DNA of 62,839 nucleotides. It comes from an uncultured Sphingosinicella sp. (lineage in GTDB: Bacteria > Pseudomonadota > Alphaproteobacteria > Sphingomonadales > Sphingomonadaceae). A program made the position numbers and the translations under genes. The stretch is taken from positions 1 through 62,839 of the forward strand of contig NZ_CADCWD010000055.1 of assembly GCF_902806315.1 (NCBI RefSeq). The letters are read 5' to 3'. Below, one piece after another: positions 1 to 62,839 of this stretch; positions within the stretch are counted from its first letter, which is position 1; each line of letters starts with the position of its first letter. Below the pieces are notes generated by a model that searched no databases, was not told the DNA's origin, and saw only the letters and a program-made list of their open reading frames with translations.

Positions 1-370
1 GTGGCCGTCGCTGATGATGTTCGGGCCGCCTGACGAGAACAGCCCCAACACCGCGCAGTCGCTGCGCTGGCGGATCAAGCGCGAGACCAACGACGAGCTG
101 CGGCAGAAGTTCGTCGACATCACCGTCCCGCAGGCGGCGGCGATCGGCCTCACGATTCCCGATCCCGACCTCAAGTGGAACGAAGAGAAGGGCGGCTACG
201 ATTTCGGCGCGATCGACTGGGAGGAATTCTACGCCGTCGTCCGCGGCGAGGGCCCGGTCGCCCGCGAGCGCATGACCGCGCGCCGAGACGCCTGGGAGAA
301 GAATGCCTGGGTCCGCGAGGCCGCCGACGCTTACGCGGCCAAGCGCGCCGAGAAACGGCAGGCTGCCTGA
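1..370 (+). CDS. paaA: Phenylacetyl-CoA epoxidase subunit A, C-terminal part
   Basis: This is the end of the catalytic diiron subunit of the phenylacetyl-CoA epoxidase, which epoxidises the aromatic ring of phenylacetyl-CoA using oxygen and NADPH-derived electrons. The frame is open from base 2 and reads [14 protein letters not shown], a stretch typical of PaaA, then runs through the conserved C-terminal part with [16 protein letters not shown]. The 5' part, including most diiron ligands, lies outside the window, so the ATG codons near base 14 are internal. Its stop overlaps the paaB start as TGATG, which shows translational coupling in the paa operon. Confidence 0.93.
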
Positions 371-654
371 TGTCGAAGGATTGGCCGCTCTGGGAGGTAT
401 TCGTCCGCTCGCGCGGCGGGCTCTCGCACCGTCATGTCGGAAGCGTTCACGCGCCTGATGCCGAGATCGCGATCCGCCATGCCCGCGATACCTATACGCG
501 GCGGATGGAGGGCGTGAGCCTCTGGGTGGTCCCGTCCGCTTCGATCATCGCCTCCGACCCGTCGGAAGATGCCGCGATGTTCGACCCGGCCGAGGACAAG
601 ATCTATCGGCACCCGACCTTCTACAACATCCCCGACCACATAAAGCATATCTGA
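370..654 (+). CDS. paaB: Phenylacetyl-CoA epoxidase subunit B
   Basis: This 94-residue protein is the small structural subunit of the cytoplasmic PaaABCE epoxidase complex. It begins [20 protein letters not shown] and ends with the typical FYNIPDHIKHI tail, at the usual family length. The ATG lies in the paaA stop (TGATG) and the TGA of this gene overlaps the paaC ATG in the same way. The frame is open further upstream, but that part is out of frame with paaA and has no family similarity, so the start at 370 is chosen. Confidence 0.95.
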   Translation: MSKDWPLWEVFVRSRGGLSHRHVGSVHAPDAEIAIRHARDTYTRRMEGVSLWVVPSASIIASDPSEDAAMFDPAEDKIYRHPTFYNIPDHIKHI

Positions 655-1499
655 TGCCTTCGCTGCCGCCGATCCGCCCGGAGGATGAGCGCCGCGCGCG
701 GGAAGGCCGCGGGGCGGGTACGTTCGACGCGCCTGCTGCCGAAGGACCCGACTTGTCGCTCTTCGAATATGCGCTGCGGCTCGGCGACGACAGCCTCATT
801 CTCGGTCAGAGGCTGGGCGAATGGACGGGACACGCGCCTTCGGTCGAAGTGGATCTCAGCCTTGCCAACATCGCTCTCGACCTGGTCGGTCAGGCGACCC
901 ACTTCCTGAACTATGCCGGCAAGGTGGAGGGGAGGGGCCGCGACGGCGACGCGCTGGCCTTTCACCGCGACGTGCTCGATTTCCGCAACTGCATGCTCGT
1001 CGAACAGCCGAACGGCGACTTCGCCCAGACGATGGCGCGGCAATTCCTTTTCTCGACCTGGCAGCGGATGCTGTTCCAGCATCTCACCGGCTCCGCCGAC
1101 GCGTTCATCGCCAGCGTCGCCGCAAAGGCCGTGAAGGAGGTCTCCTACCATCAGGAGCTGAGCGCCGAATGGGTGATCCGCCTCGGCGACGGCACCGAGG
1201 AGAGCCGCCGCCGCATGCAAAACGGCCTCGAATGGATGTGGCGCTTCATTCCCGAGCTGTTCGAGATGGACGATCTCGCTTCCGAAGCCGCATCACGCGG
1301 CGTTGGGCCGGATTTGACCCTGCTTCGTGCCGATTACGACCGCACCGTCGCAGCCGTGCTCACCGAAGCCACGCTCGAGGCTCCCAAAGACCAGCGCCCG
1401 ATCCTTGGCGGCCGGCGCGGACATCATAGCGAGCATCTCGGCCACCTTTTGTGCACCATGCAGTTCCTCCCCCGCACCTATCCGGATGCGACATGGTAG
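654..1499 (+). CDS. paaC: Phenylacetyl-CoA epoxidase subunit C
   Basis: PaaC is the ferritin-like, non-catalytic partner that forms the core heterodimer with PaaA. The 281-residue product has the family features LRLGDDSLILGQRLGEW, DLSLANIALDLVGQA, and the E-x-x-YHQELSAEWVIRLGDGTEES segment. An N-terminal extension of about 30 residues precedes the conserved start of the fold and may be real or reflect a later start. The gene starts in the paaB stop codon and its own stop overlaps the paaD start by seven bases. Confidence 0.94.
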   Translation: MPSLPPIRPEDERRAREGRGAGTFDAPAAEGPDLSLFEYALRLGDDSLILGQRLGEWTGHAPSVEVDLSLANIALDLVGQATHFLNYAGKVEGRGRDGDALAFHRDVLDFRNCMLVEQPNGDFAQTMARQFLFSTWQRMLFQHLTGSADAFIASVAAKAVKEVSYHQELSAEWVIRLGDGTEESRRRMQNGLEWMWRFIPELFEMDDLASEAASRGVGPDLTLLRADYDRTVAAVLTEATLEAPKDQRPILGGRRGHHSEHLGHLLCTMQFLPRTYPDATW

Positions 1500-1966
1500 C
1501 GGCCGCAATGCGCGAGACGGAAACGTCGCGCCTCTGGAGCGTGCTTGAGACGGTGCCGGACCCGGAGATCCCCGCAGTGTCGGTCGTGGATCTTGGGATC
1601 GTGCGCGAAGCGGACGCGGCTGGCCGGCGGGTTGTTCTCACTCCCACCTACACCGGCTGCCCGGCCACCTTGGTGATCGAGACGATGGTCCGCGCCGCGC
1701 TCGACAAGGCCGGCTACGAAGACGTAACCGTTGAGACGACGCTGGCGCCGCCCTGGAGCACCGACTGGATCACCGAAGAGGGGCGCCGCAAGCTCCTGGC
1801 CTATGGCATCGCTCCGCCGACACCTGCCGGTCAGCGGTCGGTATATTGCCCGCAATGCGGCTCAGGCGAGACCGAAGAGATCAGCCGCTTCGGCTCCACC
1901 CCCTGCAAGGCGCTCTGGCGCTGCGGCGACTGCGCCGAGCCGTTCGACCTGTTCAAATGTCATTGA
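1493..1966 (+). CDS. paaD: Phenylacetate degradation protein PaaD (MIP18/DUF59 type)
   Basis: PaaD is an iron-sulfur cluster maturation-type protein needed for assembly or activity of the epoxidase complex. The product of about 157 residues has an N-terminal DUF59/MIP18 domain (TVPDPEIPAVSVVDLGIVR, then TYTGCPA) and a C-terminal zinc-ribbon with CPQC and CGDC pairs. The first in-frame ATG after the paaC body is at 1493, inside ATGGTAG that also holds the paaC stop. An ATG five codons later (1508) is the alternative start. It sits in its usual place between paaC and paaE. Confidence 0.93.
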   Translation: MVAAAMRETETSRLWSVLETVPDPEIPAVSVVDLGIVREADAAGRRVVLTPTYTGCPATLVIETMVRAALDKAGYEDVTVETTLAPPWSTDWITEEGRRKLLAYGIAPPTPAGQRSVYCPQCGSGETEEISRFGSTPCKALWRCGDCAEPFDLFKCH

Positions 1967-1967
1967 G

Positions 1968-3044
1968 ATGAGCGCCGGCTTCCACACCCTCCGGATCGCC
2001 GAGATCGTGCCGGAGACCTCCGATGCCAAATCGATCCGGTTCGAAGTGCCGCAGGAGCTGGCCGAACTCTTTTCCTTCAAGCCTGGCCAGCACTTGACCC
2101 TCAAAGCCGACATTCAGGGTGAAGATGTGCGCCGCACCTATTCGCTCTGCGTCGCGCCCCAGGATGGCGAGCTCAAGGTCATGGTCAAGCGGATCGCCGG
2201 CGGCGTCTTCTCCAATTGGGCAAACGACAATCTGAAGCCCGGCGACCACATGGAAGTGATGCCGCCGCACGGGTCCTTCACCTGGGACTTCGCCCCGGGG
2301 GCGGCCAATCATTATGTCGGCTTTGCCGGCGGGTCGGGCATCACGCCGGTCATCTCACTCCTGAAGACGGCGCTAACGGCCGAACTCGAGAGCAAGTTCA
2401 CGCTCTTCTACGGCAATCGCGACAGCTCGTCCGTGCTCTTCCTGGAGGAGCTGGCGAGGCTCAAGAACCGTTTCATGGACCGGCTGCAAGTCCATCATTT
2501 TCTTGCCGAAGAAGCCGAGGACATCGAGATCTTCAACGGCATGCTCGACCGCGCCAAGTGCGACCTCATCCTCGGCGCATTCGTAGACCCGGCCGAAGTC
2601 GCGGCCTTTTTCGTCTGCGGCCCCGGTCCGATGATGGATGCGGCCGAGGAGGCGCTCCAAGCCGTCGGCATCCCGCACGACAAGATCTTCATCGAGCGTT
2701 TCACCGCCGGCCGCCCCTCGGCAGCGCTCGCCGCGCAGATGCAGGCGCTCCAGCAGGAAGCACAGGGCCTGACGATGCTGGTGACGCTCGACGGCCGCAA
2801 GCGCCGCGTCGCCTTCGACGCCCAAGCCGGCAACATCCTCGACAGCACTCGCGCCGCAGGTCTGCCCGCACCCTATGCCTGCAAGGCCGGCGTCTGCGCC
2901 ACCTGCCGCGCCCGCGTCCTCTCTGGCGAGGTTGAAATGGCCGCCCGCTACGGCCTCAGCGACCAGGAAGTGGCGAGCGGCTACGTCCTCACCTGCCAGT
3001 CGGTTCCGAAAGGAGCGGGCGTAGAGCTCGACTACGACGCCTGA
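1968..3044 (+). CDS. paaE: Phenylacetyl-CoA epoxidase reductase subunit E
   Basis: PaaE moves electrons from NADPH through FAD and a 2Fe-2S cluster to the PaaAC diiron core. The 358-residue protein shows an FNR-type FAD domain (RRTYSLC), an NAD(P)-binding domain (GGSGITPVISLLK, then FFVCGPGPMMD), and a C-terminal plant-type ferredoxin with C-x4-C-x2-C (CKAGVCATC) and a distant fourth Cys in LTCQS. The start at 1968 is one base after the paaD stop. An upstream extension of the same open frame runs inside paaD and is rejected. Its last 13 bases overlap the convergent TetR gene. Confidence 0.95.
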   Translation: MSAGFHTLRIAEIVPETSDAKSIRFEVPQELAELFSFKPGQHLTLKADIQGEDVRRTYSLCVAPQDGELKVMVKRIAGGVFSNWANDNLKPGDHMEVMPPHGSFTWDFAPGAANHYVGFAGGSGITPVISLLKTALTAELESKFTLFYGNRDSSSVLFLEELARLKNRFMDRLQVHHFLAEEAEDIEIFNGMLDRAKCDLILGAFVDPAEVAAFFVCGPGPMMDAAEEALQAVGIPHDKIFIERFTAGRPSAALAAQMQALQQEAQGLTMLVTLDGRKRRVAFDAQAGNILDSTRAAGLPAPYACKAGVCATCRARVLSGEVEMAARYGLSDQEVASGYVLTCQSVPKGAGVELDYDA

Positions 3045-3622
3045 ACGCCGCCCAAGCCGCCGAGCATCAGCTCGACGGTCATGTCGGCAAGCGCTTCAGC
3101 GCTGACGTTCCCACCCGGTCTGAACCACGTGTGGGTCCAGTTGATCATGCCGAAGAAGAGCATCGCGACGGGCAGCGTCTTGGGGTTGAGCTCGGGGCGC
3201 AGCTCCCGGATCAGCGTCTCGACCACCGAGATGATCCGCCGCTGCTTGCCGACCACCTCCGCCCGTCGCTCGGCCGGAAGATTGTCGAGCTCGTTCAACA
3301 GCACCTTGTGGCTGTCCTCGGCGCCCACATAGAGCCGCATGAAGGCGAGCGTCAGCGCATGCAGGCGCTCTCTCGCGCCGCCGGCCTGCATCGCGTCGTA
3401 GGCAGCATCGACCAGCGCATCGAGATGCGCCGCCATGACTTCGTAGAGGATGTCGTCCTTGGACGGGAAGTAATGGTAGATGAGCGACTTGGATGATCCG
3501 CCGGCCGCCGCCAGGTCCGAGATCGAGGCGCCCGTGAAACCGCGGCGGGCGAACAGGCCGGCCGCCGCGGAGACGATCGCTTCGCGCCTCTTGTCGTAAT
3601 CGGGGGATTGGGGCCGGGCCAT
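3032..3622 (-). CDS. TetR family regulator, probable paa repressor
   Basis: This 196-residue protein has an N-terminal TetR helix-turn-helix (REAIVSAAAGLFARRGFTGASISDLAAAGGSSKSLIYHYF, about residues 13-48) and an alpha-helical ligand domain with a TetR_C region ending in LMLGGLGG. It is convergent with paaE and overlaps it by 13 bases. TetR proteins named PaaR control paa operons by sensing phenylacetyl-CoA in several proteobacteria. The position suggests the same job here, but no operator was identified because the paa promoter is outside the window. Confidence 0.8.
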   Translation of the reverse strand: MARPQSPDYDKRREAIVSAAAGLFARRGFTGASISDLAAAGGSSKSLIYHYFPSKDDILYEVMAAHLDALVDAAYDAMQAGGARERLHALTLAFMRLYVGAEDSHKVLLNELDNLPAERRAEVVGKQRRIISVVETLIRELRPELNPKTLPVAMLFFGMINWTHTWFRPGGNVSAEALADMTVELMLGGLGGVQAS

Positions 3623-3662
3623 CGCCGCCTCACCTTATGGGGCGAGCGGCGATGTCACCAGA

Positions 3663-4997
3663 TCAATCGCCGTCTTCTTCCTCCAGCGACTGAATGGCCT
3701 CGGCGGCAGCCCCCGCGGCATAGGTCGCCACCGGCGCGGCCGGCTGCGACCGAATTGGCTGATGACGGGCGAAGTTCAGCCCCTGTGTCTGGCGCGAATA
3801 GTCGATCACAGCCCGCACCGTGTCCTGCATCAGCTTCATGCGTTGCGGGACCGGCGCGCTCGTCTTCTTGATGAACACCGCGACCGAATAGGAGCGGCCG
3901 TCCGGGCCGGTGACGATGCCGATATCGTTATAGCCGGTCGAGACGGGTCCGAGCACCTGACCGGTGCCGGTCTTGTGCGCGAGGCTGTAGCCCGGAGCGA
4001 GGCCGCCGCGAAGGCGCTGCTTGCCCGTCTTGGTGTTCGACATGATCGAAAGGATGCGGGAGGTGGAAGCTGGCGACAGGAGTTCGCCCTTCTTCAGCCG
4101 GGCCAATGCCTCGACGGTGCCGAGCGGCGTCGCGCCGTCGACCGGATCGGCGAGGTAATTCCGAAGCGCCGACTGCCGGACGGACATCGGCAAGGCGCTG
4201 CGCGCCCGGTAGAAGCCCGCGCCCACCATCGAGGAATTCCACTCCATGCCGGCGATGCGCGCCTGCATGACTCGCTCACCGGGACCGAAGCGCACGCCCT
4301 GGATGCCCTTGTCATAGAGGAACTCACGAACGGCATCGGGGCCGCCGGTCCGCCACAGGACGAAGTCGTTGCAGGTATTGTCGCTGGCGGTGATCGCCCG
4401 GTAAATGAGGTTGTTGAGGGTGGTCTGGTAACCGTCATGGTCGATCAGCGCGGCGATCGGCTGGTTGAACAAAGTGAGGTCCGACTTCCTCATCGTGACC
4501 GGCGCATCGAGGTTGAGGAGGCCGCGATCGGCCATGTTCATCGCGGTCAGCGACACCCAGAATTTGCTGACGCTCTGCTGGGGGAAGCGCGACATGCCGT
4601 CATAATCGGTGGTCCAGCCGGTCTGCACGTCCTGCACGGCAATGCCGACATCGCCGTTGAAGCTGGCACCGAGCGCGTCGATGCGTGAGGACAGGTAACG
4701 CTGCGCTGCCGCTTCGGCGGCGCTCATCGGGTGAACCGTGCGCACGACCGGCAGGCTCTGCGCCGTTGCGCGGATCGCCGCCTTGCGAGCGGCCAAGGTC
4801 GTGTCGGCCTTGTTGACCGGCTGTGGCTGTTGGAGGTCCTGCTGATACTGTGCGGTCGCCGCAGAGGCCACCGTCGCATTGTGGACCTGCGGAACGATGG
4901 CGAGAAGAGCAGCCCCGGCGCCGAGCGCGACCTTATGCTCCTTCTTCAGCCGCGAAAGACGCCGCAAAATGGCGATACGCGTACGCGATACTGGCAC
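3663..4997 (-). CDS. Class A beta-lactamase-like serine hydrolase
   Basis: This 444-residue protein is probably exported, with a basic N-terminus and a hydrophobic stretch (VALGAGAALLAIV, about residues 24-36). The active-site set of class A serine beta-lactamases is present: SVSK (S-x-x-K) near residue 139, SDN near 206, and KTG near 341. A glutamate at the E166 position stands in E-R-V-M-Q, where the classical motif is E-x-x-L-N. The spacing from SDN to KTG is about 30 residues longer than in typical enzymes, and the protein is much longer than the usual 290. It could hydrolyse beta-lactams or act on another acyl substrate. It has no obvious operon partners. Confidence 0.75.
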   Translation of the reverse strand: MPVSRTRIAILRRLSRLKKEHKVALGAGAALLAIVPQVHNATVASAATAQYQQDLQQPQPVNKADTTLAARKAAIRATAQSLPVVRTVHPMSAAEAAAQRYLSSRIDALGASFNGDVGIAVQDVQTGWTTDYDGMSRFPQQSVSKFWVSLTAMNMADRGLLNLDAPVTMRKSDLTLFNQPIAALIDHDGYQTTLNNLIYRAITASDNTCNDFVLWRTGGPDAVREFLYDKGIQGVRFGPGERVMQARIAGMEWNSSMVGAGFYRARSALPMSVRQSALRNYLADPVDGATPLGTVEALARLKKGELLSPASTSRILSIMSNTKTGKQRLRGGLAPGYSLAHKTGTGQVLGPVSTGYNDIGIVTGPDGRSYSVAVFIKKTSAPVPQRMKLMQDTVRAVIDYSRQTQGLNFARHQPIRSQPAAPVATYAAGAAAEAIQSLEEEDGD

Positions 4998-5125
4998 TGC
5001 ACCCCTCCGTTAAACCTTCTGCCCCAAGGAGTTGGATCATATCGCAACCCACGTGGCTGTCAGCTTAATCAGACGGTGCTGAGCCGAAACGTTCACCGTA
5101 TGCGCCAGACCGAATCAGGAACTGC

Positions 5126-7573
5126 TCAGCCGCCCAGATATTCGTCTGCGGCGCTCCCGATCGGCATGCCGGGAGGGACTTGCGGGAGCCGGCGCGGTTC
5201 GCCGAGCACCTTGTCCAGCGCCTCCCCGTCGGTGAGCAGGCGGGCGAGGCCACGGCTCCAGTCGCGCTCCGCTTCGTTGCCGGGACGCCTCGCGAGATCG
5301 GCGGACAATCGGCGGAGCCGCTCGTCCAGCGCGAGCGAAAGGGTGGGGGAGAGCGCCGGATCGCGCTGCACGCGCGCGAGCGCGAAAGCCGTCGTGGTGG
5401 CGATGCGCCGCTGGACCGCGGCGAGCGAGCTGTCGGCAGCGGGGCGCGAGAAGACCGTCGCAATCAGCCGGTCGATCGTCTCCGTGGCGCCGAGCTGGCT
5501 TTCGCTCACCCGGTTCTGCTCCGCGAGCCGGTTGAGCCGGTCGGGTGCGAGCAGGGAGTTGAGCGTCACCATCGCCGCCGCGTCGCTTGCTGCAAGCGGG
5601 TCGAACACCGGACCGCCGGCCGTCCGGAAGATCTCGATGTCGAACTGCCGGTCGGGAGTGCCGGACCAGCCCGAGGAGAGGTGCGGAAGCAGATGCGCCG
5701 GCACCTGCAGGGCCTCTGGCGAAAGCGTCGCGAGCAGCCCTTCGAGGGCCCGCCGCTGCAGCCCTTCTTCCACCGGGGCGGCGGTCTCCGTCCCGTCGCC
5801 TCTCACGGCATAAGTGAAGGTGACGCCGCCCACGAGCTTCGACGCGGCTTCGACCTGATAGCGGTGGAGGAGCCAGATCGGCACGAACTTGCGCCTGAGG
5901 TTCGCGACCGGCTCGCCGCCGGCGAGCGCGCCGAGGCCGAAGCGCTGCACGGCCGCGCGCCGGACTTCCAGCATCCGTCCAAGCTCGCTCGCCGGATCGG
6001 CCGCATCGTCCCAAAGGCCGCCCCAGGGCTGGGCGGAGCCGAGCGGCCGCGCTTCATTGTCGCCAACGAAGCGCAGCCCTTCCGCCACCGCCGCGGAGGC
6101 CTTGTCGCGGGCTTCGGCCTCGCTGTCGCTTCCGTAGAGCCAGTCGACGACGAATTGATCCCAGCGGCCGAGGCCCGCCCCGTAAGCATCGCTCAAGTCC
6201 GGCGCCCCCCCGACGAGGCTCACGCGCGGCGCGGGATAGTCCATCACCGAGAAGCGGCCCTGCGTGCTCCCCGCGAAATTGTGCGCAAAGCCGAGCGCGT
6301 GCCCGACTTCGTGCGCCGCGAGCTGGCGTAGGCGGGCGAGCGAGGCCTGGACCGGGTCGTTCGGCCCGCCGCGGCCGACCTTGTCGGCGCCGACCAGCCC
6401 CTCGAAGATCAGCATGTCCTGCCGCACCCGTAGCGAGCCGAGCAGCACCTGCCCCTTGATGATTTCGCCGGTGCGGGGATCCTCGATCACCTGGCCGTAG
6501 GACCAGCCGCGGGTCGCGCGGTTCACCCAGTTGACGACATTGTAGCGCACGTCGAGCGGATCGATCCCGTCGGGCAGAATCTCGACCCGGAAAGCGTCGA
6601 TGAAGCCCGCATCCTCAAAGGCTTGCCGCCACCAGCTCGTACCTTCGTAGAGCGCGGTGCGGATCGGCTCGGGTGCCGAGCGGTCGATGTAGAAGGTAAT
6701 CGGTTTTTTCACTCGCGAGCGCGGTGCCGCCGGGTCCACCTTTTCCAGCCGGAACCGGTTGGCGAGATCGTAGACGATCGGCGAGCCGAGCGGTGCCGCA
6801 TAATCCAGCACCTGGGAGCCAAAGCTGCCGGTGCGGGGATCGAAGCGCAGCGGCTGGTAGCCGGCGTCGGGCAGCTTCACGAGCGAGTGGCGCACCACGA
6901 AGGTAAGATTGCCGGGCGCGGGCGAGATGTTGTTCACCTCCGCACCGGGCTCGGAGGAGACGAAGGTCTGGCGCGCCTCCAGCTCGATATTCTCCGGAAA
7001 CACCTTCACCGCGTGCGGATCGGCGACCGTCAGATCGTTCGAGAGCGCGAAGCCCTTCTCGCCCGCGCCCTTGAGCGCCTGGGCAATTCCCATCGCGTCG
7101 CGGGTCAGGAAGGAGGAGATGTCCACCAGCACACGCCCGTCTGCCGTCTCGGCTGCGACGTCGCCGGTCCAGAGCGTCGAATAAGCGAACGACTCCCGCG
7201 CTGCGGCCTGCTCAGGTCCGGGCGCGTTCGTCGCGCGGAAGCGCGGATTCTCCACCTCCACGACCACTTTCTTGCCCAACCGCCGAAAGGCGATCAGGCG
7301 CGAGCCGCCGTTCAGCGCCCGATCGAGTCCGACCGGCGCGGACCCGAGACCGGTCTTGAGTGAAGGCACATAGAGATACCGACCAAGCAGGCCCTCGCGG
7401 TCGGGCGAGGGCAGCGACAGGAGGATGCGCCCGCCTTTCTGGTCGACATGGACCGGCAGCAGCCCGCCTTGCTGGCTCGTCCCCGCGAGCACGGTGGCCG
7501 CATCGGCCGCCAGCGCGGGTGCCGAGACTCCGGCCGACAGGAAGATGAGGAGGGCGGCGGCGGTGCGTTTCAT
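5126..7573 (-). CDS. Secreted zinc-dependent metalloprotease (DUF5117/DUF4953 type)
   Basis: The 815-residue product starts with a clear signal peptide (MKRTAAALLIFLSAGVSAPALA) and is likely periplasmic or exported. It carries the zinc metalloprotease motif HEVGHALGFAHNF (H-E-x-x-H-x-x-G-x-x-H) near residue 418. The flanking regions match the large bacterial zinc-dependent metalloproteases with DUF5117, DUF5118 and DUF4953 regions, whose natural substrates are mostly unknown. The frame stays open for 560 bases upstream, but that part is a shadow of the galactose dehydrogenase gene. The ATG at 7573 begins the signal sequence. Confidence 0.88.
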   Translation of the reverse strand: MKRTAAALLIFLSAGVSAPALAADAATVLAGTSQQGGLLPVHVDQKGGRILLSLPSPDREGLLGRYLYVPSLKTGLGSAPVGLDRALNGGSRLIAFRRLGKKVVVEVENPRFRATNAPGPEQAAARESFAYSTLWTGDVAAETADGRVLVDISSFLTRDAMGIAQALKGAGEKGFALSNDLTVADPHAVKVFPENIELEARQTFVSSEPGAEVNNISPAPGNLTFVVRHSLVKLPDAGYQPLRFDPRTGSFGSQVLDYAAPLGSPIVYDLANRFRLEKVDPAAPRSRVKKPITFYIDRSAPEPIRTALYEGTSWWRQAFEDAGFIDAFRVEILPDGIDPLDVRYNVVNWVNRATRGWSYGQVIEDPRTGEIIKGQVLLGSLRVRQDMLIFEGLVGADKVGRGGPNDPVQASLARLRQLAAHEVGHALGFAHNFAGSTQGRFSVMDYPAPRVSLVGGAPDLSDAYGAGLGRWDQFVVDWLYGSDSEAEARDKASAAVAEGLRFVGDNEARPLGSAQPWGGLWDDAADPASELGRMLEVRRAAVQRFGLGALAGGEPVANLRRKFVPIWLLHRYQVEAASKLVGGVTFTYAVRGDGTETAAPVEEGLQRRALEGLLATLSPEALQVPAHLLPHLSSGWSGTPDRQFDIEIFRTAGGPVFDPLAASDAAAMVTLNSLLAPDRLNRLAEQNRVSESQLGATETIDRLIATVFSRPAADSSLAAVQRRIATTTAFALARVQRDPALSPTLSLALDERLRRLSADLARRPGNEAERDWSRGLARLLTDGEALDKVLGEPRRLPQVPPGMPIGSAADEYLGG

Positions 7574-7629
7574 CGGCAGTCTGGACCTCGTTTTTGCTCT
7601 GCCTATCGCATGGCGGAGGTAGGTCCCAG

Positions 7630-8565
7630 TTAATCCTCGAACGGCTCCACGATTGTTCTCCGGCCGAGCAGGAACGCGTCGGCACACAGCCTGAGCGGCC
7701 GCAGGTCCACCAGCGAGCGGCGCTCGTCGATCAGGTCGACAAAGTCGCGGTAGAGCGTGGCATATTCGCCGAGGCCCTCGGTCGCCCGCGGCTGACCGTC
7801 CACTTCCAGCCGTCCGCCGCCATCGAGCAGCTTCAGGCGCATTCCGGCCTCGGTCTCGATCTCTATCGTCCAGGCCTCGCCAGCGCTGTGGCGCCAGTCG
7901 AACACGACCGGGATGTCGCCATTGGCCGACGGGCTGGCGAGCCGCATATTGGCAGCGATCGGCGTCTGGCGATTGGCAGGAAAAAGCAGCTCGGCCTCCC
8001 GCACGAACAGGGGGCCGGGAAAGATCTTCGCGGCGATCGACAGAGCATTGATGCCGGGGTCGAACACGCCGAAGCCGCCCGGTTCCCAAATCCATTGCTG
8101 GCCCGGATGCCATTTGCGCACGTCCTCGCGCCAATTAATTTCCATGCACGCGATGCGCTGCCCGGCGAGCAGCTCCGCCGCGGCGTCCACCGCGGGATTG
8201 GCCTGGGCATGCCAGGTGGTGAAAAGAGTGAGCTGCCGCCCTTCGGCGATGCAGGCCAGCTCCTCGATCTCGCCCAGCGTCACGCCCGGCGGCTTCTCGA
8301 GCAGGCAGTGTAGCCCCGCCTCCAGGCAGTCGCGCGCGATGTCGTAGCGAACCGAAGGCGGAGTGCAGATCGCAACCGCGTCGAGGTCGCTGACCTCGCG
8401 CAGCAACTCGCGATGGTCGGCAAAGCCGGGAATGCCCTGCGCCCCCTTGCCCTGGCGGCTGGTCGTCGCGACAAGCTCAAGCCTTTCGTGGCCGGCGATC
8501 GAGGGTACGTGCTGGTCGCCGGCAATCTTGCCGAAGCCGATGATTGCGATCCTGAGCGGTCGCAT
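7630..8565 (-). CDS. gal: D-galactose 1-dehydrogenase (Gfo/Idh/MocA family)
   Basis: This 311-residue cytoplasmic enzyme is predicted to oxidise D-galactose to D-galactono-lactone with NAD(P), the first step of the De Ley-Doudoroff pathway. It has an N-terminal Rossmann motif (IIGFGKIAGDQHVP), the Gfo/Idh EKPP segment near residue 94, and the block WREDVRKWHPGQQWIWEPGG that I recall as characteristic of galactose or arabinose 1-dehydrogenases. Its ATG overlaps the stop of the aldolase gene as TGATG, so it is the last gene of a kinase-aldolase-dehydrogenase operon. L-arabinose 1-dehydrogenase is the main alternative, but the operon partners favour galactose. Confidence 0.87.
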   Translation of the reverse strand: MRPLRIAIIGFGKIAGDQHVPSIAGHERLELVATTSRQGKGAQGIPGFADHRELLREVSDLDAVAICTPPSVRYDIARDCLEAGLHCLLEKPPGVTLGEIEELACIAEGRQLTLFTTWHAQANPAVDAAAELLAGQRIACMEINWREDVRKWHPGQQWIWEPGGFGVFDPGINALSIAAKIFPGPLFVREAELLFPANRQTPIAANMRLASPSANGDIPVVFDWRHSAGEAWTIEIETEAGMRLKLLDGGGRLEVDGQPRATEGLGEYATLYRDFVDLIDERRSLVDLRPLRLCADAFLLGRRTIVEPFED

Positions 8566-9191
8566 CAGCCAAGCCCCTCCACATAGGCCCGCGCTTGCAT
8601 CCGCACCTGGTCCGGCGACTGTCCCGGCTTGTAGACACCGGAGCCGAGCCCGAACCCGCGCGCGCCTGCATCGAGATAGCCGCGCATGTTCCCGGGCGTG
8701 ACGCCGCCGACGACGAGCAGGGGGATGTGCTTGGGGAGAACCGCAAGCTGCCCCTTCACGACTGCGGGCGAGGCGGCTTCCGCGGGGAACAGCTTCAGCG
8801 CATTGGCGCCCGCGCGCACCGCTTCGAACGCTTCGGAGGGCGTGTAATAACCGGGCGCCGAGACCAGCCCCGCCTTCGACGCCGCCTCGATCACCGGCGC
8901 ATATGTGTTGGGCGAGACGATCAGTCTGCCGCCGATATCCGCCACTCGCTGCACGTCTGCCGGATGGAGCACGGTCCCGGCGCCGATCAGCGCTCGATCG
9001 CCGAGATGCCGGGCGAGCAGGCGGATGCTCTCCAGCGGCTCGGGAGAGTTGAGCGGCACCTCGATGATACGAATGCCCTCTTCGTAGAGGGCCTCGCCGA
9101 CCGCGACCGCGTCCTGCGGGGTGACGCCGCGGATGATCGCCACCAGCGGGCATTCGGAAAGGCGCTGCTCGAGGGTTTCGGATGGTGTCAT
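8565..9191 (-). CDS. dgoA: 2-dehydro-3-deoxy-6-phosphogalactonate aldolase
   Basis: This class I aldolase splits KDPGal into pyruvate and glyceraldehyde-3-phosphate. The 208-residue product has the KDPG/KDPGal aldolase signatures: VAIIRGVTP, the Glu of IIEVPLNSP, GAGTVL, and the Schiff-base lysine in ALKLFPAE. The start at 9191 gives a four-base ATGA overlap with the upstream kinase and the usual family length. A start nine codons upstream is possible but lies within the kinase gene. The operon order kinase-aldolase-dehydrogenase fits galactonate catabolism. Confidence 0.93.
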   Translation of the reverse strand: MTPSETLEQRLSECPLVAIIRGVTPQDAVAVGEALYEEGIRIIEVPLNSPEPLESIRLLARHLGDRALIGAGTVLHPADVQRVADIGGRLIVSPNTYAPVIEAASKAGLVSAPGYYTPSEAFEAVRAGANALKLFPAEAASPAVVKGQLAVLPKHIPLLVVGGVTPGNMRGYLDAGARGFGLGSGVYKPGQSPDQVRMQARAYVEGLG

Positions 9192-10075
9192 TGGATCAGC
9201 TCCGCCAGGTGCCGGCACCCTGCCAGAAACGCCTCTTCCCCGTCCACCTCGCGCGCCGCGCGCCCGGCGATGCCGAGCGCCGCTGCGAAGAACCCAGTCA
9301 GCTCCGGCCGGCCCATCACGACGATCTCGCCCTCCGGCGCAGAGGCGAGGCCGGTGCGCAGATCGGTGCCGATCAGCAGCCCGCTCGTATACGAGGCGGC
9401 CTTCTCGCGGGCCGATGTCCCGAGCAGAACCCGCGCCCGCACCGAAAAGAGCTCGGCCGTGAGATCCTCGTGCGAAAGGCCGTGGCGCACGCCCGCCTCG
9501 AACGCCTCGTCGACGCCCGCTCTCTCGCCGAGCAGGTCGGCCAGGATGCTATGTTCCTTAAGCAGGTTGAACAGCTCGCCCGTCATGATCGTCCGGAAGG
9601 ATGTGATCCGCCCGTCCTCCAGCGTGATCCATTTATTGTGCGTGCCCGGGTGGCAGATGGTCGCGTCGGCGGGCACCAGCCCCTCGGCATAAGCGCCGAG
9701 GATCTGCACCTCCTCACCGCGCATCACATCCGCCCGGTCGTTTGACAGGAACGACACGCCCGGCACGATCGCGATCCGGTCCGCCACGACCCATTTCAGG
9801 CTCTGCGCCAGCTCGGGAAGCCCGGCAGGGCAGGGGACATAGGGCGCCTCCACCCAGCCGCGGTTGGAACCAATCATCCCCGCCATCAGCAGCGGCCGGT
9901 CGCCCAGCCGCGCGTGGAAGTCCCCCACTGCCCGGTCGAACCCACCCTTGCCGACGGCGAGGATGCCCTGGTCGTCCTCCATCTCGTCGGTCATGCGCCC
10001 GTCCGGCTCGACCCGGTAGCCGCGCCGGTTGGTCGTCCCCCAATCGACGGCGATGAAGCCTTCAGCCCAGCGCAT
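9188..10075 (-). CDS. dgoK: 2-dehydro-3-deoxygalactonokinase
   Basis: This cytoplasmic kinase phosphorylates 2-dehydro-3-deoxy-D-galactonate with ATP. The 295-residue product shows the DgoK features FIAVDWGTTNRRGYRV at the N-terminus, AGMIGSNRGW, the FLSNDRADVMRGEEVQILGA block and HPGTHNKW. I chose the ATG at 10075 because the conserved fold starts three residues later; an ATG nine codons upstream is the alternative. It is the first gene of the minus-strand operon and is divergent from the lactonase gene, with a promoter region of about 90 bases between them. Confidence 0.93.
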   Translation of the reverse strand: MRWAEGFIAVDWGTTNRRGYRVEPDGRMTDEMEDDQGILAVGKGGFDRAVGDFHARLGDRPLLMAGMIGSNRGWVEAPYVPCPAGLPELAQSLKWVVADRIAIVPGVSFLSNDRADVMRGEEVQILGAYAEGLVPADATICHPGTHNKWITLEDGRITSFRTIMTGELFNLLKEHSILADLLGERAGVDEAFEAGVRHGLSHEDLTAELFSVRARVLLGTSAREKAASYTSGLLIGTDLRTGLASAPEGEIVVMGRPELTGFFAAALGIAGRAAREVDGEEAFLAGCRHLAELIQ

Positions 10076-10167
10076 GCCCTTCCTCTCGTCTTTCGCCCCC
10101 AACGCGCGAACCTCTTTCGGGTCCCGCGCGTATTGCCGGGATAACGACGGCGTCTATCGGGAAGAGC

Positions 10168-11061
10168 ATGGCAGAGAGCAAGACAGCTGAGAGCATCGGC
10201 GCCACCTGTATCGCAGACGTGAAGGCGGTGCTTGGCGAGGGGCCCGTGTGGGTGGAGCGCGAGGGCGCGCTCTATTGGGTGGACATCAAGGGCTACAAGG
10301 TCTTCCGCTACACGGTAGACGGCGGCGCGCTGAAGACCTGGAGCACGCCTTACCGGGTTTGCTCGCTCGCCCCCCGCGCCGACGGCGCCTTCATCGCGGG
10401 AACCGAAGACGGCTTCTCCCGCGTCGATCTGGCGGAAGACCGCTTTATCCCGCTCGCCAACCCCGAACCCGACCGGATGACGAACCGCTTCAACGACGGC
10501 AAGCTCGACCGCCAGGGCCGCTTCTGGGCCGGCACCATGGACAATGACGAGAAGGCAGCGACGGGCGCTCTCTACCGGCTCGACCCCGATCACAAATGGC
10601 ATCGCGTGGACGACGGCTACAAGGTCACCAACGGCCCGGCCTTCAGCCCCGACGGGCGGCTCATGTATCACAACGATTCCGCCCGGCAGGTCACTTACCT
10701 CTTCGATCTGGACGAGGCAGGGCAGGCGACGCGCCGCCGGACGTTCCTGCAATTTGGGGAGGGCGACGGCTATCCCGACGGGATGACCGTGGACGCCGAA
10801 GGCTGCCTCTGGATCGCCTTCTGGGACGGCTGGTGCGTCCGCCGCTTTTCACCCGAAGGCGAGCGGCTCGCCGAATTGAAGCTGCCCGTCCAACGGCCGA
10901 CCAGCTGCGCGTTCGGCGGCGCCGGCCTCGATCAGCTGTTCGTCACGTCTGCGAGCATCGGCCTCAGCGATGAAGAAAAGGCGGCGCAGCCCCAGGCTGG
11001 CGGCTTGTTCCTTCTAAACCCGGGTGTCCGTGGCCTCGCCGACGTGCCGTTCGCAGGCTGA
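10168..11061 (+). CDS. SMP-30/gluconolactonase family lactonase, probable galactonolactonase
   Basis: The 297-residue product is a six-bladed beta-propeller of the SMP-30/regucalcin family. Family residues are visible: LGEGPVW with the metal-ligand Glu, RFNDGKLDRQGRFWAGTMD with the Asn and Asp of the active site, and YPDGMTVDAEGCLWIAFW with the last metal Asp. In this context it should hydrolyse the galactono-lactone made by the adjacent dehydrogenase to galactonate. It is divergent from dgoK, and a GGGAAGAG ribosome-binding site precedes the ATG. Related enzymes act on arabino- or gluconolactone, so the exact lactone is inferred from context. Confidence 0.87.
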   Translation: MAESKTAESIGATCIADVKAVLGEGPVWVEREGALYWVDIKGYKVFRYTVDGGALKTWSTPYRVCSLAPRADGAFIAGTEDGFSRVDLAEDRFIPLANPEPDRMTNRFNDGKLDRQGRFWAGTMDNDEKAATGALYRLDPDHKWHRVDDGYKVTNGPAFSPDGRLMYHNDSARQVTYLFDLDEAGQATRRRTFLQFGEGDGYPDGMTVDAEGCLWIAFWDGWCVRRFSPEGERLAELKLPVQRPTSCAFGGAGLDQLFVTSASIGLSDEEKAAQPQAGGLFLLNPGVRGLADVPFAG

Positions 11062-11077
11062 GCCTCAACAAGGGAGA

Positions 11078-11956
11078 TCATCGGCTCCGGGCGAACGCCT
11101 CCACACCGATCGGGTCCCGCCCGATCAGAGCCGACAGATCGGCCGCGCTCGAGACCAGGTCGGAGCGCCCCTCCGTCTGCAAAGGAAAACGCAGGACGTT
11201 TGCCACTCCCGCATGGAAGGGGCCGAGCAGAGCTGCCAGCAGGCGCAGCGCCGCGGGCGGAAGCGCGAGCACCTTCGCCGCTTTCCCGCTCACTTGGCCG
11301 TAGACTTGGGCGACTTCTCGATCCGAAAGATTGTCGGCGCCGCCGATCTCCACGATGCGGTGTAGCGGCTCTGGCGCCTCGATCAGCGCCACCGCTGCGG
11401 ACGCGACATCCGCGACGGCCACCAGGTTGCGCCGGCTGTTGCCGCGGCCGAGTAGGACGACGCGCTTTCCAGCCAGGACCCGGCTTCCGATCAGATCGTG
11501 CGCATACAGGTCCATGAATGCGCTCGGCCGGAGGATGGCGTAGTCCAGTCCGGATGCCGCCAGGTGCCGCTCCAAATCGGCTTTGGCCCGCATGAAAGGG
11601 GCGCGGTGAAGGGGGTCTGCGCCTAAGGCCGAGGTGTGCACGAACCGCTCGATCCGAGCCCTGACACTGGCGTCGATCAGCCGCTTATGACCCTCCACAT
11701 CCACCCGCGCGATGCTGTCGGAAGCGCGGCCGGTGAGACCATGAGCGGCGGTGAAGACGCTCGAAACGCCGGCCAGCGCCGGCGAAAAGCTCCCATGCTC
11801 TCGCAGGTCGATCCTGACGATCTCAGCGCCCAATTCCTGGAGGTCGCGGAGCTTGGACGGGGTGCGACAGCCTGCCCGCACCTTGTGCCCCCGTTCCAGC
11901 AGCTCCTTGGCCACGGCGCGCCCCAGCCGGCCGCTGGCTCCCACGATCAGGATCAT
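11078..11956 (-). CDS. NAD(P)-binding NmrA/SDR-type epimerase-like protein
   Basis: The 292-residue protein is an atypical short-chain dehydrogenase: MILIVGASGRLGRAVAKELL gives a G-x-x-G-x-x-G dinucleotide site at the N-terminus, and the Rossmann fold continues with VRAGCRTPSKLRDLQ. The region after LGADPLHRAPFMRAKADLERHL resembles NmrA/complex I NDUFA9-like proteins, with the usual catalytic Tyr region replaced by a less conserved segment. It may be an oxidoreductase, isomerase or redox sensor. It lies 32 bases downstream of a LuxR regulator on the same strand, so the two may be cotranscribed. No substrate can be named. Confidence 0.75.
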   Translation of the reverse strand: MILIVGASGRLGRAVAKELLERGHKVRAGCRTPSKLRDLQELGAEIVRIDLREHGSFSPALAGVSSVFTAAHGLTGRASDSIARVDVEGHKRLIDASVRARIERFVHTSALGADPLHRAPFMRAKADLERHLAASGLDYAILRPSAFMDLYAHDLIGSRVLAGKRVVLLGRGNSRRNLVAVADVASAAVALIEAPEPLHRIVEIGGADNLSDREVAQVYGQVSGKAAKVLALPPAALRLLAALLGPFHAGVANVLRFPLQTEGRSDLVSSAADLSALIGRDPIGVEAFARSR

Positions 11957-11988
11957 TGCTTGTCCTTTCGTTCGAGCCGCCTCCCGGC

Positions 11989-13140
11989 TCAGATCGTTCC
12001 GCTCACGCTTGCCACCAGCCTGACGATGTCGGCCTGACCGGAGGTTCCGGTCTTGTCATACAGCCGGTGCAAATGCGTGCGCACCGTCGGCATGCCCACG
12101 CCTTGCGACGCCGCTATGTCTCGCGGGCTCTTACCTTCCATGATCGCCAGCAGCACGCGTGTCTCGGAGGGCGTCAAGGCGAAGCGCTGGACGAAGGCTT
12201 CGAGGGGTGGTTGGCTCGGTGCCGCCGGATTCTTCAGGAAGATTGCCGCGACCGCCTGCTCGTTTGAGCGAGCACGGGGCTTCGCGAGCGGGATCACGTG
12301 AACGAGCAGGCCGAGCCCGCCTGCCGCACCGCTGAACAGGATCGTCGCCCCGGCCCGATCGAGTCTGCCTTCAGCGCCGGCGGTAACCGCGGCGGAAAGC
12401 TGCGCGCCAGCATCGGTCGCGGGCACGCGGAGGCGATGGTCGTGGATCGATAGGCCCGCCACCTCCCCGATCAACCGCTCGGCGGCCGGATTGATACCCC
12501 GAACGGCGAACTCGGCATCGACGAGGATCATGCCGGTCATAAGCCCCGCCACCGCCGCCTCGAGATCGGCAGCTTTCGCGGCGGTGAATCCCAGCAGGTG
12601 CGAAATCCGGATTGCCCGCGCGAGATGCGGCACGAACGCAGCGACGCGGGCCTTGTGCTCAGCGGTCGCCCTTTCGACGAGGCTCACCCCAAGAAAGGCG
12701 AGATGGTCGGGGCTCTTCACCAAAATGCTGAGGATACTGTCCGACCAGCCCTGCGGCGCCACCCATTCCTTGTAGAACCGGCCGTCGACGAACTCATCAT
12801 AATCGATGACGTCCCCGACCGACAGAATGTCTCCCGCCTGGAAGTGGAGCGGTGCGGCGACGAACGGGCCGATTGCGGCATACTCCTCGTGGAGCCGCCG
12901 TTGCCATTCGGGATCGGTCCCCGTTTCAGCCTCGATCACGGACCGCAGTTCGCCCGGGTGGAACACGCCGATCGAGCCGGCCGGCCCCCCGACTGCCTGG
13001 CAGATGTGTTCCAGCAGCTTGGACCAGCCGGTTGGATCAAGCGCGCATTGGTAGATGTCGCCGACGATGGCGCTGAACGTCTGGACCGGCAGCTCGGCGG
13101 CCGTCCCGATATGGGAATGCAATTCTGGCTGCTGTCTCAT
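11989..13140 (-). CDS. LuxR family transcriptional regulator
   Basis: The 383-residue protein ends with a LuxR/GerE DNA-binding domain: LTPSETRVLLAIMEGKSPRDIAASQGVGMPTVRTHLHRLYDKTGTSG, about residues 320-370, with the expected Thr-Arg-Thr-His recognition pattern. The first 300 residues have no autoinducer-binding domain that I recognise. They look like a PAS/GAF-like sensor as found in stand-alone LuxR proteins of sphingomonads. It is divergent from the first PEPxxWA-CTERM gene, with 76 bases between the starts, and could control it and the NmrA-like gene downstream. Confidence 0.83.
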   Translation of the reverse strand: MRQQPELHSHIGTAAELPVQTFSAIVGDIYQCALDPTGWSKLLEHICQAVGGPAGSIGVFHPGELRSVIEAETGTDPEWQRRLHEEYAAIGPFVAAPLHFQAGDILSVGDVIDYDEFVDGRFYKEWVAPQGWSDSILSILVKSPDHLAFLGVSLVERATAEHKARVAAFVPHLARAIRISHLLGFTAAKAADLEAAVAGLMTGMILVDAEFAVRGINPAAERLIGEVAGLSIHDHRLRVPATDAGAQLSAAVTAGAEGRLDRAGATILFSGAAGGLGLLVHVIPLAKPRARSNEQAVAAIFLKNPAAPSQPPLEAFVQRFALTPSETRVLLAIMEGKSPRDIAASQGVGMPTVRTHLHRLYDKTGTSGQADIVRLVASVSGTI

Positions 13141-13216
13141 CCACCTGAATGACGACAGAGCCTTACCGCGCTGTCAACCATGCCCATCGGAACATCGATC
13201 TGACGGGGGGTCTATC

Positions 13217-13894
13217 ATGAAGCGAACAATCTCACTGCCGCTGCTTGCAGCCGCACTTCTCGCGCCGTCGAGCCTCTCCGCCGCCGAATTCATGGACGGA
13301 GGGTTCGAAACGCAAGGCCCCGGCACGATCTCCTTCTGCTACTTCGGCTCCTGTCCGGCGGGTGCGTGGACCGGAAGCGGGGCGGGTCTTCAAGGTGAAA
13401 ACAACGGAGCCTTTCCCGGCACCGACACGCCTGACGAAAGCAACTACGGCTTCATCCATGAACATGGCACGCTTTCACAAAGCTTCACCGCGGCAACCAG
13501 CGGGCTCTTCACGCTGTCCTGGCTGGACGCCGGGCGGCGGCAGGCGGGAGTGAACCCGGCGAGCATAGGCAATGTCACTTACGAGGTCGCTCTCAACGAC
13601 CTTCTGCTCGGCACTTTCTCCACGACCACCGGCCAGCTGTTCACCGAACGCTCGAGCCTGACGCCATTCGCGCTGGCGGCCGGCGCGAGCTACACGCTTC
13701 GCTTCGCCGGCACGTCCACGAACCCTGCGAACGCCTTCATCGACCGAGTGGCTTTTACTTCAGCCTCAGCCGTTGCGGATGCCGTGCCGGAGCCCGCCAC
13801 CTGGGCGATGATGATCGTAGGCTTCGGCCTCGTCGGCGGCGCGATGCGGCGCCGGGCTCGGCAGCATCCGATCGCGCCGACCGTCGCCTCCTGA
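13217..13894 (+). CDS. PEPxxWA-CTERM sorting domain protein
   Basis: The 225-residue protein has a signal peptide (MKRTISLPLLAAALLAPSSLSA), a beta-rich body resembling the DUF642/carbohydrate-binding-like part of many PEP-CTERM proteins, and a C-terminal sorting tail VPEPATWAMMIVGFGLVGGA followed by MRRRAR. Such tails direct export and processing by exosortase-like enzymes in sphingomonads. Four Cys residues and Gly-rich loops fit an extracytoplasmic protein. The ATG at 13217 begins the signal peptide; the open frame upstream is not coding. It forms a pair with the next gene. No exosortase is present in the window. Confidence 0.85.
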   Translation: MKRTISLPLLAAALLAPSSLSAAEFMDGGFETQGPGTISFCYFGSCPAGAWTGSGAGLQGENNGAFPGTDTPDESNYGFIHEHGTLSQSFTAATSGLFTLSWLDAGRRQAGVNPASIGNVTYEVALNDLLLGTFSTTTGQLFTERSSLTPFALAAGASYTLRFAGTSTNPANAFIDRVAFTSASAVADAVPEPATWAMMIVGFGLVGGAMRRRARQHPIAPTVAS

Positions 13895-13924
13895 AGGCCT
13901 GGACGAGGAGAAAGGGATCGCACT

Positions 13925-14644
13925 ATGAACACGCTTTTCAAAGTGGCGACCGGGCTCGCGCTGAGCTGCGTCGCCGCGGCGCCGGCCACGGCGGCCGTCG
14001 TCACGCTCGACTTCGAGAATATCGTCCCCGACGGCACTCAGGCCACGGAAGTCCGTGATTTCTACAATGGCGGCCTTAGCGGAAGCGGGCGGCTGGGCAC
14101 CGATTACGGCGTCTTCTTCAGTAGCAATGCGCTCGCGGTCTGCCTGAACTCGCTCGACGTCGCCTGCACCAATGCTTCCCGCGGAGGCCTGGGCAATCCG
14201 AGTTCGCAGCGTGGCGGGCTCTTCTTTCTTCAGGGCGTCGCCACAATCATGGATTATGAGCCCGGCTTCAGCGACGGCTTCTCGTTCAACTACTCCTCCA
14301 CTGCCTATACCGGCTCGATAGGAGTGTTCGAGGGCTTCAGCGGCACCGGCAAGCTGTTGGCGACGCTCACATTGTCGCCGAATGCGGGAAGCTGCCCCGG
14401 TTACAACGCGCAGTTCTGCCCGTTCTCCGCGGTCGGCGTCAGCTTCACCGGAACCGCTCACTCCATCGCCTTTGGCGGCGTGGCTAACCAGATCGCATTC
14501 GACGACATTACGTTCGGCAGCGCGACTCCCGGCGGCGGGGCTGGCGCCGTACCGGAACCCGCCACCTGGGCGATGCTCCTCGTCGGCTTCGGCCTCATCG
14601 GCGGCACCATGCGCCGCGGCCGGCGGACACTCGCTTTCGCCTGA
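13925..14644 (+). CDS. PEPxxWA-CTERM sorting domain protein
   Basis: The 239-residue protein starts with a signal peptide (MNTLFKVATGLALSCVAAAPATAA) and ends with VPEPATWAMLLVGFGLIGG and a basic MRRGRR tail, nearly the same sorting signal as its upstream neighbour. The body starts VVTLDFENIVPDGTQ and has several Cys, like secreted beta-sandwich proteins that begin with a LDFE motif. Only 30 bases separate it from the upstream gene, and a GGAGAAAGG ribosome-binding site precedes the start, so the two are probably one operon. The bodies are not alike, which argues for shared sorting rather than recent duplication. Confidence 0.85.
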   Translation: MNTLFKVATGLALSCVAAAPATAAVVTLDFENIVPDGTQATEVRDFYNGGLSGSGRLGTDYGVFFSSNALAVCLNSLDVACTNASRGGLGNPSSQRGGLFFLQGVATIMDYEPGFSDGFSFNYSSTAYTGSIGVFEGFSGTGKLLATLTLSPNAGSCPGYNAQFCPFSAVGVSFTGTAHSIAFGGVANQIAFDDITFGSATPGGGAGAVPEPATWAMLLVGFGLIGGTMRRGRRTLAFA

Positions 14645-14658
14645 GGGGGGCGGCGGCC

Positions 14659-14690
14659 CTCCGGACGTGCGGCTCGTCGCACGTCCGGAG
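14659..14690 (+). terminator. Perfect 13-bp hairpin after the PEPxxWA-CTERM pair
   Basis: The inverted repeat CTCCGGACGTGCG / CGCACGTCCGGAG forms a 13-bp perfect stem with a six-base loop (14672-14677). It begins 15 bases after the stop of the second sorting-domain gene. There is no clear T-tract, so it may be a transcript-end stabiliser or a terminator that needs other factors. The next gene starts about 130 bases later. Confidence 0.65.
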
Positions 14691-14817
14691 CGGCACGGAG
14701 CGAGGCGGAAACTTTCTCGACCCGCACTCTTTCTTGCCGTGCCGCCGTACCGGCTGGACCGGGCGGCGGTTGCCGCTAGAGAGGCGGCGGCAAGAGGAGG
14801 ACCCTATCGCCAATTTC

Positions 14818-16113
14818 ATGTTCGCGACCGGGATCGAGAATAGCATCCCCACCATCAACGGCGGTCGCACCCGTGTCGATCAGATGGAATCCTGCGGTCA
14901 CTATGAGCGCTGGAAGGAAGATTTCGAGCTGGTCGAGGATACCGGCATCCACTTCCTGCGCTACGGACCGCCGATCCACCGCACCTTCCTCGCCCCCGGC
15001 AAATATGACTGGGAGTTCGCCGATCTCACCTTCGCCGAGCTGAAACGCCGCGACATCACGCCGATCGTCGATCTCTGCCACTTCGGAGTTCCCGACTGGC
15101 TCGGCAATTTCCAGAACCCGGACTTCCCGACGCAGTTCGCCGTTTATGCCGGCGCGTTCGCGGACCGCTTTCCCTGGGTGCAGCTCTACACTCCGGTCAA
15201 CGAGATGTTCATCTGCGCGATCTTCTCGGCCAAATATGGCTGGTGGAACGAGCAGATGAAGACGGATCGCGGCTTCGTTACTGCCCTGAAGCACATCGTG
15301 AAGGCCAATGTGCTCGGCATGACCGAGATCCTGAAGCGGCGTCCGGATGCGATCTTCATTCAGTCGGAATCTTCGGAATATTTCCATGCCGACAGCCCGG
15401 CGGCGATCGGCCCTGCGGAGAAGATGAACGCGCGGCGCTTCCTTAGCCTCGACCTCAATTACGGCCGCCGCGTCGATTCCGAGATGTACGAATATCTGCT
15501 GGATAACGGCATGACGCGCGAGGAATATCACTTCTTCCTGCACAACCGGCTGAAGCAGCACTGCATCCTCGGCAACGATTATTACATGACGAACGAGCAC
15601 CGCGTGCATGCGGACGGGCTCACGGAATCGTCGGGCGAAGTGTTCGGCTACACCGAGATCACTCGCCAATATTATGACCGCTATCGCCTCCCGGTCATGC
15701 ACACCGAAACCAACATGCGCGAAGGGCCGCGCGGCGACGAGGCGGTGCAGTGGCTGTGGAAGGAGTGGGCGAGCGTGCTTCGCCTGCGCAACGACGGCAT
15801 CCCGACGGTGGGCTTCACCTGGTATTCGCTGACCGACCAGGTCGATTGGGACACCGCGCTTCGCGAGCAGAACGGCAACGTCAACCCGCTCGGCCTTTAC
15901 GACCTCGATCGCAACATCCGCGCGGTCGGGAAAGCCTACAAGAAGCTGATCAGCGACTGGCGTGACGTGCTGCCGGCGCAGAGCCTCTGCCTGTCGGTGC
16001 CGATCGTGACCCCCTCCCAGTCGAGCAAGCTTCACGCGCTGAAGCAGCAGGCGGAGGCGGCCAATCTCAACGAGCGGGTCTCGGCCCAACCCGCCAGCCC
16101 TGAAATCGGCTAG
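14818..16113 (+). CDS. GH1-like family glycosidase, possible beta-galactosidase
   Basis: The 431-residue protein has the TIM-barrel features of family 1 glycosyl hydrolases. The acid/base Glu is in TPVNE (E129) and the nucleophile Glu in HTETN (E297), with FTWYSLTDQVDWDTAL near the end matching the conserved sugar-binding segment of the family. There is no signal peptide, so it should act in the cytoplasm on imported galactosides or glucosides. A strong AGAGGAGG sequence lies 17 bases before the chosen ATG, longer than usual; an upstream in-frame ATG at 14734 gives an unlikely basic leader. It is 11 bases upstream of dgoD, so it probably feeds galactose to that pathway. Confidence 0.78.
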   Translation: MFATGIENSIPTINGGRTRVDQMESCGHYERWKEDFELVEDTGIHFLRYGPPIHRTFLAPGKYDWEFADLTFAELKRRDITPIVDLCHFGVPDWLGNFQNPDFPTQFAVYAGAFADRFPWVQLYTPVNEMFICAIFSAKYGWWNEQMKTDRGFVTALKHIVKANVLGMTEILKRRPDAIFIQSESSEYFHADSPAAIGPAEKMNARRFLSLDLNYGRRVDSEMYEYLLDNGMTREEYHFFLHNRLKQHCILGNDYYMTNEHRVHADGLTESSGEVFGYTEITRQYYDRYRLPVMHTETNMREGPRGDEAVQWLWKEWASVLRLRNDGIPTVGFTWYSLTDQVDWDTALREQNGNVNPLGLYDLDRNIRAVGKAYKKLISDWRDVLPAQSLCLSVPIVTPSQSSKLHALKQQAEAANLNERVSAQPASPEIG

Positions 16114-16124
16114 GAGTGACGGTT

Positions 16125-17264
16125 ATGAAGATCGGCCGCATCGAGACCTTCTATGTGCCGCCGCGCTGGCTGTTCGTCCGGGTCGAGACGGAGGACGGCG
16201 CGGTCGGCTGGGGTGAGGCGAGCCTCGAAGGCTATGCCGAGGCCGTGGACGGCGCGTTCGAAGCGCTCCGCGACCGCTTCATCGGGCATGACGCCCGCCG
16301 CATCGAGGACATCTGGCAGGTCGCCTATCGCGGCGGCTTTTATCGCGGCGGACCGGTGCTGATGTCGGCGCTGGCCGGCCTTGAGCAAGCGCTGTGGGAC
16401 TTGAAGGGCAAGGCCTTTGGAATGCCCGCCTGGGAAATGATGGGCGGCAAGGTGCGCGACAAAATCCGCGCTTATGCCTGGATCGGCGGCGACCGGCCGG
16501 ACGAGATCGAGAGTGCGGCTACGGCGCGGTGGGAGCAGGGCTTCGGCGCCGTCAAGATGAACGCCACCGCTGAACTGGACTGGATCGGCACTCCGAAATT
16601 GTTCGACGAGGTGATCGCCCGCGTTCAGGCGGCGCAGGCCAGCGGTGTGGACGTCGGCCTCGACTTTCACGGCCGCGTGCATCGCCCGATGGCCAAGCAA
16701 CTCGCCAAGGTACTCGAGCCGCTCGGACTCCTCTTCATCGAGGAGCCTCTGCTTTCGGAGAACCATGAGGGGCTGGCTCAGATCGCGCATCTGGTCAGCA
16801 CGCCGATCGCGCTCGGGGAGCGGCTCTATTCGCGCTGGGACTTCAAGCCCTTTTTCGAGAACCGCTCGGTCGACATCATTCAGCCGGACTTGAGCCATGC
16901 CGGCGGTCTGCTCGAATGCCGCAAGATCGCCGCCATGGCCGAAGCCTATGACATCGCGGTCGCGCCGCATTGTCCGCTCGGCCCGCTTGCGCTCGCGGCC
17001 TGCCTCCAGCTCGCCGCCTGCACGCCCAATGTCGCGATCCAGGAGATGAGCCTCGGCATCCACTATAATGTCGGGCACGACCTGTTGAACTTCCTCACCA
17101 ATAAGGAAGCCCTGTCGCCAGTGGACGGCTACCTGCCCATTCCCGAAGCGCCGGGCCTCGGCATCACCATCGACGAGGACGCAGTGCGCGAGGCACACAA
17201 GGAGCGCCACCGCTGGCGCAACCCGATCTGGCGCCACCCGGACGGGAGCTTCGCTGAATGGTAA
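16125..17264 (+). CDS. dgoD: D-galactonate dehydratase
   Basis: This 379-residue enolase-superfamily enzyme removes water from D-galactonate to give 2-dehydro-3-deoxy-galactonate. It matches E. coli DgoD closely from memory: RGGPVLMSALAGLEQALWDLKGKAFG, the metal/base segment GLDFHGR, IEEPLLSE, the third ligand in LGERLYSRWDF, and the catalytic His in APHCPLGP. The C-terminus WRNPIWRHPDGSFAEW is characteristic. The ATG at 16125 is preceded by TAGGAG at good spacing; a GTG nine bases upstream is possible. It is cotranscribed with the GH1-like gene and ends in a strong hairpin. Confidence 0.95.
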   Translation: MKIGRIETFYVPPRWLFVRVETEDGAVGWGEASLEGYAEAVDGAFEALRDRFIGHDARRIEDIWQVAYRGGFYRGGPVLMSALAGLEQALWDLKGKAFGMPAWEMMGGKVRDKIRAYAWIGGDRPDEIESAATARWEQGFGAVKMNATAELDWIGTPKLFDEVIARVQAAQASGVDVGLDFHGRVHRPMAKQLAKVLEPLGLLFIEEPLLSENHEGLAQIAHLVSTPIALGERLYSRWDFKPFFENRSVDIIQPDLSHAGGLLECRKIAAMAEAYDIAVAPHCPLGPLALAACLQLAACTPNVAIQEMSLGIHYNVGHDLLNFLTNKEALSPVDGYLPIPEAPGLGITIDEDAVREAHKERHRWRNPIWRHPDGSFAEW

Positions 17265-17305
17265 CGAGAAAAGCCGGCATGCTGCGAGCATGCCGGCTTT
17301 TCTCG
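17265..17305 (+). terminator. Strong bidirectional terminator hairpin after dgoD
   Basis: An 18-bp perfect inverted repeat (17265-17282 with 17288-17305) surrounds a five-base loop, with an AAAA run on the left arm and TTTT on the right arm. It starts right after the dgoD TAA. The A and T runs allow it to stop transcription from both dgoD and the convergent small gene at 17374-17697. Confidence 0.85.
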
Positions 17306-17373
17306 ATCGATCGCGACTTGAACCCGCTCAACCGCCGCACCTGCCCCCCGGCCGTGCAGCGATCAGGCGAATG

Positions 17374-17697
17374 TCAGGCGACGATCCGAAGGCGACGCGA
17401 ACGGTTGCGCGGAACGCGGCACTCGACGCCGAGCTCTTCCTGCAGCCGCGACAATTCGCGCTCACGGGACTCGCGATAGGCATGGGCGTAGCGCGCATCG
17501 CACTCCACCTCTTCCGATGTCTGCGGGCGGTAGAAGGAGATGGAAAGCTGACGACCGAAAATGTCGTCGCCCTTCATCTTCACTTCCGCCTCGGCAGAGG
17601 CCGGAAGCTCGTCCCGCACGGCGACCAGGCGTTCGATCAATTGGTCGAGCGTGGCGTAATCTTTGATCTCAATAAAATCTTTTACAAGTCTAGTCAT
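17374..17697 (-). CDS. Small hypothetical protein
   Basis: The 107-residue product starts MTRLVKDFIEIKDYATLDQLIERL and has no signal peptide or membrane segment. The first part is acidic and likely helical, the middle has a beta-like GRQLSISFYRP, and the C-terminus is strongly basic (RNRSRRLRI). I do not recognise a family. A GGGAGGGG ribosome-binding site lies before the ATG, and codon use resembles real genes in the region. It is convergent with dgoD and divergent from the mutarotase. An upstream in-frame ATG at 17754 would give a hydrophobic leader and is less likely. Confidence 0.65.
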   Translation of the reverse strand: MTRLVKDFIEIKDYATLDQLIERLVAVRDELPASAEAEVKMKGDDIFGRQLSISFYRPQTSEEVECDARYAHAYRESRERELSRLQEELGVECRVPRNRSRRLRIVA

Positions 17698-17813
17698 GAC
17701 AACCCCTCCCGTGGCCCCGAGGCATAAATAGCGTGCGCCGGAATCACGAAGCAACCGTTAACTTGGGTTTATCCACAGGCCTCTTTTCATGTTGCTGAAC
17801 GGAACGCTTTAGA

Positions 17814-18710
17814 ATGATTGAGAAGAATGAGGACCAATTCGTCGAGCTGCGAAGCGGCACCCTCCGGGCAGAGCTGGCGCCGCGGCTGGGTGGCAGCGTC
17901 GCGAGGCTGAATTACGTAGCGGAAGGCGGCTCGATCCCGGTTCTGAGAGGTCCCGAAGGAGTGCCCAGGACGGTGCTCGAGACCGGCAGCTTCCCGCTCG
18001 TCCCTTATTCGAACCGCATCCGCAGCGGCCGATTTTTTTTCCGGGGACGCGACGTAATTATCGCTCCCAACATGGCCGGAGACCCCAGTCCGCTGCACGG
18101 TCAGGGCTGGCTTGCCCCATGGGAGATACTGAGCGCCAGCGAGTCGAGCGCCGAACTCGCATTCCGTCACGACGCCGGCGAGTGGCCGTGGAGCTATGAA
18201 GCGCGGCAGCTTTTCGAGCTCTCCGACACCGCACTCGACATCCGCCTGTCCTGCCGCAACGTCTCCGACGATCCGATGCCCTGCGGCCTTGGCCAGCATC
18301 CCTATTTCCACTGTACGCCCGAGACGCGGCTCGATACGGAGGTGGAGGGCGCCTGGACGATCGACGAGAATGTTCTGCCGGTCGAGCGCGTGCCGGCCAC
18401 CGGTCGCTACGACCTTCGCAACCGTCTCGTCTATGGCCAGGATATCGACCATGGGTTCGACGGCTGGCGCGGCCGCGCCGTCATGCGCACACCCGGCCTG
18501 CCGTTCGCGATCGAAATGTCGTCGCCGGACGCAACCTGCTTCCAACTCTATTCGCCGCCCCAAGGCGGCATCTACGTCGCCGAGCCCGTCAGCCACACCA
18601 ACGCCGCGCTCAACGCGCCGGAAGCGGAGTGGGGGCGGCTCGGGCTCCGAGTGCTGAAGCCGGGCGAGGAGATGGTCCTCCACGCCCGCATCGCGGTGCT
18701 ACCCGCCTAG
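17814..18710 (+). CDS. Aldose 1-epimerase (galactose mutarotase-like)
   Basis: The 298-residue protein belongs to the aldose 1-epimerase family: VPYSNRIRSGRF (substrate Asn-Arg), LHGQGW with the catalytic His, GLGQHPYF with the second His, and EPVSHTNAALN containing the C-terminal Glu base. It interconverts alpha and beta anomers of galactose or a related sugar, which helps the galactose 1-dehydrogenase. There is no signal peptide. It is divergent from the small hypothetical gene and its last 12 bases overlap the convergent hydrolase gene. Confidence 0.88.
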   Translation: MIEKNEDQFVELRSGTLRAELAPRLGGSVARLNYVAEGGSIPVLRGPEGVPRTVLETGSFPLVPYSNRIRSGRFFFRGRDVIIAPNMAGDPSPLHGQGWLAPWEILSASESSAELAFRHDAGEWPWSYEARQLFELSDTALDIRLSCRNVSDDPMPCGLGQHPYFHCTPETRLDTEVEGAWTIDENVLPVERVPATGRYDLRNRLVYGQDIDHGFDGWRGRAVMRTPGLPFAIEMSSPDATCFQLYSPPQGGIYVAEPVSHTNAALNAPEAEWGRLGLRVLKPGEEMVLHARIAVLPA

Positions 18711-19586
18711 GAAGCTGCGCACCTCTTGCGCGAAGCGCTCCGGCGCGTCCCACATGATGAAGTGATAGGCGTCCGGGATCCGCGCGAGGCGCGCCTGCGG
18801 AACGGCCGCGAAGGAAGCCCTGTAAAAGGCGTCCATCTGCTCGTCCGTGATCGGCGCCGCCGGCGATCGCACGTAGAGCACGGTCAGCGGCACTTTGATG
18901 CTGGAGAGTTCGGGCCTCAGGTCCGTCGTGATCAACTCGTGCATCGCCCGCGCCGACATGCTTTGGTCGCTTTCTAGGCTGTGCCGCACCGCTTCGGGGC
19001 GCCGCCCTTCGCTCCTGATCATCGTCGCGATGGTCGCTTCGGTCGTGCTGCGCCGCGCTGCGGCATCACTGGCCGTCATCCGGTCGCGAATCTGGTCCGC
19101 AACCGGGCGGACCGACTCCAGCGTCGCCGTCGGGCCGCCGAAGAACGGCGCCATGAACGGCACCATGTCCACCACCATCACCTTCGACACTGCGCCCGGA
19201 TGCCGCGCCGCGAGGCTCATGGCGATATGTCCGCCCATGGAGTGCCCGATGATGGCGGGCCGCTGCAGTCGCGCCTCTGATATGTAGCGGGCGATCTCCT
19301 CCGCGACCGGAGCGGCGACGAGGCCGGATGTATTCCCGCCCACCGCCGTGCCGCCGAAGCCGTTCATCTGCACGAGATGATAGCGGTAGCCGGGCACCGC
19401 CGCGACCGTCTCCCGCCACACATCGCGCGAGGAGCCGAGCCCATGGACCAGCACCACGTCCGGCCCGGAGCCCTCCGTCACCACCGTGATCCGCTCCGAA
19501 CGGAACGCCTGTCCGCCCGCCGCCATCGGTGCGGCGCAGCCCGCGACGACCAACGCCGCAACCATCACGAACTCGCGTCTTTTCAT
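18699..19586 (-). CDS. Alpha/beta hydrolase lipoprotein
   Basis: The 295-residue protein has a lipoprotein-type signal with a lipobox-like VVAGC ending at Cys17, so it is probably anchored in the cell envelope. The alpha/beta hydrolase features are the oxyanion region VLVHGLGSSRD, the nucleophile elbow GHSMGG, an acidic residue before PLTVLYV, and the catalytic His in DAYHFIMWD. It could be an esterase, lipase or C-C hydrolase. Its start overlaps the end of the MFS gene by four bases (ATGA), so it is the last gene of a minus-strand operon with a TonB receptor. Confidence 0.8.
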   Translation of the reverse strand: MKRREFVMVAALVVAGCAAPMAAGGQAFRSERITVVTEGSGPDVVLVHGLGSSRDVWRETVAAVPGYRYHLVQMNGFGGTAVGGNTSGLVAAPVAEEIARYISEARLQRPAIIGHSMGGHIAMSLAARHPGAVSKVMVVDMVPFMAPFFGGPTATLESVRPVADQIRDRMTASDAAARRSTTEATIATMIRSEGRRPEAVRHSLESDQSMSARAMHELITTDLRPELSSIKVPLTVLYVRSPAAPITDEQMDAFYRASFAAVPQARLARIPDAYHFIMWDAPERFAQEVRSFLGG

Positions 19587-20869
19587 GCCGTCCCCCTGTA
19601 CCAGTCGCGGTTCAGCCGCCCCGCCGCGAGGAAGTAGAGCAACGAGCTCAGCAGGTAGAAACCAAGCCCGTAGAGAATGGAATATCGCAGCGCGTCGTCG
19701 CCATGCGCGGCCGTCATGGCGTCCGACATGAAGCCCAGGAAGAAGATGCCGAAGCCGATCCCGATCAGGTTGTTGATGAACAGGAAGCTCGCCGAGGCGG
19801 TCGCGCGCATGTTGGGCGGCACGATATGCTGCACGGCCGCGATCACCGGGCCGAGCCAGGCGAGTGCAAGCATCTGGCCGATAGCGAAGAAGATCCAGGC
19901 TATCGGGAGCGAAGGCGCGAACAGCCCGGCGGCGAAGACGGGCGCAGCAATCAGGAAGCAGATGGCGGGGATCAGCGCATATCCGCGCGGATTGTCCGCC
20001 GCCGTTCGGTCGCCGATCCAGCCACCGAGCCAGGTGCCGGCAATCCCGCCCACCAGCACGATCGACCCATAGAACCAGCTGACCTCAATCAGCTCGAGAT
20101 CGAAGCTGCGGCTGAAGAAGGACGGAAGCCAGAAGATCAGGCCATAGCCAAGGATCGACCCCGAAGCCGCGCCGAATGAGAGCAGCCAGAAGCTTGGCGT
20201 CCGCGCGAGCGTGGCCGCCACGACGGGGAAGGGCGGGGCGCCTTCGCTCGCCCGGCCGTCCGCCGTATCGAACCCGCCGCGCACCGGCTCTTTGATGCCG
20301 ATCTTCACCAGCAGCGCCGCAGGCAAGCCGGCGAGGCCGACGATGATGAAGGCCGAGCGCCAGTCGAGATTGGTCGCGATCCAGCCGCCGAAGAACACGC
20401 CGAGCGCGGAGCCGATCGGAATGCCGAGCGAGAAGATCGCCAGCGCCCGTGCCCGCCGTTCCTTCGGGAAGAAGTCGGAAATAAGAGCGTAGGAGGGAGC
20501 GACGCCGCCCGCCTCGCCGATACCGACGCCCATGCGGGCAAGGAAGAGGTGCCAGAAATTCTGCGCCAGCCCGCAAACCGCCGTGAACAGGCTCCACAGC
20601 GCCACCGAAAAGGCGATGATGTTGACCCGGCTCTTACGGTCCGCGAGCCACGCCACCGGAATGGCGATGCCGCTGTAGAAGAGCGCGAAAGCGAGCCCGC
20701 CCATCAGGCTCAGCTCGGTGTCGCTGAGCTTCAGCTCCGCCTTGATCGGCACCGCCAGGATGCCGATGATCTGCCGGTCGATGAAGTTGAAGATATAGGC
20801 GAGCAGCAGGATGGCGAGCACGCGCCCGCCGCCTCTGCTGCCCTGAACTGCTGCCGGCTGTGAACTCAA
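19583..20869 (-). CDS. MFS transporter, spinster-like family
   Basis: The product of about 428 residues has 12 predicted membrane segments and the major facilitator motifs: YIFNFIDRQIIGILAVPIK in helix 1 and the LADRKSRVNIIA loop between helices 2 and 3. The sequence resembles the spinster-like MFS proteins common next to TonB receptors in sphingomonads. I chose the TTG at 20869 because a GGAGGAG lies seven bases upstream; the open frame runs 22 codons further up, into a repeat element. Substrate unknown; the setting suggests import of a small ester or aromatic compound. Confidence 0.82.
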   Translation of the reverse strand: MSSQPAAVQGSRGGGRVLAILLLAYIFNFIDRQIIGILAVPIKAELKLSDTELSLMGGLAFALFYSGIAIPVAWLADRKSRVNIIAFSVALWSLFTAVCGLAQNFWHLFLARMGVGIGEAGGVAPSYALISDFFPKERRARALAIFSLGIPIGSALGVFFGGWIATNLDWRSAFIIVGLAGLPAALLVKIGIKEPVRGGFDTADGRASEGAPPFPVVAATLARTPSFWLLSFGAASGSILGYGLIFWLPSFFSRSFDLELIEVSWFYGSIVLVGGIAGTWLGGWIGDRTAADNPRGYALIPAICFLIAAPVFAAGLFAPSLPIAWIFFAIGQMLALAWLGPVIAAVQHIVPPNMRATASASFLFINNLIGIGFGIFFLGFMSDAMTAAHGDDALRYSILYGLGFYLLSSLLYFLAAGRLNRDWYRGTA

Positions 20870-20897
20870 CTCTTCGCTCCTCCTGGACCCGGGGGCG

Positions 20898-20969
20898 TCA
20901 TTGCGAGGAGCGGAGCAGCGAAGCAATCCAGTCACCGCACCGCGGCTTGCCGGATCGCTTCGCTCCCCT
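20898..20969. repeat. Two-armed interspersed palindromic repeat
   Basis: The sequence GTCATTGCGAGGAGCGGAGC followed by AGCGAAGCAATCCAG matches a repeat type I recall from many alphaproteobacterial genomes. It is followed by a diverged inverted copy, CCGGATCGCTTCGCTCC, giving a two-armed structure that could fold into a long hairpin. It sits between the TonB receptor stop and the MFS start and may modulate expression inside the operon. Confidence 0.6.
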
Positions 20970-20981
20970 CTCAGCGACGGC

Positions 20982-23405
20982 TTAGAAGTTCACCCCGAGC
21001 GAGACGAAGACCTGCCGCGGGTTGCCATAAAAGGCGGTGGCAACGCCTTCGACGCCCAGGCTGGGCCGGACTTGGCCTGCCGCGGTGCGAAGCGGAACGC
21101 CCGTGACCGGGTCGGTCAGCAGGAACTGATAGCCCGAAGTGATATATTGCTTGTCGAGGATGTTCTTGGCGTGGAGCCCGACGCTGAAGCGATCGTCGGG
21201 GCTGTTCCAGACCAGGTTCGCGTCCCAGAGTGCATAGCCGGGCTGGTCGAGGAACGGGCTCGGCGTTTCGAACTGGAATGTTTTGCTGCGATACGAGACG
21301 GTCGTGCTCGCCAAAAGATCGCCGCCCGCAAGGCGCATGGAATAGTCCAGCGTTCCCGACAGCGTCCACTTGGGCGTGTTCTGGATGCGCCGGAATTCGG
21401 CCACATCGACCGGGCCCTTGCCCGGCACGTTGGTGATGAACTCTTCATATTGGGCGTCGAGATAACCCAGCGTTCCCGCGAAGTTGAGCCGCGAACCTGT
21501 CGCCGTGTCGCGGAAGAGGGTTGCGACGAACTCGGTCTCGACGCCCTTGAACGATGCCTTGCCGGCGTTGGTGGTCACACCGACGAAGGTGGGCACGCCG
21601 TTGATGACGGCGCCGACCGATCCGGGGACCTGCACGTCCTTATAGTCGGCGTAGAAGCCGGCGACCGCGAGCCGCAGCTTGCGATCGAACAGCGACGCCT
21701 TGTAACCGACTTCGTAGCTGTCGACCTTTTCCGGATCGAACAGGAAGTAGTCGAAGATCTCGTCCGCTTCACGGGTGCCGTTGCCGTTGAGGTCCGGCGC
21801 CGCCGTGGAGAGGCCGCGCGGGTCGAAGCCGCCGCCTTTGAAGCCCTTGGAATAGGTCGCGTAGACGGTGTTCTCGTCGTTCGGCTCGAAGGCGATCGAT
21901 GCGCGCGGCGTGAATTCCTTGAAGGTCTTCTCGCCCGTGAAGTCCGAGGTGCGCGCTCCAAGCTGCGTGCCCGTCCCGCCGAGGGCTGGGGAGGGGCCGC
22001 GCAGGTAGTTGGCGCGGATCACCCGGGCCTCGCGTTTGTCGTTCGTGTAGCGGCCGCCCACCGAGAGTGACAGCTGCTCGGTCACGTCGAATGTGAAGTC
22101 GCCGAAAACCGCCCAAGTCTCGGTGTCGACATCGCCGAATGTCGATGCGGTGAGGCCAGGCAGGACGGCGGGCGCCGTGGTTGCCAGGATCACGTCGAAC
22201 ACGTTGTTGGCGTTGGCGTTCAGATAATAGACGCCGGCGACGCCCTGCAGGCGATCGCCCTCGTAGAGGATCTGGAATTCGTTGGAGAATTGCCGGTTCT
22301 TGTAGATGGCCGGCACGTCGACGTCGGCTGCGGGCAGCGAGTCGAAGTCGATCGGCGCGCCGCTGCGATCCTTGCGATAAGCGAGGATGTTCTTGAGCGT
22401 GATATTCTCGCTCGCCTTCGCCTCGATATGCATGGCGCTGCCATAGGCCTTGACGTCCTGGCGCGGCGAATTGAGGCCCGCGCGAGTGTCGTAGACGTCG
22501 TCGAGCACTGGCGTTCCGCTGACCAGGCCAGGAAGCAGGCGGTGGCCGTTGCGGGGATCGGAATAGTCTCTCGTATAATCCGCGGAAACACGGACGAAGA
22601 TGTCGGCTGTCGGCAGGAGTTCGACCGTGCCGCGCGCCGCGTAGATGTCGCGGTTATAGTTATCGAGGCCGTTGTTCAGATTCTCGCCAAAGCCGTCGCG
22701 GCTCAGCCGCGCGACCGACGTGCCGATCCGGATATATTCCGACAGCGGCGCGCTTGCGGAGACGATGACGTCAGCCTGCTTGTAGGTGCCGAGGTTCGCA
22801 CGAACCCGGAAGGTTGGATCATCGTCCAGCCTCCGCGTCACATATTTGATCGCGCCGCCGATCGTGTTGCGGCCGTAGAGCGTGCCCTGCGGACCGCGCA
22901 GCACCTCGATCCGCTCCACGTCGTAAATGTCGAGCACGGCGGCCTGCGGACGGTTGAGAAACACGTCGTCCAGGTAAAGGCCGACGCCCGCCTCGAACCC
23001 CGCGACCGGATCCTGCTGGCCGACGCCGCGGATAAAGGCGGTCAAGGTGGTGTTGGTGCCGCGCGACGTCTCGATCGTCACGTTCGGGGTGGTGTCGGAG
23101 ATGTCGGTGATGTCCACCGCGCCCTGCCGCTCCAGCGCCTCGCCCGTATAAGCGGTGACGGCGATCGGCACGTCCTGCAGGCTTTCCGCGCGGCGGCGGG
23201 CGGTCACGACGATATCCGGATCCTGCGTCGTGGCCTGGTCTTCTGTCGCCTCGTTCGCAGCGGCGGCCTGCTGCTCGCTCGAAACCACGGTGCCGGCCGG
23301 CTGCTCCTGCTCGCTCGTGACCTGGGCGATGCCCGGCGCGGCGGCGGCGAGGGCGGCAAAGGCGGTGCCGAGCCTCAAAGCGGTGAAGATCTGCTTGCGA
23401 TCCAT
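20982..23405 (-). CDS. TonB-dependent outer membrane receptor
   Basis: The 807-residue protein has a signal peptide (MDRKQIFTALRLGTAFAALAAAAPGIAQ), an Ala/Gln-rich linker, the TonB-box-like DIVVTARRRAESLQDVPIAV, a plug domain with FIRGVGQQDP and IEVLRGPQGTLYGRNTIGGAI, and a C-terminal beta-barrel ending in VSLGVNF. It imports a substrate across the outer membrane using TonB energy. Its start is 14 bases from the upstream hydrolase gene, and the MFS and a lipoprotein hydrolase follow, so substrate uptake and hydrolysis seem linked. The substrate is unknown; this receptor type is common in xenobiotic and aromatic loci of sphingomonads. Confidence 0.9.
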   Translation of the reverse strand: MDRKQIFTALRLGTAFAALAAAAPGIAQVTSEQEQPAGTVVSSEQQAAAANEATEDQATTQDPDIVVTARRRAESLQDVPIAVTAYTGEALERQGAVDITDISDTTPNVTIETSRGTNTTLTAFIRGVGQQDPVAGFEAGVGLYLDDVFLNRPQAAVLDIYDVERIEVLRGPQGTLYGRNTIGGAIKYVTRRLDDDPTFRVRANLGTYKQADVIVSASAPLSEYIRIGTSVARLSRDGFGENLNNGLDNYNRDIYAARGTVELLPTADIFVRVSADYTRDYSDPRNGHRLLPGLVSGTPVLDDVYDTRAGLNSPRQDVKAYGSAMHIEAKASENITLKNILAYRKDRSGAPIDFDSLPAADVDVPAIYKNRQFSNEFQILYEGDRLQGVAGVYYLNANANNVFDVILATTAPAVLPGLTASTFGDVDTETWAVFGDFTFDVTEQLSLSVGGRYTNDKREARVIRANYLRGPSPALGGTGTQLGARTSDFTGEKTFKEFTPRASIAFEPNDENTVYATYSKGFKGGGFDPRGLSTAAPDLNGNGTREADEIFDYFLFDPEKVDSYEVGYKASLFDRKLRLAVAGFYADYKDVQVPGSVGAVINGVPTFVGVTTNAGKASFKGVETEFVATLFRDTATGSRLNFAGTLGYLDAQYEEFITNVPGKGPVDVAEFRRIQNTPKWTLSGTLDYSMRLAGGDLLASTTVSYRSKTFQFETPSPFLDQPGYALWDANLVWNSPDDRFSVGLHAKNILDKQYITSGYQFLLTDPVTGVPLRTAAGQVRPSLGVEGVATAFYGNPRQVFVSLGVNF

Positions 23406-23419
23406 GTTCGTCTCTCCTG

Positions 23420-24256
23420 TTATGCTGTTGTTTGCGGTTCGCGGATGCGCGGCAGGCTGGCCGCGAAGTCCTTGATGACGGTGTTGAAAAGCTCGGGCTG
23501 CTCGATGTGCGGTGCGTGGCCGGACCGGTCGAAGGCGATCGCCCGGCCGCGGGGCAGAGCCTGTGCGATGAAGTGCGCCGTCTCGGCCCTGTAGAGCTGG
23601 CTGTGCGCGCCGTGGACGATCAGTGTCGGCTGCTGGATGCGCGGCAGCAGAGCGCGGAAGTCCTTCTCCACCAGCGAAGCCCAGAGCGCGCTCATCGCGG
23701 CGGGATCGTTCATCGCGAATTGCTCGCCTGCCCAGACGGCGATTTCGCGCTTCCCGTCTGCAACCGGCTGCGCGAAAATCGCCGAGCCCGCCGCCACCGC
23801 GAAATTCGCATAATCGTCGCGGATCGCGGCGGTGCGCGCTTTGACCAGATCGGCCGAGAGGCCGAGCCGCCAATCGCCTTCGTTCAGCACGCGCGGAGTC
23901 ATGTCGACCACCACGGCGCCGGCGAAGCGCGGCGATGCGGCGCCGGCGAGGAGCTGCCAGAGAATGGCGGCGCCGAGCGACCAGCCGACGCCGATCGCGC
24001 CTTGCAGGTCGAGCCGTTCCGCGAGCGCGGCGACATCGCTCGCGATCTGGTCGACGCTCGGCCGCTGCCCCGCCGCCCTCGACCCGCCATGGCCGCGAAG
24101 GTCGACGGCGATCAGTCTGAAATTCCCGGCGAGTGCGCGCTGTGCCGAGAAGAAGCCGCCATGCGCCATGAAGCCGTGCAGCATCACCAGCGGCCGGCCC
24201 TTGCCGGTCACTTCATAGGCGATGAGCGCGCCGTCCGATGCTTCGAAATGGTTCAA
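23420..24256 (-). CDS. Alpha/beta fold hydrolase
   Basis: The product is a cytoplasmic hydrolase of about 278 residues with VMLHGFMAHGGF (oxyanion region), the nucleophile elbow GWSLG (an altered G-x-S-x-G with Trp), and the catalytic His in DRSGHAPHIEQP. I chose the TTG at 24256, preceded by a G-rich site, because the alternative ATG at 24331 lies inside a palindrome that looks like an operator. It is the first gene of a minus-strand operon with the TonB receptor and is divergent from the TetR gene. Function may be ester or ring-cleavage product hydrolysis; this is not certain. Confidence 0.78.
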   Translation of the reverse strand: MNHFEASDGALIAYEVTGKGRPLVMLHGFMAHGGFFSAQRALAGNFRLIAVDLRGHGGSRAAGQRPSVDQIASDVAALAERLDLQGAIGVGWSLGAAILWQLLAGAASPRFAGAVVVDMTPRVLNEGDWRLGLSADLVKARTAAIRDDYANFAVAAGSAIFAQPVADGKREIAVWAGEQFAMNDPAAMSALWASLVEKDFRALLPRIQQPTLIVHGAHSQLYRAETAHFIAQALPRGRAIAFDRSGHAPHIEQPELFNTVIKDFAASLPRIREPQTTA

Positions 24257-24311
24257 GCAGTCCCCCGGTCGTGTCCCTGCTTGCGAGGGTTCACGCCTGC
24301 TCTTTTTTCCA

Positions 24312-24343
24312 TGAAGTGAAAGTTGAGTCAAACTTCAAGTTCA
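24312..24343. promoter_or_regulatory. Candidate TetR operator between divergent genes
   Basis: An imperfect inverted repeat has left arm TGAAGTGAAAGTTGA and right arm TCAAACTTCAAGTTCA, in the divergent region between the hydrolase and the TetR gene. TetR-family regulators usually bind such palindromes in their own promoter region. It also overlaps the ATG at 24331, which argues that the hydrolase starts downstream of it. Confidence 0.45.
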
Positions 24344-24500
24344 GGTGCTTTCCTTGACGGAGGGAAACAGGGCATGGTGCTGACATGAGCGAATCGGGGG
24401 ATTTGAAAGTGCTGGACCTTGCCCGTTGCAGACCGGAAACGTCTCCGCGCAAGTCATCCAGGCGACGCGGCCTTCACGGCGGGTTGGGCCGGAGAACTTT

Positions 24501-25148
24501 GTGTTTGCGCCCGAACTTCGACGAGGCCGGCACGTGCCCGGACTGACCGCTTCGCAGCTGGTGGACAAGACGCCCCGGACCGAGCGGGGCCGCAAGACCC
24601 TGCGTCGTCTGCTGGAGGCGGCCGCGGCCGAGTTCGGCGAGCGCGGCTTTCACGAGGCGGCGATCACCGGCATTACGCAGCGCGCGGGCGTCGCGCTCGG
24701 CACCTTCTACACCTATTTCGAAAGCAAGGAGGAAGTGTTCCGCGCGCTCGTCCGCGACATGAGCCAGGCGACCCGCGCCCATGTCGCCGAGGCGGTCCGC
24801 GGCGCTCCCGATCGCATTGCCGCGGAGCGGATCGGCTTGGAGGCTTTCATAGCCTTCACCCGCAAGCATCCCGAACTTTACCGGATCATCGAGGAGGCGC
24901 AGTTCGTCGCCCACGACGCGTATCGGGAGCATTATCTAAGCTTCGTCGACGGCTATAGCCGCAACCTGGCCGCCGCTCGCGGACGCGGCGAGATCTCCGA
25001 CGGACCCGACGAGCCTCGCGCCTGGGCGCTGATCGGAATGAGCGTCTTCCTCGGCATGCGCTATGGCCTGTGGGACGAGGACCTCTCGCCCGCCGAAGTC
25101 GCCGACGTCGCGATCACGCTCGTCTCCGAAGGGCTCCGCAAGCGATGA
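24501..25148 (+). CDS. TetR/AcrR family transcriptional regulator
   Basis: The protein has the TetR DNA-binding domain RGRKTLRRLLEAAAAEFGERGFHEAAITGITQRAGVALGTFYTYFESKEEVF and a C-terminal ligand domain with FRALVRDMSQATRAH. The preceding VPGLTASQLVDKTPRTERG is a conserved lead-in in acyl-CoA-linked AcrR proteins as I recall them. The start is uncertain: a GTG at 24501 has GGAG six bases upstream; a TTG at 24426 and a GTG at 24534 are alternatives. Its stop overlaps the ligase ATG as ATGA, so regulator and ligase are coupled. It may sense an acyl-CoA made by that ligase. Confidence 0.83.
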   Translation: MFAPELRRGRHVPGLTASQLVDKTPRTERGRKTLRRLLEAAAAEFGERGFHEAAITGITQRAGVALGTFYTYFESKEEVFRALVRDMSQATRAHVAEAVRGAPDRIAAERIGLEAFIAFTRKHPELYRIIEEAQFVAHDAYREHYLSFVDGYSRNLAAARGRGEISDGPDEPRAWALIGMSVFLGMRYGLWDEDLSPAEVADVAITLVSEGLRKR

Positions 25149-26665
25149 TTGGCAACATTCCCGATCTGATTGCGAAGCGCGCCGAGCTCGGGCCCGACAG
25201 GGTCGCGTTCGAGGATCATGCCACCGGACGCACCCTCACTTATGCCGAGCTGGACCGTCGCGCGGCACGCGTCGCCTCGCTCCTGAAGCTTCGCGGCATT
25301 GGGAAGGGCGAGCGCGTTGCAATTCTCTGCAGGAACCGCATCGAATTCTTCGAAATCCTCTTCGGCTGCGCGAAGTTGGGAGCGATCCTGGTGCCGCTCA
25401 ACTGGCGGATGCCGGTCGCCGAGCTGGATCAGCTGACCGACGATGCCGAGCCTTGCCTGCTCTTCTTCGGCCGCGAAGACGCCGAGACTGCAGCTCAGGC
25501 CGGCCGGCATCTGCCTAAGATCGATCTGGACGGCGAGTATGAGGCGGCGCTTCGCGACGCTCCGATCGGCTCCTGGCGCGCCCACTGGCCTGCCGACGGC
25601 GTCTGGTACCTGCTCTACACCTCGGGCACCACCGGCCTGCCCAAGGGCGTCATCTACACCTTCAAAATGGCGATGGCGAACTACGTCAACATCGGCTCGG
25701 CCATCGGCCTCACCGCCGAGGACAGCACCGCGAACTTCCTTCCGCTCTTCCACACCGCTGGGATCAATCTTCACACTCTGCCAACGCTGATCGCCGGCGG
25801 GCAGGTCATCATGGTCTCCGGGTTCGAGGAGGAGGCGCTGGTGCGCCTGTTCGAGGCGCGCCGGCTCAGCACCTTCTTCGCGGTGCCGGCCGTATATCAG
25901 GCGCTGCTCGATCACCCGCGCTTTCCAGCGGCTCCGCTCGACCACGTCCGCCACTGGAGCTGCGGCGGGGCTCCGCTCCCGGACCGCCTCGTCGAACGAT
26001 ATGAGGGGCTTGGCGTGCGCGTCTGCAATGGCATGGGAATGACGGAGACCGGCCCCACCGCCTTCCTCGCCGACCCTGCCGACGCCTGGGACCGGATCGG
26101 TTCGGTCGGAAAGCCGCAGATCCTGTGCAACGTCCGCATCGTCGATCATCACGGCAGGGACCTGCCCGACGGGCAGGACGGCGACCTTCTGTTCGCCGGC
26201 CCGGGAGTGAGCCCCGGCTATTGGCGCAACGAGGAGGCGACGCGGGAAGCCTTTACGTCCGACGGCTGGCTGCGCTCCGGCGACATCGCGCGCCGCGACG
26301 TCGACGGCTTCTACTACATTGCCGGCCGCCGGAAGGAGATGTTCATTTCAGGCGGCGAAAATGTCTTCCCCGCCGAGGTCGAGAATGTGCTCTGCACCCA
26401 CCCAGCCGTTGCCGAAGTCGCCGTGATCGCGGCGCCGGACGAGCAATGGGGCGAAGTCGGCCGTGCCTTCATCCTTCCGATCCCCGGCGTCGCCGCGCTT
26501 GATTTCGTCGAACTGGAAGCCTTCTGCCGCGCTCGCCTCGCGGCCTACAAGGTGCCGAAGCGCTTCGAGGTCGTGACGGATTTCCCGCGCACTCCGGCGG
26601 GCAAGATCAAGAAGCATTGCCTTGGGCAGGAACCCCCGCCGCTGCGGCTCATTGGGCGCGGATGA
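25145..26665 (+). CDS. AMP-forming acyl-CoA synthetase
   Basis: The 506-residue protein activates a carboxylic acid to its acyl-adenylate and then its CoA thioester. The ANL-superfamily motifs are present: YTSGTTGLPKG (P-loop), NGMGMTETGPTAF, the hinge region around GWLRSGDIARRDVDGFYYIAGRRKEM, and the catalytic lysine in PRTPAGKIKKH near the C-terminus. It starts in the regulator stop codon and overlaps the HAD gene by ATGA, forming a three-gene operon. It probably acts on the acid released by the neighbouring hydrolases, but the acid cannot be named. Confidence 0.88.
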   Translation: MIGNIPDLIAKRAELGPDRVAFEDHATGRTLTYAELDRRAARVASLLKLRGIGKGERVAILCRNRIEFFEILFGCAKLGAILVPLNWRMPVAELDQLTDDAEPCLLFFGREDAETAAQAGRHLPKIDLDGEYEAALRDAPIGSWRAHWPADGVWYLLYTSGTTGLPKGVIYTFKMAMANYVNIGSAIGLTAEDSTANFLPLFHTAGINLHTLPTLIAGGQVIMVSGFEEEALVRLFEARRLSTFFAVPAVYQALLDHPRFPAAPLDHVRHWSCGGAPLPDRLVERYEGLGVRVCNGMGMTETGPTAFLADPADAWDRIGSVGKPQILCNVRIVDHHGRDLPDGQDGDLLFAGPGVSPGYWRNEEATREAFTSDGWLRSGDIARRDVDGFYYIAGRRKEMFISGGENVFPAEVENVLCTHPAVAEVAVIAAPDEQWGEVGRAFILPIPGVAALDFVELEAFCRARLAAYKVPKRFEVVTDFPRTPAGKIKKHCLGQEPPPLRLIGRG

Positions 26666-27342
26666 TCAAGGCAGTCCTGTTCGACGTCGATGGCACCCTC
26701 ATCGACAGCAACGACCTCCACGCCACCGCCTGGCGCGAGACGTTTCTCAAGTTCGGGGTGGATCTCCCACACGAGCTGATCCGAAGCCAGATCGGCAAAG
26801 GCGGCGATAACCTGATTCCCGCGCTGCTCCCACGCGAGCTGGTGGAGCGGAAGCAGCAGGAGATCGAGGACTATCGCTCGGACCTTTTCAAACGCGACTA
26901 CCTCCCGCGCGTGGTGCCCTTTCCGGGCGTGCGCGCGCTGTTCGAGCGCATCTATGCCGACGGCAAGAAGATCGTGCTCGCTTCCTCCGCCAAGGGCGAG
27001 GAAGTGGAGTTCCACCTCGGCGTCATCGGCGCCGGGGACCTCGTCACCGGCACCACCTCGGCCGACGATGCGGAGCATTCGAAACCCGATCCCGACATCT
27101 TCGCCGCCGCCATGAAGAAGGTCGCTCCGCTGACGCCAGGGGAGGTGGTGGTGGTCGGAGACTCGCCCTACGATGTCGAGGCGGCCTGCAAACTGGGCCT
27201 GAAGACGATCGGCTTCCGCAGCGGCGGCTTCCCCGACGAGGTCCTGCTGGAGGCCGGCGCCGCCGAGCTTTACGACGGCGTCGAGGACCTGCTTGCCAAT
27301 TACGATGGTTCGCTCCTCGCTAGAGCAAGTGCTCCAGCGTAA
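26662..27342 (+). CDS. HAD-superfamily hydrolase
   Basis: The 226-residue protein is a cytoplasmic phosphatase-type HAD enzyme. Motif I is LFDVDGTLIDS, motif II is LASSAKGEE, the motif III lysine is in HSKPDPDIF, and motif IV is VVVGDSPYDVEAA. The cap region is helical (subfamily IA). It overlaps the acyl-CoA synthetase by four bases and, at its end, overlaps the convergent phosphoesterase by 23 bases. The substrate is unknown; close relatives act on phosphoglycolate or sugar phosphates. Confidence 0.85.
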   Translation: MIKAVLFDVDGTLIDSNDLHATAWRETFLKFGVDLPHELIRSQIGKGGDNLIPALLPRELVERKQQEIEDYRSDLFKRDYLPRVVPFPGVRALFERIYADGKKIVLASSAKGEEVEFHLGVIGAGDLVTGTTSADDAEHSKPDPDIFAAAMKKVAPLTPGEVVVVGDSPYDVEAACKLGLKTIGFRSGGFPDEVLLEAGAAELYDGVEDLLANYDGSLLARASAPA

Positions 27343-27799
27343 CGGGCCGATAGCCCCAGGCATCGACGCCCACATCGATCTGGCGGGGCAGGGGCTTCAG
27401 CTTGCCGTGGCTGTGTCCGTGAAGGTTCACCGACCGCTTGTGCTGCCCGTTCCAGCTCCTGAACGGATAGTGGCACAGCACCAGCAGACGCCTGTCCACC
27501 GCCAGCTCCACATAGTCCTGCACGCTCGCCCACCCCTCCGCGGCACTGGTGCCCGGCGGGTCGTTGTTGCCGCGCACGAGATGCTTGCGCCCGTTGAGCC
27601 GCGCGAGCAGCCCCGGCACATCCGCCGCTTTGCGGGCGAAGTCGCCGAGGTGCCAGACCTCGTCATCCGGCCCGACCGCCGCATTCCAGCGCTCCACCAG
27701 CAGCGCGTCCATTTCGGCCACCGACCCGAACGGCCGCTTGTGGATGTTCAGCGTCCGGTGATCGCCGAAATGGGTGTTGCTGGTGAAGAAGAGCGTCAT
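27320..27799 (-). CDS. Metallophosphoesterase-like protein with altered motif I
   Basis: The 159-residue protein has the calcineurin-like fold: FFTSNTHFGD (motif I), VWHLGDFAR (motif II), VRGNND (motif III), LCHYPF and NLHGHSHGK (metal-binding His residues). In motif I the usual metal-ligand Asp (D-x-H) is replaced by Asn, which could weaken metal binding. Other ligands are intact. It overlaps the upstream alpha/beta hydrolase by ATGA and is convergent with the HAD gene. It may be a phosphodiesterase with changed metal use or a degraded enzyme. Confidence 0.8.
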   Translation of the reverse strand: MTLFFTSNTHFGDHRTLNIHKRPFGSVAEMDALLVERWNAAVGPDDEVWHLGDFARKAADVPGLLARLNGRKHLVRGNNDPPGTSAAEGWASVQDYVELAVDRRLLVLCHYPFRSWNGQHKRSVNLHGHSHGKLKPLPRQIDVGVDAWGYRPVTLEHLL

Positions 27800-28794
27800 T
27801 GCCCGGCGGGCAGCGCCTCCTCGATGGCCGCGGCCACTTCCTCGGTCGCGGTATAATGGACCATGTGGCCCGATCCTTCGACCAGCAGCAGCCTGCTTCC
27901 CGAAATCGCCTCGTGGAGCCGCTCGGCCTGCAGCGGATCGACCATCTTGTCGCCGTCGCCCGCGACGATCGTCACCGGGAGGTCGAGCTCGCCGAAGCGC
28001 GGGCTCAGCATGGCCGCCGCGGGGATCATCAGCGCCGCCTCGGCCGCCTCGGCGCGGATTTGCGAAGGCCTGAGCGCCATATCCATCGGGAAGTTCTCGA
28101 ACTTGTCCGGCACCGGCGCCGGGCTGAACACCGTCTTCGCGACCGCTGGGCTCATGGCACGCCCGAGCAAGGGCGACACCGTGTAGCGCATCGCATCGCC
28201 GATGCCGGGGATTGCGGGCTGCGATGCGAACAGCACGTCGCCGCGCACGCTCGGATAATAATAGCCGCCGAGCAGCACGATACCCGACACGAGCTCTGGA
28301 TTGTCGAGCGCCAGCGCGAGCGTCACCAAGGCGCCCCAGCTATGCCCAACCACAAGCGGCTTCTCGATCCCGAGCTGCGTCAGCGCGCCGGCCACGAGCC
28401 GGGCCTGCGCCTCAGCCGTCCAGATGGTGGAGCGCGGCCGCTCGCTATGGCCGAAGCCCGGCCGATCGAACGCGATCACGCGGTAGCCCTGCGACAAACG
28501 GTGCAGCAGCCCGCTCGCCACCCAATCCTCGATCATCGCGCCATTGCCGTGCAGCAGCACGATCGGCGCGCCCTCGCCGCGCTCCAGATAGTGGAGACGC
28601 ACGCCGTCGACTTCGATGAACTTGCCGGCCGGCGGGTTCTCCGCCTCCGCGCGTTTTGCCCGCCGCTGGTTGTAGACCGCACTTGCAGCAAGCGCGGTGC
28701 CCGCAACGGCCGCGCCCGCGCCCCATTTGAACAAGCGCCCGCGCTGGTCGCTCTTCCGCTTTTCGCTGCGGGCGGTGCTTTTCTGATCGTTCAT
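27796..28794 (-). CDS. Alpha/beta hydrolase with N-terminal membrane anchor
   Basis: The 332-residue protein has a basic N-terminus followed by a hydrophobic segment (WGAGAAVAGTALAASAV, about residues 24-40), probably a signal anchor. The catalytic domain shows VLLHGNGAMIEDW, the nucleophile elbow GHSWGA, an acid residue in VAGDGDKMV, and the His in EGSGHMVHY. It resembles haloalkane dehalogenase or epoxide hydrolase-like proteins but no exact reaction can be named. It is 58 bases after the DUF2891 gene and overlaps the phosphoesterase, so it may be part of the same transcript. Confidence 0.8.
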   Translation of the reverse strand: MNDQKSTARSEKRKSDQRGRLFKWGAGAAVAGTALAASAVYNQRRAKRAEAENPPAGKFIEVDGVRLHYLERGEGAPIVLLHGNGAMIEDWVASGLLHRLSQGYRVIAFDRPGFGHSERPRSTIWTAEAQARLVAGALTQLGIEKPLVVGHSWGALVTLALALDNPELVSGIVLLGGYYYPSVRGDVLFASQPAIPGIGDAMRYTVSPLLGRAMSPAVAKTVFSPAPVPDKFENFPMDMALRPSQIRAEAAEAALMIPAAAMLSPRFGELDLPVTIVAGDGDKMVDPLQAERLHEAISGSRLLLVEGSGHMVHYTATEEVAAAIEEALPAGQ

Positions 28795-28852
28795 TTTCGT
28801 CCTGACATGTCTTTGGAATTCAGGGGGCGAACGATTGTGCAGTGCAATAAGT

Positions 28853-29848
28853 TCAACCGGCCTCAAGCGCGAGCAAAGCGAAGGTCGCAAGCCAATGTTC
28901 GCCCATATAGTCGCCCGCCACGTGCGGCAGGCTGGCGTCGAGATGTGTTTCGGCGGTCGCCAGGGCCAGCTCCGCCAAGGCGGGCTCAAGCGCATCGGCG
29001 AGGCCGCGCCAGCACCATGCCCGGGTGAGGTTGAACCCGTCGAGATGGGCGATCTTGCCGTCCGAGCGGTCGGACGCCGTCGCGGGTGTGAACAGGGTCC
29101 GCGGCTCGCCAGCCGCAAGATCCGGCAGGAAGCCGTCGAGCCAGACGCCGAAGCGCTCGGGCGCAAGCACCCGCTTCATGCAAAGCGCCTCCACCAGAGC
29201 GGAGGTCAGGAACTCGTCCCCGCCGGGCTCCCATCCAGGGCAATTGCGATCTTCGCCATAATAAGCCTCCGCCCGAGTCCGGATGAGGTCCGCGAGGGAA
29301 GGGTGCCACTCCTGAGCCCTCTCGAGCGCCAGCACCATCGCAAAGGCGGTGTTGAAGTGGGTGCCGGTGCGGATCGGGTAGGTGAGCTTCGGGAGGAAGG
29401 CCATGAACCGCTCGGCAAATGCCATCCCGAGCGGCTGCAGCGCCTCCGCCCAGTCGGGCCGGTCCTGCAGCGCCGCTTCGCGGTGCAGCGCGAGCAGCCA
29501 GGCCCAGCCGTACGGCCGCTCGAAGCCGCCGCTATAGGCGCGGTCGAGATAGTCGAGCTCGCCCGCCACTTTGGCATGGGTGAGCATCTCGTCCGCGAGC
29601 TCCTCGATCCGCGCGCAGACCGGCAGTTCCGGGAACAGCCGCCGCACCCGCAGCAGCAGCCAATAGCCGTGCACGCAGCTATGCCAGTCGAAGCTGCCGT
29701 AGAAGATGGGATGGAGTTCGCGCGGCCCCAGCACGTCCTCCGGCCCGTCCATCACATGGTCGAGCTTGTGCGGATATTCCTGCCGCACATGGCCCAATGC
29801 GATCTCGGCGAAGCGAGCTGCAATGTCCGGAGTGAGGATGTGCGCCAT
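28853..29848 (-). CDS. DUF2891 family protein
   Basis: The 331-residue protein matches my recollection of the DUF2891 family, with conserved SFDWHSCVHGYWLLLR, SGGFERPYGWAWLLALHRE, YPIRTGTHFNTAFAM and CPGWEPGGDEFLTSAL. It has no signal peptide. The many helices with Trp and His look like an alpha/alpha-barrel, as in sugar- or lignin-related enzymes, but no function is established to my knowledge. It directly follows DUF979 with no gap and belongs to the oxoprolinase-DUF969-DUF979 operon, which suggests a role in use of 5-oxoproline or a related compound. Confidence 0.85.
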   Translation of the reverse strand: MAHILTPDIAARFAEIALGHVRQEYPHKLDHVMDGPEDVLGPRELHPIFYGSFDWHSCVHGYWLLLRVRRLFPELPVCARIEELADEMLTHAKVAGELDYLDRAYSGGFERPYGWAWLLALHREAALQDRPDWAEALQPLGMAFAERFMAFLPKLTYPIRTGTHFNTAFAMVLALERAQEWHPSLADLIRTRAEAYYGEDRNCPGWEPGGDEFLTSALVEALCMKRVLAPERFGVWLDGFLPDLAAGEPRTLFTPATASDRSDGKIAHLDGFNLTRAWCWRGLADALEPALAELALATAETHLDASLPHVAGDYMGEHWLATFALLALEAG

Positions 29849-30799
29849 CTAGAAAGCCAGCCAATAGATGAGGAGGATGTTCGCGAAGAGCAGCGGCAGC
29901 GCCGTCCCGATCTGCGCCTTGATGACACCGTTCTTGTCCTTGAGCTCGAGAAGGGCGGCGGGCACGAGATTGAAGTTGGCCGCCATCGGCGTCATCAAGG
30001 TTCCGCAGAAGCCCGCGAGCATCCCGATCGCCCCGATCACCGCCGCGTCGCCGCCATAGCCGCGAATGAGCAGCGGCACTCCGATCGCCGCCGCCATCAC
30101 TGGAAAGGCGGCAAAGGCATTTCCCATGATCATCGTGAAAAGAGCCATTCCCATCCCGAAGACGAGTACGGTCAGGAATATGCTGCCTTCCGGGATGACG
30201 GCCCGGGTCATTCCCCCGATCACGTCGCCCACGCCGGCAGCCGCGAACAGCACGCCGAGCGCTGCAAGCATCTGAGGCAGCACCGCCGCCCAGCCGATCG
30301 CGTCGATCAGCCGCCGACCTTCCTGCAGCGGCGCAAGGGCAGGGGGTTTGAGCCAGGCGAAGATCGCCGCGATGGCAAGCAGCACGCCGAGGCCGAGGAA
30401 GATGTAGGTCTCGCGCTTCTCCTCGAACCAGCCGAGGTCGCCGAGCGGCGTGTAATTGTAGAGCAGGGTGCCGAAGAGCGCCGTCGCCGGGATGATCAAA
30501 GCGGGCAGGAACAGCCTGTTACCGAGCCGGTCGGACCAGCCCTGCCGCTCCTCCTCGCTGGTCGTCGGCGGCGCGCTCCTGCCGATCAGGCCGAAGCCCG
30601 CAAGGCCCGCAAGGCCGAGCACGAGGAGGCCATTGCCGAAGTCGCCGATCAAGTCGCCGGCCAGCAGGCTCAGCGCCATCAGCCCCCAGAAAGCGGCGTT
30701 GCCGAAGCGCTTGGAGTGTGAGCGGTCAAACGCGCTCAGCAGCGCGAACGCCGCGAACATGAGGCCGGCAAGGGTATAGAGCCATTGGAGAGTGATCAT
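29849..30799 (-). CDS. DUF979 family membrane protein, probable 5-oxoproline transporter subunit
   Basis: The 316-residue protein has about nine hydrophobic segments, starting [21 protein letters not shown], and the conserved FTMIMGNAFAAFPVMAAAIGVPLLI and GAIGMLAGFCGTLMTPMAANFN stretches of DUF979. Together with DUF969 it is thought to form an inner membrane transporter; I recall the pair being named a 5-oxoproline transporter, which fits the adjacent oxoprolinase. Its start overlaps the DUF969 stop by four bases. Confidence 0.85.
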   Translation of the reverse strand: MITLQWLYTLAGLMFAAFALLSAFDRSHSKRFGNAAFWGLMALSLLAGDLIGDFGNGLLVLGLAGLAGFGLIGRSAPPTTSEEERQGWSDRLGNRLFLPALIIPATALFGTLLYNYTPLGDLGWFEEKRETYIFLGLGVLLAIAAIFAWLKPPALAPLQEGRRLIDAIGWAAVLPQMLAALGVLFAAAGVGDVIGGMTRAVIPEGSIFLTVLVFGMGMALFTMIMGNAFAAFPVMAAAIGVPLLIRGYGGDAAVIGAIGMLAGFCGTLMTPMAANFNLVPAALLELKDKNGVIKAQIGTALPLLFANILLIYWLAF

Positions 30800-31566
30800 G
30801 GGCGCTCTCCATCCGTGTCATTCCCGCGAAAGCGGGAATCCCGCTTCTCGTCTTCACCAAAGGCAGAAGAAGCGGGACCCCCGCTTTCGCGGGGGTGACG
30901 GGATGCTGTTGCAAGCCGCCGATCCAGCAGCATCAGTCGCGCCCCATGGATCAGGAAGGCGAGGATGGCTGTCGGAATCGCCCACAGCGCAAGCTCCAGC
31001 GGCGCGAGATTGTAGCCGTAGGTGGCGAGCGTCTGCTGAATGAGCACGATCGAGCCGATCGCGAAGAAGATGTCCTCGCCGAAGAAGAGCCCGACATTGT
31101 CGGTCGCGGCCGAATAGGCCTTCACCTTCTCCGCCGTGGGTTCATCGAGCTCGCCATGCTGCTTCTCGGCCGCCGCAAGCGCCATCGGCGCCACCAGCGG
31201 CCGCACCGTCTGGGGATGGCCTGCCGTGGAATGCAGCCCGATCGCCGCCGTCACTTGGCGGTAGAGCAGATAGAGGATCAGCAGCCGCCCCGTCGTCGCG
31301 TTCCTCATCCCGCGAATGACCGCCGCGGCCCGCTGCTGAAGCCCGAAGCGCTCCAGCAAGCCGATCACCGGCAGCACGATCCAGACGATCGCGATGATGC
31401 GGTTGTCGTTGAACGCCTTGCCGAAGGTGGAGACGACCTCGACGGGGTCCATGCCGGCGATCAGGCCGGTGACGATCGCGGCCGCCGTCACCACCAGCAT
31501 CGGATTGAGCCGCAGCGCGAACCCCGCCACGACGATCAGGATGCCGATGAGGACCCAATAATTCAT
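30796..31566 (-). CDS. DUF969 family membrane protein, probable 5-oxoproline transporter subunit
   Basis: The 256-residue protein has about six hydrophobic segments with conserved DUF969 features: [41 protein letters not shown], and [18 protein letters not shown]. After the last membrane segment ([10 protein letters not shown]) the C-terminus continues as RHPRESGGP and ends near DSRFRGND. These residues are encoded by a palindromic repeat inserted at the 3' end of the gene, so the natural C-terminus has been replaced. It overlaps the oxoprolinase stop and DUF979 start by four bases each. Confidence 0.85.
30816..30900. repeat. Palindromic repeat within the 3' end of the DUF969 gene
   Basis: Two inverted arms, 30816-30849 and 30867-30900, match at about 29 of 34 positions. 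Each arm has its own smaller palindrome: CCCGCGAAAGCGGG on the left and CCCCGCTTTCGCGGGG on the right. The TCATTCCCGCGAAAGCGGGA sequence is a widespread bacterial repeat type. It lies inside the DUF969 coding end, 16 bases before the DUF979 start codon on the plus-strand map. Confidence 0.8.
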
Positions 31567-34500
31567 GGTGCCCCGAAGCCTCCGCCGCCTGGCGTTTCGA
31601 TGACGAACATGTCGCCCGGCGCCATCTCGGCCGAAGCGGTGGCGCCGAGCGTCTCGACGGTCCCTTTGGCGCGGACGATCTGGTTCACTCCCGCTTTCGC
31701 GTCGCCGCCGCCCGCAAGCCCGGCCGGCGGCACCTCGCGGCGGTTGGAAAGGATGTTGGCACGCATGCGCTCGCGAAAGCGGATGTGGCGCTCGACTCCG
31801 TCGCCGCCCTCGTGGGCACCGTTTCCGCCCGACCCACGGCGGATCGCGAAGCGCTCAAGCAGCACCGGAAAGCGCGTCTCCAATATCTCGGGATCGGTGA
31901 GGCGGCTGTTGGTCATGTGCGTCTGAACCGCGCTCGCTCCGTCGTGCGTCGGCCCGGCCCCGGCGCCGCCCGCGATCGTTTCATAATATTGCTTGGCCTC
32001 GTTGCCGAACGTGAAATTGTTCATCGTGCCCTGGCTTGGCGCCAGCGCTCCGCAGGCCGCGAAGAGCGCGTCGGTGATGACTTGGCTGGTCTCGACATTG
32101 CCTGCCACCACGGCCGCTGGATAGCGCGGGTTCAGCATCGATCCCTCGGGCACGACCATGGTGATTGGCCTCAGGCACCCGTCGTTCATCGGAATGGCAT
32201 CGTCCACCAGGGTGCGGAAGACGTAGAGCGTCGCCGCGCGGCAGATCGAATAAGGCGCATTGAAGTTGTTCGGCTGCTGCTCGCTGGTCCCGGTGAAATC
32301 GACGACCGCCGAGCGGTTCTCCTGGTCCACCGACACCCGCACTGAGACCTGCGCTCCATTGTCCATCGGGTATGTGAACTGGCCGTCCTTGAGACCGGAG
32401 ATCAGCCGCCGCACCGCCTCTTCGGCATTGGCCATGACATGGTCCATATAAGCGTCGATCACCTCGCGCCCATATTCGCCCGCGATGCGCCGAAGCTCGT
32501 TGGCGCCGCGCGTGCAGGCGGCGATCTGCGCTTTTAGATCGGCGATGTTGCGGTCGGGATCGCGCGCCGGCCACTGGGCCGAACCGAGCAGATCGCGCAT
32601 CCCGGCCTCGAGGAACTGACCCGCATCGACCAGCAGCACATTGTCGATCAGCACGCCCTCATCGTGCACCGTGACGCTGTTCGGCGGCATCGATCCGGGC
32701 GCGATCCCGCCGACATCGGCATGGTGCCCGCGCGCGGCGACATACCAGGCGGGGGAGGGGTCGTCCTCCAGGAAGACCGGCATGATGACGGTGATGTCGG
32801 GAAGGTGCGTGCCGCCGCGATAGGGAGCGTTCAGCACGTAGGCGTCGCCGGACTTCATCCCTCGCCCGTCGCGCGCCTCGCCCCGGGCAGCGATGATCGT
32901 GCGGATGCTGTCGCCCATCGATCCCAGATGCACCGGAATGTGCGGCGCATTGGCGATCAGCGCCCCTTCGCGGTCGAAGATCGCGCAGGAGAAATCGAGC
33001 CGCTCCTTGATGTTGACCGAAGATGCCGTGTTCTGGAGCGCGACCCCCATTTCCTCAGCGATCGCCATGAAGAGGTTGCCCATGATCTCCAGCGTCACCG
33101 GATCGGCCTCGGTGCCAATGGCGTGCGCGGACGCGCGGGGCTCGCTCCGGGTGAGGATGAGGTTGCCGAGGGCGTCCACCTCGGCCTGCCAGCCGGGCTC
33201 CACGACCGTGGTCGCGGAAGGGTCGATGATGATCGCCGGGCCTCGAATGTGCGCACCCGGCCGGAGCAAAGCGCGGTCGAACAAGTCCTCCCCGGGACGG
33301 GGAGGGGGACCAGCCGCAGGCTGGTGGAGGGGGCTCTCCGGCCGCGTGGGTCTCGGGGCCCGCTCCACCACTGCCCCCGGCAGCGGTCTCCCTCCCCGTC
33401 CCGGGGAGGATGTCGCCTCCACGATCGCTGTTTCGACCACGACGGGCGCGTCGGACGTGAAGCCGAACCGGGCCCGGTGAAGCTCCTCGAACGAATATTT
33501 CATGTCGTCCGAAACTGCGACCTCGAGCGCCGTATCGCTTCCCTCGTAACGAAGCGCCGCCCGTCTGCGCACCTCGACCCGCTCCACCCCCTGTGCGCGA
33601 AGCGCCGCCACCGCTTCGGTCTCGAGCTCCTCCAGCACCGGCCCCAGCTCCGCTCCGCCGAGGCTGCGCTGCCTCAGTTCCACCATGTCCGCGAGGCCCA
33701 TCCCGTAAGCCGAGAGCACCCCGGCCAGCGGATGGATCATCACGCGCTTCATGCCCAGGGCATCCGCCACAAGGCACGCATGCTGACCGCCCGCGCCGCC
33801 GAAGCATTGCAGCGTGTAGCGGCTGACATCGTGGCCCCGCGCGATCGAGATCTGCTTGATGGCATTGGCCATGTTCTCGACGGCAATCCGCACAAATCCT
33901 TCGGCGGTCTCGCGCAGGCCGAGGCCCGCGCGCTCGGCGATCTCCGCGCAGCGGGCAAGCGAAGCCTCCGCGTCTATCGGCTGGTCGCCGCCGGGGCCGA
34001 AGGCGGCGGGAAAATGCTCCGGCCTGATCTTGCCCAGGACCACGTTGCAGTCGGTGATCGTCAGCGGGCCACCGCGACGGTAGCAGGCCGGCCCGGGCAC
34101 GGCTCCGGCGCTGTCGGGCCCGACGCGAAAGCGGCTGCCGTCGAAATGGCAGATGGAGCCGCCGCCGGCCGCGACCGTATGGATCTGCAGCATCGGCGCC
34201 CGCACCCTGACCCCGGCGACCATCGTCTCGTTCGTCCGCTCATATTCGCCGGCAAAGTGCGACACGTCGGTCGAGGTCCCGCCCATGTCGAAGCCGATGA
34301 CCTTGTCGAACCCCGCGTCCGCCGCCGTGCGGACCATTCCGACGATGCCGCCTGCGGGGCCCGAAAGGATCGCGTCCTTGCCCTGGAACGCCGCCGCGTC
34401 GGTGAGCCCGCCGCTCGACTGCATGAAGAACAAGCGCGTGCCTGTTCCGAGCGCGCTCACGACGCGGTCGACATAGCGCCGCAGGACAGGGGAGAGGTAC

Positions 34501-35123
34501 GCATCGACCACGCTGGTGTCGCCGCGCCCGACCAGCTTGATGAGGGGGCCCACCTGATGGCTGGCGGAGACCTGGGTGAAACCGATCTCTCGTGCCAGTT
34601 TCGCCAGCGCCGCCTCGTGCGCGGTCCAGCGCCAGCCGTGCATCAGCACGATGGCGGCGGCGCGCGTGCCGCGCTTATAAGCGCTGCGAAATGCGTGCTC
34701 CGCCGCGGCCAGGTCGAGAGGCCGCAGCACCTCGCCCTCGGCGGTCACGCGCTCGTCGATCTCGATGACGTCGCTGTAGAGCGGCTTCGGAAGCTCTATT
34801 TTGCGCGCGAAGATATGCGGCCGCGCCTGATATCCGATCCGGAGCGCATCGCCGAAACCTCGCGTGATCGCCAGCACCACCGGCTCACCCTTGCGCTCAA
34901 GCAGCGCATTGGTGGCAACCGTCGTCCCCATCTTCACCGCCGCGATCGGCGCGGCGCCATGTTCCTCCATCAACGCCCGAATGCCCGCCACGGCCGCGTC
35001 ATCGTAGCGCTCAGGATTTTCCGACAAGAGCTTGCGCGTCAGCAGCGGTCCGTGCGGCGCCTGGGCAACGATGTCTGTGAACGTTCCCCCGCGATCGATG
35101 AAGAAAGACCAGGCGCCGCTCAT
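31563..35123 (-). CDS. Fused hydantoinase A/B protein, probable ATP-dependent 5-oxoprolinase
   Basis: The 1186-residue protein joins a HyuA-type ATPase domain (about residues 1-680; [39 protein letters not shown]) to a HyuB-type domain (about 690-1186; [45 protein letters not shown]). The fused layout and size resemble eukaryotic-type 5-oxoprolinase, which opens 5-oxoproline to glutamate with ATP. Between the domains is an inserted Pro/Arg-rich segment encoded by a palindromic element. It heads the operon with DUF969, DUF979 and DUF2891. A hydantoinase acting on another ring is the alternative. Confidence 0.87.
33286..33410. repeat. Palindromic element inserted in frame in the oxoprolinase gene
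   Basis: The arms 33286-33311 and 33385-33410 are inverted copies matching at 25 of 26 bases (TCCTCCCCGGGACGGGGAGG and its reverse complement). The interior has smaller inverted repeats, CCAGCC/GGCTGG and TGGTGGAG/CTCCACCA, so a branched hairpin is possible. Read on the minus strand it encodes a segment with [11 protein letters not shown] and [17 protein letters not shown], with no stop, linking the two enzyme domains. Confidence 0.85.
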
Positions 35124-35163
35124 GAGCGCGGGCTTAAGGAAAAACGATCAAGTCAAGCAAGTC

Positions 35164-35197
35164 TTGTCGGACAAACTATGTTGCGGCTTGTCTACAA
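35164..35197. promoter_or_regulatory. Pair of TTGT(C)-type operator palindromes
   Basis: Two short palindromes lie in the divergent region between the oxoprolinase gene and the TonB receptor: TTGTCGGACAA at 35164-35174 and TTGTCTACAA at 35188-35197. Their starts are 24 bases apart. The TTGT-N2/3-ACAA form is like sites bound by FadR-type GntR regulators. No GntR gene is in the window, so the regulator is unknown. Confidence 0.45.
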
Positions 35198-35314
35198 CAC
35201 ATGCCGATAAAACACATTGAACGGGTTGTGGGGTCTTCGGGCACGCTGCATGATCCGGCCGTTAAGGTCCCGCAAAGAGGGCCACGCGTTGTCCATCGCT
35301 GGGGGGTCGGTCAC

Positions 35315-38113
35315 ATGCGCTTCAAATCATTCTTGCTCTGTTCGTCGTCGGCCGCCTTGTTCGCGCTGCCCGCATCCGCTTGGGCCCAGACGCAGGGCAC
35401 GGCCCCGCAGCCGCAAGCGCAGGAGCAGCCTGCAGACCCGGAGGCGGGGGCTGCGCAGACCGATGATCCCGTGCAGGGAGTCACGGGAGCGGACGACGCG
35501 GCAGCCGGCGAAGAGATCGTCGTCACGGGTTTCCGCGAGAGTCTTCGTTCGGCCCAGAACCTGAAGCGCAATTCCGAGCAGATCGTCGATGCGATCGTGG
35601 CGGAAGATATCGGAAAGCTGCCGGATCTTGCCGTATCCGACACGGCAGCCCGCATCCCGGGCGTGCAAGTCGTGCGGACCGGCGGCGAAGCGTCGAGCGT
35701 TCTCATCCGCGGCCTGCCGGATTTTGCCACTACCTATAACGGCCGCGAGATATTCACTGCCGAAACCCGCGTCGTCGCTTTGCAGGATTTCCCGTCGGCG
35801 AACATCGCCGCTCTCGAAGTGTTCAAGACGACCACTCCCAGCCTCGTCGAAGCCGGCCTTGCGGGTCTCGTCAACGTTCGCTCGCGGCGGCCGTTCGACT
35901 TCAAGGGCCTGGAAGTGGCCGGATCGGTGTGGGGCCTCTACACGGCCCAGGCCGGCGAGCTGACACCCAATGGCAACATCCTGCTCAGCAATCGCTGGGA
36001 CACGGGGATTGGCGAGATCGGCGTGCTCGTGAATGCCTCGTACACGCAGCTCAAGTTCCTCGATTCCGAGCCGTCGAATACGGACTTCATCGCCGATCCG
36101 GTCATCAACGGCCAGCGCGTTCGCTTCCCGGATGTCCAACGCTTATTTTATCGCGAGGGCGACCGCACTCGGCCCTCCGTCAACATCGCGCTTCAGTGGC
36201 GACCGAACGATACGCTCGAATTCTACGTGGACGGCTTATATCAGGGCTTCCGCAACAAGATTTCGGACCGGCGTCTGGACGCTCTGCTCTTTGGCGGTCA
36301 GTCCTATTCCAATCTCGTGTTCCGCGAGGGCACGAACTTGCTGTCGAGCGGCACTGTCACCAACCCGGGCGACGCTCTGTTTTCATTCCAGGGCGGCACG
36401 TTCAACAAAACCGACACTTACCAGTTCGCGGTTGGCGGCAGGTACGAGGCCGGGCCGTTCCAACTCGCGGTCGATCTCGCCCGGACGGACAGCCGGTTCA
36501 CCGGATCCACGGAATCGGTGGACCGTCGCTATTGCCAAAATGGCTACACCGTCGATTTCGACCTTGAGACGCCGGAATTCACCGTCCGCAATTGCGACCT
36601 GACCAACCCGGCCAACCAACTCTTCGAAGGCCTCTACGAGGAATTCCAGGTTTCCGAGGGCGACGACTATCAGGCGCGGATCGACGCGGAATATGAGTTC
36701 GGCGACGAGAGCTTCATCCGCTCCGTGGAAGTCGGCGCGCGCTACACGACCCGGGATGCGCATCGCGAATTCGGCAATCGGTTCGGCGGATTCGGGCGGG
36801 ATCGCCGGTTTCCGATCAGCGCGCTGCCGCTCGAATTCGAAGTCCCTCGCCGCGGGTTCCGAGGCACGAATGTACAGTCGGGCACCGAAACCTTTCTCAC
36901 GCCGACGTACCGCTCCATTCGCGAGAATCGCGAGGCACTGCGGCAGTTCATCATCACCAATCAGCCCGATTTCGGATTCCCCAACAACGGTCGAGCGTTC
37001 ACGCTGGATTCGCCCGCGCCAAACGCGAACTCGGTTTTCGATGCGGACGAGGAGACACTCGCCGGTTATGCGCAGCTCAATTACCGGTTCGGCGACGCGT
37101 TCGACGGCGTGGTTGGCCTGCGGGCGGTCCGAACGGAAACGCAGATCGACGGTGTTGCTCTGGTGGGGGGTGTCCCGACGCCGCTTTCCAGCCAGTCGGA
37201 ATATACCGACTACCTGCCGACCGCCAACGTTCGCTGGCGTATCACCCCGCAAGTGCAGGCGCGCTTGTCCTACACGCAGACCCGCACCCGGGCGACGTTC
37301 CAGCAACTCAATCCCTCGGTGGACGTCGGTGCGCCCGATCCGTCGCAGGGCGGCTTGCGGACCGGCCGTGGCGGCAATCCTAACCTGCGGCCGGTCGAAT
37401 CCACCAATTACGATGCTTCGCTCGAATATTTCTTCTCGCGCACCGGGTTCGCTTCGCTGGCTGCCTTTCGGCGCGATCTGACGGGGTTCATTCAGGACCA
37501 GACTCTTCCCGACTTCAACGATCCGGTGCTCGGGCTGGTTCGCATCACGGCGCCGGTAAACACGCGCCGTGGCCGCATCGAAGGTTTCGAAGCCCAGGTT
37601 TCGACCTTTTTCGAAGCCGAGTTCGTCCCGGAGTTCCTCCGCAACTTCGGCATCCAGGCGAATTACACCTATCTGGACGGTGAAGTGGAGGTCCTGAATC
37701 CGGTGACCAATACCTCCCAGTTCGATCTGATCACCTCGCCTGAAGGGCCCGGCGACTATGGCGGCGTGTCCCAGCATGCGTACAACATCGCTGGGCTTTA
37801 CGAAGGAGGTCCATTCTCCGCCCGGCTCACGTACAACAAGCGCAGCAGCTACCTGGATCGCCGCGACGTTCGTGGCGACGAACAGGGCGGGTTCTACCGG
37901 GAATTCGCCCGACCCGCTGGACGGTTGGACTTCTCGGCGAACTATACGTTCGGCGAGAACCTGACGATCTTCTTCGACGCGACCAATCTCACGGGCGATG
38001 CATTCCGCGTCGATTTCAGCTCGGCACGCGCCGGGGCGCCTCGCGCCGATTATGTCCGCTACCTGCGCTACGACGAGCAGACCTTTTCGCTGGGCGCGCG
38101 CTTCCGGCTGTAA
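35315..38113 (+). CDS. TonB-dependent receptor, Caulobacter-type
   Basis: The 932-residue outer membrane receptor has a signal peptide (MRFKSFLLCSSSAALFALPASAWA), a TonB-box-like EEIVVTGF, and the sequence SLRSAQNLKRNSEQIVDAIVAED followed by IGKLPDLAVSDTAARIPGVQV, typical of the Caulobacter-type (TIGR01782-like) receptors tied to plant-polysaccharide use. The C-terminal barrel ends in FSLGARFRL. The start is the ATG before the signal peptide; an upstream ATG at about 35201 gives a non-signal leader. A terminator follows, and two GH43 genes are next, so the likely substrate is arabinose- or xylose-rich oligosaccharides. Confidence 0.9.
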   Translation: MRFKSFLLCSSSAALFALPASAWAQTQGTAPQPQAQEQPADPEAGAAQTDDPVQGVTGADDAAAGEEIVVTGFRESLRSAQNLKRNSEQIVDAIVAEDIGKLPDLAVSDTAARIPGVQVVRTGGEASSVLIRGLPDFATTYNGREIFTAETRVVALQDFPSANIAALEVFKTTTPSLVEAGLAGLVNVRSRRPFDFKGLEVAGSVWGLYTAQAGELTPNGNILLSNRWDTGIGEIGVLVNASYTQLKFLDSEPSNTDFIADPVINGQRVRFPDVQRLFYREGDRTRPSVNIALQWRPNDTLEFYVDGLYQGFRNKISDRRLDALLFGGQSYSNLVFREGTNLLSSGTVTNPGDALFSFQGGTFNKTDTYQFAVGGRYEAGPFQLAVDLARTDSRFTGSTESVDRRYCQNGYTVDFDLETPEFTVRNCDLTNPANQLFEGLYEEFQVSEGDDYQARIDAEYEFGDESFIRSVEVGARYTTRDAHREFGNRFGGFGRDRRFPISALPLEFEVPRRGFRGTNVQSGTETFLTPTYRSIRENREALRQFIITNQPDFGFPNNGRAFTLDSPAPNANSVFDADEETLAGYAQLNYRFGDAFDGVVGLRAVRTETQIDGVALVGGVPTPLSSQSEYTDYLPTANVRWRITPQVQARLSYTQTRTRATFQQLNPSVDVGAPDPSQGGLRTGRGGNPNLRPVESTNYDASLEYFFSRTGFASLAAFRRDLTGFIQDQTLPDFNDPVLGLVRITAPVNTRRGRIEGFEAQVSTFFEAEFVPEFLRNFGIQANYTYLDGEVEVLNPVTNTSQFDLITSPEGPGDYGGVSQHAYNIAGLYEGGPFSARLTYNKRSSYLDRRDVRGDEQGGFYREFARPAGRLDFSANYTFGENLTIFFDATNLTGDAFRVDFSSARAGAPRADYVRYLRYDEQTFSLGARFRL

Positions 38114-38136
38114 AGCTCGGTTCGGGTTTGAAAAAC

Positions 38137-38173
38137 TGGGCCGGGGCGCAAACCGCTCCGGCCCATTTTCTTT
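38137..38173 (+). terminator. Rho-independent terminator after the TonB receptor
   Basis: A 12-bp stem (TGGGCCGGGGCG with CGCTCCGGCCCA, one G-T pair) with a CAAAC loop is followed by ATTTTCTTT. It starts 24 bases after the receptor stop and separates it from the convergent GH43 gene. Confidence 0.85.
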
Positions 38174-38176
38174 GGG

Positions 38177-39244
38177 CTAGTTTCGGCGGGTCCCTGCGGT
38201 CTGTGGCCCAGGCTCTCCGGCCCGTGCGCGGATGCTCGGCCCGATCAGCGGCTTGCCATCCTTCCACGACACGGGAGCGATGTAGAAGAAGCGCTTGTTG
38301 TCGAGCTTGCGGCATCCAGGCGTTGCCGCCCAGGCGTGGAAAGAGATGAACTCGCGCCCGCCGGCGCTGAACACGGACTGGTGCCCGGGTCCGCTCAGGC
38401 AGCCCGCCTCCCGCCCATTATAGCTGTAGAGCAGCGGATTGTCGGGTCCGTCGGTGCACGGTCCCAGCGGCGTGCTGCAGATCGCATAGCCCATCGCATA
38501 TGGGGAGAGCCGCTGGTCCCGTTCCCACCCGAAATGATTGGCGGAATACAGCATCGTATAGCCGCCCGGCCGGCGAACCATCGTCGGTGCCTCGATCACG
38601 TGCGCTTCCCAGGGGCGGTCGTTCTTGAGTCCCATCGACACCGCCTCGCCGACTAGCGACGCGCCGTCGGGCGAAAGGCGGTGCGCCCAGATCTCCGTCG
38701 GCTTTCGAACCGCGTTCCCGTCATTCTTGTAGTAAAGGTAGAGCTTGCCGTCGGCGTCGCGGAACGGATTGGCGTCGATCGTTCCGCCGAGCTCGGTCTG
38801 GCATACCAGCGGACGCTCGGAAGGGTCGCGGAACGGCCCGCGCGGATCGCTCGCAATGGCGACGCCGATGCACTGGAGGTTCCGCTTGTGGTCGCGCGCC
38901 GTATAATAGAGCAGCCAGCGGCCACCGACCTCCAGCACCTCGGGAGCCCAGGTCAGCCCCTTGCGCACCCAGGAACCGAGCTGCGGCATGCCGTCGAGCG
39001 GCTTGCCCGGCCTTTGCGGGTCGGGCGCGAACGCCCAGTCAACAAGGTTGCGCGAGGTCGCGATCGGCAGGTTCGAACCGCTGTTGGTCGAATAAGCGAT
39101 ATATTCGCCCTTATGCTGCACGATGAACGGATCCGCGAAATCCTGCCGAAAGACGGGCGCGTGGACGGGGGCGGGCGCCGCGGCAGGCGCGGTGCCGCCG
39201 ATTGCCCCGATGACCCCGGCGATCAGCAGCGGGCTTTTTGTCAT
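38177..39244 (-). CDS. GH43 family glycosidase
   Basis: The 355-residue protein has a signal peptide (MTKSPLLIAGVIGAIGGTAPAAA) and the five-bladed propeller pattern of family 43 hydrolases. Candidate catalytic residues are the Asp base in DFADPFIV, the second Asp in GTIDANPFRD, and the Glu acid in VIEAPTMVRR. Such enzymes cut alpha-L-arabinofuranosides, arabinan or beta-xylosides and would act in the periplasm or outside. It is divergent from a second GH43 gene with only 42 bases between them, and convergent with the receptor gene. Confidence 0.87.
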   Translation of the reverse strand: MTKSPLLIAGVIGAIGGTAPAAAPAPVHAPVFRQDFADPFIVQHKGEYIAYSTNSGSNLPIATSRNLVDWAFAPDPQRPGKPLDGMPQLGSWVRKGLTWAPEVLEVGGRWLLYYTARDHKRNLQCIGVAIASDPRGPFRDPSERPLVCQTELGGTIDANPFRDADGKLYLYYKNDGNAVRKPTEIWAHRLSPDGASLVGEAVSMGLKNDRPWEAHVIEAPTMVRRPGGYTMLYSANHFGWERDQRLSPYAMGYAICSTPLGPCTDGPDNPLLYSYNGREAGCLSGPGHQSVFSAGGREFISFHAWAATPGCRKLDNKRFFYIAPVSWKDGKPLIGPSIRARAGEPGPQTAGTRRN

Positions 39245-39286
39245 GGCCCTGGATCGCCTAGATCGCTGCTAGGAGGGAAGGGTGAT

Positions 39287-40369
39287 ATGTCGCTGCTCAT
39301 GCGTCACGCCTTTCTCCTCATGCTGTTCGCACTCGCGCTCAACGGCTGCGCGACACCGGCAAGTCTGGCACCCCGGGCCAGCTACAGCAATCCCGTCCTG
39401 GACGCGGACTTACCCGATCCGGCGGTGCTGAAGGCTCCGGACGGCTTCTACTATGTCTACGGCACTCAAGGCGGAGGCGAGGGGCAGATGCGCAACGTGC
39501 AGGTGGCGCGCTCCCCGGATCTCCTGCGCTGGGAGCTGCTGGGCGACGCCCTGCCGGCGAAACCCTCCTGGGCAAGCAAGACCCAGGATTTCTGGGCGCC
39601 TCACGTCCACCGGGCGAGCGGCCGCTACTATCTCTATTATTCCGCCAAGCCCGATGCCGCGCTCGCCGACCCTGAACGCGGGCTCTGCCTCGCGGTCGCG
39701 ACGGCGAACCGCCCGGAGGGCCCGTACCGCGACAAGGGCGAGCCGCTGCAATGCGGCTCCGGCTTCGTGAACATCGACCCGATGGCCTATGACGACCCAG
39801 CGACCGGCAAGCGGCTGCTCTATTGGGGTTCGGGGTTTGGAGCGATCAAGGTTCAGGAGCTCGGGCCCGATCGCCTCGACTTCGCGCCCGGCAGCGCGCC
39901 TGTCGACCTCATCCAGCCGGTCAAGTCGGAGGACCCGCACGAATATCAGCGGCTGATCGAAGGCGCCTGGGTGATCCGGCGCGACGGTTATTATTACCTA
40001 TTCTACTCAGGCGACAATTGCTGCGGCCCCAAGGCGCATTACGCCGTCATGGTCGCACGATCCCGCAGCGCCACCGGGCGCTTCGAGACCCTTGCCGCCG
40101 CCACCGGCGCGCCGAACAGCGTCATCCTTGAGCGGCAGGGGCTCTGGGTCGCCCCGGGCCACAATGCGGTGGTTCAGGATGCGGACGGAAACGACTGGAT
40201 GCTCTACCACGCCGTGGATTCCCGCCGGCCGCGCTCCAAGCCCGCGGACGATGTGAATACCCGCCGCGTCATGCTGCTCGACAGGATCGTCTGGAAGGAC
40301 GGCTGGCCTCAAGTCGAGGGGAGAGGGCCCTCGACGGCGCCACGCCCCGCACCCGCAGTGCGGCCTTAG
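39287..40369 (+). CDS. GH43 family glycosidase, lipoprotein
   Basis: The 360-residue protein starts with a lipoprotein signal (LFALALNGC, Cys about residue 21), so it is probably lipid-anchored. The GH43 pattern is visible: LPDPAVLKAPDGFYYVYGT (Asp base), FWAPHVHRASGRYYLYYS, VNIDPMAYDD (second Asp), and IEGAWVIRRDGYYYLFYSG (Glu acid). An AGGAGGG ribosome-binding site precedes the ATG. The long open frame before the start overlaps the divergent GH43 gene and is not coding. The pair of GH43 enzymes with the TonB receptor suggests arabinan or arabinoxylan use. Confidence 0.88.
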   Translation: MSLLMRHAFLLMLFALALNGCATPASLAPRASYSNPVLDADLPDPAVLKAPDGFYYVYGTQGGGEGQMRNVQVARSPDLLRWELLGDALPAKPSWASKTQDFWAPHVHRASGRYYLYYSAKPDAALADPERGLCLAVATANRPEGPYRDKGEPLQCGSGFVNIDPMAYDDPATGKRLLYWGSGFGAIKVQELGPDRLDFAPGSAPVDLIQPVKSEDPHEYQRLIEGAWVIRRDGYYYLFYSGDNCCGPKAHYAVMVARSRSATGRFETLAAATGAPNSVILERQGLWVAPGHNAVVQDADGNDWMLYHAVDSRRPRSKPADDVNTRRVMLLDRIVWKDGWPQVEGRGPSTAPRPAPAVRP

Positions 40370-40530
40370 GCCGCTCCTGCACCTTGTGTCGGGCGCCGCC
40401 TAACAGCGTGGGAGCAGAGCCGATCCACACCGAAAACTTCCGGCGCCGCTAAACAAATCCGCTTTTCCCCCGATCAGGGCGTCAGTGGGGGGAGGCAGTG
40501 TCGCCCCACTCAAGGGAAGAGGTGGACGCG

Positions 40531-40659
40531 ATGGTTGCCATTTTCACGGGCGCGGGTGCGGGGCTCGAGCGCGGATCGGCTGCGGCCATCTCCCTCACCT
40601 CCAGTAGCCTTGGCAGCTTCGGCCGCACAGTGGCCGCAATAGACCCGGTGAGCCCCTAA
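40531..40659 (+). pseudogene. 42-codon remnant of an RHS-like giant surface protein
   Basis: A short frame reads MVAIFTGAGAGLERGSAAAI and stops after 42 codons. I recall MVA-(I/L)-FTGAGTGFERGS as the N-terminus of very large RHS/YD-repeat or calcium-binding surface proteins in sphingomonads. A good ribosome-binding site (AAGGGAAGAGG) lies upstream. The similarity is lost after about 17 codons and the stop lies inside the murQ stop codon. This looks like the 5' end of a large gene left after a deletion or rearrangement. It could instead be a small real peptide. Confidence 0.5.
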
Positions 40660-41552
40660 AGCCGCCGCGGGTCCCGGGAGGCGAGAGCGGCGCGCAGGTT
40701 GTCGCCGCAGCTCTTCAACAGCGTCGCGGCCTCGTCCGGATCGGCTCCTTGGGCGATCAGGGAGGCTTGCTTGATGTTGCCGTCGGCGCGGGCGAGGGCT
40801 GCGGCGGCGGTTTCCAGGTCGGTGCCGCTGATCCGGGCGACCATCGCGGCGGCGCGGTTGCGCAGCTTGCGGTTCGACAGGCGCATGTCCACCATCAGGC
40901 CGTCATGGACCCGCCGCAGGCGGAGCATGACGGCGGTGGAGAAGGTGTTGAGCGCGATCTTCTGCGCGGTGCCGGCCTTCATGCGCGTGGAACCGGCGAC
41001 GACCTCCGGCCCGGTGTCGATGAGGATCGGGTGGGCGGCCGCTTCGAGCAGCGGGGTTTCGGGGTTGCTGGCGATCCCCACGGTCAGTGCTCCGGCGGCA
41101 GCTGCCGTTCGTACCGCCGCAACTGTATACGGCGTGCGCCCGCTGGCGGCGACGCCGATCACCACATCGGACCGGGTCAGCTTCTTATCGCGGATCAGCT
41201 CCTCCGCGGCGCCGGCATCGTCTTCTGCGCCCTCCACGCCCGTCAGGAGCGCCTGCTCACCGCCCGCGAGAGCGTAGACCAGCCGGTCGTCTCCCCAATT
41301 GAAAGTCGGGCCGAGCTCGACGCCGTCCAGCACCGCGAGGCGCCCCGAAGTGCCCGCCCCCACATAGACGAGGCGCCCTGTGCCGTCCTTCAGCCGCTCG
41401 GCCGCCGCATTCGCCGCAGCCGCGATGGCTGCGCCCGCGGCCTGCACCGCGGCCGCCGCCGCGAGCTGGGCCTCCAGCATCGCCTGCACCGCGTCCTGCG
41501 TCGGCCAAAGGTCGAGCGCGGCATAGCGCGGGCTGATCAACTCTGTGGAAAT
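40656..41552 (-). CDS. murQ: N-acetylmuramic acid 6-phosphate etherase
   Basis: MurQ cleaves the D-lactyl ether of MurNAc-6-phosphate to give GlcNAc-6-phosphate and D-lactate. The SIS-domain protein shows the family blocks LVYVGAGTSGRLAVLDGVEL, GVEGAEDDAGAA, VIGVAASGRTPYTV, and GPEVVAGSTRMKAGTAQK; both glutamates known to matter in E. coli MurQ have counterparts. I chose an ATT start at 41552 because AGGAGG lies six bases upstream and the product then begins (M)STELISPRYAALDLWP, the natural family N-terminus. An ATG 20 codons upstream gives an unlikely polar leader. It is divergent from the sugar kinase gene. Confidence 0.92.
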   Translation of the reverse strand: MSTELISPRYAALDLWPTQDAVQAMLEAQLAAAAAVQAAGAAIAAAANAAAERLKDGTGRLVYVGAGTSGRLAVLDGVELGPTFNWGDDRLVYALAGGEQALLTGVEGAEDDAGAAEELIRDKKLTRSDVVIGVAASGRTPYTVAAVRTAAAAGALTVGIASNPETPLLEAAAHPILIDTGPEVVAGSTRMKAGTAQKIALNTFSTAVMLRLRRVHDGLMVDMRLSNRKLRNRAAAMVARISGTDLETAAAALARADGNIKQASLIAQGADPDEAATLLKSCGDNLRAALASRDPRRL

Positions 41553-41653
41553 GCGCGGCCTCCTGTCATTCTCCCGCCCGCTATTATCTTTATTGGCAGC
41601 GGTGCGACACATTCTTAATCTGCCCTGGCGGGCGGCGGGGATAACAAGTGCAT

Positions 41654-42532
41654 ATGGAATATTACCTCGGCATCGACGCCGGCGGCACGCACACCCGGGC
41701 GCGGCTCGTCACGGGCGATGGCGAGGTCGTCGGAACGGGCGAGGGCGGGCCGGGCAATACGCGGATCGGAATGCCCGAAGCTCTTCAGGCGGTGGCTGAC
41801 GCCTATATGCAGGCCTTGGGCGAGGCGGGGCTCGGTGAGGAGCATCTCGGCTCGATCCGGGCCGGCCTCGGCATTGCCGGGCTCAACCGGCGCGGCACGC
41901 TGCCGAGCCTTCGGGAGCATGACTTCCCGTTCCGCTCGATCGCCTTTGCGAGCGATGCCGCGATCGCCAATCTGGGCGCCCATGCGGGCGGGGACGGCGC
42001 GATCGTGATCGTCGGAACGGGGAGCATCGGCTTCGCGCGGGTCGGCGAGGAGGTCTACACGATCGGCGGCTACGGCTTTCCCATCTCGGACGAGGGCAGC
42101 GGTGCCGATCTCGGGGTGAGAGCGATCAGGCGCTCATTGTGGGCGCGCGACGGGCGCATTCCGCACAGCGCGATGACGGAAGAGGTGCTGGATTATTTCC
42201 AGGGGTCGGCGGGCGAGATCGTCGATTGGACCGCGCGCGCGACGCCGACCGACTATGCCGTCTTCGCCCCGATGGTGATGGATTATGCGACCCAAGGAGA
42301 TCCGGTCGCCGAAGCGATCGTGCAGGGCGCGGCGCTGAGGCTCGACCGCCTGATCCGCGTGCTGCTCGATCGGGGCGCGCCGAGCTGCTGCCTGATGGGC
42401 GGCGTCGCCGCCCGGATGCGGGACTGGTTGGCAGCGAGCATTCGCGAGCGGCTCACCGAGCCCAAGGGGGACGCGCTCGACGGGGCGATCCTGCTCGCGC
42501 GGACGCGGGCGGCGGAGAAGGAGCTGGTCTAG
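41654..42532 (+). CDS. BadF/BadG-type amino sugar kinase (MurK/NagK-like)
   Basis: The product of about 292 residues belongs to the BadF/BadG/BcrA/BcrD ATPase family, with the phosphate motifs LGIDAGGTHTRARLV, FASDAAIANLGAH, and VIVGTGSIGFA, then GGYGFPISDEGSGADLG. This family contains GlcNAc kinases and MurK of Clostridium acetobutylicum, which phosphorylates both MurNAc and GlcNAc and sits next to murQ. The divergent murQ here suggests the same role. The ATG at 41654 is chosen; a GTG two codons earlier is possible. The last four bases overlap the convergent nagA. Confidence 0.85.
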   Translation: MEYYLGIDAGGTHTRARLVTGDGEVVGTGEGGPGNTRIGMPEALQAVADAYMQALGEAGLGEEHLGSIRAGLGIAGLNRRGTLPSLREHDFPFRSIAFASDAAIANLGAHAGGDGAIVIVGTGSIGFARVGEEVYTIGGYGFPISDEGSGADLGVRAIRRSLWARDGRIPHSAMTEEVLDYFQGSAGEIVDWTARATPTDYAVFAPMVMDYATQGDPVAEAIVQGAALRLDRLIRVLLDRGAPSCCLMGGVAARMRDWLAASIRERLTEPKGDALDGAILLARTRAAEKELV

Positions 42533-43653
42533 GCGATCCAGGTCCGGACGACCTGCTTGGCCCCGTCCATCAGGACGAGGTCGGCGCGAAGGCCAAGGCG
42601 AATCGAGCCGGTGACGGCTGAGAGGCCCATCGCGGCGGCGGGAACCTCGCTCGCCATGCGGACGGCGGTTTCGAAATCGACGCCCATCATGTCCTCTGCG
42701 TTGCGGACTGCTCCGGCCATATCGAGATCGGAGCCGGCGAGCGTGCCGTCGGGGCCGGTGCAGCGGCCGTTCTCGGCCACGATATGGGTGTTCCCGAGCC
42801 AGAACTCCTTCGTCTCGGAACCGACGGTCGGCATCGCATCGGTGACCAGCGCGAGGCGCTCGGCGCCTTTCGCGGCGAGCGCGACGCGCAGCGCGGCCGG
42901 GTGGACATGGTAACCGTCGACGATGAGGCCGCACCACGCGGTGCGGTCTTCCAAGGCGGCGCCGACCGCACCGGGCGCGCGGCTGCCGAGCTGGGTCATG
43001 GCATTGTAAAGGTGGGTGAAGCCACTGACGCCCTCGTCGAGACCGGTTCGGGTTTCTTCGTAGCTGGCGTTCGTGTGACCCGCGGCGACGACTACGCCGC
43101 GCGCCGCCAACTCTCGGATTGCGCCGGCCGGAGCGCGCTCCGGGGCGAGCGTTACGAGCGTTCGGCCGCGCTTAAGGGACGAGAGGAGGTCGATGGCGGC
43201 GTCGTCCAGGGTTCGGAACTTGGTCGCGTCGTGGATCCCTTTTTTATCGGGATTGAGGAACGGGCCTTCGATGTGGATGCCGAGGACGCCCGGCACTCCG
43301 CGCTCGATCGCCGCGTCGACGGCGGAGATGGCGCGGGCCACGACTTCGAGTTCGTCGCTGATGAGGGTGGGGAAGAAGCCCGTGGTGCCGAACCGGCGAT
43401 GCGCTTCGCCGATCGCGGCGATGCCCTCGACGGTAGGATGATCGTTGAACAACACCCCGCCGCCGCCATTCACCTGCAGGTCGATGAAGCCGGGGAGAAG
43501 GTCGCCCTCGACGTCCAACCGTTCCACACCGTTCGGGCAGTCGGTAGCGGGGACGATTGCGGAAATGATGCCGCCGTCGACCACGAGGCACCGGTCCGCT
43601 TCGAAGCCGGCCGGCGTGAGTACTCGGGTTGGGAGGAGAGCGAAGGCGCTCAT
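42529..43653 (-). CDS. nagA: N-acetylglucosamine-6-phosphate deacetylase
   Basis: NagA removes the acetyl group from GlcNAc-6-phosphate, the product of MurQ. The 374-residue protein has the amidohydrolase pattern of NagA: LPGFIDLQVNGGGGVLF (Q-x-N instead of H-x-H), GIHIEGPFLNP with the metal Glu, VAAGHTNA and HLYNAM with metal His residues, and ALVTDAMP with the catalytic Asp. Its start overlaps the upstream SIS-domain gene by ATGA, forming a two-gene operon, and its end overlaps the convergent kinase. Confidence 0.95.
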   Translation of the reverse strand: MSAFALLPTRVLTPAGFEADRCLVVDGGIISAIVPATDCPNGVERLDVEGDLLPGFIDLQVNGGGGVLFNDHPTVEGIAAIGEAHRRFGTTGFFPTLISDELEVVARAISAVDAAIERGVPGVLGIHIEGPFLNPDKKGIHDATKFRTLDDAAIDLLSSLKRGRTLVTLAPERAPAGAIRELAARGVVVAAGHTNASYEETRTGLDEGVSGFTHLYNAMTQLGSRAPGAVGAALEDRTAWCGLIVDGYHVHPAALRVALAAKGAERLALVTDAMPTVGSETKEFWLGNTHIVAENGRCTGPDGTLAGSDLDMAGAVRNAEDMMGVDFETAVRMASEVPAAAMGLSAVTGSIRLGLRADLVLMDGAKQVVRTWIA

Positions 43654-44702
43654 CGGGTTTCTGTGACCTTCTTGAGGTGCGGCGGCTCGTCGGGGTGGAG
43701 GCCGCGCGCGATGCTGAGCGCCGCCGCCATCCTGTAGAAGCTCTGGATCGATGCGATCGGGGCGATTGCGGGGTGGAGGCGCGGGACGAACGGAAGGGGC
43801 AGGGCGCCGCCAATGGCCTCGCAGGTGATCATCACCTGGGCGCCGCGCGAGATGAAGTCGCTCGCTAGCGGCTCGAAGGCATCGCGCGCTTCATCGTTCG
43901 GGACCAGCATCATCACCGGAAACCCCGCGCCGACGATCGCCATCGGACCATGCTTCACTTCCGCGGCGCTGTAGGATTCCGCGTGAAGGCCGCAGGTTTC
44001 CTTGAGCTTCAGCGCGGCCTCCTGCGCGATGCCGAGGCTGAGGCCGCGCCCCAGGACGTAGAGATTGGCCGCAGGGGCGAGCGGCGTGAGAGCGGGCGAC
44101 CAGTCTAGCCCCCAGGCTTCGCCCAGGATTCGAGGCGCGTCGGACAGCCCGCCTTGCAGCGCTTCGTCATCGGTCCAGGCGGCGACCAGCCGGGCGATCG
44201 CGAGCAGGGAAGCAATGTAGGACTTGGTCGCGGCGACGCTCCGTTCGGTGCCGGCGAGGAGCGGGATCGTGACTTCGGCGATGTCGGCCAGCGGCGAGCT
44301 CGCATCGTTGACGATCGCGACCACGAGCGCGCCTGCATCGCGCGCGGCCTTCGCGGAAACGAGGAGGTCGGGGCTGCGGCCGGATTGCGAGATGGCGAGG
44401 AAGAGCGCGCTGTCGAGCTTGCGCCAGGAGGTGCCGTAGACCGACGAGGTGGAGGGCGCGAAGGACGCGACCGGCGTGCGGGCGCGGGTCTCGATCAGAT
44501 ATTTCGCGTACGTCGCGGCATGGTCCGAGCTGCCCCTGGCGCAGGTGACGACGAGACGCGGGTCGAGGTTGCGCAGACGACCGCCGAGGCTGCTCATCAG
44601 CTCGGCGAGTTCCGCATTCTGGCGCTCCGCGACCGCCGGCGCCTCGGCGGCTTCCCGCTGCATCAGGGTCTGCTCGGCGCGAAGAGGCTCGGGGGCTGAC
44701 AC
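43650..44702 (-). CDS. SIS-domain glucosamine-6-phosphate deaminase (NagB-II type)
   Basis: The 350-residue protein has two SIS domains as in the isomerase half of GlmS but no glutaminase domain. Features are VTCARGSSDHAATYAKYLIE, LFLAISQSGRSPDLL, GTERSVAATKSYIASL and ETCGLHAESYSAAEVKHGPMAI. Proteins of this layout next to nagA act as non-homologous GlcN-6-P deaminases, giving fructose-6-phosphate and ammonia. A GTG start at 44702 gives the natural N-terminus (M)SAPEPLRAEQTLMQREA; an ATG at 44738 is an alternative. It is coupled to nagA by ATGA. Confidence 0.88.
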   Translation of the reverse strand: MSAPEPLRAEQTLMQREAAEAPAVAERQNAELAELMSSLGGRLRNLDPRLVVTCARGSSDHAATYAKYLIETRARTPVASFAPSTSSVYGTSWRKLDSALFLAISQSGRSPDLLVSAKAARDAGALVVAIVNDASSPLADIAEVTIPLLAGTERSVAATKSYIASLLAIARLVAAWTDDEALQGGLSDAPRILGEAWGLDWSPALTPLAPAANLYVLGRGLSLGIAQEAALKLKETCGLHAESYSAAEVKHGPMAIVGAGFPVMMLVPNDEARDAFEPLASDFISRGAQVMITCEAIGGALPLPFVPRLHPAIAPIASIQSFYRMAAALSIARGLHPDEPPHLKKVTETR

Positions 44703-44811
44703 GCCCCGGCGCCTATCAGGCCGAAGTGGCGCCAGCAATCGCCCAGCAACGGCACGTTGTCACCCGCAGCCGCGTTCCGATATGCTGGCTGCAAAGGCCC
44801 CGGAGAGACGA

Positions 44812-46233
44812 ATGCACATTGCCGCGTCGAGAGTGAGCGCCGAGGCGACATCCTCGCTTCAGGCCGCGCTCGCGGCGGAGTTCGGGCCGCGGCTCCTGAA
44901 CAGCCCCAGCGCGCTCAGCCAATATGGGCGGAGCGAGGGTCATCATGGCGAGCATCTGCCCGATCTCGTCGTGCGCCCGACGAGCGTGGAGGAGGTGCAG
45001 CGGCTGGTCCGCGCAGCGCGGGAGTTCCGCGTTCCGGTCGTGCCTTATGGCGCCGGCACGTCGCTCGAGGGCAATGCCGCCTCCGTCGCAGGCGGGCTTT
45101 GCATCGACCTTTCGGCGATGGACCGCATCGTCGAGATCAGCCCGGAAGACATGCTGTGCGTGGTCGAACCCGGCGTCACGCGCGAGCAGCTCAATGCCGA
45201 GCTGAGGAGCACCGGCCTCTTCTTCCCCATCGATCCGGGCGCCAATGCCACCATGGCCGGCATGATCGCCACGCGCGCGAGCGGCACCAATGCGGTGCGC
45301 TACGGCACGATGCGGGAGAATACACTGGCGCTGAAGGTGGTGCTTCCCGACGGCACCCTCGTCCGCACCGGCTCGCGCGCCCGCAAGTCCGCCGCGGGAT
45401 ACGACCTCACCCACCTCTTCTTGGGCTCCGAGGGCACGCTCGGCATCACTGTGGAAGCGACGTTGCGGCTGCATGGCCAGCCGGAGACGGTGCTGGCCGG
45501 CACCTGGCCGTTCGAGACGCTGGAGGGGGCGGTGCATACCGTCATCGCCACGATCCAGTCCGGCGTCCCGGTCGCGCGGATCGAGCTCCTGGACGCGGCC
45601 GCGATCCGGGCCTGCAACCGGTTCTCGAACCTCGCGCTTCCCGAGCAGCCGACGCTGTTCATCGAGCTGCACGGCTCCGAAGGAGCGGTTCGCGAGCAGC
45701 TCGATCTGATGCAGACCTTCGGAAGCGAGCTCGGGGGTGGGACGCTCACCCGCGCTGTCGAGACCGAGGCGCGCTCGGCGCTGTGGAAAGCGCGGCACCA
45801 GGCGCTACCCGCCGCCCGCGCGATGCTGCCCAATTCGGTTACCTGGGTGACGGACGTTTGCGTCCCCATTTCGCACCTCGCCGACGCGATCGGGCGCGTG
45901 CAGGCGGAGGTGGAGCGCACGGGCCTCCTGGCTCCCATCCTCGGCCATGTCGGCGACGGCAACTTCCACGTCTTCTTCGTGCTCGCTCCCGACGACGAGC
46001 ACTCCTGGGCAAAGGCCCGGGCGATCAATGAGGCGATGGTCGAGCATGCGCTCTCGGTCGGCGGCACTTGCACGGGCGAGCACGGCATCGGCATCGGCAA
46101 GCGCGAGGCGATGCTGATGGAGCATGGCCCCGAAGCGGTGCAATTGATGCGGCGGCTGAAGGACGCGATCGACCCCGAAGGGCTGCTCAACCCTTCCAAG
46201 CTCTTCGGCGACAAAGCGGCGGAGACCCGCTAA
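44812..46233 (+). CDS. FAD-linked oxidase, probable D-lactate dehydrogenase
   Basis: The 473-residue protein has a PCMH-type FAD domain (VVRPTSVEEVQRLVRAAREF, VPYGAGTSLEGN, IDPGANATMAGMIATRASG) and a C-terminal FAD-oxidase domain with GHVGDGNFHVFF and TCTGEHGIGIGKREAM. This pattern is that of cytochrome-type D-lactate dehydrogenases and glycolate oxidase GlcD. D-lactate is the by-product of MurQ, encoded 3.2 kb away, so the D-lactate role is favoured. The ATG at 44812 has GGAGAG upstream; the longer open frame upstream overlaps the divergent SIS gene and is rejected. Confidence 0.88.
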   Translation: MHIAASRVSAEATSSLQAALAAEFGPRLLNSPSALSQYGRSEGHHGEHLPDLVVRPTSVEEVQRLVRAAREFRVPVVPYGAGTSLEGNAASVAGGLCIDLSAMDRIVEISPEDMLCVVEPGVTREQLNAELRSTGLFFPIDPGANATMAGMIATRASGTNAVRYGTMRENTLALKVVLPDGTLVRTGSRARKSAAGYDLTHLFLGSEGTLGITVEATLRLHGQPETVLAGTWPFETLEGAVHTVIATIQSGVPVARIELLDAAAIRACNRFSNLALPEQPTLFIELHGSEGAVREQLDLMQTFGSELGGGTLTRAVETEARSALWKARHQALPAARAMLPNSVTWVTDVCVPISHLADAIGRVQAEVERTGLLAPILGHVGDGNFHVFFVLAPDDEHSWAKARAINEAMVEHALSVGGTCTGEHGIGIGKREAMLMEHGPEAVQLMRRLKDAIDPEGLLNPSKLFGDKAAETR

Positions 46234-46263
46234 GCCTGCGCTCGAACGAACGAACCGCAGCCG

Positions 46264-47145
46264 ATGAACCTCCGCCATATCGAGATCTTCCACGCCGTTT
46301 ACGTCAACGGCTCCGTCAGCGCCGCAGCGCGTGCGCTGAACGTGTCGCAGCCGTCGGTGTCGAAGATGTTGCGCCATGCCGAATCCCTGCTGGGATTTCC
46401 GCTCTTCCAGAGGACCAGCGGCGGGCTCGTTCCGACGCAGGACGCGCATGTGCTCTTCACCGAGGTGAGCGAGATCCAAGACCGGGTTTATGCGCTGCGA
46501 GAGGCGGGCCGGAACCTGCGCCGCGGCGTTGGCGGCGTGCTCCGCGTCTCGGCGCTGCCCTCGCTCGCGCTCGACGCCATCCCGACGGCGGTGTCGCGCT
46601 TCCTGCGCACGCACAGCGACGTGAAGTTCGACCTCCAGACGGTGCATCACGACGATCTGCTGCGGAAGCTTTACGAGCGCGAGAGCGACATCGCGATCGC
46701 CTACCAGGTGCCGCCGGCAGCGCCGATCGGCCATCGCTGGCTTGGCGAGGGCGAATTGGTCGTGCTCTACCGGGAGGAGGACATGCCCGACGCGCCGCCG
46801 CGGATAGAGCTGGAGCAGCTTCGCGGCCGCCGCTTCATCAGCCTCGCCGCGAGCGGGCCGATCGGGCAGCTCTTCACTCAGGAACTGCAGCGTCTGGAGC
46901 TGGAGCTGGACGAGGTCGTCTCGGCCCGGACCTTCTACATCGCGAGCGCACTCGTTCGGCAGGGCGTGGGGATGACCGTGGTCGACAGCTTCACCGCCCA
47001 GGCCTCGCTCGTGCCGGGTCTCGCCATGCGCCCGCTGAAGCCGCCGCTCACCTTCGACATCCACGCCATGTTCCTGATCAACCGGCCCCCCGGCGCGCTC
47101 GCGACCGAGTTCCTGAAGACGCTGGGCCGCATCCTCGATGCATAA
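46264..47145 (+). CDS. LysR family regulator, probable DgcR
   Basis: The 293-residue protein has an N-terminal LysR helix-turn-helix (MNLRHIEIFHAVYVNGSVSAAARALNVSQPSVSKMLRHAE) and a periplasmic-binding-like effector domain (LRVSALPSLALDAIPTAVSRF, IAIAYQVPP). It is directly upstream of DgcN and DgcA homologues on the same strand. In the published DgcN-DgcA D-glutamate pathway a LysR protein called DgcR controls the genes. This position makes the same role likely, with D-glutamate as a possible effector. It lies 30 bases after the D-lactate dehydrogenase gene and may be read with it. Confidence 0.85.
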   Translation: MNLRHIEIFHAVYVNGSVSAAARALNVSQPSVSKMLRHAESLLGFPLFQRTSGGLVPTQDAHVLFTEVSEIQDRVYALREAGRNLRRGVGGVLRVSALPSLALDAIPTAVSRFLRTHSDVKFDLQTVHHDDLLRKLYERESDIAIAYQVPPAAPIGHRWLGEGELVVLYREEDMPDAPPRIELEQLRGRRFISLAASGPIGQLFTQELQRLELELDEVVSARTFYIASALVRQGVGMTVVDSFTAQASLVPGLAMRPLKPPLTFDIHAMFLINRPPGALATEFLKTLGRILDA

Positions 47146-47154
47146 CGAGCGGCT

Positions 47155-47177
47155 ATAGCGAGCGCCGCACTCGCTAT
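47155..47177. promoter_or_regulatory. Inverted repeat between the LysR gene and dgcN
   Basis: An 8-bp inverted repeat ATAGCGAG / CTCGCTAT with a seven-base loop lies just after the LysR stop and 38 bases before the dgcN start. It may be a LysR-type operator or an attenuating hairpin. It lacks a T-tract. Confidence 0.4.
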
Positions 47178-47215
47178 GCGTGGAGCTTGGAGGGTGTCGA
47201 TACGTTTCGGCCTCG

Positions 47216-48250
47216 ATGATCCCGGCGCCTTTTCTCGTTTATCTCGGCCACAGCGCGGATGCGCTCGGCATCAAGACTTCGCGCGGGGTCGCGACCTTCC
47301 GGCGTGAGGATTGCGTCGGCGAGTTCCGCTATGACGATTGCCCGATGACGCTCGGCCTGCCGCGCCTCGGGATGGCAGAAGCCGCGGCTGCCGGGGCGCG
47401 GACCCTGGTGCTGGGAGTGGCCAGCGCCGGCGGCAAGCTTCCGACCGATCTCGTCGACGATGCGGCGGCGGCGCTGGAAGCCGGCATGAACGTGGCGGCG
47501 GGCCTGCACGAGCGGCTCCGCGGCGAGCCGCGCCTCGTTGCGCTTGCGGCCGAGCGGGGGCTGCAGCTGTTCGATCTTCGCGAGCCGCCCGAGAACCTCA
47601 CAGTCGGAAAGGGCTATCCGCGAGCCGGGCACCGGCTGTTGACGGTGGGCACGGACTGCTCGGTGGGCAAGATGTATGCGACGCTCGCCCTCACCCGCGC
47701 CCTTCGCGAGCGCGGCATCGCTGCGGATTTCCGGGCCACCGGCCAGACCGGCATCCTGATCGCCGGCGAAGGCGTCCCGGTCGACGCGGTGGTGGCGGAC
47801 TTCATCGCAGGCGCGATCGAGCAGCTGGCGCCCGCACGCGACGATGACGGCTGGGACCTGATCGAAGGGCAGGGCTCGCTCTTCCACCCGTCCTTCGCCG
47901 GCGTGTCGATGGGCCTGCTCCACGGCGCCCAGCCCGAGGCGCTGGTGCTCTGCCATGAGCCCGGTCGCCCGCACATGCGCGGCATTCCCGGCCGCACGCT
48001 CCCGGAGCTCGCCGAATGCCTCGAGCGCAATCTCGAGGCCGCGCGGCTGACCAGCCCCGAAGTGCGCGCCGTCGGCGTTTGCCTCAACACGTCGGGCATG
48101 AGCCTCGAATCCGCCCTTCGCCTCTGCGCGAAGACGGAGGACCAGCTCGGCATCCCCTGCACCGATCCGATGGCCTTCGGAGTGGATGCGATTCTAGACC
48201 GGCTCCTATGCGTCGCACCCTCCACGCGCAGCACGATCGCTTCCCACTGA
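47216..48250 (+). CDS. dgcN: DUF1611 protein, D-glutamate N-acetyltransferase DgcN homologue
   Basis: The 344-residue protein belongs to DUF1611. It has LGHSADALGIKTSRGVATF at the N-terminus, a P-loop TDCSVGKM near residue 145, RATGQTGILIAGEG, and IEGQGSLFHPSFAGVS. DgcN homologues are reported to N-acetylate D-glutamate, after which DgcA epimerises N-acetyl-D-Glu to N-acetyl-L-Glu. The next gene is a DgcA-type epimerase that overlaps this gene by 43 bases. The ATG at 47216 is the first likely start; the in-frame codons upstream overlap the inverted repeat. Confidence 0.88.
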   Translation: MIPAPFLVYLGHSADALGIKTSRGVATFRREDCVGEFRYDDCPMTLGLPRLGMAEAAAAGARTLVLGVASAGGKLPTDLVDDAAAALEAGMNVAAGLHERLRGEPRLVALAAERGLQLFDLREPPENLTVGKGYPRAGHRLLTVGTDCSVGKMYATLALTRALRERGIAADFRATGQTGILIAGEGVPVDAVVADFIAGAIEQLAPARDDDGWDLIEGQGSLFHPSFAGVSMGLLHGAQPEALVLCHEPGRPHMRGIPGRTLPELAECLERNLEAARLTSPEVRAVGVCLNTSGMSLESALRLCAKTEDQLGIPCTDPMAFGVDAILDRLLCVAPSTRSTIASH

Positions 48251-49197
48251 CCCATCCGTTCCGGATCGCCCGCGGCGTGAAAACCGCCGCGGACGTGATC
48301 ACCGTGACGATTTTAGAACGGGATGTGACGGGGCAGGGCGAGGGCGTGCCGTACCCGCGCTATGGGGAGAGCGTCGAAAGCACGCTTGCGCAAATCCAGG
48401 AGGTGCGGGCGCTTGTCGAGAGCGGAGGGGAGCGGACCGACTTCCTGAGGGCAATGGAGCCCGGCGCCGCGCGCAATGCGATCGACTGTGCCTTGTGGGA
48501 CCTGGAGTCTCGCCGCTCGGGGCGAGATGTCGCGGCCATGATCGGGGCGCCCGCGCCGGAGCGGCTGCCGAGCGCGCTCACGATCGTGATCGATACGCCG
48601 GAGGCAATGGCCCGTGCGACCGCGATCGTGGCCCATGCGCCTTTGCTCAAGGTCAAGGTCGACGCGAACGACCCCGAGGCGCAGATCCGGGCCGTGCGGG
48701 CGGCGGCTCCCCAAGCGGCCTTGATCGTCGATCCCAATGAGAGCTGGGACCGGAAGCTGGTCGAGGCCATGCAGCCGCTGCTCGCGGAACTGCGGGTGGC
48801 GCTCCTTGAGCAGCCGGTTCCGGCCGGCAAGGACGCATGGCTGGAGGGCTTCCGGCCCGCCGTTCCGATCTGCGCGGACGAGTCCGTCCATGTCGCGGCC
48901 GACCTGGAGACGATCGCGCGCCGCTATCAGGTGGTGAACGTGAAGCTCGACAAGTCCGGTGGGCTGACGGCGGGGCTGGAGCTTGCCCATGCCGCCCGGG
49001 CGCGAGGGCTCTGCCTCATGACCGGCTGCATGGTCAGCTCCTCGCTTTCGATTGCCCCGGCGCTCCACGTCGCCCGCATGTCCGACTTCGTCGATCTTGA
49101 CGGTCCGATCTGGCTCAGGGAGGATCGGCCCGGCGGCGTGAGGGATGAAGGCGGCCTGCTCAATCCTCCCGCCGCGGGTTTCTGGGGAACGGCATGA
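48208..49197 (+). CDS. dgcA: Dipeptide/N-acyl-glutamate epimerase DgcA (enolase superfamily)
   Basis: The 329-residue protein is a muconate-lactonising-subgroup enolase-superfamily epimerase. Catalytic residues are K148-V-K150, metal ligands D175, E201 and D224, and a second-face Lys at about K246, with a C-terminal DLDGP (D-x-D) typical of L-Ala-D/L-Glu epimerases. It could epimerise L-Ala-D-Glu from peptidoglycan and N-acetyl-D-glutamate from DgcN. The ATG lies 43 bases inside dgcN and the stop overlaps the D-aminoacylase by ATGA, so expression is tightly coupled. Confidence 0.92.
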   Translation: MRRTLHAQHDRFPLTHPFRIARGVKTAADVITVTILERDVTGQGEGVPYPRYGESVESTLAQIQEVRALVESGGERTDFLRAMEPGAARNAIDCALWDLESRRSGRDVAAMIGAPAPERLPSALTIVIDTPEAMARATAIVAHAPLLKVKVDANDPEAQIRAVRAAAPQAALIVDPNESWDRKLVEAMQPLLAELRVALLEQPVPAGKDAWLEGFRPAVPICADESVHVAADLETIARRYQVVNVKLDKSGGLTAGLELAHAARARGLCLMTGCMVSSSLSIAPALHVARMSDFVDLDGPIWLREDRPGGVRDEGGLLNPPAAGFWGTA

Positions 49198-50759
49198 AGG
49201 TGCGGCGTCTTGCGCTGCTGCTCGCGATTTCGGTCGCTGGTCTCGGCGCGGCGCCCGTGCCGGAGACGGTGGACCTGCTGATCAGGGGCGGGACGATCTA
49301 CACGGGCTCGGCCGCCCCGTTCGTTGGCGACGTGGCGGTTGCGGGGGATCGCATCCGCGCCGTGGGCCGGCGATTGCCTTTCACCGCCCGGCGCGTGGTG
49401 GACGCGCGCGGGATGATCGTGGCCCCGGGCTTCATCGACCCGCACACCCATGCCGGCGAGCAGCTTGCGTCGGACGATGCCAAGGCCCGGCTCATTCCGG
49501 CTTTCCTGATGCAGGGCGTGACGACCGCCTTCATCGGCAATGACGGGCGCGGCGAGGCGGACATGGCCGCGGTGCTCGGGCGCGCCGCCGGCAAGCCGGT
49601 TGGGATCAATTATGCGGCCTATGTCGGATTCGGCACGGTCCGCAAGGCGGTGGTGGGCGAGGAAGATCGCGCGCCCACGCCGGCCGAGCTCGGGCGCATG
49701 AAGCAGATGGTCTCGGCTGCGATGTGCCAAGGCGCGCTCGGGCTCTCGACGGGGCTGTTCTACGCCCCGCAAAGCTTCGCCAAGACGGACGAGGTGGTCG
49801 CGCTGGCACGGGAGGCTGGCGCACGGGGCGGCGTTTACGACAGCCATATCCGTGATGAGTCGAGCTACACGGTCGGGCTGCTGGCGGCTGTCGACGAGGC
49901 GATCGCCGTCGGGCGTGAGGCGAGGCTGCCGGTCAACATCTCGCACATCAAGGCGCTTGGCGTGGACGTGCATGGCCAGGCACCCGTCATCATCGCAAAG
50001 GTGGAAGCGGCGCAGCGAGCGGGGCAGAAGGTGACTGCGGACCAATATCCCTGGTCCGCGTCGGGGACGAGCCTCGTTGCCGCTTTGATACCGCTCTGGG
50101 CGCAGGACGGCGGCCGGAGCGCAATCCTCAAGCGGTTCGACGACCCCGCTCTGGCCGCGCGGCTGCGGACCGGAATTGTCGAAAACCTGCGCAAGCGGGG
50201 AGGCGCGGCATCGCTCCTGATCACCGAGGGCGACCATAAAGGCCGGACGCTGGAGCAGGTCTCGGCTGGACATGGGGGCGATCCGGTCGCTGCCGCGATG
50301 GCGGTGATCCGCGTCAAGGATCCGGCGGTCGCCTCGTTCAACCAGACCGAACCCGACATCGCCGCCTTCATGCGGCGGCCATGGGTGATGACCGGCTCTG
50401 ATGCTTCGATTGGCCACCCCCGCGCCTTCGGGAGCTTCGCGCGCAAATACTCGGAATATGTCGTCGCCAGGAAGGTGCTGAAATTGCGGGAGTTCATCGA
50501 GCGCAGCACCGCGCTGACCGCGGACACGTTCCGCCTCACCGATCGCGGGCGGCTGCGGCCCGGCGCCTTTGCCGACATCCTTGTCTTCGATCCCAAACGC
50601 TTCGCCGCCCGGGCCAATTATGAGCAGCCGACCTTGCTGGCCGAGGGCGTCCGGACCGTTCTCGTCAACGGCGTGGTCGCCGTCGACAACGGCGCGCTGA
50701 CCGGAGCGGCGGCCGGGCGTGCGCTCGCGCGGACACCGACGCCGGGCACCTGCCGATGA
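49194..50759 (+). CDS. Exported D-aminoacylase / N-acyl-D-amino acid deacylase
   Basis: The 521-residue amidohydrolase begins with a signal peptide (MKVRRLALLLAISVAGLGAAP) and so acts in the periplasm. Metal-site motifs are FIDPHTHAGEQ (H-x-H), a Cys-containing segment AAMCQGALGLSTGLFYAP, SHIRDESS, NISHIKALG, and MTGSDASIGHPRAFG, as in D-aminoacylases. It would free D-amino acids from N-acyl-D-forms. It overlaps dgcA by ATGA and the symporter by ATGA, so it belongs to the same operon. Activity toward D-Glu, D-Ala or other residues cannot be told from sequence. Confidence 0.87.
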   Translation: MKVRRLALLLAISVAGLGAAPVPETVDLLIRGGTIYTGSAAPFVGDVAVAGDRIRAVGRRLPFTARRVVDARGMIVAPGFIDPHTHAGEQLASDDAKARLIPAFLMQGVTTAFIGNDGRGEADMAAVLGRAAGKPVGINYAAYVGFGTVRKAVVGEEDRAPTPAELGRMKQMVSAAMCQGALGLSTGLFYAPQSFAKTDEVVALAREAGARGGVYDSHIRDESSYTVGLLAAVDEAIAVGREARLPVNISHIKALGVDVHGQAPVIIAKVEAAQRAGQKVTADQYPWSASGTSLVAALIPLWAQDGGRSAILKRFDDPALAARLRTGIVENLRKRGGAASLLITEGDHKGRTLEQVSAGHGGDPVAAAMAVIRVKDPAVASFNQTEPDIAAFMRRPWVMTGSDASIGHPRAFGSFARKYSEYVVARKVLKLREFIERSTALTADTFRLTDRGRLRPGAFADILVFDPKRFAARANYEQPTLLAEGVRTVLVNGVVAVDNGALTGAAAGRALARTPTPGTCR

Positions 50760-52006
50760 GGCTGCTGCGCGGCTGGTTCGCTATTCCGCTCTGGAAGCGG
50801 GTGCTGGGCGCACTCGCGCTCGGCCTGCTCTTCGCTCTGGTCTGGCCCCAGGCCACACCGGCGGTGCAGTTCATGGGCGATTTGTTCGTGCGCGCGATCC
50901 GGATGCTGGTCGTCCCGATCGTGCTGGTGACGATCGCCTCGGGCATCACCGCGCTCGGCGATCCTAAGCGGATCGGAAGCCTCGGCGGGCGAACGATCGG
51001 CCTGTTCGCGCTTACCACCGCGTTCGCGGTGTCGATCGGCATGGCCGTCGCCACCCTGATCCGGCCCGGCGAGGGCGCGCCGCTCGGCACGGCTGCACCG
51101 CACGTGTTCGGCAAGCCGGTCACGCCTTACGAGCAACTGATCGGCATCATCCCCACCAACATCGTCGAGGCACTGTCCAAGGGCGACATGCTCGCCATCA
51201 TCTTCGTCGCAATCCTGCTCGGCGTGGGAACGCTGGTGGCTGGCGAGGCGGGGAAGCCGTTCGCTTCCTTGCTCCAGTCCGCCTCATCGGTGCTGCTCAA
51301 GATCGTCGGCATCGTGATGGAGGCCACCCCGTTCGGCGTTTTCGCGCTGATCGCCAATGCCGTGGCTGCGAACGGAGCGGCGGTGTTCGTCAATGTCGGG
51401 TGGCTCGCGCTGGCTGTCGTGCTCGGCTCGGCGCTGCAGATCCTGCTGGTGCACAGCCTGCTTCTAAAATTCCTCGCGCGGGTGCCGATCCTGCGCTTCT
51501 ATCGCGGCATCGTTGATGCGCTGGTCGTCGCCTTTTCAACGGCCTCCAGTTCCGCGACACTGCCGGTGGCTATGCGCGTCGCCGAAAAGAACCTCGGTGT
51601 CGGACGCCCCGTCTTCTCGACCGTGCTCCCGCTCGGCGCGAGCATCGGTAAGGACGGCACGGCCATGTATGTCGGCTTGCTCAGCATGTTCGCGCTGCAG
51701 GCGTTCGGAACGCCGCTGACGCCGACCGTCTACGGCCTCGTGCTGCTGACCGGAGCGCTCGCCGCCTTCGGGACCGCGCCGGTTCCGTCGGCGTCGCTCT
51801 TCATGCTCGCCGCCGTGCTGTCCGCGGTGGGCGTCGCGCCCGAGCAGACGGCTTTGGTGGTCGGCTTCGTGCTTCCGTTCGACCGGCTGCTCGACATGAC
51901 CCGCACCGTGCCCAGCGCCAGCGCCAACCTGACCGTCGCCACCACGGTCGCGCGCTGGGAGCGCGAGCTGGACGACGAGGTGCTGAGGGCGCGGCCGGTC
52001 GCCTGA
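50756..52006 (+). CDS. Dicarboxylate/amino acid:cation symporter (GltP-type)
   Basis: The 416-residue inner membrane protein is of the DAACS/GltPh family with about eight membrane helices and two re-entrant loops. Family motifs are FVRAIRMLVVPIVLVTIASGI, the serine-rich AFSTASSSATLPVAM, GASIGKDGTAMYVGL (in place of the usual NMDGT), and DRLLDMTRTVPSASANL near the C-terminus. It probably imports glutamate, D-glutamate or related acids using an ion gradient. As the last gene after dgcN, dgcA and the D-aminoacylase, it gives the operon a transporter. The K-D-G-T variant may alter ion or substrate choice. Confidence 0.9.
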   Translation: MRLLRGWFAIPLWKRVLGALALGLLFALVWPQATPAVQFMGDLFVRAIRMLVVPIVLVTIASGITALGDPKRIGSLGGRTIGLFALTTAFAVSIGMAVATLIRPGEGAPLGTAAPHVFGKPVTPYEQLIGIIPTNIVEALSKGDMLAIIFVAILLGVGTLVAGEAGKPFASLLQSASSVLLKIVGIVMEATPFGVFALIANAVAANGAAVFVNVGWLALAVVLGSALQILLVHSLLLKFLARVPILRFYRGIVDALVVAFSTASSSATLPVAMRVAEKNLGVGRPVFSTVLPLGASIGKDGTAMYVGLLSMFALQAFGTPLTPTVYGLVLLTGALAAFGTAPVPSASLFMLAAVLSAVGVAPEQTALVVGFVLPFDRLLDMTRTVPSASANLTVATTVARWERELDDEVLRARPVA

Positions 52007-52007
52007 C

Positions 52008-53864
52008 CTATTTGTAGAAGCGGACGTTCCCGAGTTCGAGCGACGCCGTGCCGCCGGGCTCGCCCTCCAGCCTGACGATCAGCGAACGGAGGCGGGCGAG
52101 GTCCAGCCTCGCTTGCGGGTCGGGGCTCTGTAAGGCGCTGAAGGGGATACGGACTTCCCGGGCGTTCTCACCGGCCTCGAACGGTGCCCTGAAGGAGGCC
52201 CGCTGCTCCAGTCCGTAGCTTTCGAGCAGCATCGCATAGCGTCCGGTGCCGCGCGCGTCGAAGGCGATGCCGCTGAAGCCACTCGCGTCAGCGAGATGCA
52301 CGCCGCCTTTGGTCAGCGGCAGGATCAGGTTGGCAAAGGGCTGCGGGGCCGCGCCCATGTTCGCAAAGAGGAACATGCGGCCGTCCTGCCGCCCGCGCAC
52401 ATGGTGGAGGTGGCTGTGATCGACGCCCGCCTCGTTGGTCTCCATCGGCAGGGTCTCGAGATCGGTGCGCCCGTCGCGGCCCATGCCCGTGTCGATCGGA
52501 CCGGTCATGCGATGGACGGGGAGGGGCGAAGGCCCCTCCGCCTCTGTCATTTGTCGCAGCGGCTCCAGCGGCATCTCTCGGCCCGATACGAACACGCGCC
52601 GGACCTCGTATAAATCCTCGATGCGCTGGTCTGGACGACCGGCGACGAGCAGGAGGTCGGCACGCTGGCCCGGCGCGATCCGGCCATGATCCTGGCTTTG
52701 GCGCAGGATGCCGGCGCTGATGCTGGTTGCGGCCGCGAGCGCCTCGGCCGGCGTGTAGCCGAGCATCGTCAGCAGCCTGATCTCGCGCACCGCCGACGAG
52801 CCCTGATAGACGCCGCCGATCCCCGCATCGGTGCCGATGCCCACCCGCACTCCGCCCGCCTTCAGGCGCCGAAGATTCTCCTTCAGGATCTCCCAGCGGC
52901 GGATTTCGAGCTCCGGGATCGGCTCCATGCCGCCTTTGATCCGCGCCTCCTCTCGAGTGCGCTCGGCGCGGCGGAGGTTCCGCCACTCGCCGGGCGCGAA
53001 GGCGCGGTCCTGCTGCGGCTCGTAGACGACCATGGTCGGCACATAGGCGGTGCCGTTCGCCTTCATCAGCGCGATCAGTTGGTCGTCTACGAGCGCATCG
53101 CCGATGCCGTGGCCGAGCGCGTCCACCCCCGCGGCGGCCGCGACCTTGGCACCCTCCAAAGTCACCGTGTGGGTGATGACCGGGATGTTGGCCGCATGCG
53201 CCTTGGCCACGATCGCGGCGAGCGTCGGCTGGCTCATGCTGTTGAGGTCGGGATTGCGGCCGTAGCGCCAGCCATCGGCGAAGACCTTGATGACATCGGG
53301 CCGATAGGGAAGCGCCCGGGCCATGGCGACCTCCGCCGCGCGCGGCGTTGCCGCCTGCATGGTGAAGAAGCTGCCCCAGCCATATTCGGTGCCGTGGCCG
53401 CCCGGCACGCCAAGCCGGATGGCGAGTTTGAGGTTGGGCGCGGCGATGCCTCCCGGCCGGGTCATGTCCCGGATCGGCGCCAGCATCTCTCCCGAGACCG
53501 AGAAGTCGTTCACGGTCGTGACACCGTGGAGGAGGTGCCCGGCATAGGCTTTGCCGAGATCCTCTGGCGCCGAGAAGCCTGAGGCGCGCAGGTGAGTGTG
53601 GAGGTCGTGCAGCCCGGGCATGAGCGTCATGCCTCGTCCATCCACGATGCGGGCGTGCCGCGGCGCGCGAAGCTTCCGTCCGACGGCGGCGATCCGCTCG
53701 CCCCGGATCAGAACGTCGCCCACGGTAGCGGGCGCGCCGCTGCCGTCGAAGATGCGGGCACCGCGGATGAGCGTCGCGCTCTCCCGGGGCGGGGCTGCGC
53801 CGATGCCGGTCGCCGCTAGCAGCCACAACAGCAGGAGAACTCGCCAGATCATTGCAGGCGTCAT
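52008..53864 (-). CDS. Exported amidohydrolase with C-terminal CIA30-like domain
   Basis: The protein of about 618 residues has a hydrophobic signal (MIWRVLLLLWLLAATGIGAA), so it is exported. The first 440 residues are an amidohydrolase: LMPGLHDLHTHLRASG (H-x-H), VIKVFADGWRYG (position of the bridging Lys), TVTLEGAKVAAAAGVDALGHG, and GIGTDAGIGG with the metal Asp. The last 160 residues form a beta-sandwich resembling the CIA30/NADH:ubiquinone intermediate-associated domain, with SGFSGIAFDARGTGRYAM. The ATG at 53864 or 53852 is the likely start. It lies convergent with the symporter, two bases apart. It may cleave peptides or prolyl/D-amino-acid bonds, but this is not known. Confidence 0.8.
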   Translation of the reverse strand: MTPAMIWRVLLLLWLLAATGIGAAPPRESATLIRGARIFDGSGAPATVGDVLIRGERIAAVGRKLRAPRHARIVDGRGMTLMPGLHDLHTHLRASGFSAPEDLGKAYAGHLLHGVTTVNDFSVSGEMLAPIRDMTRPGGIAAPNLKLAIRLGVPGGHGTEYGWGSFFTMQAATPRAAEVAMARALPYRPDVIKVFADGWRYGRNPDLNSMSQPTLAAIVAKAHAANIPVITHTVTLEGAKVAAAAGVDALGHGIGDALVDDQLIALMKANGTAYVPTMVVYEPQQDRAFAPGEWRNLRRAERTREEARIKGGMEPIPELEIRRWEILKENLRRLKAGGVRVGIGTDAGIGGVYQGSSAVREIRLLTMLGYTPAEALAAATSISAGILRQSQDHGRIAPGQRADLLLVAGRPDQRIEDLYEVRRVFVSGREMPLEPLRQMTEAEGPSPLPVHRMTGPIDTGMGRDGRTDLETLPMETNEAGVDHSHLHHVRGRQDGRMFLFANMGAAPQPFANLILPLTKGGVHLADASGFSGIAFDARGTGRYAMLLESYGLEQRASFRAPFEAGENAREVRIPFSALQSPDPQARLDLARLRSLIVRLEGEPGGTASLELGNVRFYK

Positions 53865-53988
53865 GAAGGCGCGGCCGCAACGGCACAAGCTGCGGCTCGG
53901 CCGCCATGCGCCCACGTTATGATCGCGGCAAAGGTCTGTATGGCGCGCAGTGCATTGCTCCTGCCGCGGTTCGCTCTACGGTCGGTGT

Positions 53989-55455
53989 ATGGAACGACAT
54001 GGATTGAAGTGGCGGGCGGCCCTGCTGGCGCTCGCGATCGGGACGGCGACGCCGGCGCTTGCGCAGGAGCCGCTTCAACAGCGCGTGGAGGCAAAGCTGG
54101 CCGAGGCAGGGCCCGGTCTGCGCTTCGGCATCGTCGTGGCGACGGAGGATGGCCGCGAGATCCTGGCAATCAACCCGGACGAGCGCTTCATCCCCGCGTC
54201 CAACACCAAGATGTTCACGACGGCGGCCGCTTTCGCGACGCTGAAAGGCCTCGACCAGCCGGACGCTGCGGGCGGCGCTTCTGTGCGACTGGACAGCGAG
54301 GGGAGGCGGGTCCCCGATGTGGTGCTGAAGGGACATGGCGACGCGCGGCTGTCGAGCGCGCCGAACTGCGTCTCCAACTGTCTCGCCGCGCTTGCCGACG
54401 CGGTGGCGGCGCGGACCAAGCTGGTTGGCGACGTGGTTGGCGACGACAGCCTGTTCCCGGACCAGCGCTGGAGCCCCGGGATGAGCTGGAACAACATCCC
54501 CTCGCGCTACGGCACCGCCACTTCGGCGCTGACGGTCGACGACAATGAACTGTCGATCCGCGTTCTTCCCGGGGCGGTAGGCCAGCCGCCCAGGATCGAG
54601 CTTCTGCCTTATTACGAGGTGGACAACCGGGCGGTGACCGTCACTTCGGGTGCCACAAGCCTCAGCTACGAGCGGATGCCCCAGAGCGATCAGGTTCGCC
54701 TCACCGGCACGATCGCGACGGGGGCCGAGCCCCACACGCTTCTCCTCTCGGTCGACGATCCCGCGCATTTCGCCGCCTGGCGGATGAAGTCCCTGCTTGA
54801 AGCGCGCGGGGTGAAGGTGACCGGGAAGGTGAACGCGCGTCACCGGCCCGTCTCGCAGATCGACGACCCGAAGGCACGCAATGGCGCTCCGCCGCCGCGC
54901 GTGCCGATACCGGAGCCTCTCGCCAAGCTCACGCCGCCGCCGCTTCGCGACGACCTCACGCACATCAACAAGGTCAGCCAGAACCTGCACGCCGAGCTGA
55001 TGCTCCGCCGCGTCGGCCATGCCAACGGCACCGGCTCGATCGCCGACGGCATTGCGGGCGTGCGCGACATGCTCGACCAAGCCAAGGTACCCCGCACCGC
55101 CTGGGACCTGTCTGACGGGTCGGGCATGTCGACCTACAATCGTCTGGCTCCTCGCTCCGTCGTCACGTTCCTGCGCTGGGTCTCGGCTCAGCCTTGGGGC
55201 GCCGGCTGGCGCGAGACCCTGCCGATCGCGGGGGTGGACGGCACGCTGACGCGGCGCTTCAAGGGCACGAGCCTGGAACGCCGGCTCTTCGCCAAGACGG
55301 GCACGCTGAACGCGACCAATGCGCTTTCAGGCTACATGATCGGGAAGAGCGGGCAGACTTTGCTGTTTTCGGCTTATGCCAACGATGTCCCGGAAGGGGT
55401 AAGCGCGACCCGGACCATGGATGCCGCGCTGGAGCTGATCGCGTCCGAAAACTAG
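53989..55455 (+). CDS. dacB: D-alanyl-D-alanine carboxypeptidase/endopeptidase (PBP4)
   Basis: The 488-residue protein has a signal peptide (WRAALLALAIGTATPALAQ) and all PBP4 motifs: ASNTK (S-x-x-K) near residue 65, SDGSGMSTYN (S-x-N region) and AKTGTLN (K-T-G) toward the C-terminus, with the extra inserted domain between the first two motifs that marks DacB. It removes terminal D-Ala and can cleave D-Ala-DAP crosslinks in the periplasm. The start at 53989 is preceded by a short G-rich stretch. Its stop overlaps the convergent serine hydrolase by four bases. Confidence 0.93.
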   Translation: MERHGLKWRAALLALAIGTATPALAQEPLQQRVEAKLAEAGPGLRFGIVVATEDGREILAINPDERFIPASNTKMFTTAAAFATLKGLDQPDAAGGASVRLDSEGRRVPDVVLKGHGDARLSSAPNCVSNCLAALADAVAARTKLVGDVVGDDSLFPDQRWSPGMSWNNIPSRYGTATSALTVDDNELSIRVLPGAVGQPPRIELLPYYEVDNRAVTVTSGATSLSYERMPQSDQVRLTGTIATGAEPHTLLLSVDDPAHFAAWRMKSLLEARGVKVTGKVNARHRPVSQIDDPKARNGAPPPRVPIPEPLAKLTPPPLRDDLTHINKVSQNLHAELMLRRVGHANGTGSIADGIAGVRDMLDQAKVPRTAWDLSDGSGMSTYNRLAPRSVVTFLRWVSAQPWGAGWRETLPIAGVDGTLTRRFKGTSLERRLFAKTGTLNATNALSGYMIGKSGQTLLFSAYANDVPEGVSATRTMDAALELIASEN

Positions 55456-56456
55456 AGAGCGTCGAACGCCTTCACGACCGCATCGCCGGTCGCTCGCCTC
55501 AGATCCATGATGCTCGTCTCGCGGTGGCGGGTGGGGTGCACCCGGTTCGTCAGGAGCGTCCAGGCGAGGCCGCGATCGAAGTCTACCCAAAGGCCCGTGC
55601 CGGTGAAGCCCGTATGGCCGATCGTCTCGGGCGAGCAGGCGTCGCCGCCGTGCCAGCCGTCGAAACGTATCTCCCAGCCGCAGGTGCGATGGGCGTGGAC
55701 GGGCGTGCGGATCGCCTTCAGCGTCGCCTCCGATGCGCCGCTCCCGTCGAGCAGTCCTTGCGCAAAATCGAGGACGCCGGCCACGGTGCCGAACAGCCCC
55801 GCATGGCCCGGCGCCCCGCCCAGAGCCCAGGCATTTTCGTCATGCACTTCGCCTTTCATCACCCGGCCGCGCCAGGTGCAGGCCTCGGTTGCGACGGCTG
55901 GTCCGGGCGGCGGGCCGTAGCTCACCCCGGCGCCCAGCGGCCACGCTGAAAGCGGCTCTCCGGTTAAGCGCTCGATGGCGATGCCAAGCAGGATGAAGTT
56001 GATGTCCGAGTAAGCGGGTGGAACGTGCCGCCACTCGCGTTGCAGGACGAAGGCGCGAAGGCGGGCCGGATCGTCGCCATAGGTGTAGATCGGCTCTACC
56101 GCCGGCAGAAAGGTGCGGTGGGCGAGGCAGTCGCGGAAGGTAAGCGTCCGCTCGGGCGCGCCCGCCACATCATACTGGCGGAGGTCCGGGATCGCGTCGG
56201 TGAGCGGCCGATCAAGGTCGATGCGCCCTTGCTCGGCGAGCGTGAGGATGATGCTGGTGGTGGCGATCACCTTCGAAACGGAAGCGAGGTCGAACCAGTG
56301 TTCCTCCGTGAGCGCCTCCACCTCCGGAAAGAGCGCGGCCATCCCGCTATGCCGGAAAGACCGCCGCCCGTCCGCGGTGACGATGCCGAGCGTTGCTCCG
56401 GGTATCTGGCCGTCTAAGATGGCCGCGCTGGCTGGCGCGTAGGCGGCGTCGATCAT
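55452..56456 (-). CDS. Class C beta-lactamase-like serine hydrolase coupled to ampG
   Basis: The 334-residue protein has the AmpC/EstB-type motifs: LASVSKVIATT (S-x-x-K, Ser about residue 59), PAYSDINF (Y-S-D for Y-x-N), and GHTGFTG (H-T-G instead of K-T-G). The H-T-G variant is common in esterases and peptidases of the family rather than true AmpC. No signal peptide is visible (MIDAAYAPASAAILDGQIPG), so it may act in the cytoplasm. Its start overlaps ampG by ATGA. This suggests it acts on muropeptides brought in by AmpG. The upstream open frame is a shadow of ampG. Confidence 0.85.
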   Translation of the reverse strand: MIDAAYAPASAAILDGQIPGATLGIVTADGRRSFRHSGMAALFPEVEALTEEHWFDLASVSKVIATTSIILTLAEQGRIDLDRPLTDAIPDLRQYDVAGAPERTLTFRDCLAHRTFLPAVEPIYTYGDDPARLRAFVLQREWRHVPPAYSDINFILLGIAIERLTGEPLSAWPLGAGVSYGPPPGPAVATEACTWRGRVMKGEVHDENAWALGGAPGHAGLFGTVAGVLDFAQGLLDGSGASEATLKAIRTPVHAHRTCGWEIRFDGWHGGDACSPETIGHTGFTGTGLWVDFDRGLAWTLLTNRVHPTRHRETSIMDLRRATGDAVVKAFDAL

Positions 56457-57973
56457 GGCATGTCGTCCTGCCGCGGCCGCACTCGTGCGAGCAGCGGAAG
56501 GAAGCCGATCGCCGCGAGGCTGAGGATGCCGGAAAGGATGAAGAACAGGTCGAAACCGTTGTAACCGGCGCGGTCGAGATTTTCGACGATGGCTCCTCCG
56601 GCGCCCGAAAGAAGGCGTGGAAGCAGGAAGGCGAAGCCCGACAGAAAGGCATATTGCGCGCCAGGATAGCGCGGGTTCACCAGCATGGAGAGGTAAACGA
56701 CGAAGATGGCGCCCGCCATGCCGTTGCCGAACTGGTCGGCCGCGGTGGCGAGGTAGAGGAGGGACTCGTCCACCCCTTGGTGGGCAAGCCAGACGAAGCC
56801 GAAATTGCCGATCGCCGCAAAGATCGCGCCAACCAGCAAGGTCCAGGTCAGCGGATAGCGCGTGACGATGAAGCCGCCGATCCCGACGCCGATCACGCCC
56901 GCGGCCAGCGCCACGACCGTGTCCGCCCGGCCGATCTGCGTCAGCGAATAGCCCAGATCCTTGATCATCAGCTTGGACAGGTTGAGCGCGAGCACGTCGC
57001 CCATGCGGTAGATGGAAACGAAGGCCATCAACACGAGCGCCATGAAGCCGTAGCGCCAGAAGAAGTCGATATAGGGCCCGATGGCGGCCGACCGCCGGAT
57101 GCGGGAGGTCGGCGGAAGCTTGCGGATGCGAGGCAAAGCAGCGGCCATGATCAGGAACGGCACCATGCAGGCGGCGAGCACATAAGGCGTGACGTTGGTC
57201 TGGCCCGATATGCCGGCTCCGGAAGCCAGGCCGAGCACCACCCAGCCCACCGCCGCGGTGGCCGCAACGGCGCTGAGCAGGATGGCTGCGCTCGCGCCAA
57301 GGCCAAGGAGCAGCGAAGTGCCGCGCGGCGAGGTACGCCCCGGCTCCGGGCGCATGGAGGCCAGCAGCGGAAAGGGCAGGAAGGCCCCAAAGGCGATCAG
57401 CAGATAGGCGCCAGTCCAGCCCCAGGCGGGTTGGTCCGCGACAAGCAGGGCGCCGCTCCCGGCAGCGACCATCGCGCTCCTGTAGCCCCACTGATTGGCC
57501 GCCACGATCGGTCCCTGCTCGTCCTGAGTGGGTGCAAGCTCGATGCGCCATGCATCCGCGGCGACTTCGAGCGTGGTCGTCCAGAATGCGAGCAGCACCG
57601 CGAAGAGGGCAGTGATCGGCAGGCTTTCGTCGGAGGAGGTGAGCGCCATCGCGACGAGCGAGGTGAAGATGCCGAGCTGCGAGAGCATGATCCAGCCGCG
57701 TCTTTTGCCCCAGAAGCGCGCAAAGCCGGGCACGTCATAGCGGTCGAGCACCGGCGCCCACAGGAACTTGAAGGTGGGGAGAAGCTGTACCCAGGCGAAG
57801 AAGCCGATAATGACGAGCCCCACCTCATGCGCTTGCAGCCTGAGCGAGAGCACGGTCGAGAACATGTAGAAGGGAAGCCCGGCCGAGAAGCCGAGCAGCA
57901 GGTAGAGCGCCTGCCTGCCCTTTCCACGCGGCACCACATAAGGTGCGGTGAGCACCGCCTCAGCCAAGCTCAA
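56453..57973 (-). CDS. ampG: AmpG-type muropeptide permease
   Basis: This 506-residue MFS protein has about 14 hydrophobic segments and resembles AmpG, which imports GlcNAc-1,6-anhydroMurNAc and its peptides. Recognisable stretches are LLLGFSAGLPFYMFSTVLSL, FKFLWAPVLDRYDVPGF, the tail GRRRGW-like KRRGWIMLSQ, and TTLEVAADAWRIELAPTQDEQG. It is coupled to a serine hydrolase gene downstream by an ATGA overlap and is divergent from a TonB receptor, with 225 bases between the starts. The neighbouring murQ, nagA and sugar kinase support muropeptide import. Confidence 0.9.
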   Translation of the reverse strand: MSLAEAVLTAPYVVPRGKGRQALYLLLGFSAGLPFYMFSTVLSLRLQAHEVGLVIIGFFAWVQLLPTFKFLWAPVLDRYDVPGFARFWGKRRGWIMLSQLGIFTSLVAMALTSSDESLPITALFAVLLAFWTTTLEVAADAWRIELAPTQDEQGPIVAANQWGYRSAMVAAGSGALLVADQPAWGWTGAYLLIAFGAFLPFPLLASMRPEPGRTSPRGTSLLLGLGASAAILLSAVAATAAVGWVVLGLASGAGISGQTNVTPYVLAACMVPFLIMAAALPRIRKLPPTSRIRRSAAIGPYIDFFWRYGFMALVLMAFVSIYRMGDVLALNLSKLMIKDLGYSLTQIGRADTVVALAAGVIGVGIGGFIVTRYPLTWTLLVGAIFAAIGNFGFVWLAHQGVDESLLYLATAADQFGNGMAGAIFVVYLSMLVNPRYPGAQYAFLSGFAFLLPRLLSGAGGAIVENLDRAGYNGFDLFFILSGILSLAAIGFLPLLARVRPRQDDMP

Positions 57974-58198
57974 CTGCCGTCATCGGGACCTCTCGGAAGT
58001 TTGTTGCCGCACGCTCGACTGCCGACGGCGATCAGTCAACGGCAGCACTGTTGCACACGCGTCACGGCCCAGTGGCATTCGTGTCGCCCGGATGGCGAGA
58101 GGTTATGGCTGGGCCAAGAGAAACTATGGCGGATCGTGACATTCTTGCTACTTAATACCGGGGATCACGCAGGAATTGCGGATTTGAGGGGATGTCAC
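57974..58198. promoter_or_regulatory. Divergent promoter region of ampG and the TonB receptor
   Basis: This 225-base region between two divergent starts must hold both promoters. I see no clear consensus boxes. A GTGACAT near 58136 and an inverted ATGTCAC at 58192-58198, next to the receptor start, form a spaced inverted repeat that may be a regulatory site. No other gene is visible here. Confidence 0.4.
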
Positions 58199-61100
58199 AT
58201 GCTTCGTCGTACGTCGTTGAATCCAGTTCTGTTTTCTGGAGCGGCCTTTGCGGCGCTCGCGATGTCGATGGCCGCTCCCGCGGCAGCTCAGACGGTGCCG
58301 GTCGAAGAAGAGCCTGTGGGCACCGCTGCCAGCGCGGCAACGGAGACGAGCGGCGTTGAAAATCGCGAGGACATCGTCGTCACCGGCACGCGCATCGTGC
58401 GCGACGGCTTCCAGGCGCCGACCCCGCTGACCGTCCTGACCGAGGAGGACATCGAAAACGGTTCGCCGACGAACAACATCGCCGATTTCGTCAACACCCT
58501 GCCGTCCCTCGCCGGCTCGACGCGCCCCTCCAACTCGCGCCTGAACCTCTCGAGCGGGCAGGCGGGCATCAACGTGCTGAACCTGCGCAACCTGGACAAC
58601 AACATCGGCGGGACCCGCACGCTCGTGCTGGTCAATGGGCGCCGCTCGGTGGCCTCGGCGATCACCGGGGTCGTCGACATCAACACCATCCCCCAGGCGC
58701 TGATCTCGCGCGTCGAGGTGGTGACCGGCGGCGCCTCCGCCGCCTATGGCTCGGACGCGGTCGCGGGCGTGGTCAACTTCATCCTCGACAACAAGTTCAA
58801 AGGGCTGAAGCTCGAGGGCGACGCCGGCATCACCACATATGGCGACGGCTTCAACTATTCGTTCGGTGCCGCGGGCGGAATGTCGTTCGCGGGCGGGCGC
58901 GGTCACATCCTGCTGAGCGGCGAAGTCGCTCATCGTGACGGCATCTTGCAGGTCGATCGCGACTACAACGAGATCGGGTTCCTTCGCTTCGAGAACCCGG
59001 CCTATCTTGCCAACCAGAACTCGGGTGCGCCGCAGTTCATCTTCGTGCGCGACGCGGGCCCGGTCAATTCCACCCCCGGGAGCATCATCACCAACTCCGC
59101 CGGCGGCGCGGCAAACCGGCTGCGCGGCACCTTTTTCGGTCCGGGCGGGGTGGTGAACCAGTTCGTCTTTGGCGACCTGACCTTCCCTTCGCCCACCGGC
59201 AATGCCGTGCCGCTGCGTACGCGGGGAGGCGACAGGCGGGTCAACGATTCGGGGCGCAACATCGGCCTGGAGCCGAGGGACGACCGCTACGGCGTGTTCG
59301 GCCGCATCAGCTACGAGATCACCGACGGCATCGAGCTGTTCGCTGAAGCCGCGTACAACAAGCAGGAAGTGTTGTTCAACGCCGGGCCGAACCTCCAGAC
59401 CGGTATCGTGCTCAATGCGACCGGCTGCACGCAGACGCCGGTGCCGATCACCTGCAACGCCTTCCTGCTCAACACGCTGGGCGCGGCACGGCTGCAGGGC
59501 ATTACCAGCGTGACCATTGCTACCACGTCGGCCGACCTGCCGTTCCGTGGGATCAACAACAAGCGCGAGGTGCAGCGTTACCTGATCGGCGCTGAGGGCG
59601 AGTTCGACGCGTTTGGCAACACGGCGCGCTGGGACGTGTATGGTCAGTATGGCCGCGCCGATCTACGCGAGCAGCTCCGCGACATTCAGAACATCGCGCG
59701 CATCAACGCCGCCCGGGATGCGGCCTTTGCGCCCGCCGGCAGCGGCTTTCCGACAGGCTCGATCCAGTGCCTGATCAATGTCGATGCCAATCCGAACAAC
59801 AACGACCCGGCGTGCGTGCCGTTGAACCGCCTCGGGCTCGGCGTCGCCAATCCGGCGGCGATCGATTACGTGCTGGGCGATCCGCGGCGGGACCAGGTGC
59901 TCGAACAGACCGTCGCCGGCGTGAACTTATCGGCGACGCCTTTCGCCACCTGGGCAGGCGACGTCAGCGTCGCGATCGGCGCGGAATATCGCAAGGAAGA
60001 GGTCAGCGGTTTCGTCCCTGACGAGTTCCAGCCGGTGCCGATCCGCGATGCCAACGGCAACGTCACCGGAGCCACCAACCGCTTTTCGGTGGGCAACTAC
60101 CTGCCCAGCTTCGGGTCGTTCGACGTCAAGGAAGCCTATCTCGAGACCGTGGTTCCGCTCGGGCTCGGCCTTGAGGTCAACGGCGCGGTGCGTGCGACCG
60201 ACTATTCAACCGCAGGTTACGTCACGACGTGGAAGGTGGGCGCCACCTGGCAGCCGATCGACGATATCCGTCTGCGTGCCGCGCGTTCGCGGGACATCCG
60301 CGCGCCCAACCTCAACGATCTCTTCCAGGCGGGCACGGCCAACAGCGACTCCGTCGGCAATCCCGGCTTTGTGAACGGCACCAGCCCGCCCTTCGTCGCG
60401 CCGGGCCAGCCACCGCAGGCGGGTTACGCCTATTCCGGCTTCGCGACGGGCAACCAGGACCTGACGCCGGAAAAGTCCAATCAGTGGAACGTCGGCGCAG
60501 TGTTCTCGCCGACCTTCCTGCCCGGTTTCAATCTTGCGGTCGATTATTTCAACATCAAGGTGAACAGCGGGATCAGCTCCTTCAGCGCACAGCAGATCGT
60601 CAATCTGTGCTTCCTTGGGGAGCAAGACTTCTGCGACGCGATCAGCGTCGATCCTTCGCGCACGCAGAACCCGGCGCAGCCCTATCTGCTCATCCGGAAT
60701 AAGCCGTTCAACGCAGCGAGCCAGAAGGTCCGCGGCGTCGACATCGATGCGTCCTACCGCCTGCCGCTCAATCGGCTGTTCGACGCCGCCGATGGCGCGT
60801 TTACGCTTCGGGGTCTTGCCACCCACTATATCGAGAACCGCTTCGACAGCGGCGTCCCTGGAACGGTGGTGCTCAACACGGCGGGCGTCAACGGCGGCCA
60901 GGCCAGCACGCCGAGCTGGATCTACCGGGTCAGCGCCGCCTACGATACCGACGCTTTCGGCATCACCGCGATCGGTCGCGGCGTCAGCGCCGGCAAGTAT
61001 GTGTCCAACGGCATAGAGTGCCAGACGACCTGCCCCGTTTCGACCGTCAATGCGCCGACCTATGAAAGGAACCGGGTCAGCGGCGCGTTCTACGTCGACC

Positions 61101-61282
61101 TCAATATCACGTCGAAATTCGACGCGCTCGGCCGCGGCGATGGGGAGTTCTTCATCAACGTCACCAACCTGTTCGACTCCAATCCGATCCTCTTGCCGGA
61201 GACCGGACTCGCGGCGAACAGCACCTATTCGGATCTGCTCGGGCGGGCCTTCCGCGTCGGAATGCGGCTCCGGCTGAACTGA
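58199..61282 (+). CDS. TonB-dependent receptor, candidate muropeptide receptor
   Basis: The 1027-residue outer membrane protein has a signal peptide (LFSGAAFAALAMSMAAPAAAQ), a TonB-box-like DIVVTGTRI, a plug with LVLVNGRRSV and VEVVTGGASAAYGSDAVAGVVNFI, and a beta-barrel ending in FRVGMRLRLN. Receptors with this LVLVNGRR plug are common in sphingomonads and often linked to peptides or glycans. It is divergent from ampG and followed by a terminator. Its place suggests uptake of cell-wall fragments, but specificity cannot be read from sequence. The open frame that extends 1.8 kb upstream is antisense to ampG and is not coding. Confidence 0.88.
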   Translation: MLRRTSLNPVLFSGAAFAALAMSMAAPAAAQTVPVEEEPVGTAASAATETSGVENREDIVVTGTRIVRDGFQAPTPLTVLTEEDIENGSPTNNIADFVNTLPSLAGSTRPSNSRLNLSSGQAGINVLNLRNLDNNIGGTRTLVLVNGRRSVASAITGVVDINTIPQALISRVEVVTGGASAAYGSDAVAGVVNFILDNKFKGLKLEGDAGITTYGDGFNYSFGAAGGMSFAGGRGHILLSGEVAHRDGILQVDRDYNEIGFLRFENPAYLANQNSGAPQFIFVRDAGPVNSTPGSIITNSAGGAANRLRGTFFGPGGVVNQFVFGDLTFPSPTGNAVPLRTRGGDRRVNDSGRNIGLEPRDDRYGVFGRISYEITDGIELFAEAAYNKQEVLFNAGPNLQTGIVLNATGCTQTPVPITCNAFLLNTLGAARLQGITSVTIATTSADLPFRGINNKREVQRYLIGAEGEFDAFGNTARWDVYGQYGRADLREQLRDIQNIARINAARDAAFAPAGSGFPTGSIQCLINVDANPNNNDPACVPLNRLGLGVANPAAIDYVLGDPRRDQVLEQTVAGVNLSATPFATWAGDVSVAIGAEYRKEEVSGFVPDEFQPVPIRDANGNVTGATNRFSVGNYLPSFGSFDVKEAYLETVVPLGLGLEVNGAVRATDYSTAGYVTTWKVGATWQPIDDIRLRAARSRDIRAPNLNDLFQAGTANSDSVGNPGFVNGTSPPFVAPGQPPQAGYAYSGFATGNQDLTPEKSNQWNVGAVFSPTFLPGFNLAVDYFNIKVNSGISSFSAQQIVNLCFLGEQDFCDAISVDPSRTQNPAQPYLLIRNKPFNAASQKVRGVDIDASYRLPLNRLFDAADGAFTLRGLATHYIENRFDSGVPGTVVLNTAGVNGGQASTPSWIYRVSAAYDTDAFGITAIGRGVSAGKYVSNGIECQTTCPVSTVNAPTYERNRVSGAFYVDLNITSKFDALGRGDGEFFINVTNLFDSNPILLPETGLAANSTYSDLLGRAFRVGMRLRLN

Positions 61283-61324
61283 GCTGGCGGCCGCGGCTTT
61301 GCTCTGAAGAGCGCTAACATCGAG

Positions 61325-61359
61325 AAGGCCGCGGCTGTCATGGCCGCGGCCTTTGTTTT
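61325..61359 (+). terminator. Rho-independent terminator after the TonB receptor
   Basis: An 11-bp perfect stem (AAGGCCGCGGC with GCCGCGGCCTT) with a TGTCATG loop is followed by TGTTTT. It lies 43 bases after the receptor stop, so lysA downstream is probably transcribed from its own promoter or by read-through. Confidence 0.85.
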
Positions 61360-61411
61360 GCCTCGGAAGACCCTAATTGAAGCCCCGACAGCGCCGGGCG
61401 AAGGAAAAGAA

Positions 61412-62686
61412 ATGACGGATCACTACCCGCTGCGGGACGGCATCGTGCATTGCGAGGACGTGCCGCTGCCGCTGATCGCACGGGAAGTTGGCACGCCGGT
61501 CTTCGTTTACTCCACTGCGGCGATGCAGGATCGGGCGCGGGAGCTCACCGCTGCTCTCTCGCCGCTCGACAATCCGCTGATCGCCTATGCGGTGAAGGCG
61601 AACCCCAATGCGGCGGTGCTCACCACGCTCGCGGCCGAGGGCCTCGGCGCGGACGTGGTCTCGGGCGGCGAATATCGGCGCGCGCGCGCGGCGGGCGTGG
61701 CGGCCGAGAAGATCGTCTTTTCGGGCGTCGGCAAGACCGCGGCCGAGATGGCGGTCGCGCTGGAGGGCGGGCTTTGCCAGTTCAACCTGGAGTCCGTGCC
61801 CGAAGCCGAGATGCTGTCCGAAGTCGCGCAGTCCATGGGGCGGGTGGCTCCCGTCGCTTTCCGCGTCAATCCCGATGTGGAAGCAGGCTCGCATGCCAAG
61901 ATCTCCACCGGCGCCGCGCACAACAAGTTCGGAATCCCCATCGGCGACGCACCGGCCGCGTGCGCCCGCGTCCGCGAGCTTCCGGGGCTGAAGCTGAGGG
62001 GCCTTGCTGTCCATATCGGCAGTCAACTCACCAGCCTCTCGCCCCTGGAGCGCGCCTTCGAGAAGGTCGGCGCAATGATCGCGCGGCTCCGTACCGAGGG
62101 GCACGACATTGCCACGGCCGATCTCGGCGGCGGCCTCGGCCTCCAATATGATCCGTCCGCGCCCACGCCGCCCACGCCCGCGGCCTATGGCGCCATGGTC
62201 GCCCGCGTCACGCGCGGCTGGAACGTGCGACCGATCTTCGAGCCGGGCCGCCTGATCGTCGGCGATGCCGGGGTGCTGCTGACCGAGGTGATCCGGGTGA
62301 AGCCGGGCGCCACCTGTCCCTTCGTAATCCTGGACGCGGCCATGAACGATCTGATGCGCCCCAGCCTCTACGATGCCTGGCATGGCATCGACGCGGTGGC
62401 GCCCAATGGCCAGCAGATCGTCGCCGACGTGGTGGGGCCGGTCTGCGAGACCGGGGACACGTTCGCCGTCGCCCGAAAGATGGACCAAGTGGGTCCGGGC
62501 GACTTGACGATCATCCGCACCGCCGGCGCTTATGCCGCGACGATGGGCAGCACCTATAATAGCCGGCCGTTAACGCCCGAAGTGCTGGTGAACGGAAGCG
62601 ACTGGGCGGTGGTGCGCGAGCGGCAGGATGTGGAGGCGTTCCTCCGGGACGAGAGCATCCCTAACTGGCTCGCCCGCGCTAGTTGA
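61412..62686 (+). CDS. lysA: Diaminopimelate decarboxylase
   Basis: LysA converts meso-diaminopimelate to L-lysine and CO2. The 424-residue PLP fold-type III enzyme shows AYAVKANP with the PLP lysine at K62, the AVHIGSQ substrate segment, GGGLG phosphate-binding loop, [15 protein letters not shown] with the catalytic Cys, and [13 protein letters not shown]. The ATG at 61412 is preceded by AAGGA and begins the usual N-terminus [10 protein letters not shown]. It follows a terminator and overlaps the convergent partial hydrolase gene by eight bases. It may be the biosynthetic enzyme, but the place next to the receptor, AmpG and DacB also fits breakdown of peptidoglycan DAP. Confidence 0.94.
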
Positions 62687-62839
62687 GCCTGGCGGCAAGC
62701 CACTCCTCGACCGCCATATAGGCGCTGCGCCCGGGCGGCGGCTCGGCAGGATCGTTGGCGGCGAAATAGGCGATCCCGACGCTGCGCTTGCGATCGATCC
62801 AGAGGCCGGAGCGCACGCCATAGGCCTCGCCGGCATGAC
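62679..62839 (-). CDS. Serine hydrolase (beta-lactamase-like), C-terminal part
   Basis: The minus-strand frame that is open to the window edge reads [20 protein letters not shown] and continues to a TAG at 62679. H-A-G-E is the H-x-G form of the third active-site motif in beta-lactamase-like esterases and D-aminopeptidases, and [16 protein letters not shown] is the usual last strand region. Only the last 53 codons are in the window. It is a second serine hydrolase in the locus besides the one coupled to ampG. A different open frame over the same bases that begins with ATG near 62836 has no family similarity. Confidence 0.75.

What the first reader, a model, noticed from the sequence alone, without database searches (positions are those of the whole stretch)
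40656..62839. A peptidoglycan utilisation locus with receptor, permease and enzymes for nearly every muropeptide part
Seen in the sequence: murQ, a BadF-type kinase, nagA, a SIS-domain deaminase, an FAD D-lactate dehydrogenase, a LysR-DgcN-DgcA-D-aminoacylase-symporter run, an exported amidohydrolase, dacB, a serine hydrolase coupled to ampG, a TonB receptor, lysA, and a second serine hydrolase. Known: MurQ gives GlcNAc-6-P plus D-lactate; NagA and the deaminase give fructose-6-P; DgcA-type epimerases act on L-Ala-D-Glu; LysA decarboxylates meso-DAP. Inference: the genes form one nutrient-scavenging system like a polysaccharide utilisation locus but for peptidoglycan. I know recycling genes as scattered in model bacteria; such a full cluster with its own TonB receptor seems undescribed. 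NagZ, AmpD, LdcA and AnmK are not in the window.
Basis: partly seen in the sequence, partly recalled or inferred. Interest (0 to 1): 0.88.

Follow-up and report, generated by a model that had tools for sequence, protein, structure and literature searches.

The report
Sphingomonad locus for eating peptidoglycan fragments
A block of genes kept together across sphingomonad bacteria, with its own outer-membrane receptor and muropeptide permease, looks like a system for taking up bacterial cell-wall fragments and burning their sugar and peptide parts; a candidate control site is shared by its D-glutamate genes and its receptor.

Summary
In the 80 best loci around a serine hydrolase (serH1, 55452-56456), an AmpG-family permease lies within 10 kb in 78, D-aminoacylase in 67, dacB 66, TonB receptor 65, symporter 61, murQ and its kinase 18 each, in orders that differ by genus; 24 control genes gave one hit. 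A LysR-type box upstream of dgcN recurs upstream of the TonB receptor in 14 of 14 related genomes (a different receptor in two), against 0-2 with scrambled motifs. In five of five genomes of another family, serH1 sits between an ABC transporter and AnmK, with murQ and the kinase. Best reading: a muropeptide-utilisation locus with a LysR-linked uptake/D-glutamate core and an accessory MurNAc-sugar branch. Corrections: DgcA fits N-acetyl-D-Glu racemase; NagZ, AmpD-type, LdcA-like and NamZ genes lie elsewhere in the genome, AnmK was not found; lysA is the only copy over cut-off; murQ clusters are already described in E. coli and B. subtilis. Substrate, induction and growth are untested.

The parts
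40656..41612 (-). murQ, MurNAc-6-phosphate etherase
   Evidence: NF003915 334 bits over 168
41654..42532 (+). NagK/MurK-type (BadF fold) kinase, candidate GlcNAc/MurNAc kinase
   Evidence: PF01869; NagK_SO3507 252 bits, below cut-off 370; PDB 1zc6 159 bits, MurNAc/GlcNAc kinase 8zo3 79 bits
42529..43653 (-). nagA, GlcNAc-6-P deacetylase
   Evidence: TIGR00221 285 bits over 226
43650..44666 (-). NagB-II-like glucosamine-6-P deaminase (SIS)
   Evidence: NF046059 324 bits, below cut-off 430; 4-bp overlap with nagA
44812..46233 (+). FAD D-lactate dehydrogenase (LDHD type)
   Evidence: best PDB match D-lactate dehydrogenase 460 bits, best glycolate oxidase 232
46264..47145 (+). LysR-type regulator, candidate reader of the CATAGC-N5-GCTATG box
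   Evidence: PF00126/PF03466; box just downstream conserved; binding not tested
47141..47159 (+). LysR-type box upstream of dgcN
   Evidence: found in 14 of 14 genomes; rank 1 of the window in the leave-one-out scan
47216..48250 (+). dgcN, D-glutamate N-acetyltransferase
   Evidence: NF041892 506.6 bits over 480
48217..49197 (+). dgcA, N-acetyl-D-Glu racemase
   Evidence: NF042940 427 bits over 400
49194..50759 (+). D-aminoacylase family amidohydrolase with signal-peptide-like start
   Evidence: PF07969; PDB D-aminoacylase 221 bits, N-acyl-D-glutamate deacylase 191
50756..52006 (+). SDF-family (glutamate/dicarboxylate type) symporter
   Evidence: PF00375 343 bits
52008..53864 (-). amidohydrolase with signal-like start (weakly Xaa-Pro-dipeptidase-like)
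   Evidence: PF01979; NF051886 135 bits, below cut-off 500; in 22 of 80 loci
53903..53921 (-). third-best LysR-type box, in the divergent region between exAH and dacB
   Evidence: 13.4 bits
53989..55455 (+). dacB/PBP4, DD-carboxypeptidase/endopeptidase, signal-like start
   Evidence: PF02113; TIGR00666 204 bits over 108
55452..56456 (-). serH1: beta-lactamase-fold serine hydrolase without signal peptide by eye; candidate cytoplasmic muramoyl-L-alanine amidase or muropeptide peptidase
   Evidence: PF00144; SVSK at 59, YSD at 149, HTG at 281; 28% over 303 aa to E. coli PBP4B/YfeW; model pLDDT 82.6 with serine beta-lactamase/DD-peptidase fold
56453..57949 (-). ampG2: AmpG-family muropeptide permease paralogue
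   Evidence: TIGR00901 341.8 bits, cut-off 350; 25 cluster copies on one side of a 100/100 branch
58091..58109 (+). LysR-type box between ampG2 and the TonB receptor
   Evidence: second-best site of the window, 14.6 bits leave-one-out
58199..61282 (+). TonB-dependent outer-membrane receptor
   Evidence: PF07715, PF00593; a relative in 65 of 80 loci
61412..62686 (+). lysA, DAP decarboxylase
   Evidence: TIGR01048 417 bits over 298; only copy over cut-off in the genome
62679..62839 (-). C-terminal part of a second serine hydrolase, lipoprotein-like by eye, cut by the window end
   Evidence: complete at L031:1679-2875, PF00144 160 bits; AmpH model 57 bits, below cut-off 266

Best explanation
This is a muropeptide-utilisation locus. 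Proposed flow: the TonB receptor brings cell-wall fragments into the periplasm; PBP4 (dacB), the D-aminoacylase and the other exported hydrolases trim cross-links and D-residues; the symporter takes up freed glutamate-type products; AmpG2 takes up sugar-bearing muropeptides. In the cytoplasm serH1, whose gene overlaps ampG2, most likely cuts the peptide from MurNAc (amidase) or trims the peptide. D-Glu becomes L-Glu by DgcN/DgcA and a deacetylase, meso-DAP becomes lysine by LysA, MurNAc is phosphorylated by the NagK/MurK-type kinase, MurQ splits it to GlcNAc-6-P and D-lactate, NagA/NagB give fructose-6-P, and the FAD enzyme oxidises D-lactate. The LysR-type regulator next to dgcN probably controls the D-Glu operon and the receptor together. 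Shown here: gene content, conserved linkage in shuffled orders, the shared candidate box. Inferred from families: each reaction. Inferred only: substrates of the receptor, AmpG2 and serH1, cell location of the proteins (start sequences read by eye), binding by this LysR, and feeding rather than recycling.
For: Gene families. Linkage in 80 loci, most named Sphingomonas, Sphingobium, Sphingopyxis, Sphingosinicella or Polymorphobacter, with differing orders; 24 control genes 1 hit; ampG and serH1 on the same strand in the 78 of 80 loci with both, gap 0-125 bp. AmpG2 in 15 of 26 genus genomes, DgcN within 13 kb in 14 of the 15; another AmpG over cut-off elsewhere in 14 of the 15 (split in the 15th), cluster AmpG apart from 17 others in a tree. 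Shared LysR-type box: best non-dgcN site upstream of the receptor in 14 of 14, also in the four genomes where the receptor is turned round and in the two where it is a different receptor (35-37% identity over about 260 aa); column-shuffled motifs 0-2 of 14 in 12 runs; held-out loci dgcN 30 of 41, penicillin-acylase-fold gene 24 of 35, receptor 28 of 58, D-aminoacylase 0 of 60. A different D-lactate dehydrogenase in Sphingobium-type clusters: Dld type, one tested at 856 bits over 391, similar genes in 8 of 80 loci. In five of five genomes of another alphaproteobacterial family serH1 lies between an ABC transporter and AnmK, with murQ and the kinase. PBP4B, a serH1 homologue, is in the E. coli murQ operon.
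Against: No expression, growth or binding data. The window AmpG, kinase and NagB-II-like protein score under their family cut-offs. The sugar branch is missing from most copies (murQ 18 of 80, nagA and nagB 9 each; contig ends cut some loci, 11 of 80 are shorter than 20.9 kb), and no box lies near it in the window. Some loci keep little: S. adhaesiva and S. ginsenosidimutans show only kinase-ampG-serH1 (L131, L138), and G022 has ampG-serH1 without receptor or dacB in the 20 kb fetched. G017 and G025 lack the symporter and carry another receptor. No exo-muramidase is among the annotated genes of the window cluster; NamZ is in all 26 genus genomes with or without the cluster. Amidase_2 (AmpD-type) genes are present in 26 of 26 genomes tested, so serH1 is not a simple AmpD replacement. 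lysA is the only copy over cut-off in this genome. The exported amidohydrolase, S9 peptidase and PhyH genes have no evident wall role. The serH1 fold also covers esterases and acyltransferases. Related sequences are not independent tests.
Confidence: 0.7

Rival explanations
1. Two neighbouring modules, not one system: a MurNAc/GlcNAc sugar module (murQ to the D-lactate dehydrogenase) and a separate D-glutamate/peptide module (LysR to lysA) that lie side by side in this genome.
For: G022 and G023 have the sugar module without the other half within the fetched stretch; G003, G015 and G016 have murQ-kinase with the other half but no nagA, nagB or D-lactate dehydrogenase nearby. 10 of the 14 genus genomes with AmpG2 near DgcN have no murQ over cut-off. 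No LysR-type box near the sugar genes in the window.
Against: Sphingobium puts kinase, Dld, nagA, nagB and murQ directly beside ampG2-serH1-dacB, and Sphingomonas sp. IC-11 and S. mucosissima put murQ, D-lactate dehydrogenase and kinase there; another family has murQ and kinase in the serH1 gene row. A box-like site recurs between nagB and murQ in 8 of 9 loci with nagB.
Confidence: 0.35
2. The locus recycles the cell's own wall and is not for scavenging.
For: The MurQ, NagA, AmpG and PBP4 families are recycling-type; Caulobacter recycling uses AmpG, NagZ, AmpD (PMC13046382, passages).
Against: A second AmpG apart in the tree beside another AmpG elsewhere, a TonB receptor with the same box, and presence in only 15 of 26 genus genomes fit an optional nutrient system better.
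Confidence: 0.2
3. The core takes up some other D-Glu or D-amino-acid compound (for example poly-gamma-glutamate or D-peptides), and AmpG2 and serH1 have drifted in specificity.
For: DgcN/DgcA, D-aminoacylase and symporter need only D-Glu; AmpG2 scores under the family cut-off; the receptor's best solved relatives are vitamin B12, colicin I and siderophore receptors; two genomes use another receptor.
Against: PBP4, murQ and the MurNAc-kinase-type gene, and serH1 beside AnmK in another family, point to peptidoglycan.
Confidence: 0.15
4. A beta-lactam response locus: LysR, AmpG and a beta-lactamase-fold protein resemble AmpR-AmpC-AmpG (the likeness is recalled).
For: Superficial likeness; class C fold matches.
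Against: serH1 has no signal peptide by eye, is far under beta-lactamase cut-offs, and the box sits at the D-Glu operon and receptor, not directly at serH1.
Confidence: 0.04

Closest known systems
E. coli murR/murQ-murP-yfeW
   Same: murQ with a MurNAc importer and a serH1-family serine hydrolase (PBP4B) next to it (28% identity to serH1)
   Different: PTS import and phosphorylation; no TonB receptor, AmpG, D-Glu or D-lactate enzyme in the fetched 10 kb
B. subtilis murQ-murR-murP-amiE-nagZ-ybbC
   Same: MurNAc catabolic cluster with the amidase AmiE (PMC5061867, passages); that AmiE has the beta-lactamase fold and that ybbC is NamZ is recalled
   Different: Gram-positive, extracellular AmiE and NagZ, PTS; no peptide branch in the six genes
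Tannerella forsythia murTKQ
   Same: transporter, MurNAc kinase and MurQ together (PMC10465942, passages)
   Different: three genes, in a MurNAc auxotroph; no D-Glu branch or LysR in the operon
DgcN-DgcA D-glutamate pathway
   Same: both equivalog cut-offs met; pathway invoked in Shewanella (PMC10845958, passage)
   Different: here tied by location and candidate regulation to a TonB receptor and AmpG
Caulobacter nag clusters with TonB receptor
   Same: alphaproteobacterial GlcNAc uptake loci with receptor, NagA and NagB (PMC13046382, passages)
   Different: GlcNAc, PTS, GntR; Caulobacter lacks MurQ and uses the MurU pathway
Polysaccharide utilisation loci
   Same: receptor, inner transporter, exported hydrolases, cytoplasmic catabolism, local regulator
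   Different: no SusD or glycoside hydrolase among the annotated genes of the window cluster; peptidoglycan as substrate is inferred

Membership tests
MurQ-type MurNAc catabolic cluster | MurNAc-6-P etherase | tested here: met
   NF003915 334 over 168
MurQ-type MurNAc catabolic cluster | route to MurNAc-6-P: PTS MurP, MurNAc kinase or AnmK | tested here: inconclusive
   no PTS gene among the annotated genes of the cluster (genome not searched for PTS); AnmK not found in the genome; kinase of the right fold, with ASD at 101 and GGYG at 140, by eye the positions where MurK specificity is set (PMC10465942, passages; T. forsythia MurK itself not aligned), but under the NagK cut-off
MurQ-type MurNAc catabolic cluster | AmiE/PBP4B-type serine hydrolase beside it | tested here: met
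   28% over 303 aa to YfeW with shared VHDE, GHAGLF and GHTG blocks; not adjacent to murQ in the window; AmiE itself not compared
AmpG muropeptide permease | TIGR00901 cut-off | tested here: inconclusive
   window 341.8 bits against 350; orthologues in G015 and G016 at about 350
AmpG muropeptide permease | transport of muropeptides | not testable with these tools
   needs an uptake assay
DgcN-DgcA D-glutamate pathway | DgcN and DgcA equivalog cut-offs | tested here: met
   506.6 over 480; 427 over 400
   312 under 343
Polysaccharide-utilisation-type locus | TonB receptor co-regulated with catabolic genes | tested here: inconclusive
   shared LysR-type box 14 of 14; regulation itself not measured
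Polysaccharide-utilisation-type locus | SusD and glycan-cleaving enzymes in the locus | tested here: not met
   none among the annotated genes of the window cluster
Class C beta-lactamase | family cut-off and export | tested here: not met
   best class C model 41.8 bits against 825; no signal peptide by eye

The most novel reading that the evidence does not exclude
A LysR-controlled peptidoglycan-utilisation locus, the wall counterpart of a polysaccharide utilisation locus, is widespread in sphingomonads, and its hallmark is a new family of cytoplasmic beta-lactamase-fold muropeptide amidases that travels with whichever muropeptide importer the lineage uses (AmpG2 in sphingomonads, an ABC transporter next to AnmK in another alphaproteobacterial family).
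Probability: 0.45. Interest if true: 0.8.

Novelty: new variant of a known kind. Interest (0 to 1): 0.68.

Why it matters
Dead bacterial wall is a large pool of organic carbon and nitrogen, and D-amino acids persist in soil and sea (recalled). If right, a common group of environmental bacteria has a dedicated, regulated way to import and burn muropeptides through the outer membrane, sugar and peptide together. It gives a ready knockout and induction test, a candidate new amidase family, and a second AmpG next to another one, which would let scavenging and recycling be told apart.

Tried and rejected
The first serH1 model on 15 close sequences was poor (pLDDT 59); 32 sequences gave 82.6. Foldseek gave the general serine beta-lactamase/DD-peptidase fold, and no AmiE or PBP4B appears in the 50 rows listed of 367 at E 0.001 or better, so it does not settle chemistry. 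The L-Ala-D/L-Glu epimerase reading of DgcA was rejected on cut-offs. 'serH1 replaces AmpD' was rejected: Amidase_2 genes in 26 of 26 genomes. 'lysA is a purely catabolic extra copy' was rejected for this genome, though six genus genomes (G002, G005, G009, G014, G020, G024) do have a cluster copy plus another over cut-off; in G017, G018 and G025 the cluster copy is again the only one. The beta-lactam-response reading is thought unlikely. The regions upstream of LysR, ampG and dacB showed no clear conserved box when each set was aligned. In the AmpG tree the non-cluster rows are themselves diverse and on very long branches, so only the separation is used. MurU/AmgK genes, AmiE itself and PTS genes were not searched. 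Literature: searches, judged from their listings, showed no paper on a sphingomonad peptidoglycan locus; only open-licence full texts are held. PMC6987092 and PMC6403190 were opened for passages because they pair the terms; the first has a xylan locus, the second mentions Sphingobium only in family tables. In one search the receptor of G025 falls under the match threshold, so the region upstream of ampG was used there; one search shows a different TonB-receptor-like protein at that place.

Full report
What is there. Several same-strand neighbours overlap by 4 bp: nagA/nagB, dgcA/D-aminoacylase, D-aminoacylase/symporter, serH1/ampG, as in operons. The 35201-40369 genes to the left are a TonB receptor and a GH43 enzyme, an arabinan-type locus that does not belong. 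To the right the cut serine hydrolase is complete in the genome and is followed by a subtilase and genes that look unrelated by eye.

Is it conserved. murQ reaches its cut-off in 8 of 60 relatives, own genome included. I fetched the murQ surroundings of the other seven. Three (G003, G015, G016) have murQ-kinase-LysR-dgcN-dgcA-D-aminoacylase-symporter-dacB-serH1-ampG-receptor in a row; two (G022, G023) have murQ-kinase-nagA-nagB-D-lactate dehydrogenase; two of other families (G037, G058) have looser versions. The window is thus the union of two blocks. The window-type AmpG is in 15 of 26 genus genomes, with DgcN within 13 kb in 14 of the 15. Reading ten more such loci shows the core with variations: lysA in 9 of 10, an S9 peptidase and a PhyH gene in 8 of 10 each, the symporter missing in two (G017, G025), and in those two a different TonB receptor (35-37% identity over about 260 aa at the N-terminal end; the other 12 genomes 60-100%).

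Within 10 kb, at over 100 bits: serH1 80, ampG 78, D-aminoacylase 67, dacB 66, receptor 65, symporter 61, dgcA 55, dgcN 46, LysR 40, a penicillin-acylase-fold gene 38, second serine hydrolase 23, exported amidohydrolase 22, murQ 18, kinase 18, S9 peptidase 18, PhyH 10, nagA 9, nagB 9, lysA 6, LDHD-type dehydrogenase 3. Twenty-four control genes from window 654-35123 gave one hit in all. Eleven of 80 loci are shorter than 20.9 kb, so counts are lower bounds. Orders differ: Sphingobium kinase-Dld-nagA-nagB-murQ-GntR-ampG-serH1-dacB-acylase-receptor; Sphingopyxis LysR-dgcN-dgcA-symporter-ampG-serH1-dacB-acylase-receptor. Genes that stay together while order changes are usually linked by function. 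A Dld-type D-lactate dehydrogenase, a different enzyme for the same MurQ product, is in 8 loci by similarity (one tested, 856 bits over 391); a D-lactate dehydrogenase of either type is near murQ in 11 of 18 murQ loci. Not all copies are full: L131 and L138 show only kinase-ampG-serH1, and G022 has ampG-serH1 without receptor or dacB in the 20 kb fetched.

A shared control site. Upstream of dgcN the 14 genus genomes carry CATArCG-N3-GGCTATrGC with up to three mismatches allowed, in ideal form the palindrome CATAGC-N5-GCTATG, the T-N11-A shape of LysR-type sites (that rule is recalled). A matrix from the other 13 genomes, scanned over each stretch of about 20 to 63 kb, ranks the dgcN site first in 13 of 14 (second in G013) and puts the best other site upstream of the TonB receptor in 14 of 14, including the four genomes where the receptor is turned round and shares its upstream region with the acylase gene, and the two with the different receptor. 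With columns shuffled, 12 matrices gave 0-2 of 14 (400-bp upstream region). In the window the third site is between exAH and dacB. In 73 held-out loci one of the top two sites falls upstream of dgcN in 30 of 41, the acylase in 24 of 35, the receptor in 28 of 58, murQ in 8 of 16 and nagB in 8 of 9 (one shared region), ampG 13 of 71, dacB 8 of 59; D-aminoacylase 0 of 60, dgcA 0 of 48, serH1 5 of 73. These sequences are related, so the counts are not independent tests; binding by the neighbouring LysR is inferred. None of the 12 best sites of the window is by the sugar genes.

serH1. It has an SxxK serine site (S59-K62), no signal peptide by eye, and a confident beta-lactamase/DD-peptidase fold. 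It is 28% identical over 303 residues to E. coli PBP4B, whose gene is in the murQ operon. In a phylum sample it is in 10 of 398 genomes at E 1e-40 or better: five of this family, own included, and five of one other alphaproteobacterial family. In all five of the latter the row is murA-like, kinase, murQ, ABC peptide-type transporter, serH1, AnmK-like, with two extra genes between kinase and murQ in one (the transporter and murA-like names come from reading the sequence, AnmK from 28-30% identity to an AnmK that meets its cut-off). So serH1 follows two unrelated importers, and in one case precedes the kinase that needs peptide-free anhydroMurNAc. An amidase is the simplest reading; a muropeptide peptidase is open.

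Rest of the pathway in the genome. NamZ is at C72 and in 26 of 26 genus genomes; AnmK in 0 of 26; NagZ at C33; Amidase_2 (AmpD-type) genes at C46 and C91; S66 (LdcA-like) at C55:110910 and C58; another AmpG at C8. The genome is 95.8% complete, so absences are not proof. With NamZ and no AnmK, MurNAc rather than anhydroMurNAc is the likely feed for the kinase and MurQ; the kinase has, by eye, no bulky residue at the positions that set MurNAc access in T. forsythia MurK and human NagK (PMC10465942 passages), which permits but does not show MurNAc use.

Verdict. Feeding on wall fragments is the best reading, unproven. It is a new variant of known murQ clusters and receptor-linked utilisation loci.

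Noticed in passing
L044:7200-10274 (G058): A 1024-aa lipoprotein-like protein joins a GH3 (NagZ-like) domain to NamZ, in a large murQ locus that also has AnmK, a M19 dipeptidase, NlpC/P60, an epimerase-like MR_MLE protein, a MurR/RpiR-type regulator and lysA.
   Followed up: partly
G000-G025: NamZ in 26 of 26 genus genomes but AnmK in none, while 26 of the 60 relatives searched, all outside the genus, have AnmK: the genus may turn over its wall by a MurNAc rather than an anhydroMurNAc route.
   Followed up: partly
L033:14428-16818 and homologues: A penicillin-acylase-fold hydrolase (Tat-like start by eye) lies in 38 of 80 loci, often beside the receptor and sharing its box-bearing upstream region; it is not in the window cluster. 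It might cut a wall or signal amide bond.
   Followed up: partly
L098 nagB-murQ intergenic and relatives: A site resembling the LysR box recurs between nagB and murQ in 8 of 9 loci with nagB, near a GntR/UTRA gene; could be common descent without function.
   Followed up: no
L047:11302-14298 (G025) and L049:11743-14775 (G017): The receptor beside ampG is a different TonB-receptor-like protein in these two genomes, yet the box upstream is kept: receptor swapping under one regulator.
   Followed up: partly
L178-L183: The serH1 gene row of the other alphaproteobacterial family begins with a murA-like gene.
   Followed up: no
G000:C95:3456-4412: A second, more distant DgcN (47% identity) with a dgcA-like gene nearby.
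   Followed up: no
L034:17928-19082: A D-threonine-aldolase-like PLP enzyme overlaps murQ in G016, and a similar-looking gene does so in G003.
   Followed up: no
window 35201-40369: TonB receptor and GH43 arabinanase-type gene: a separate arabinan-type locus.
   Followed up: no
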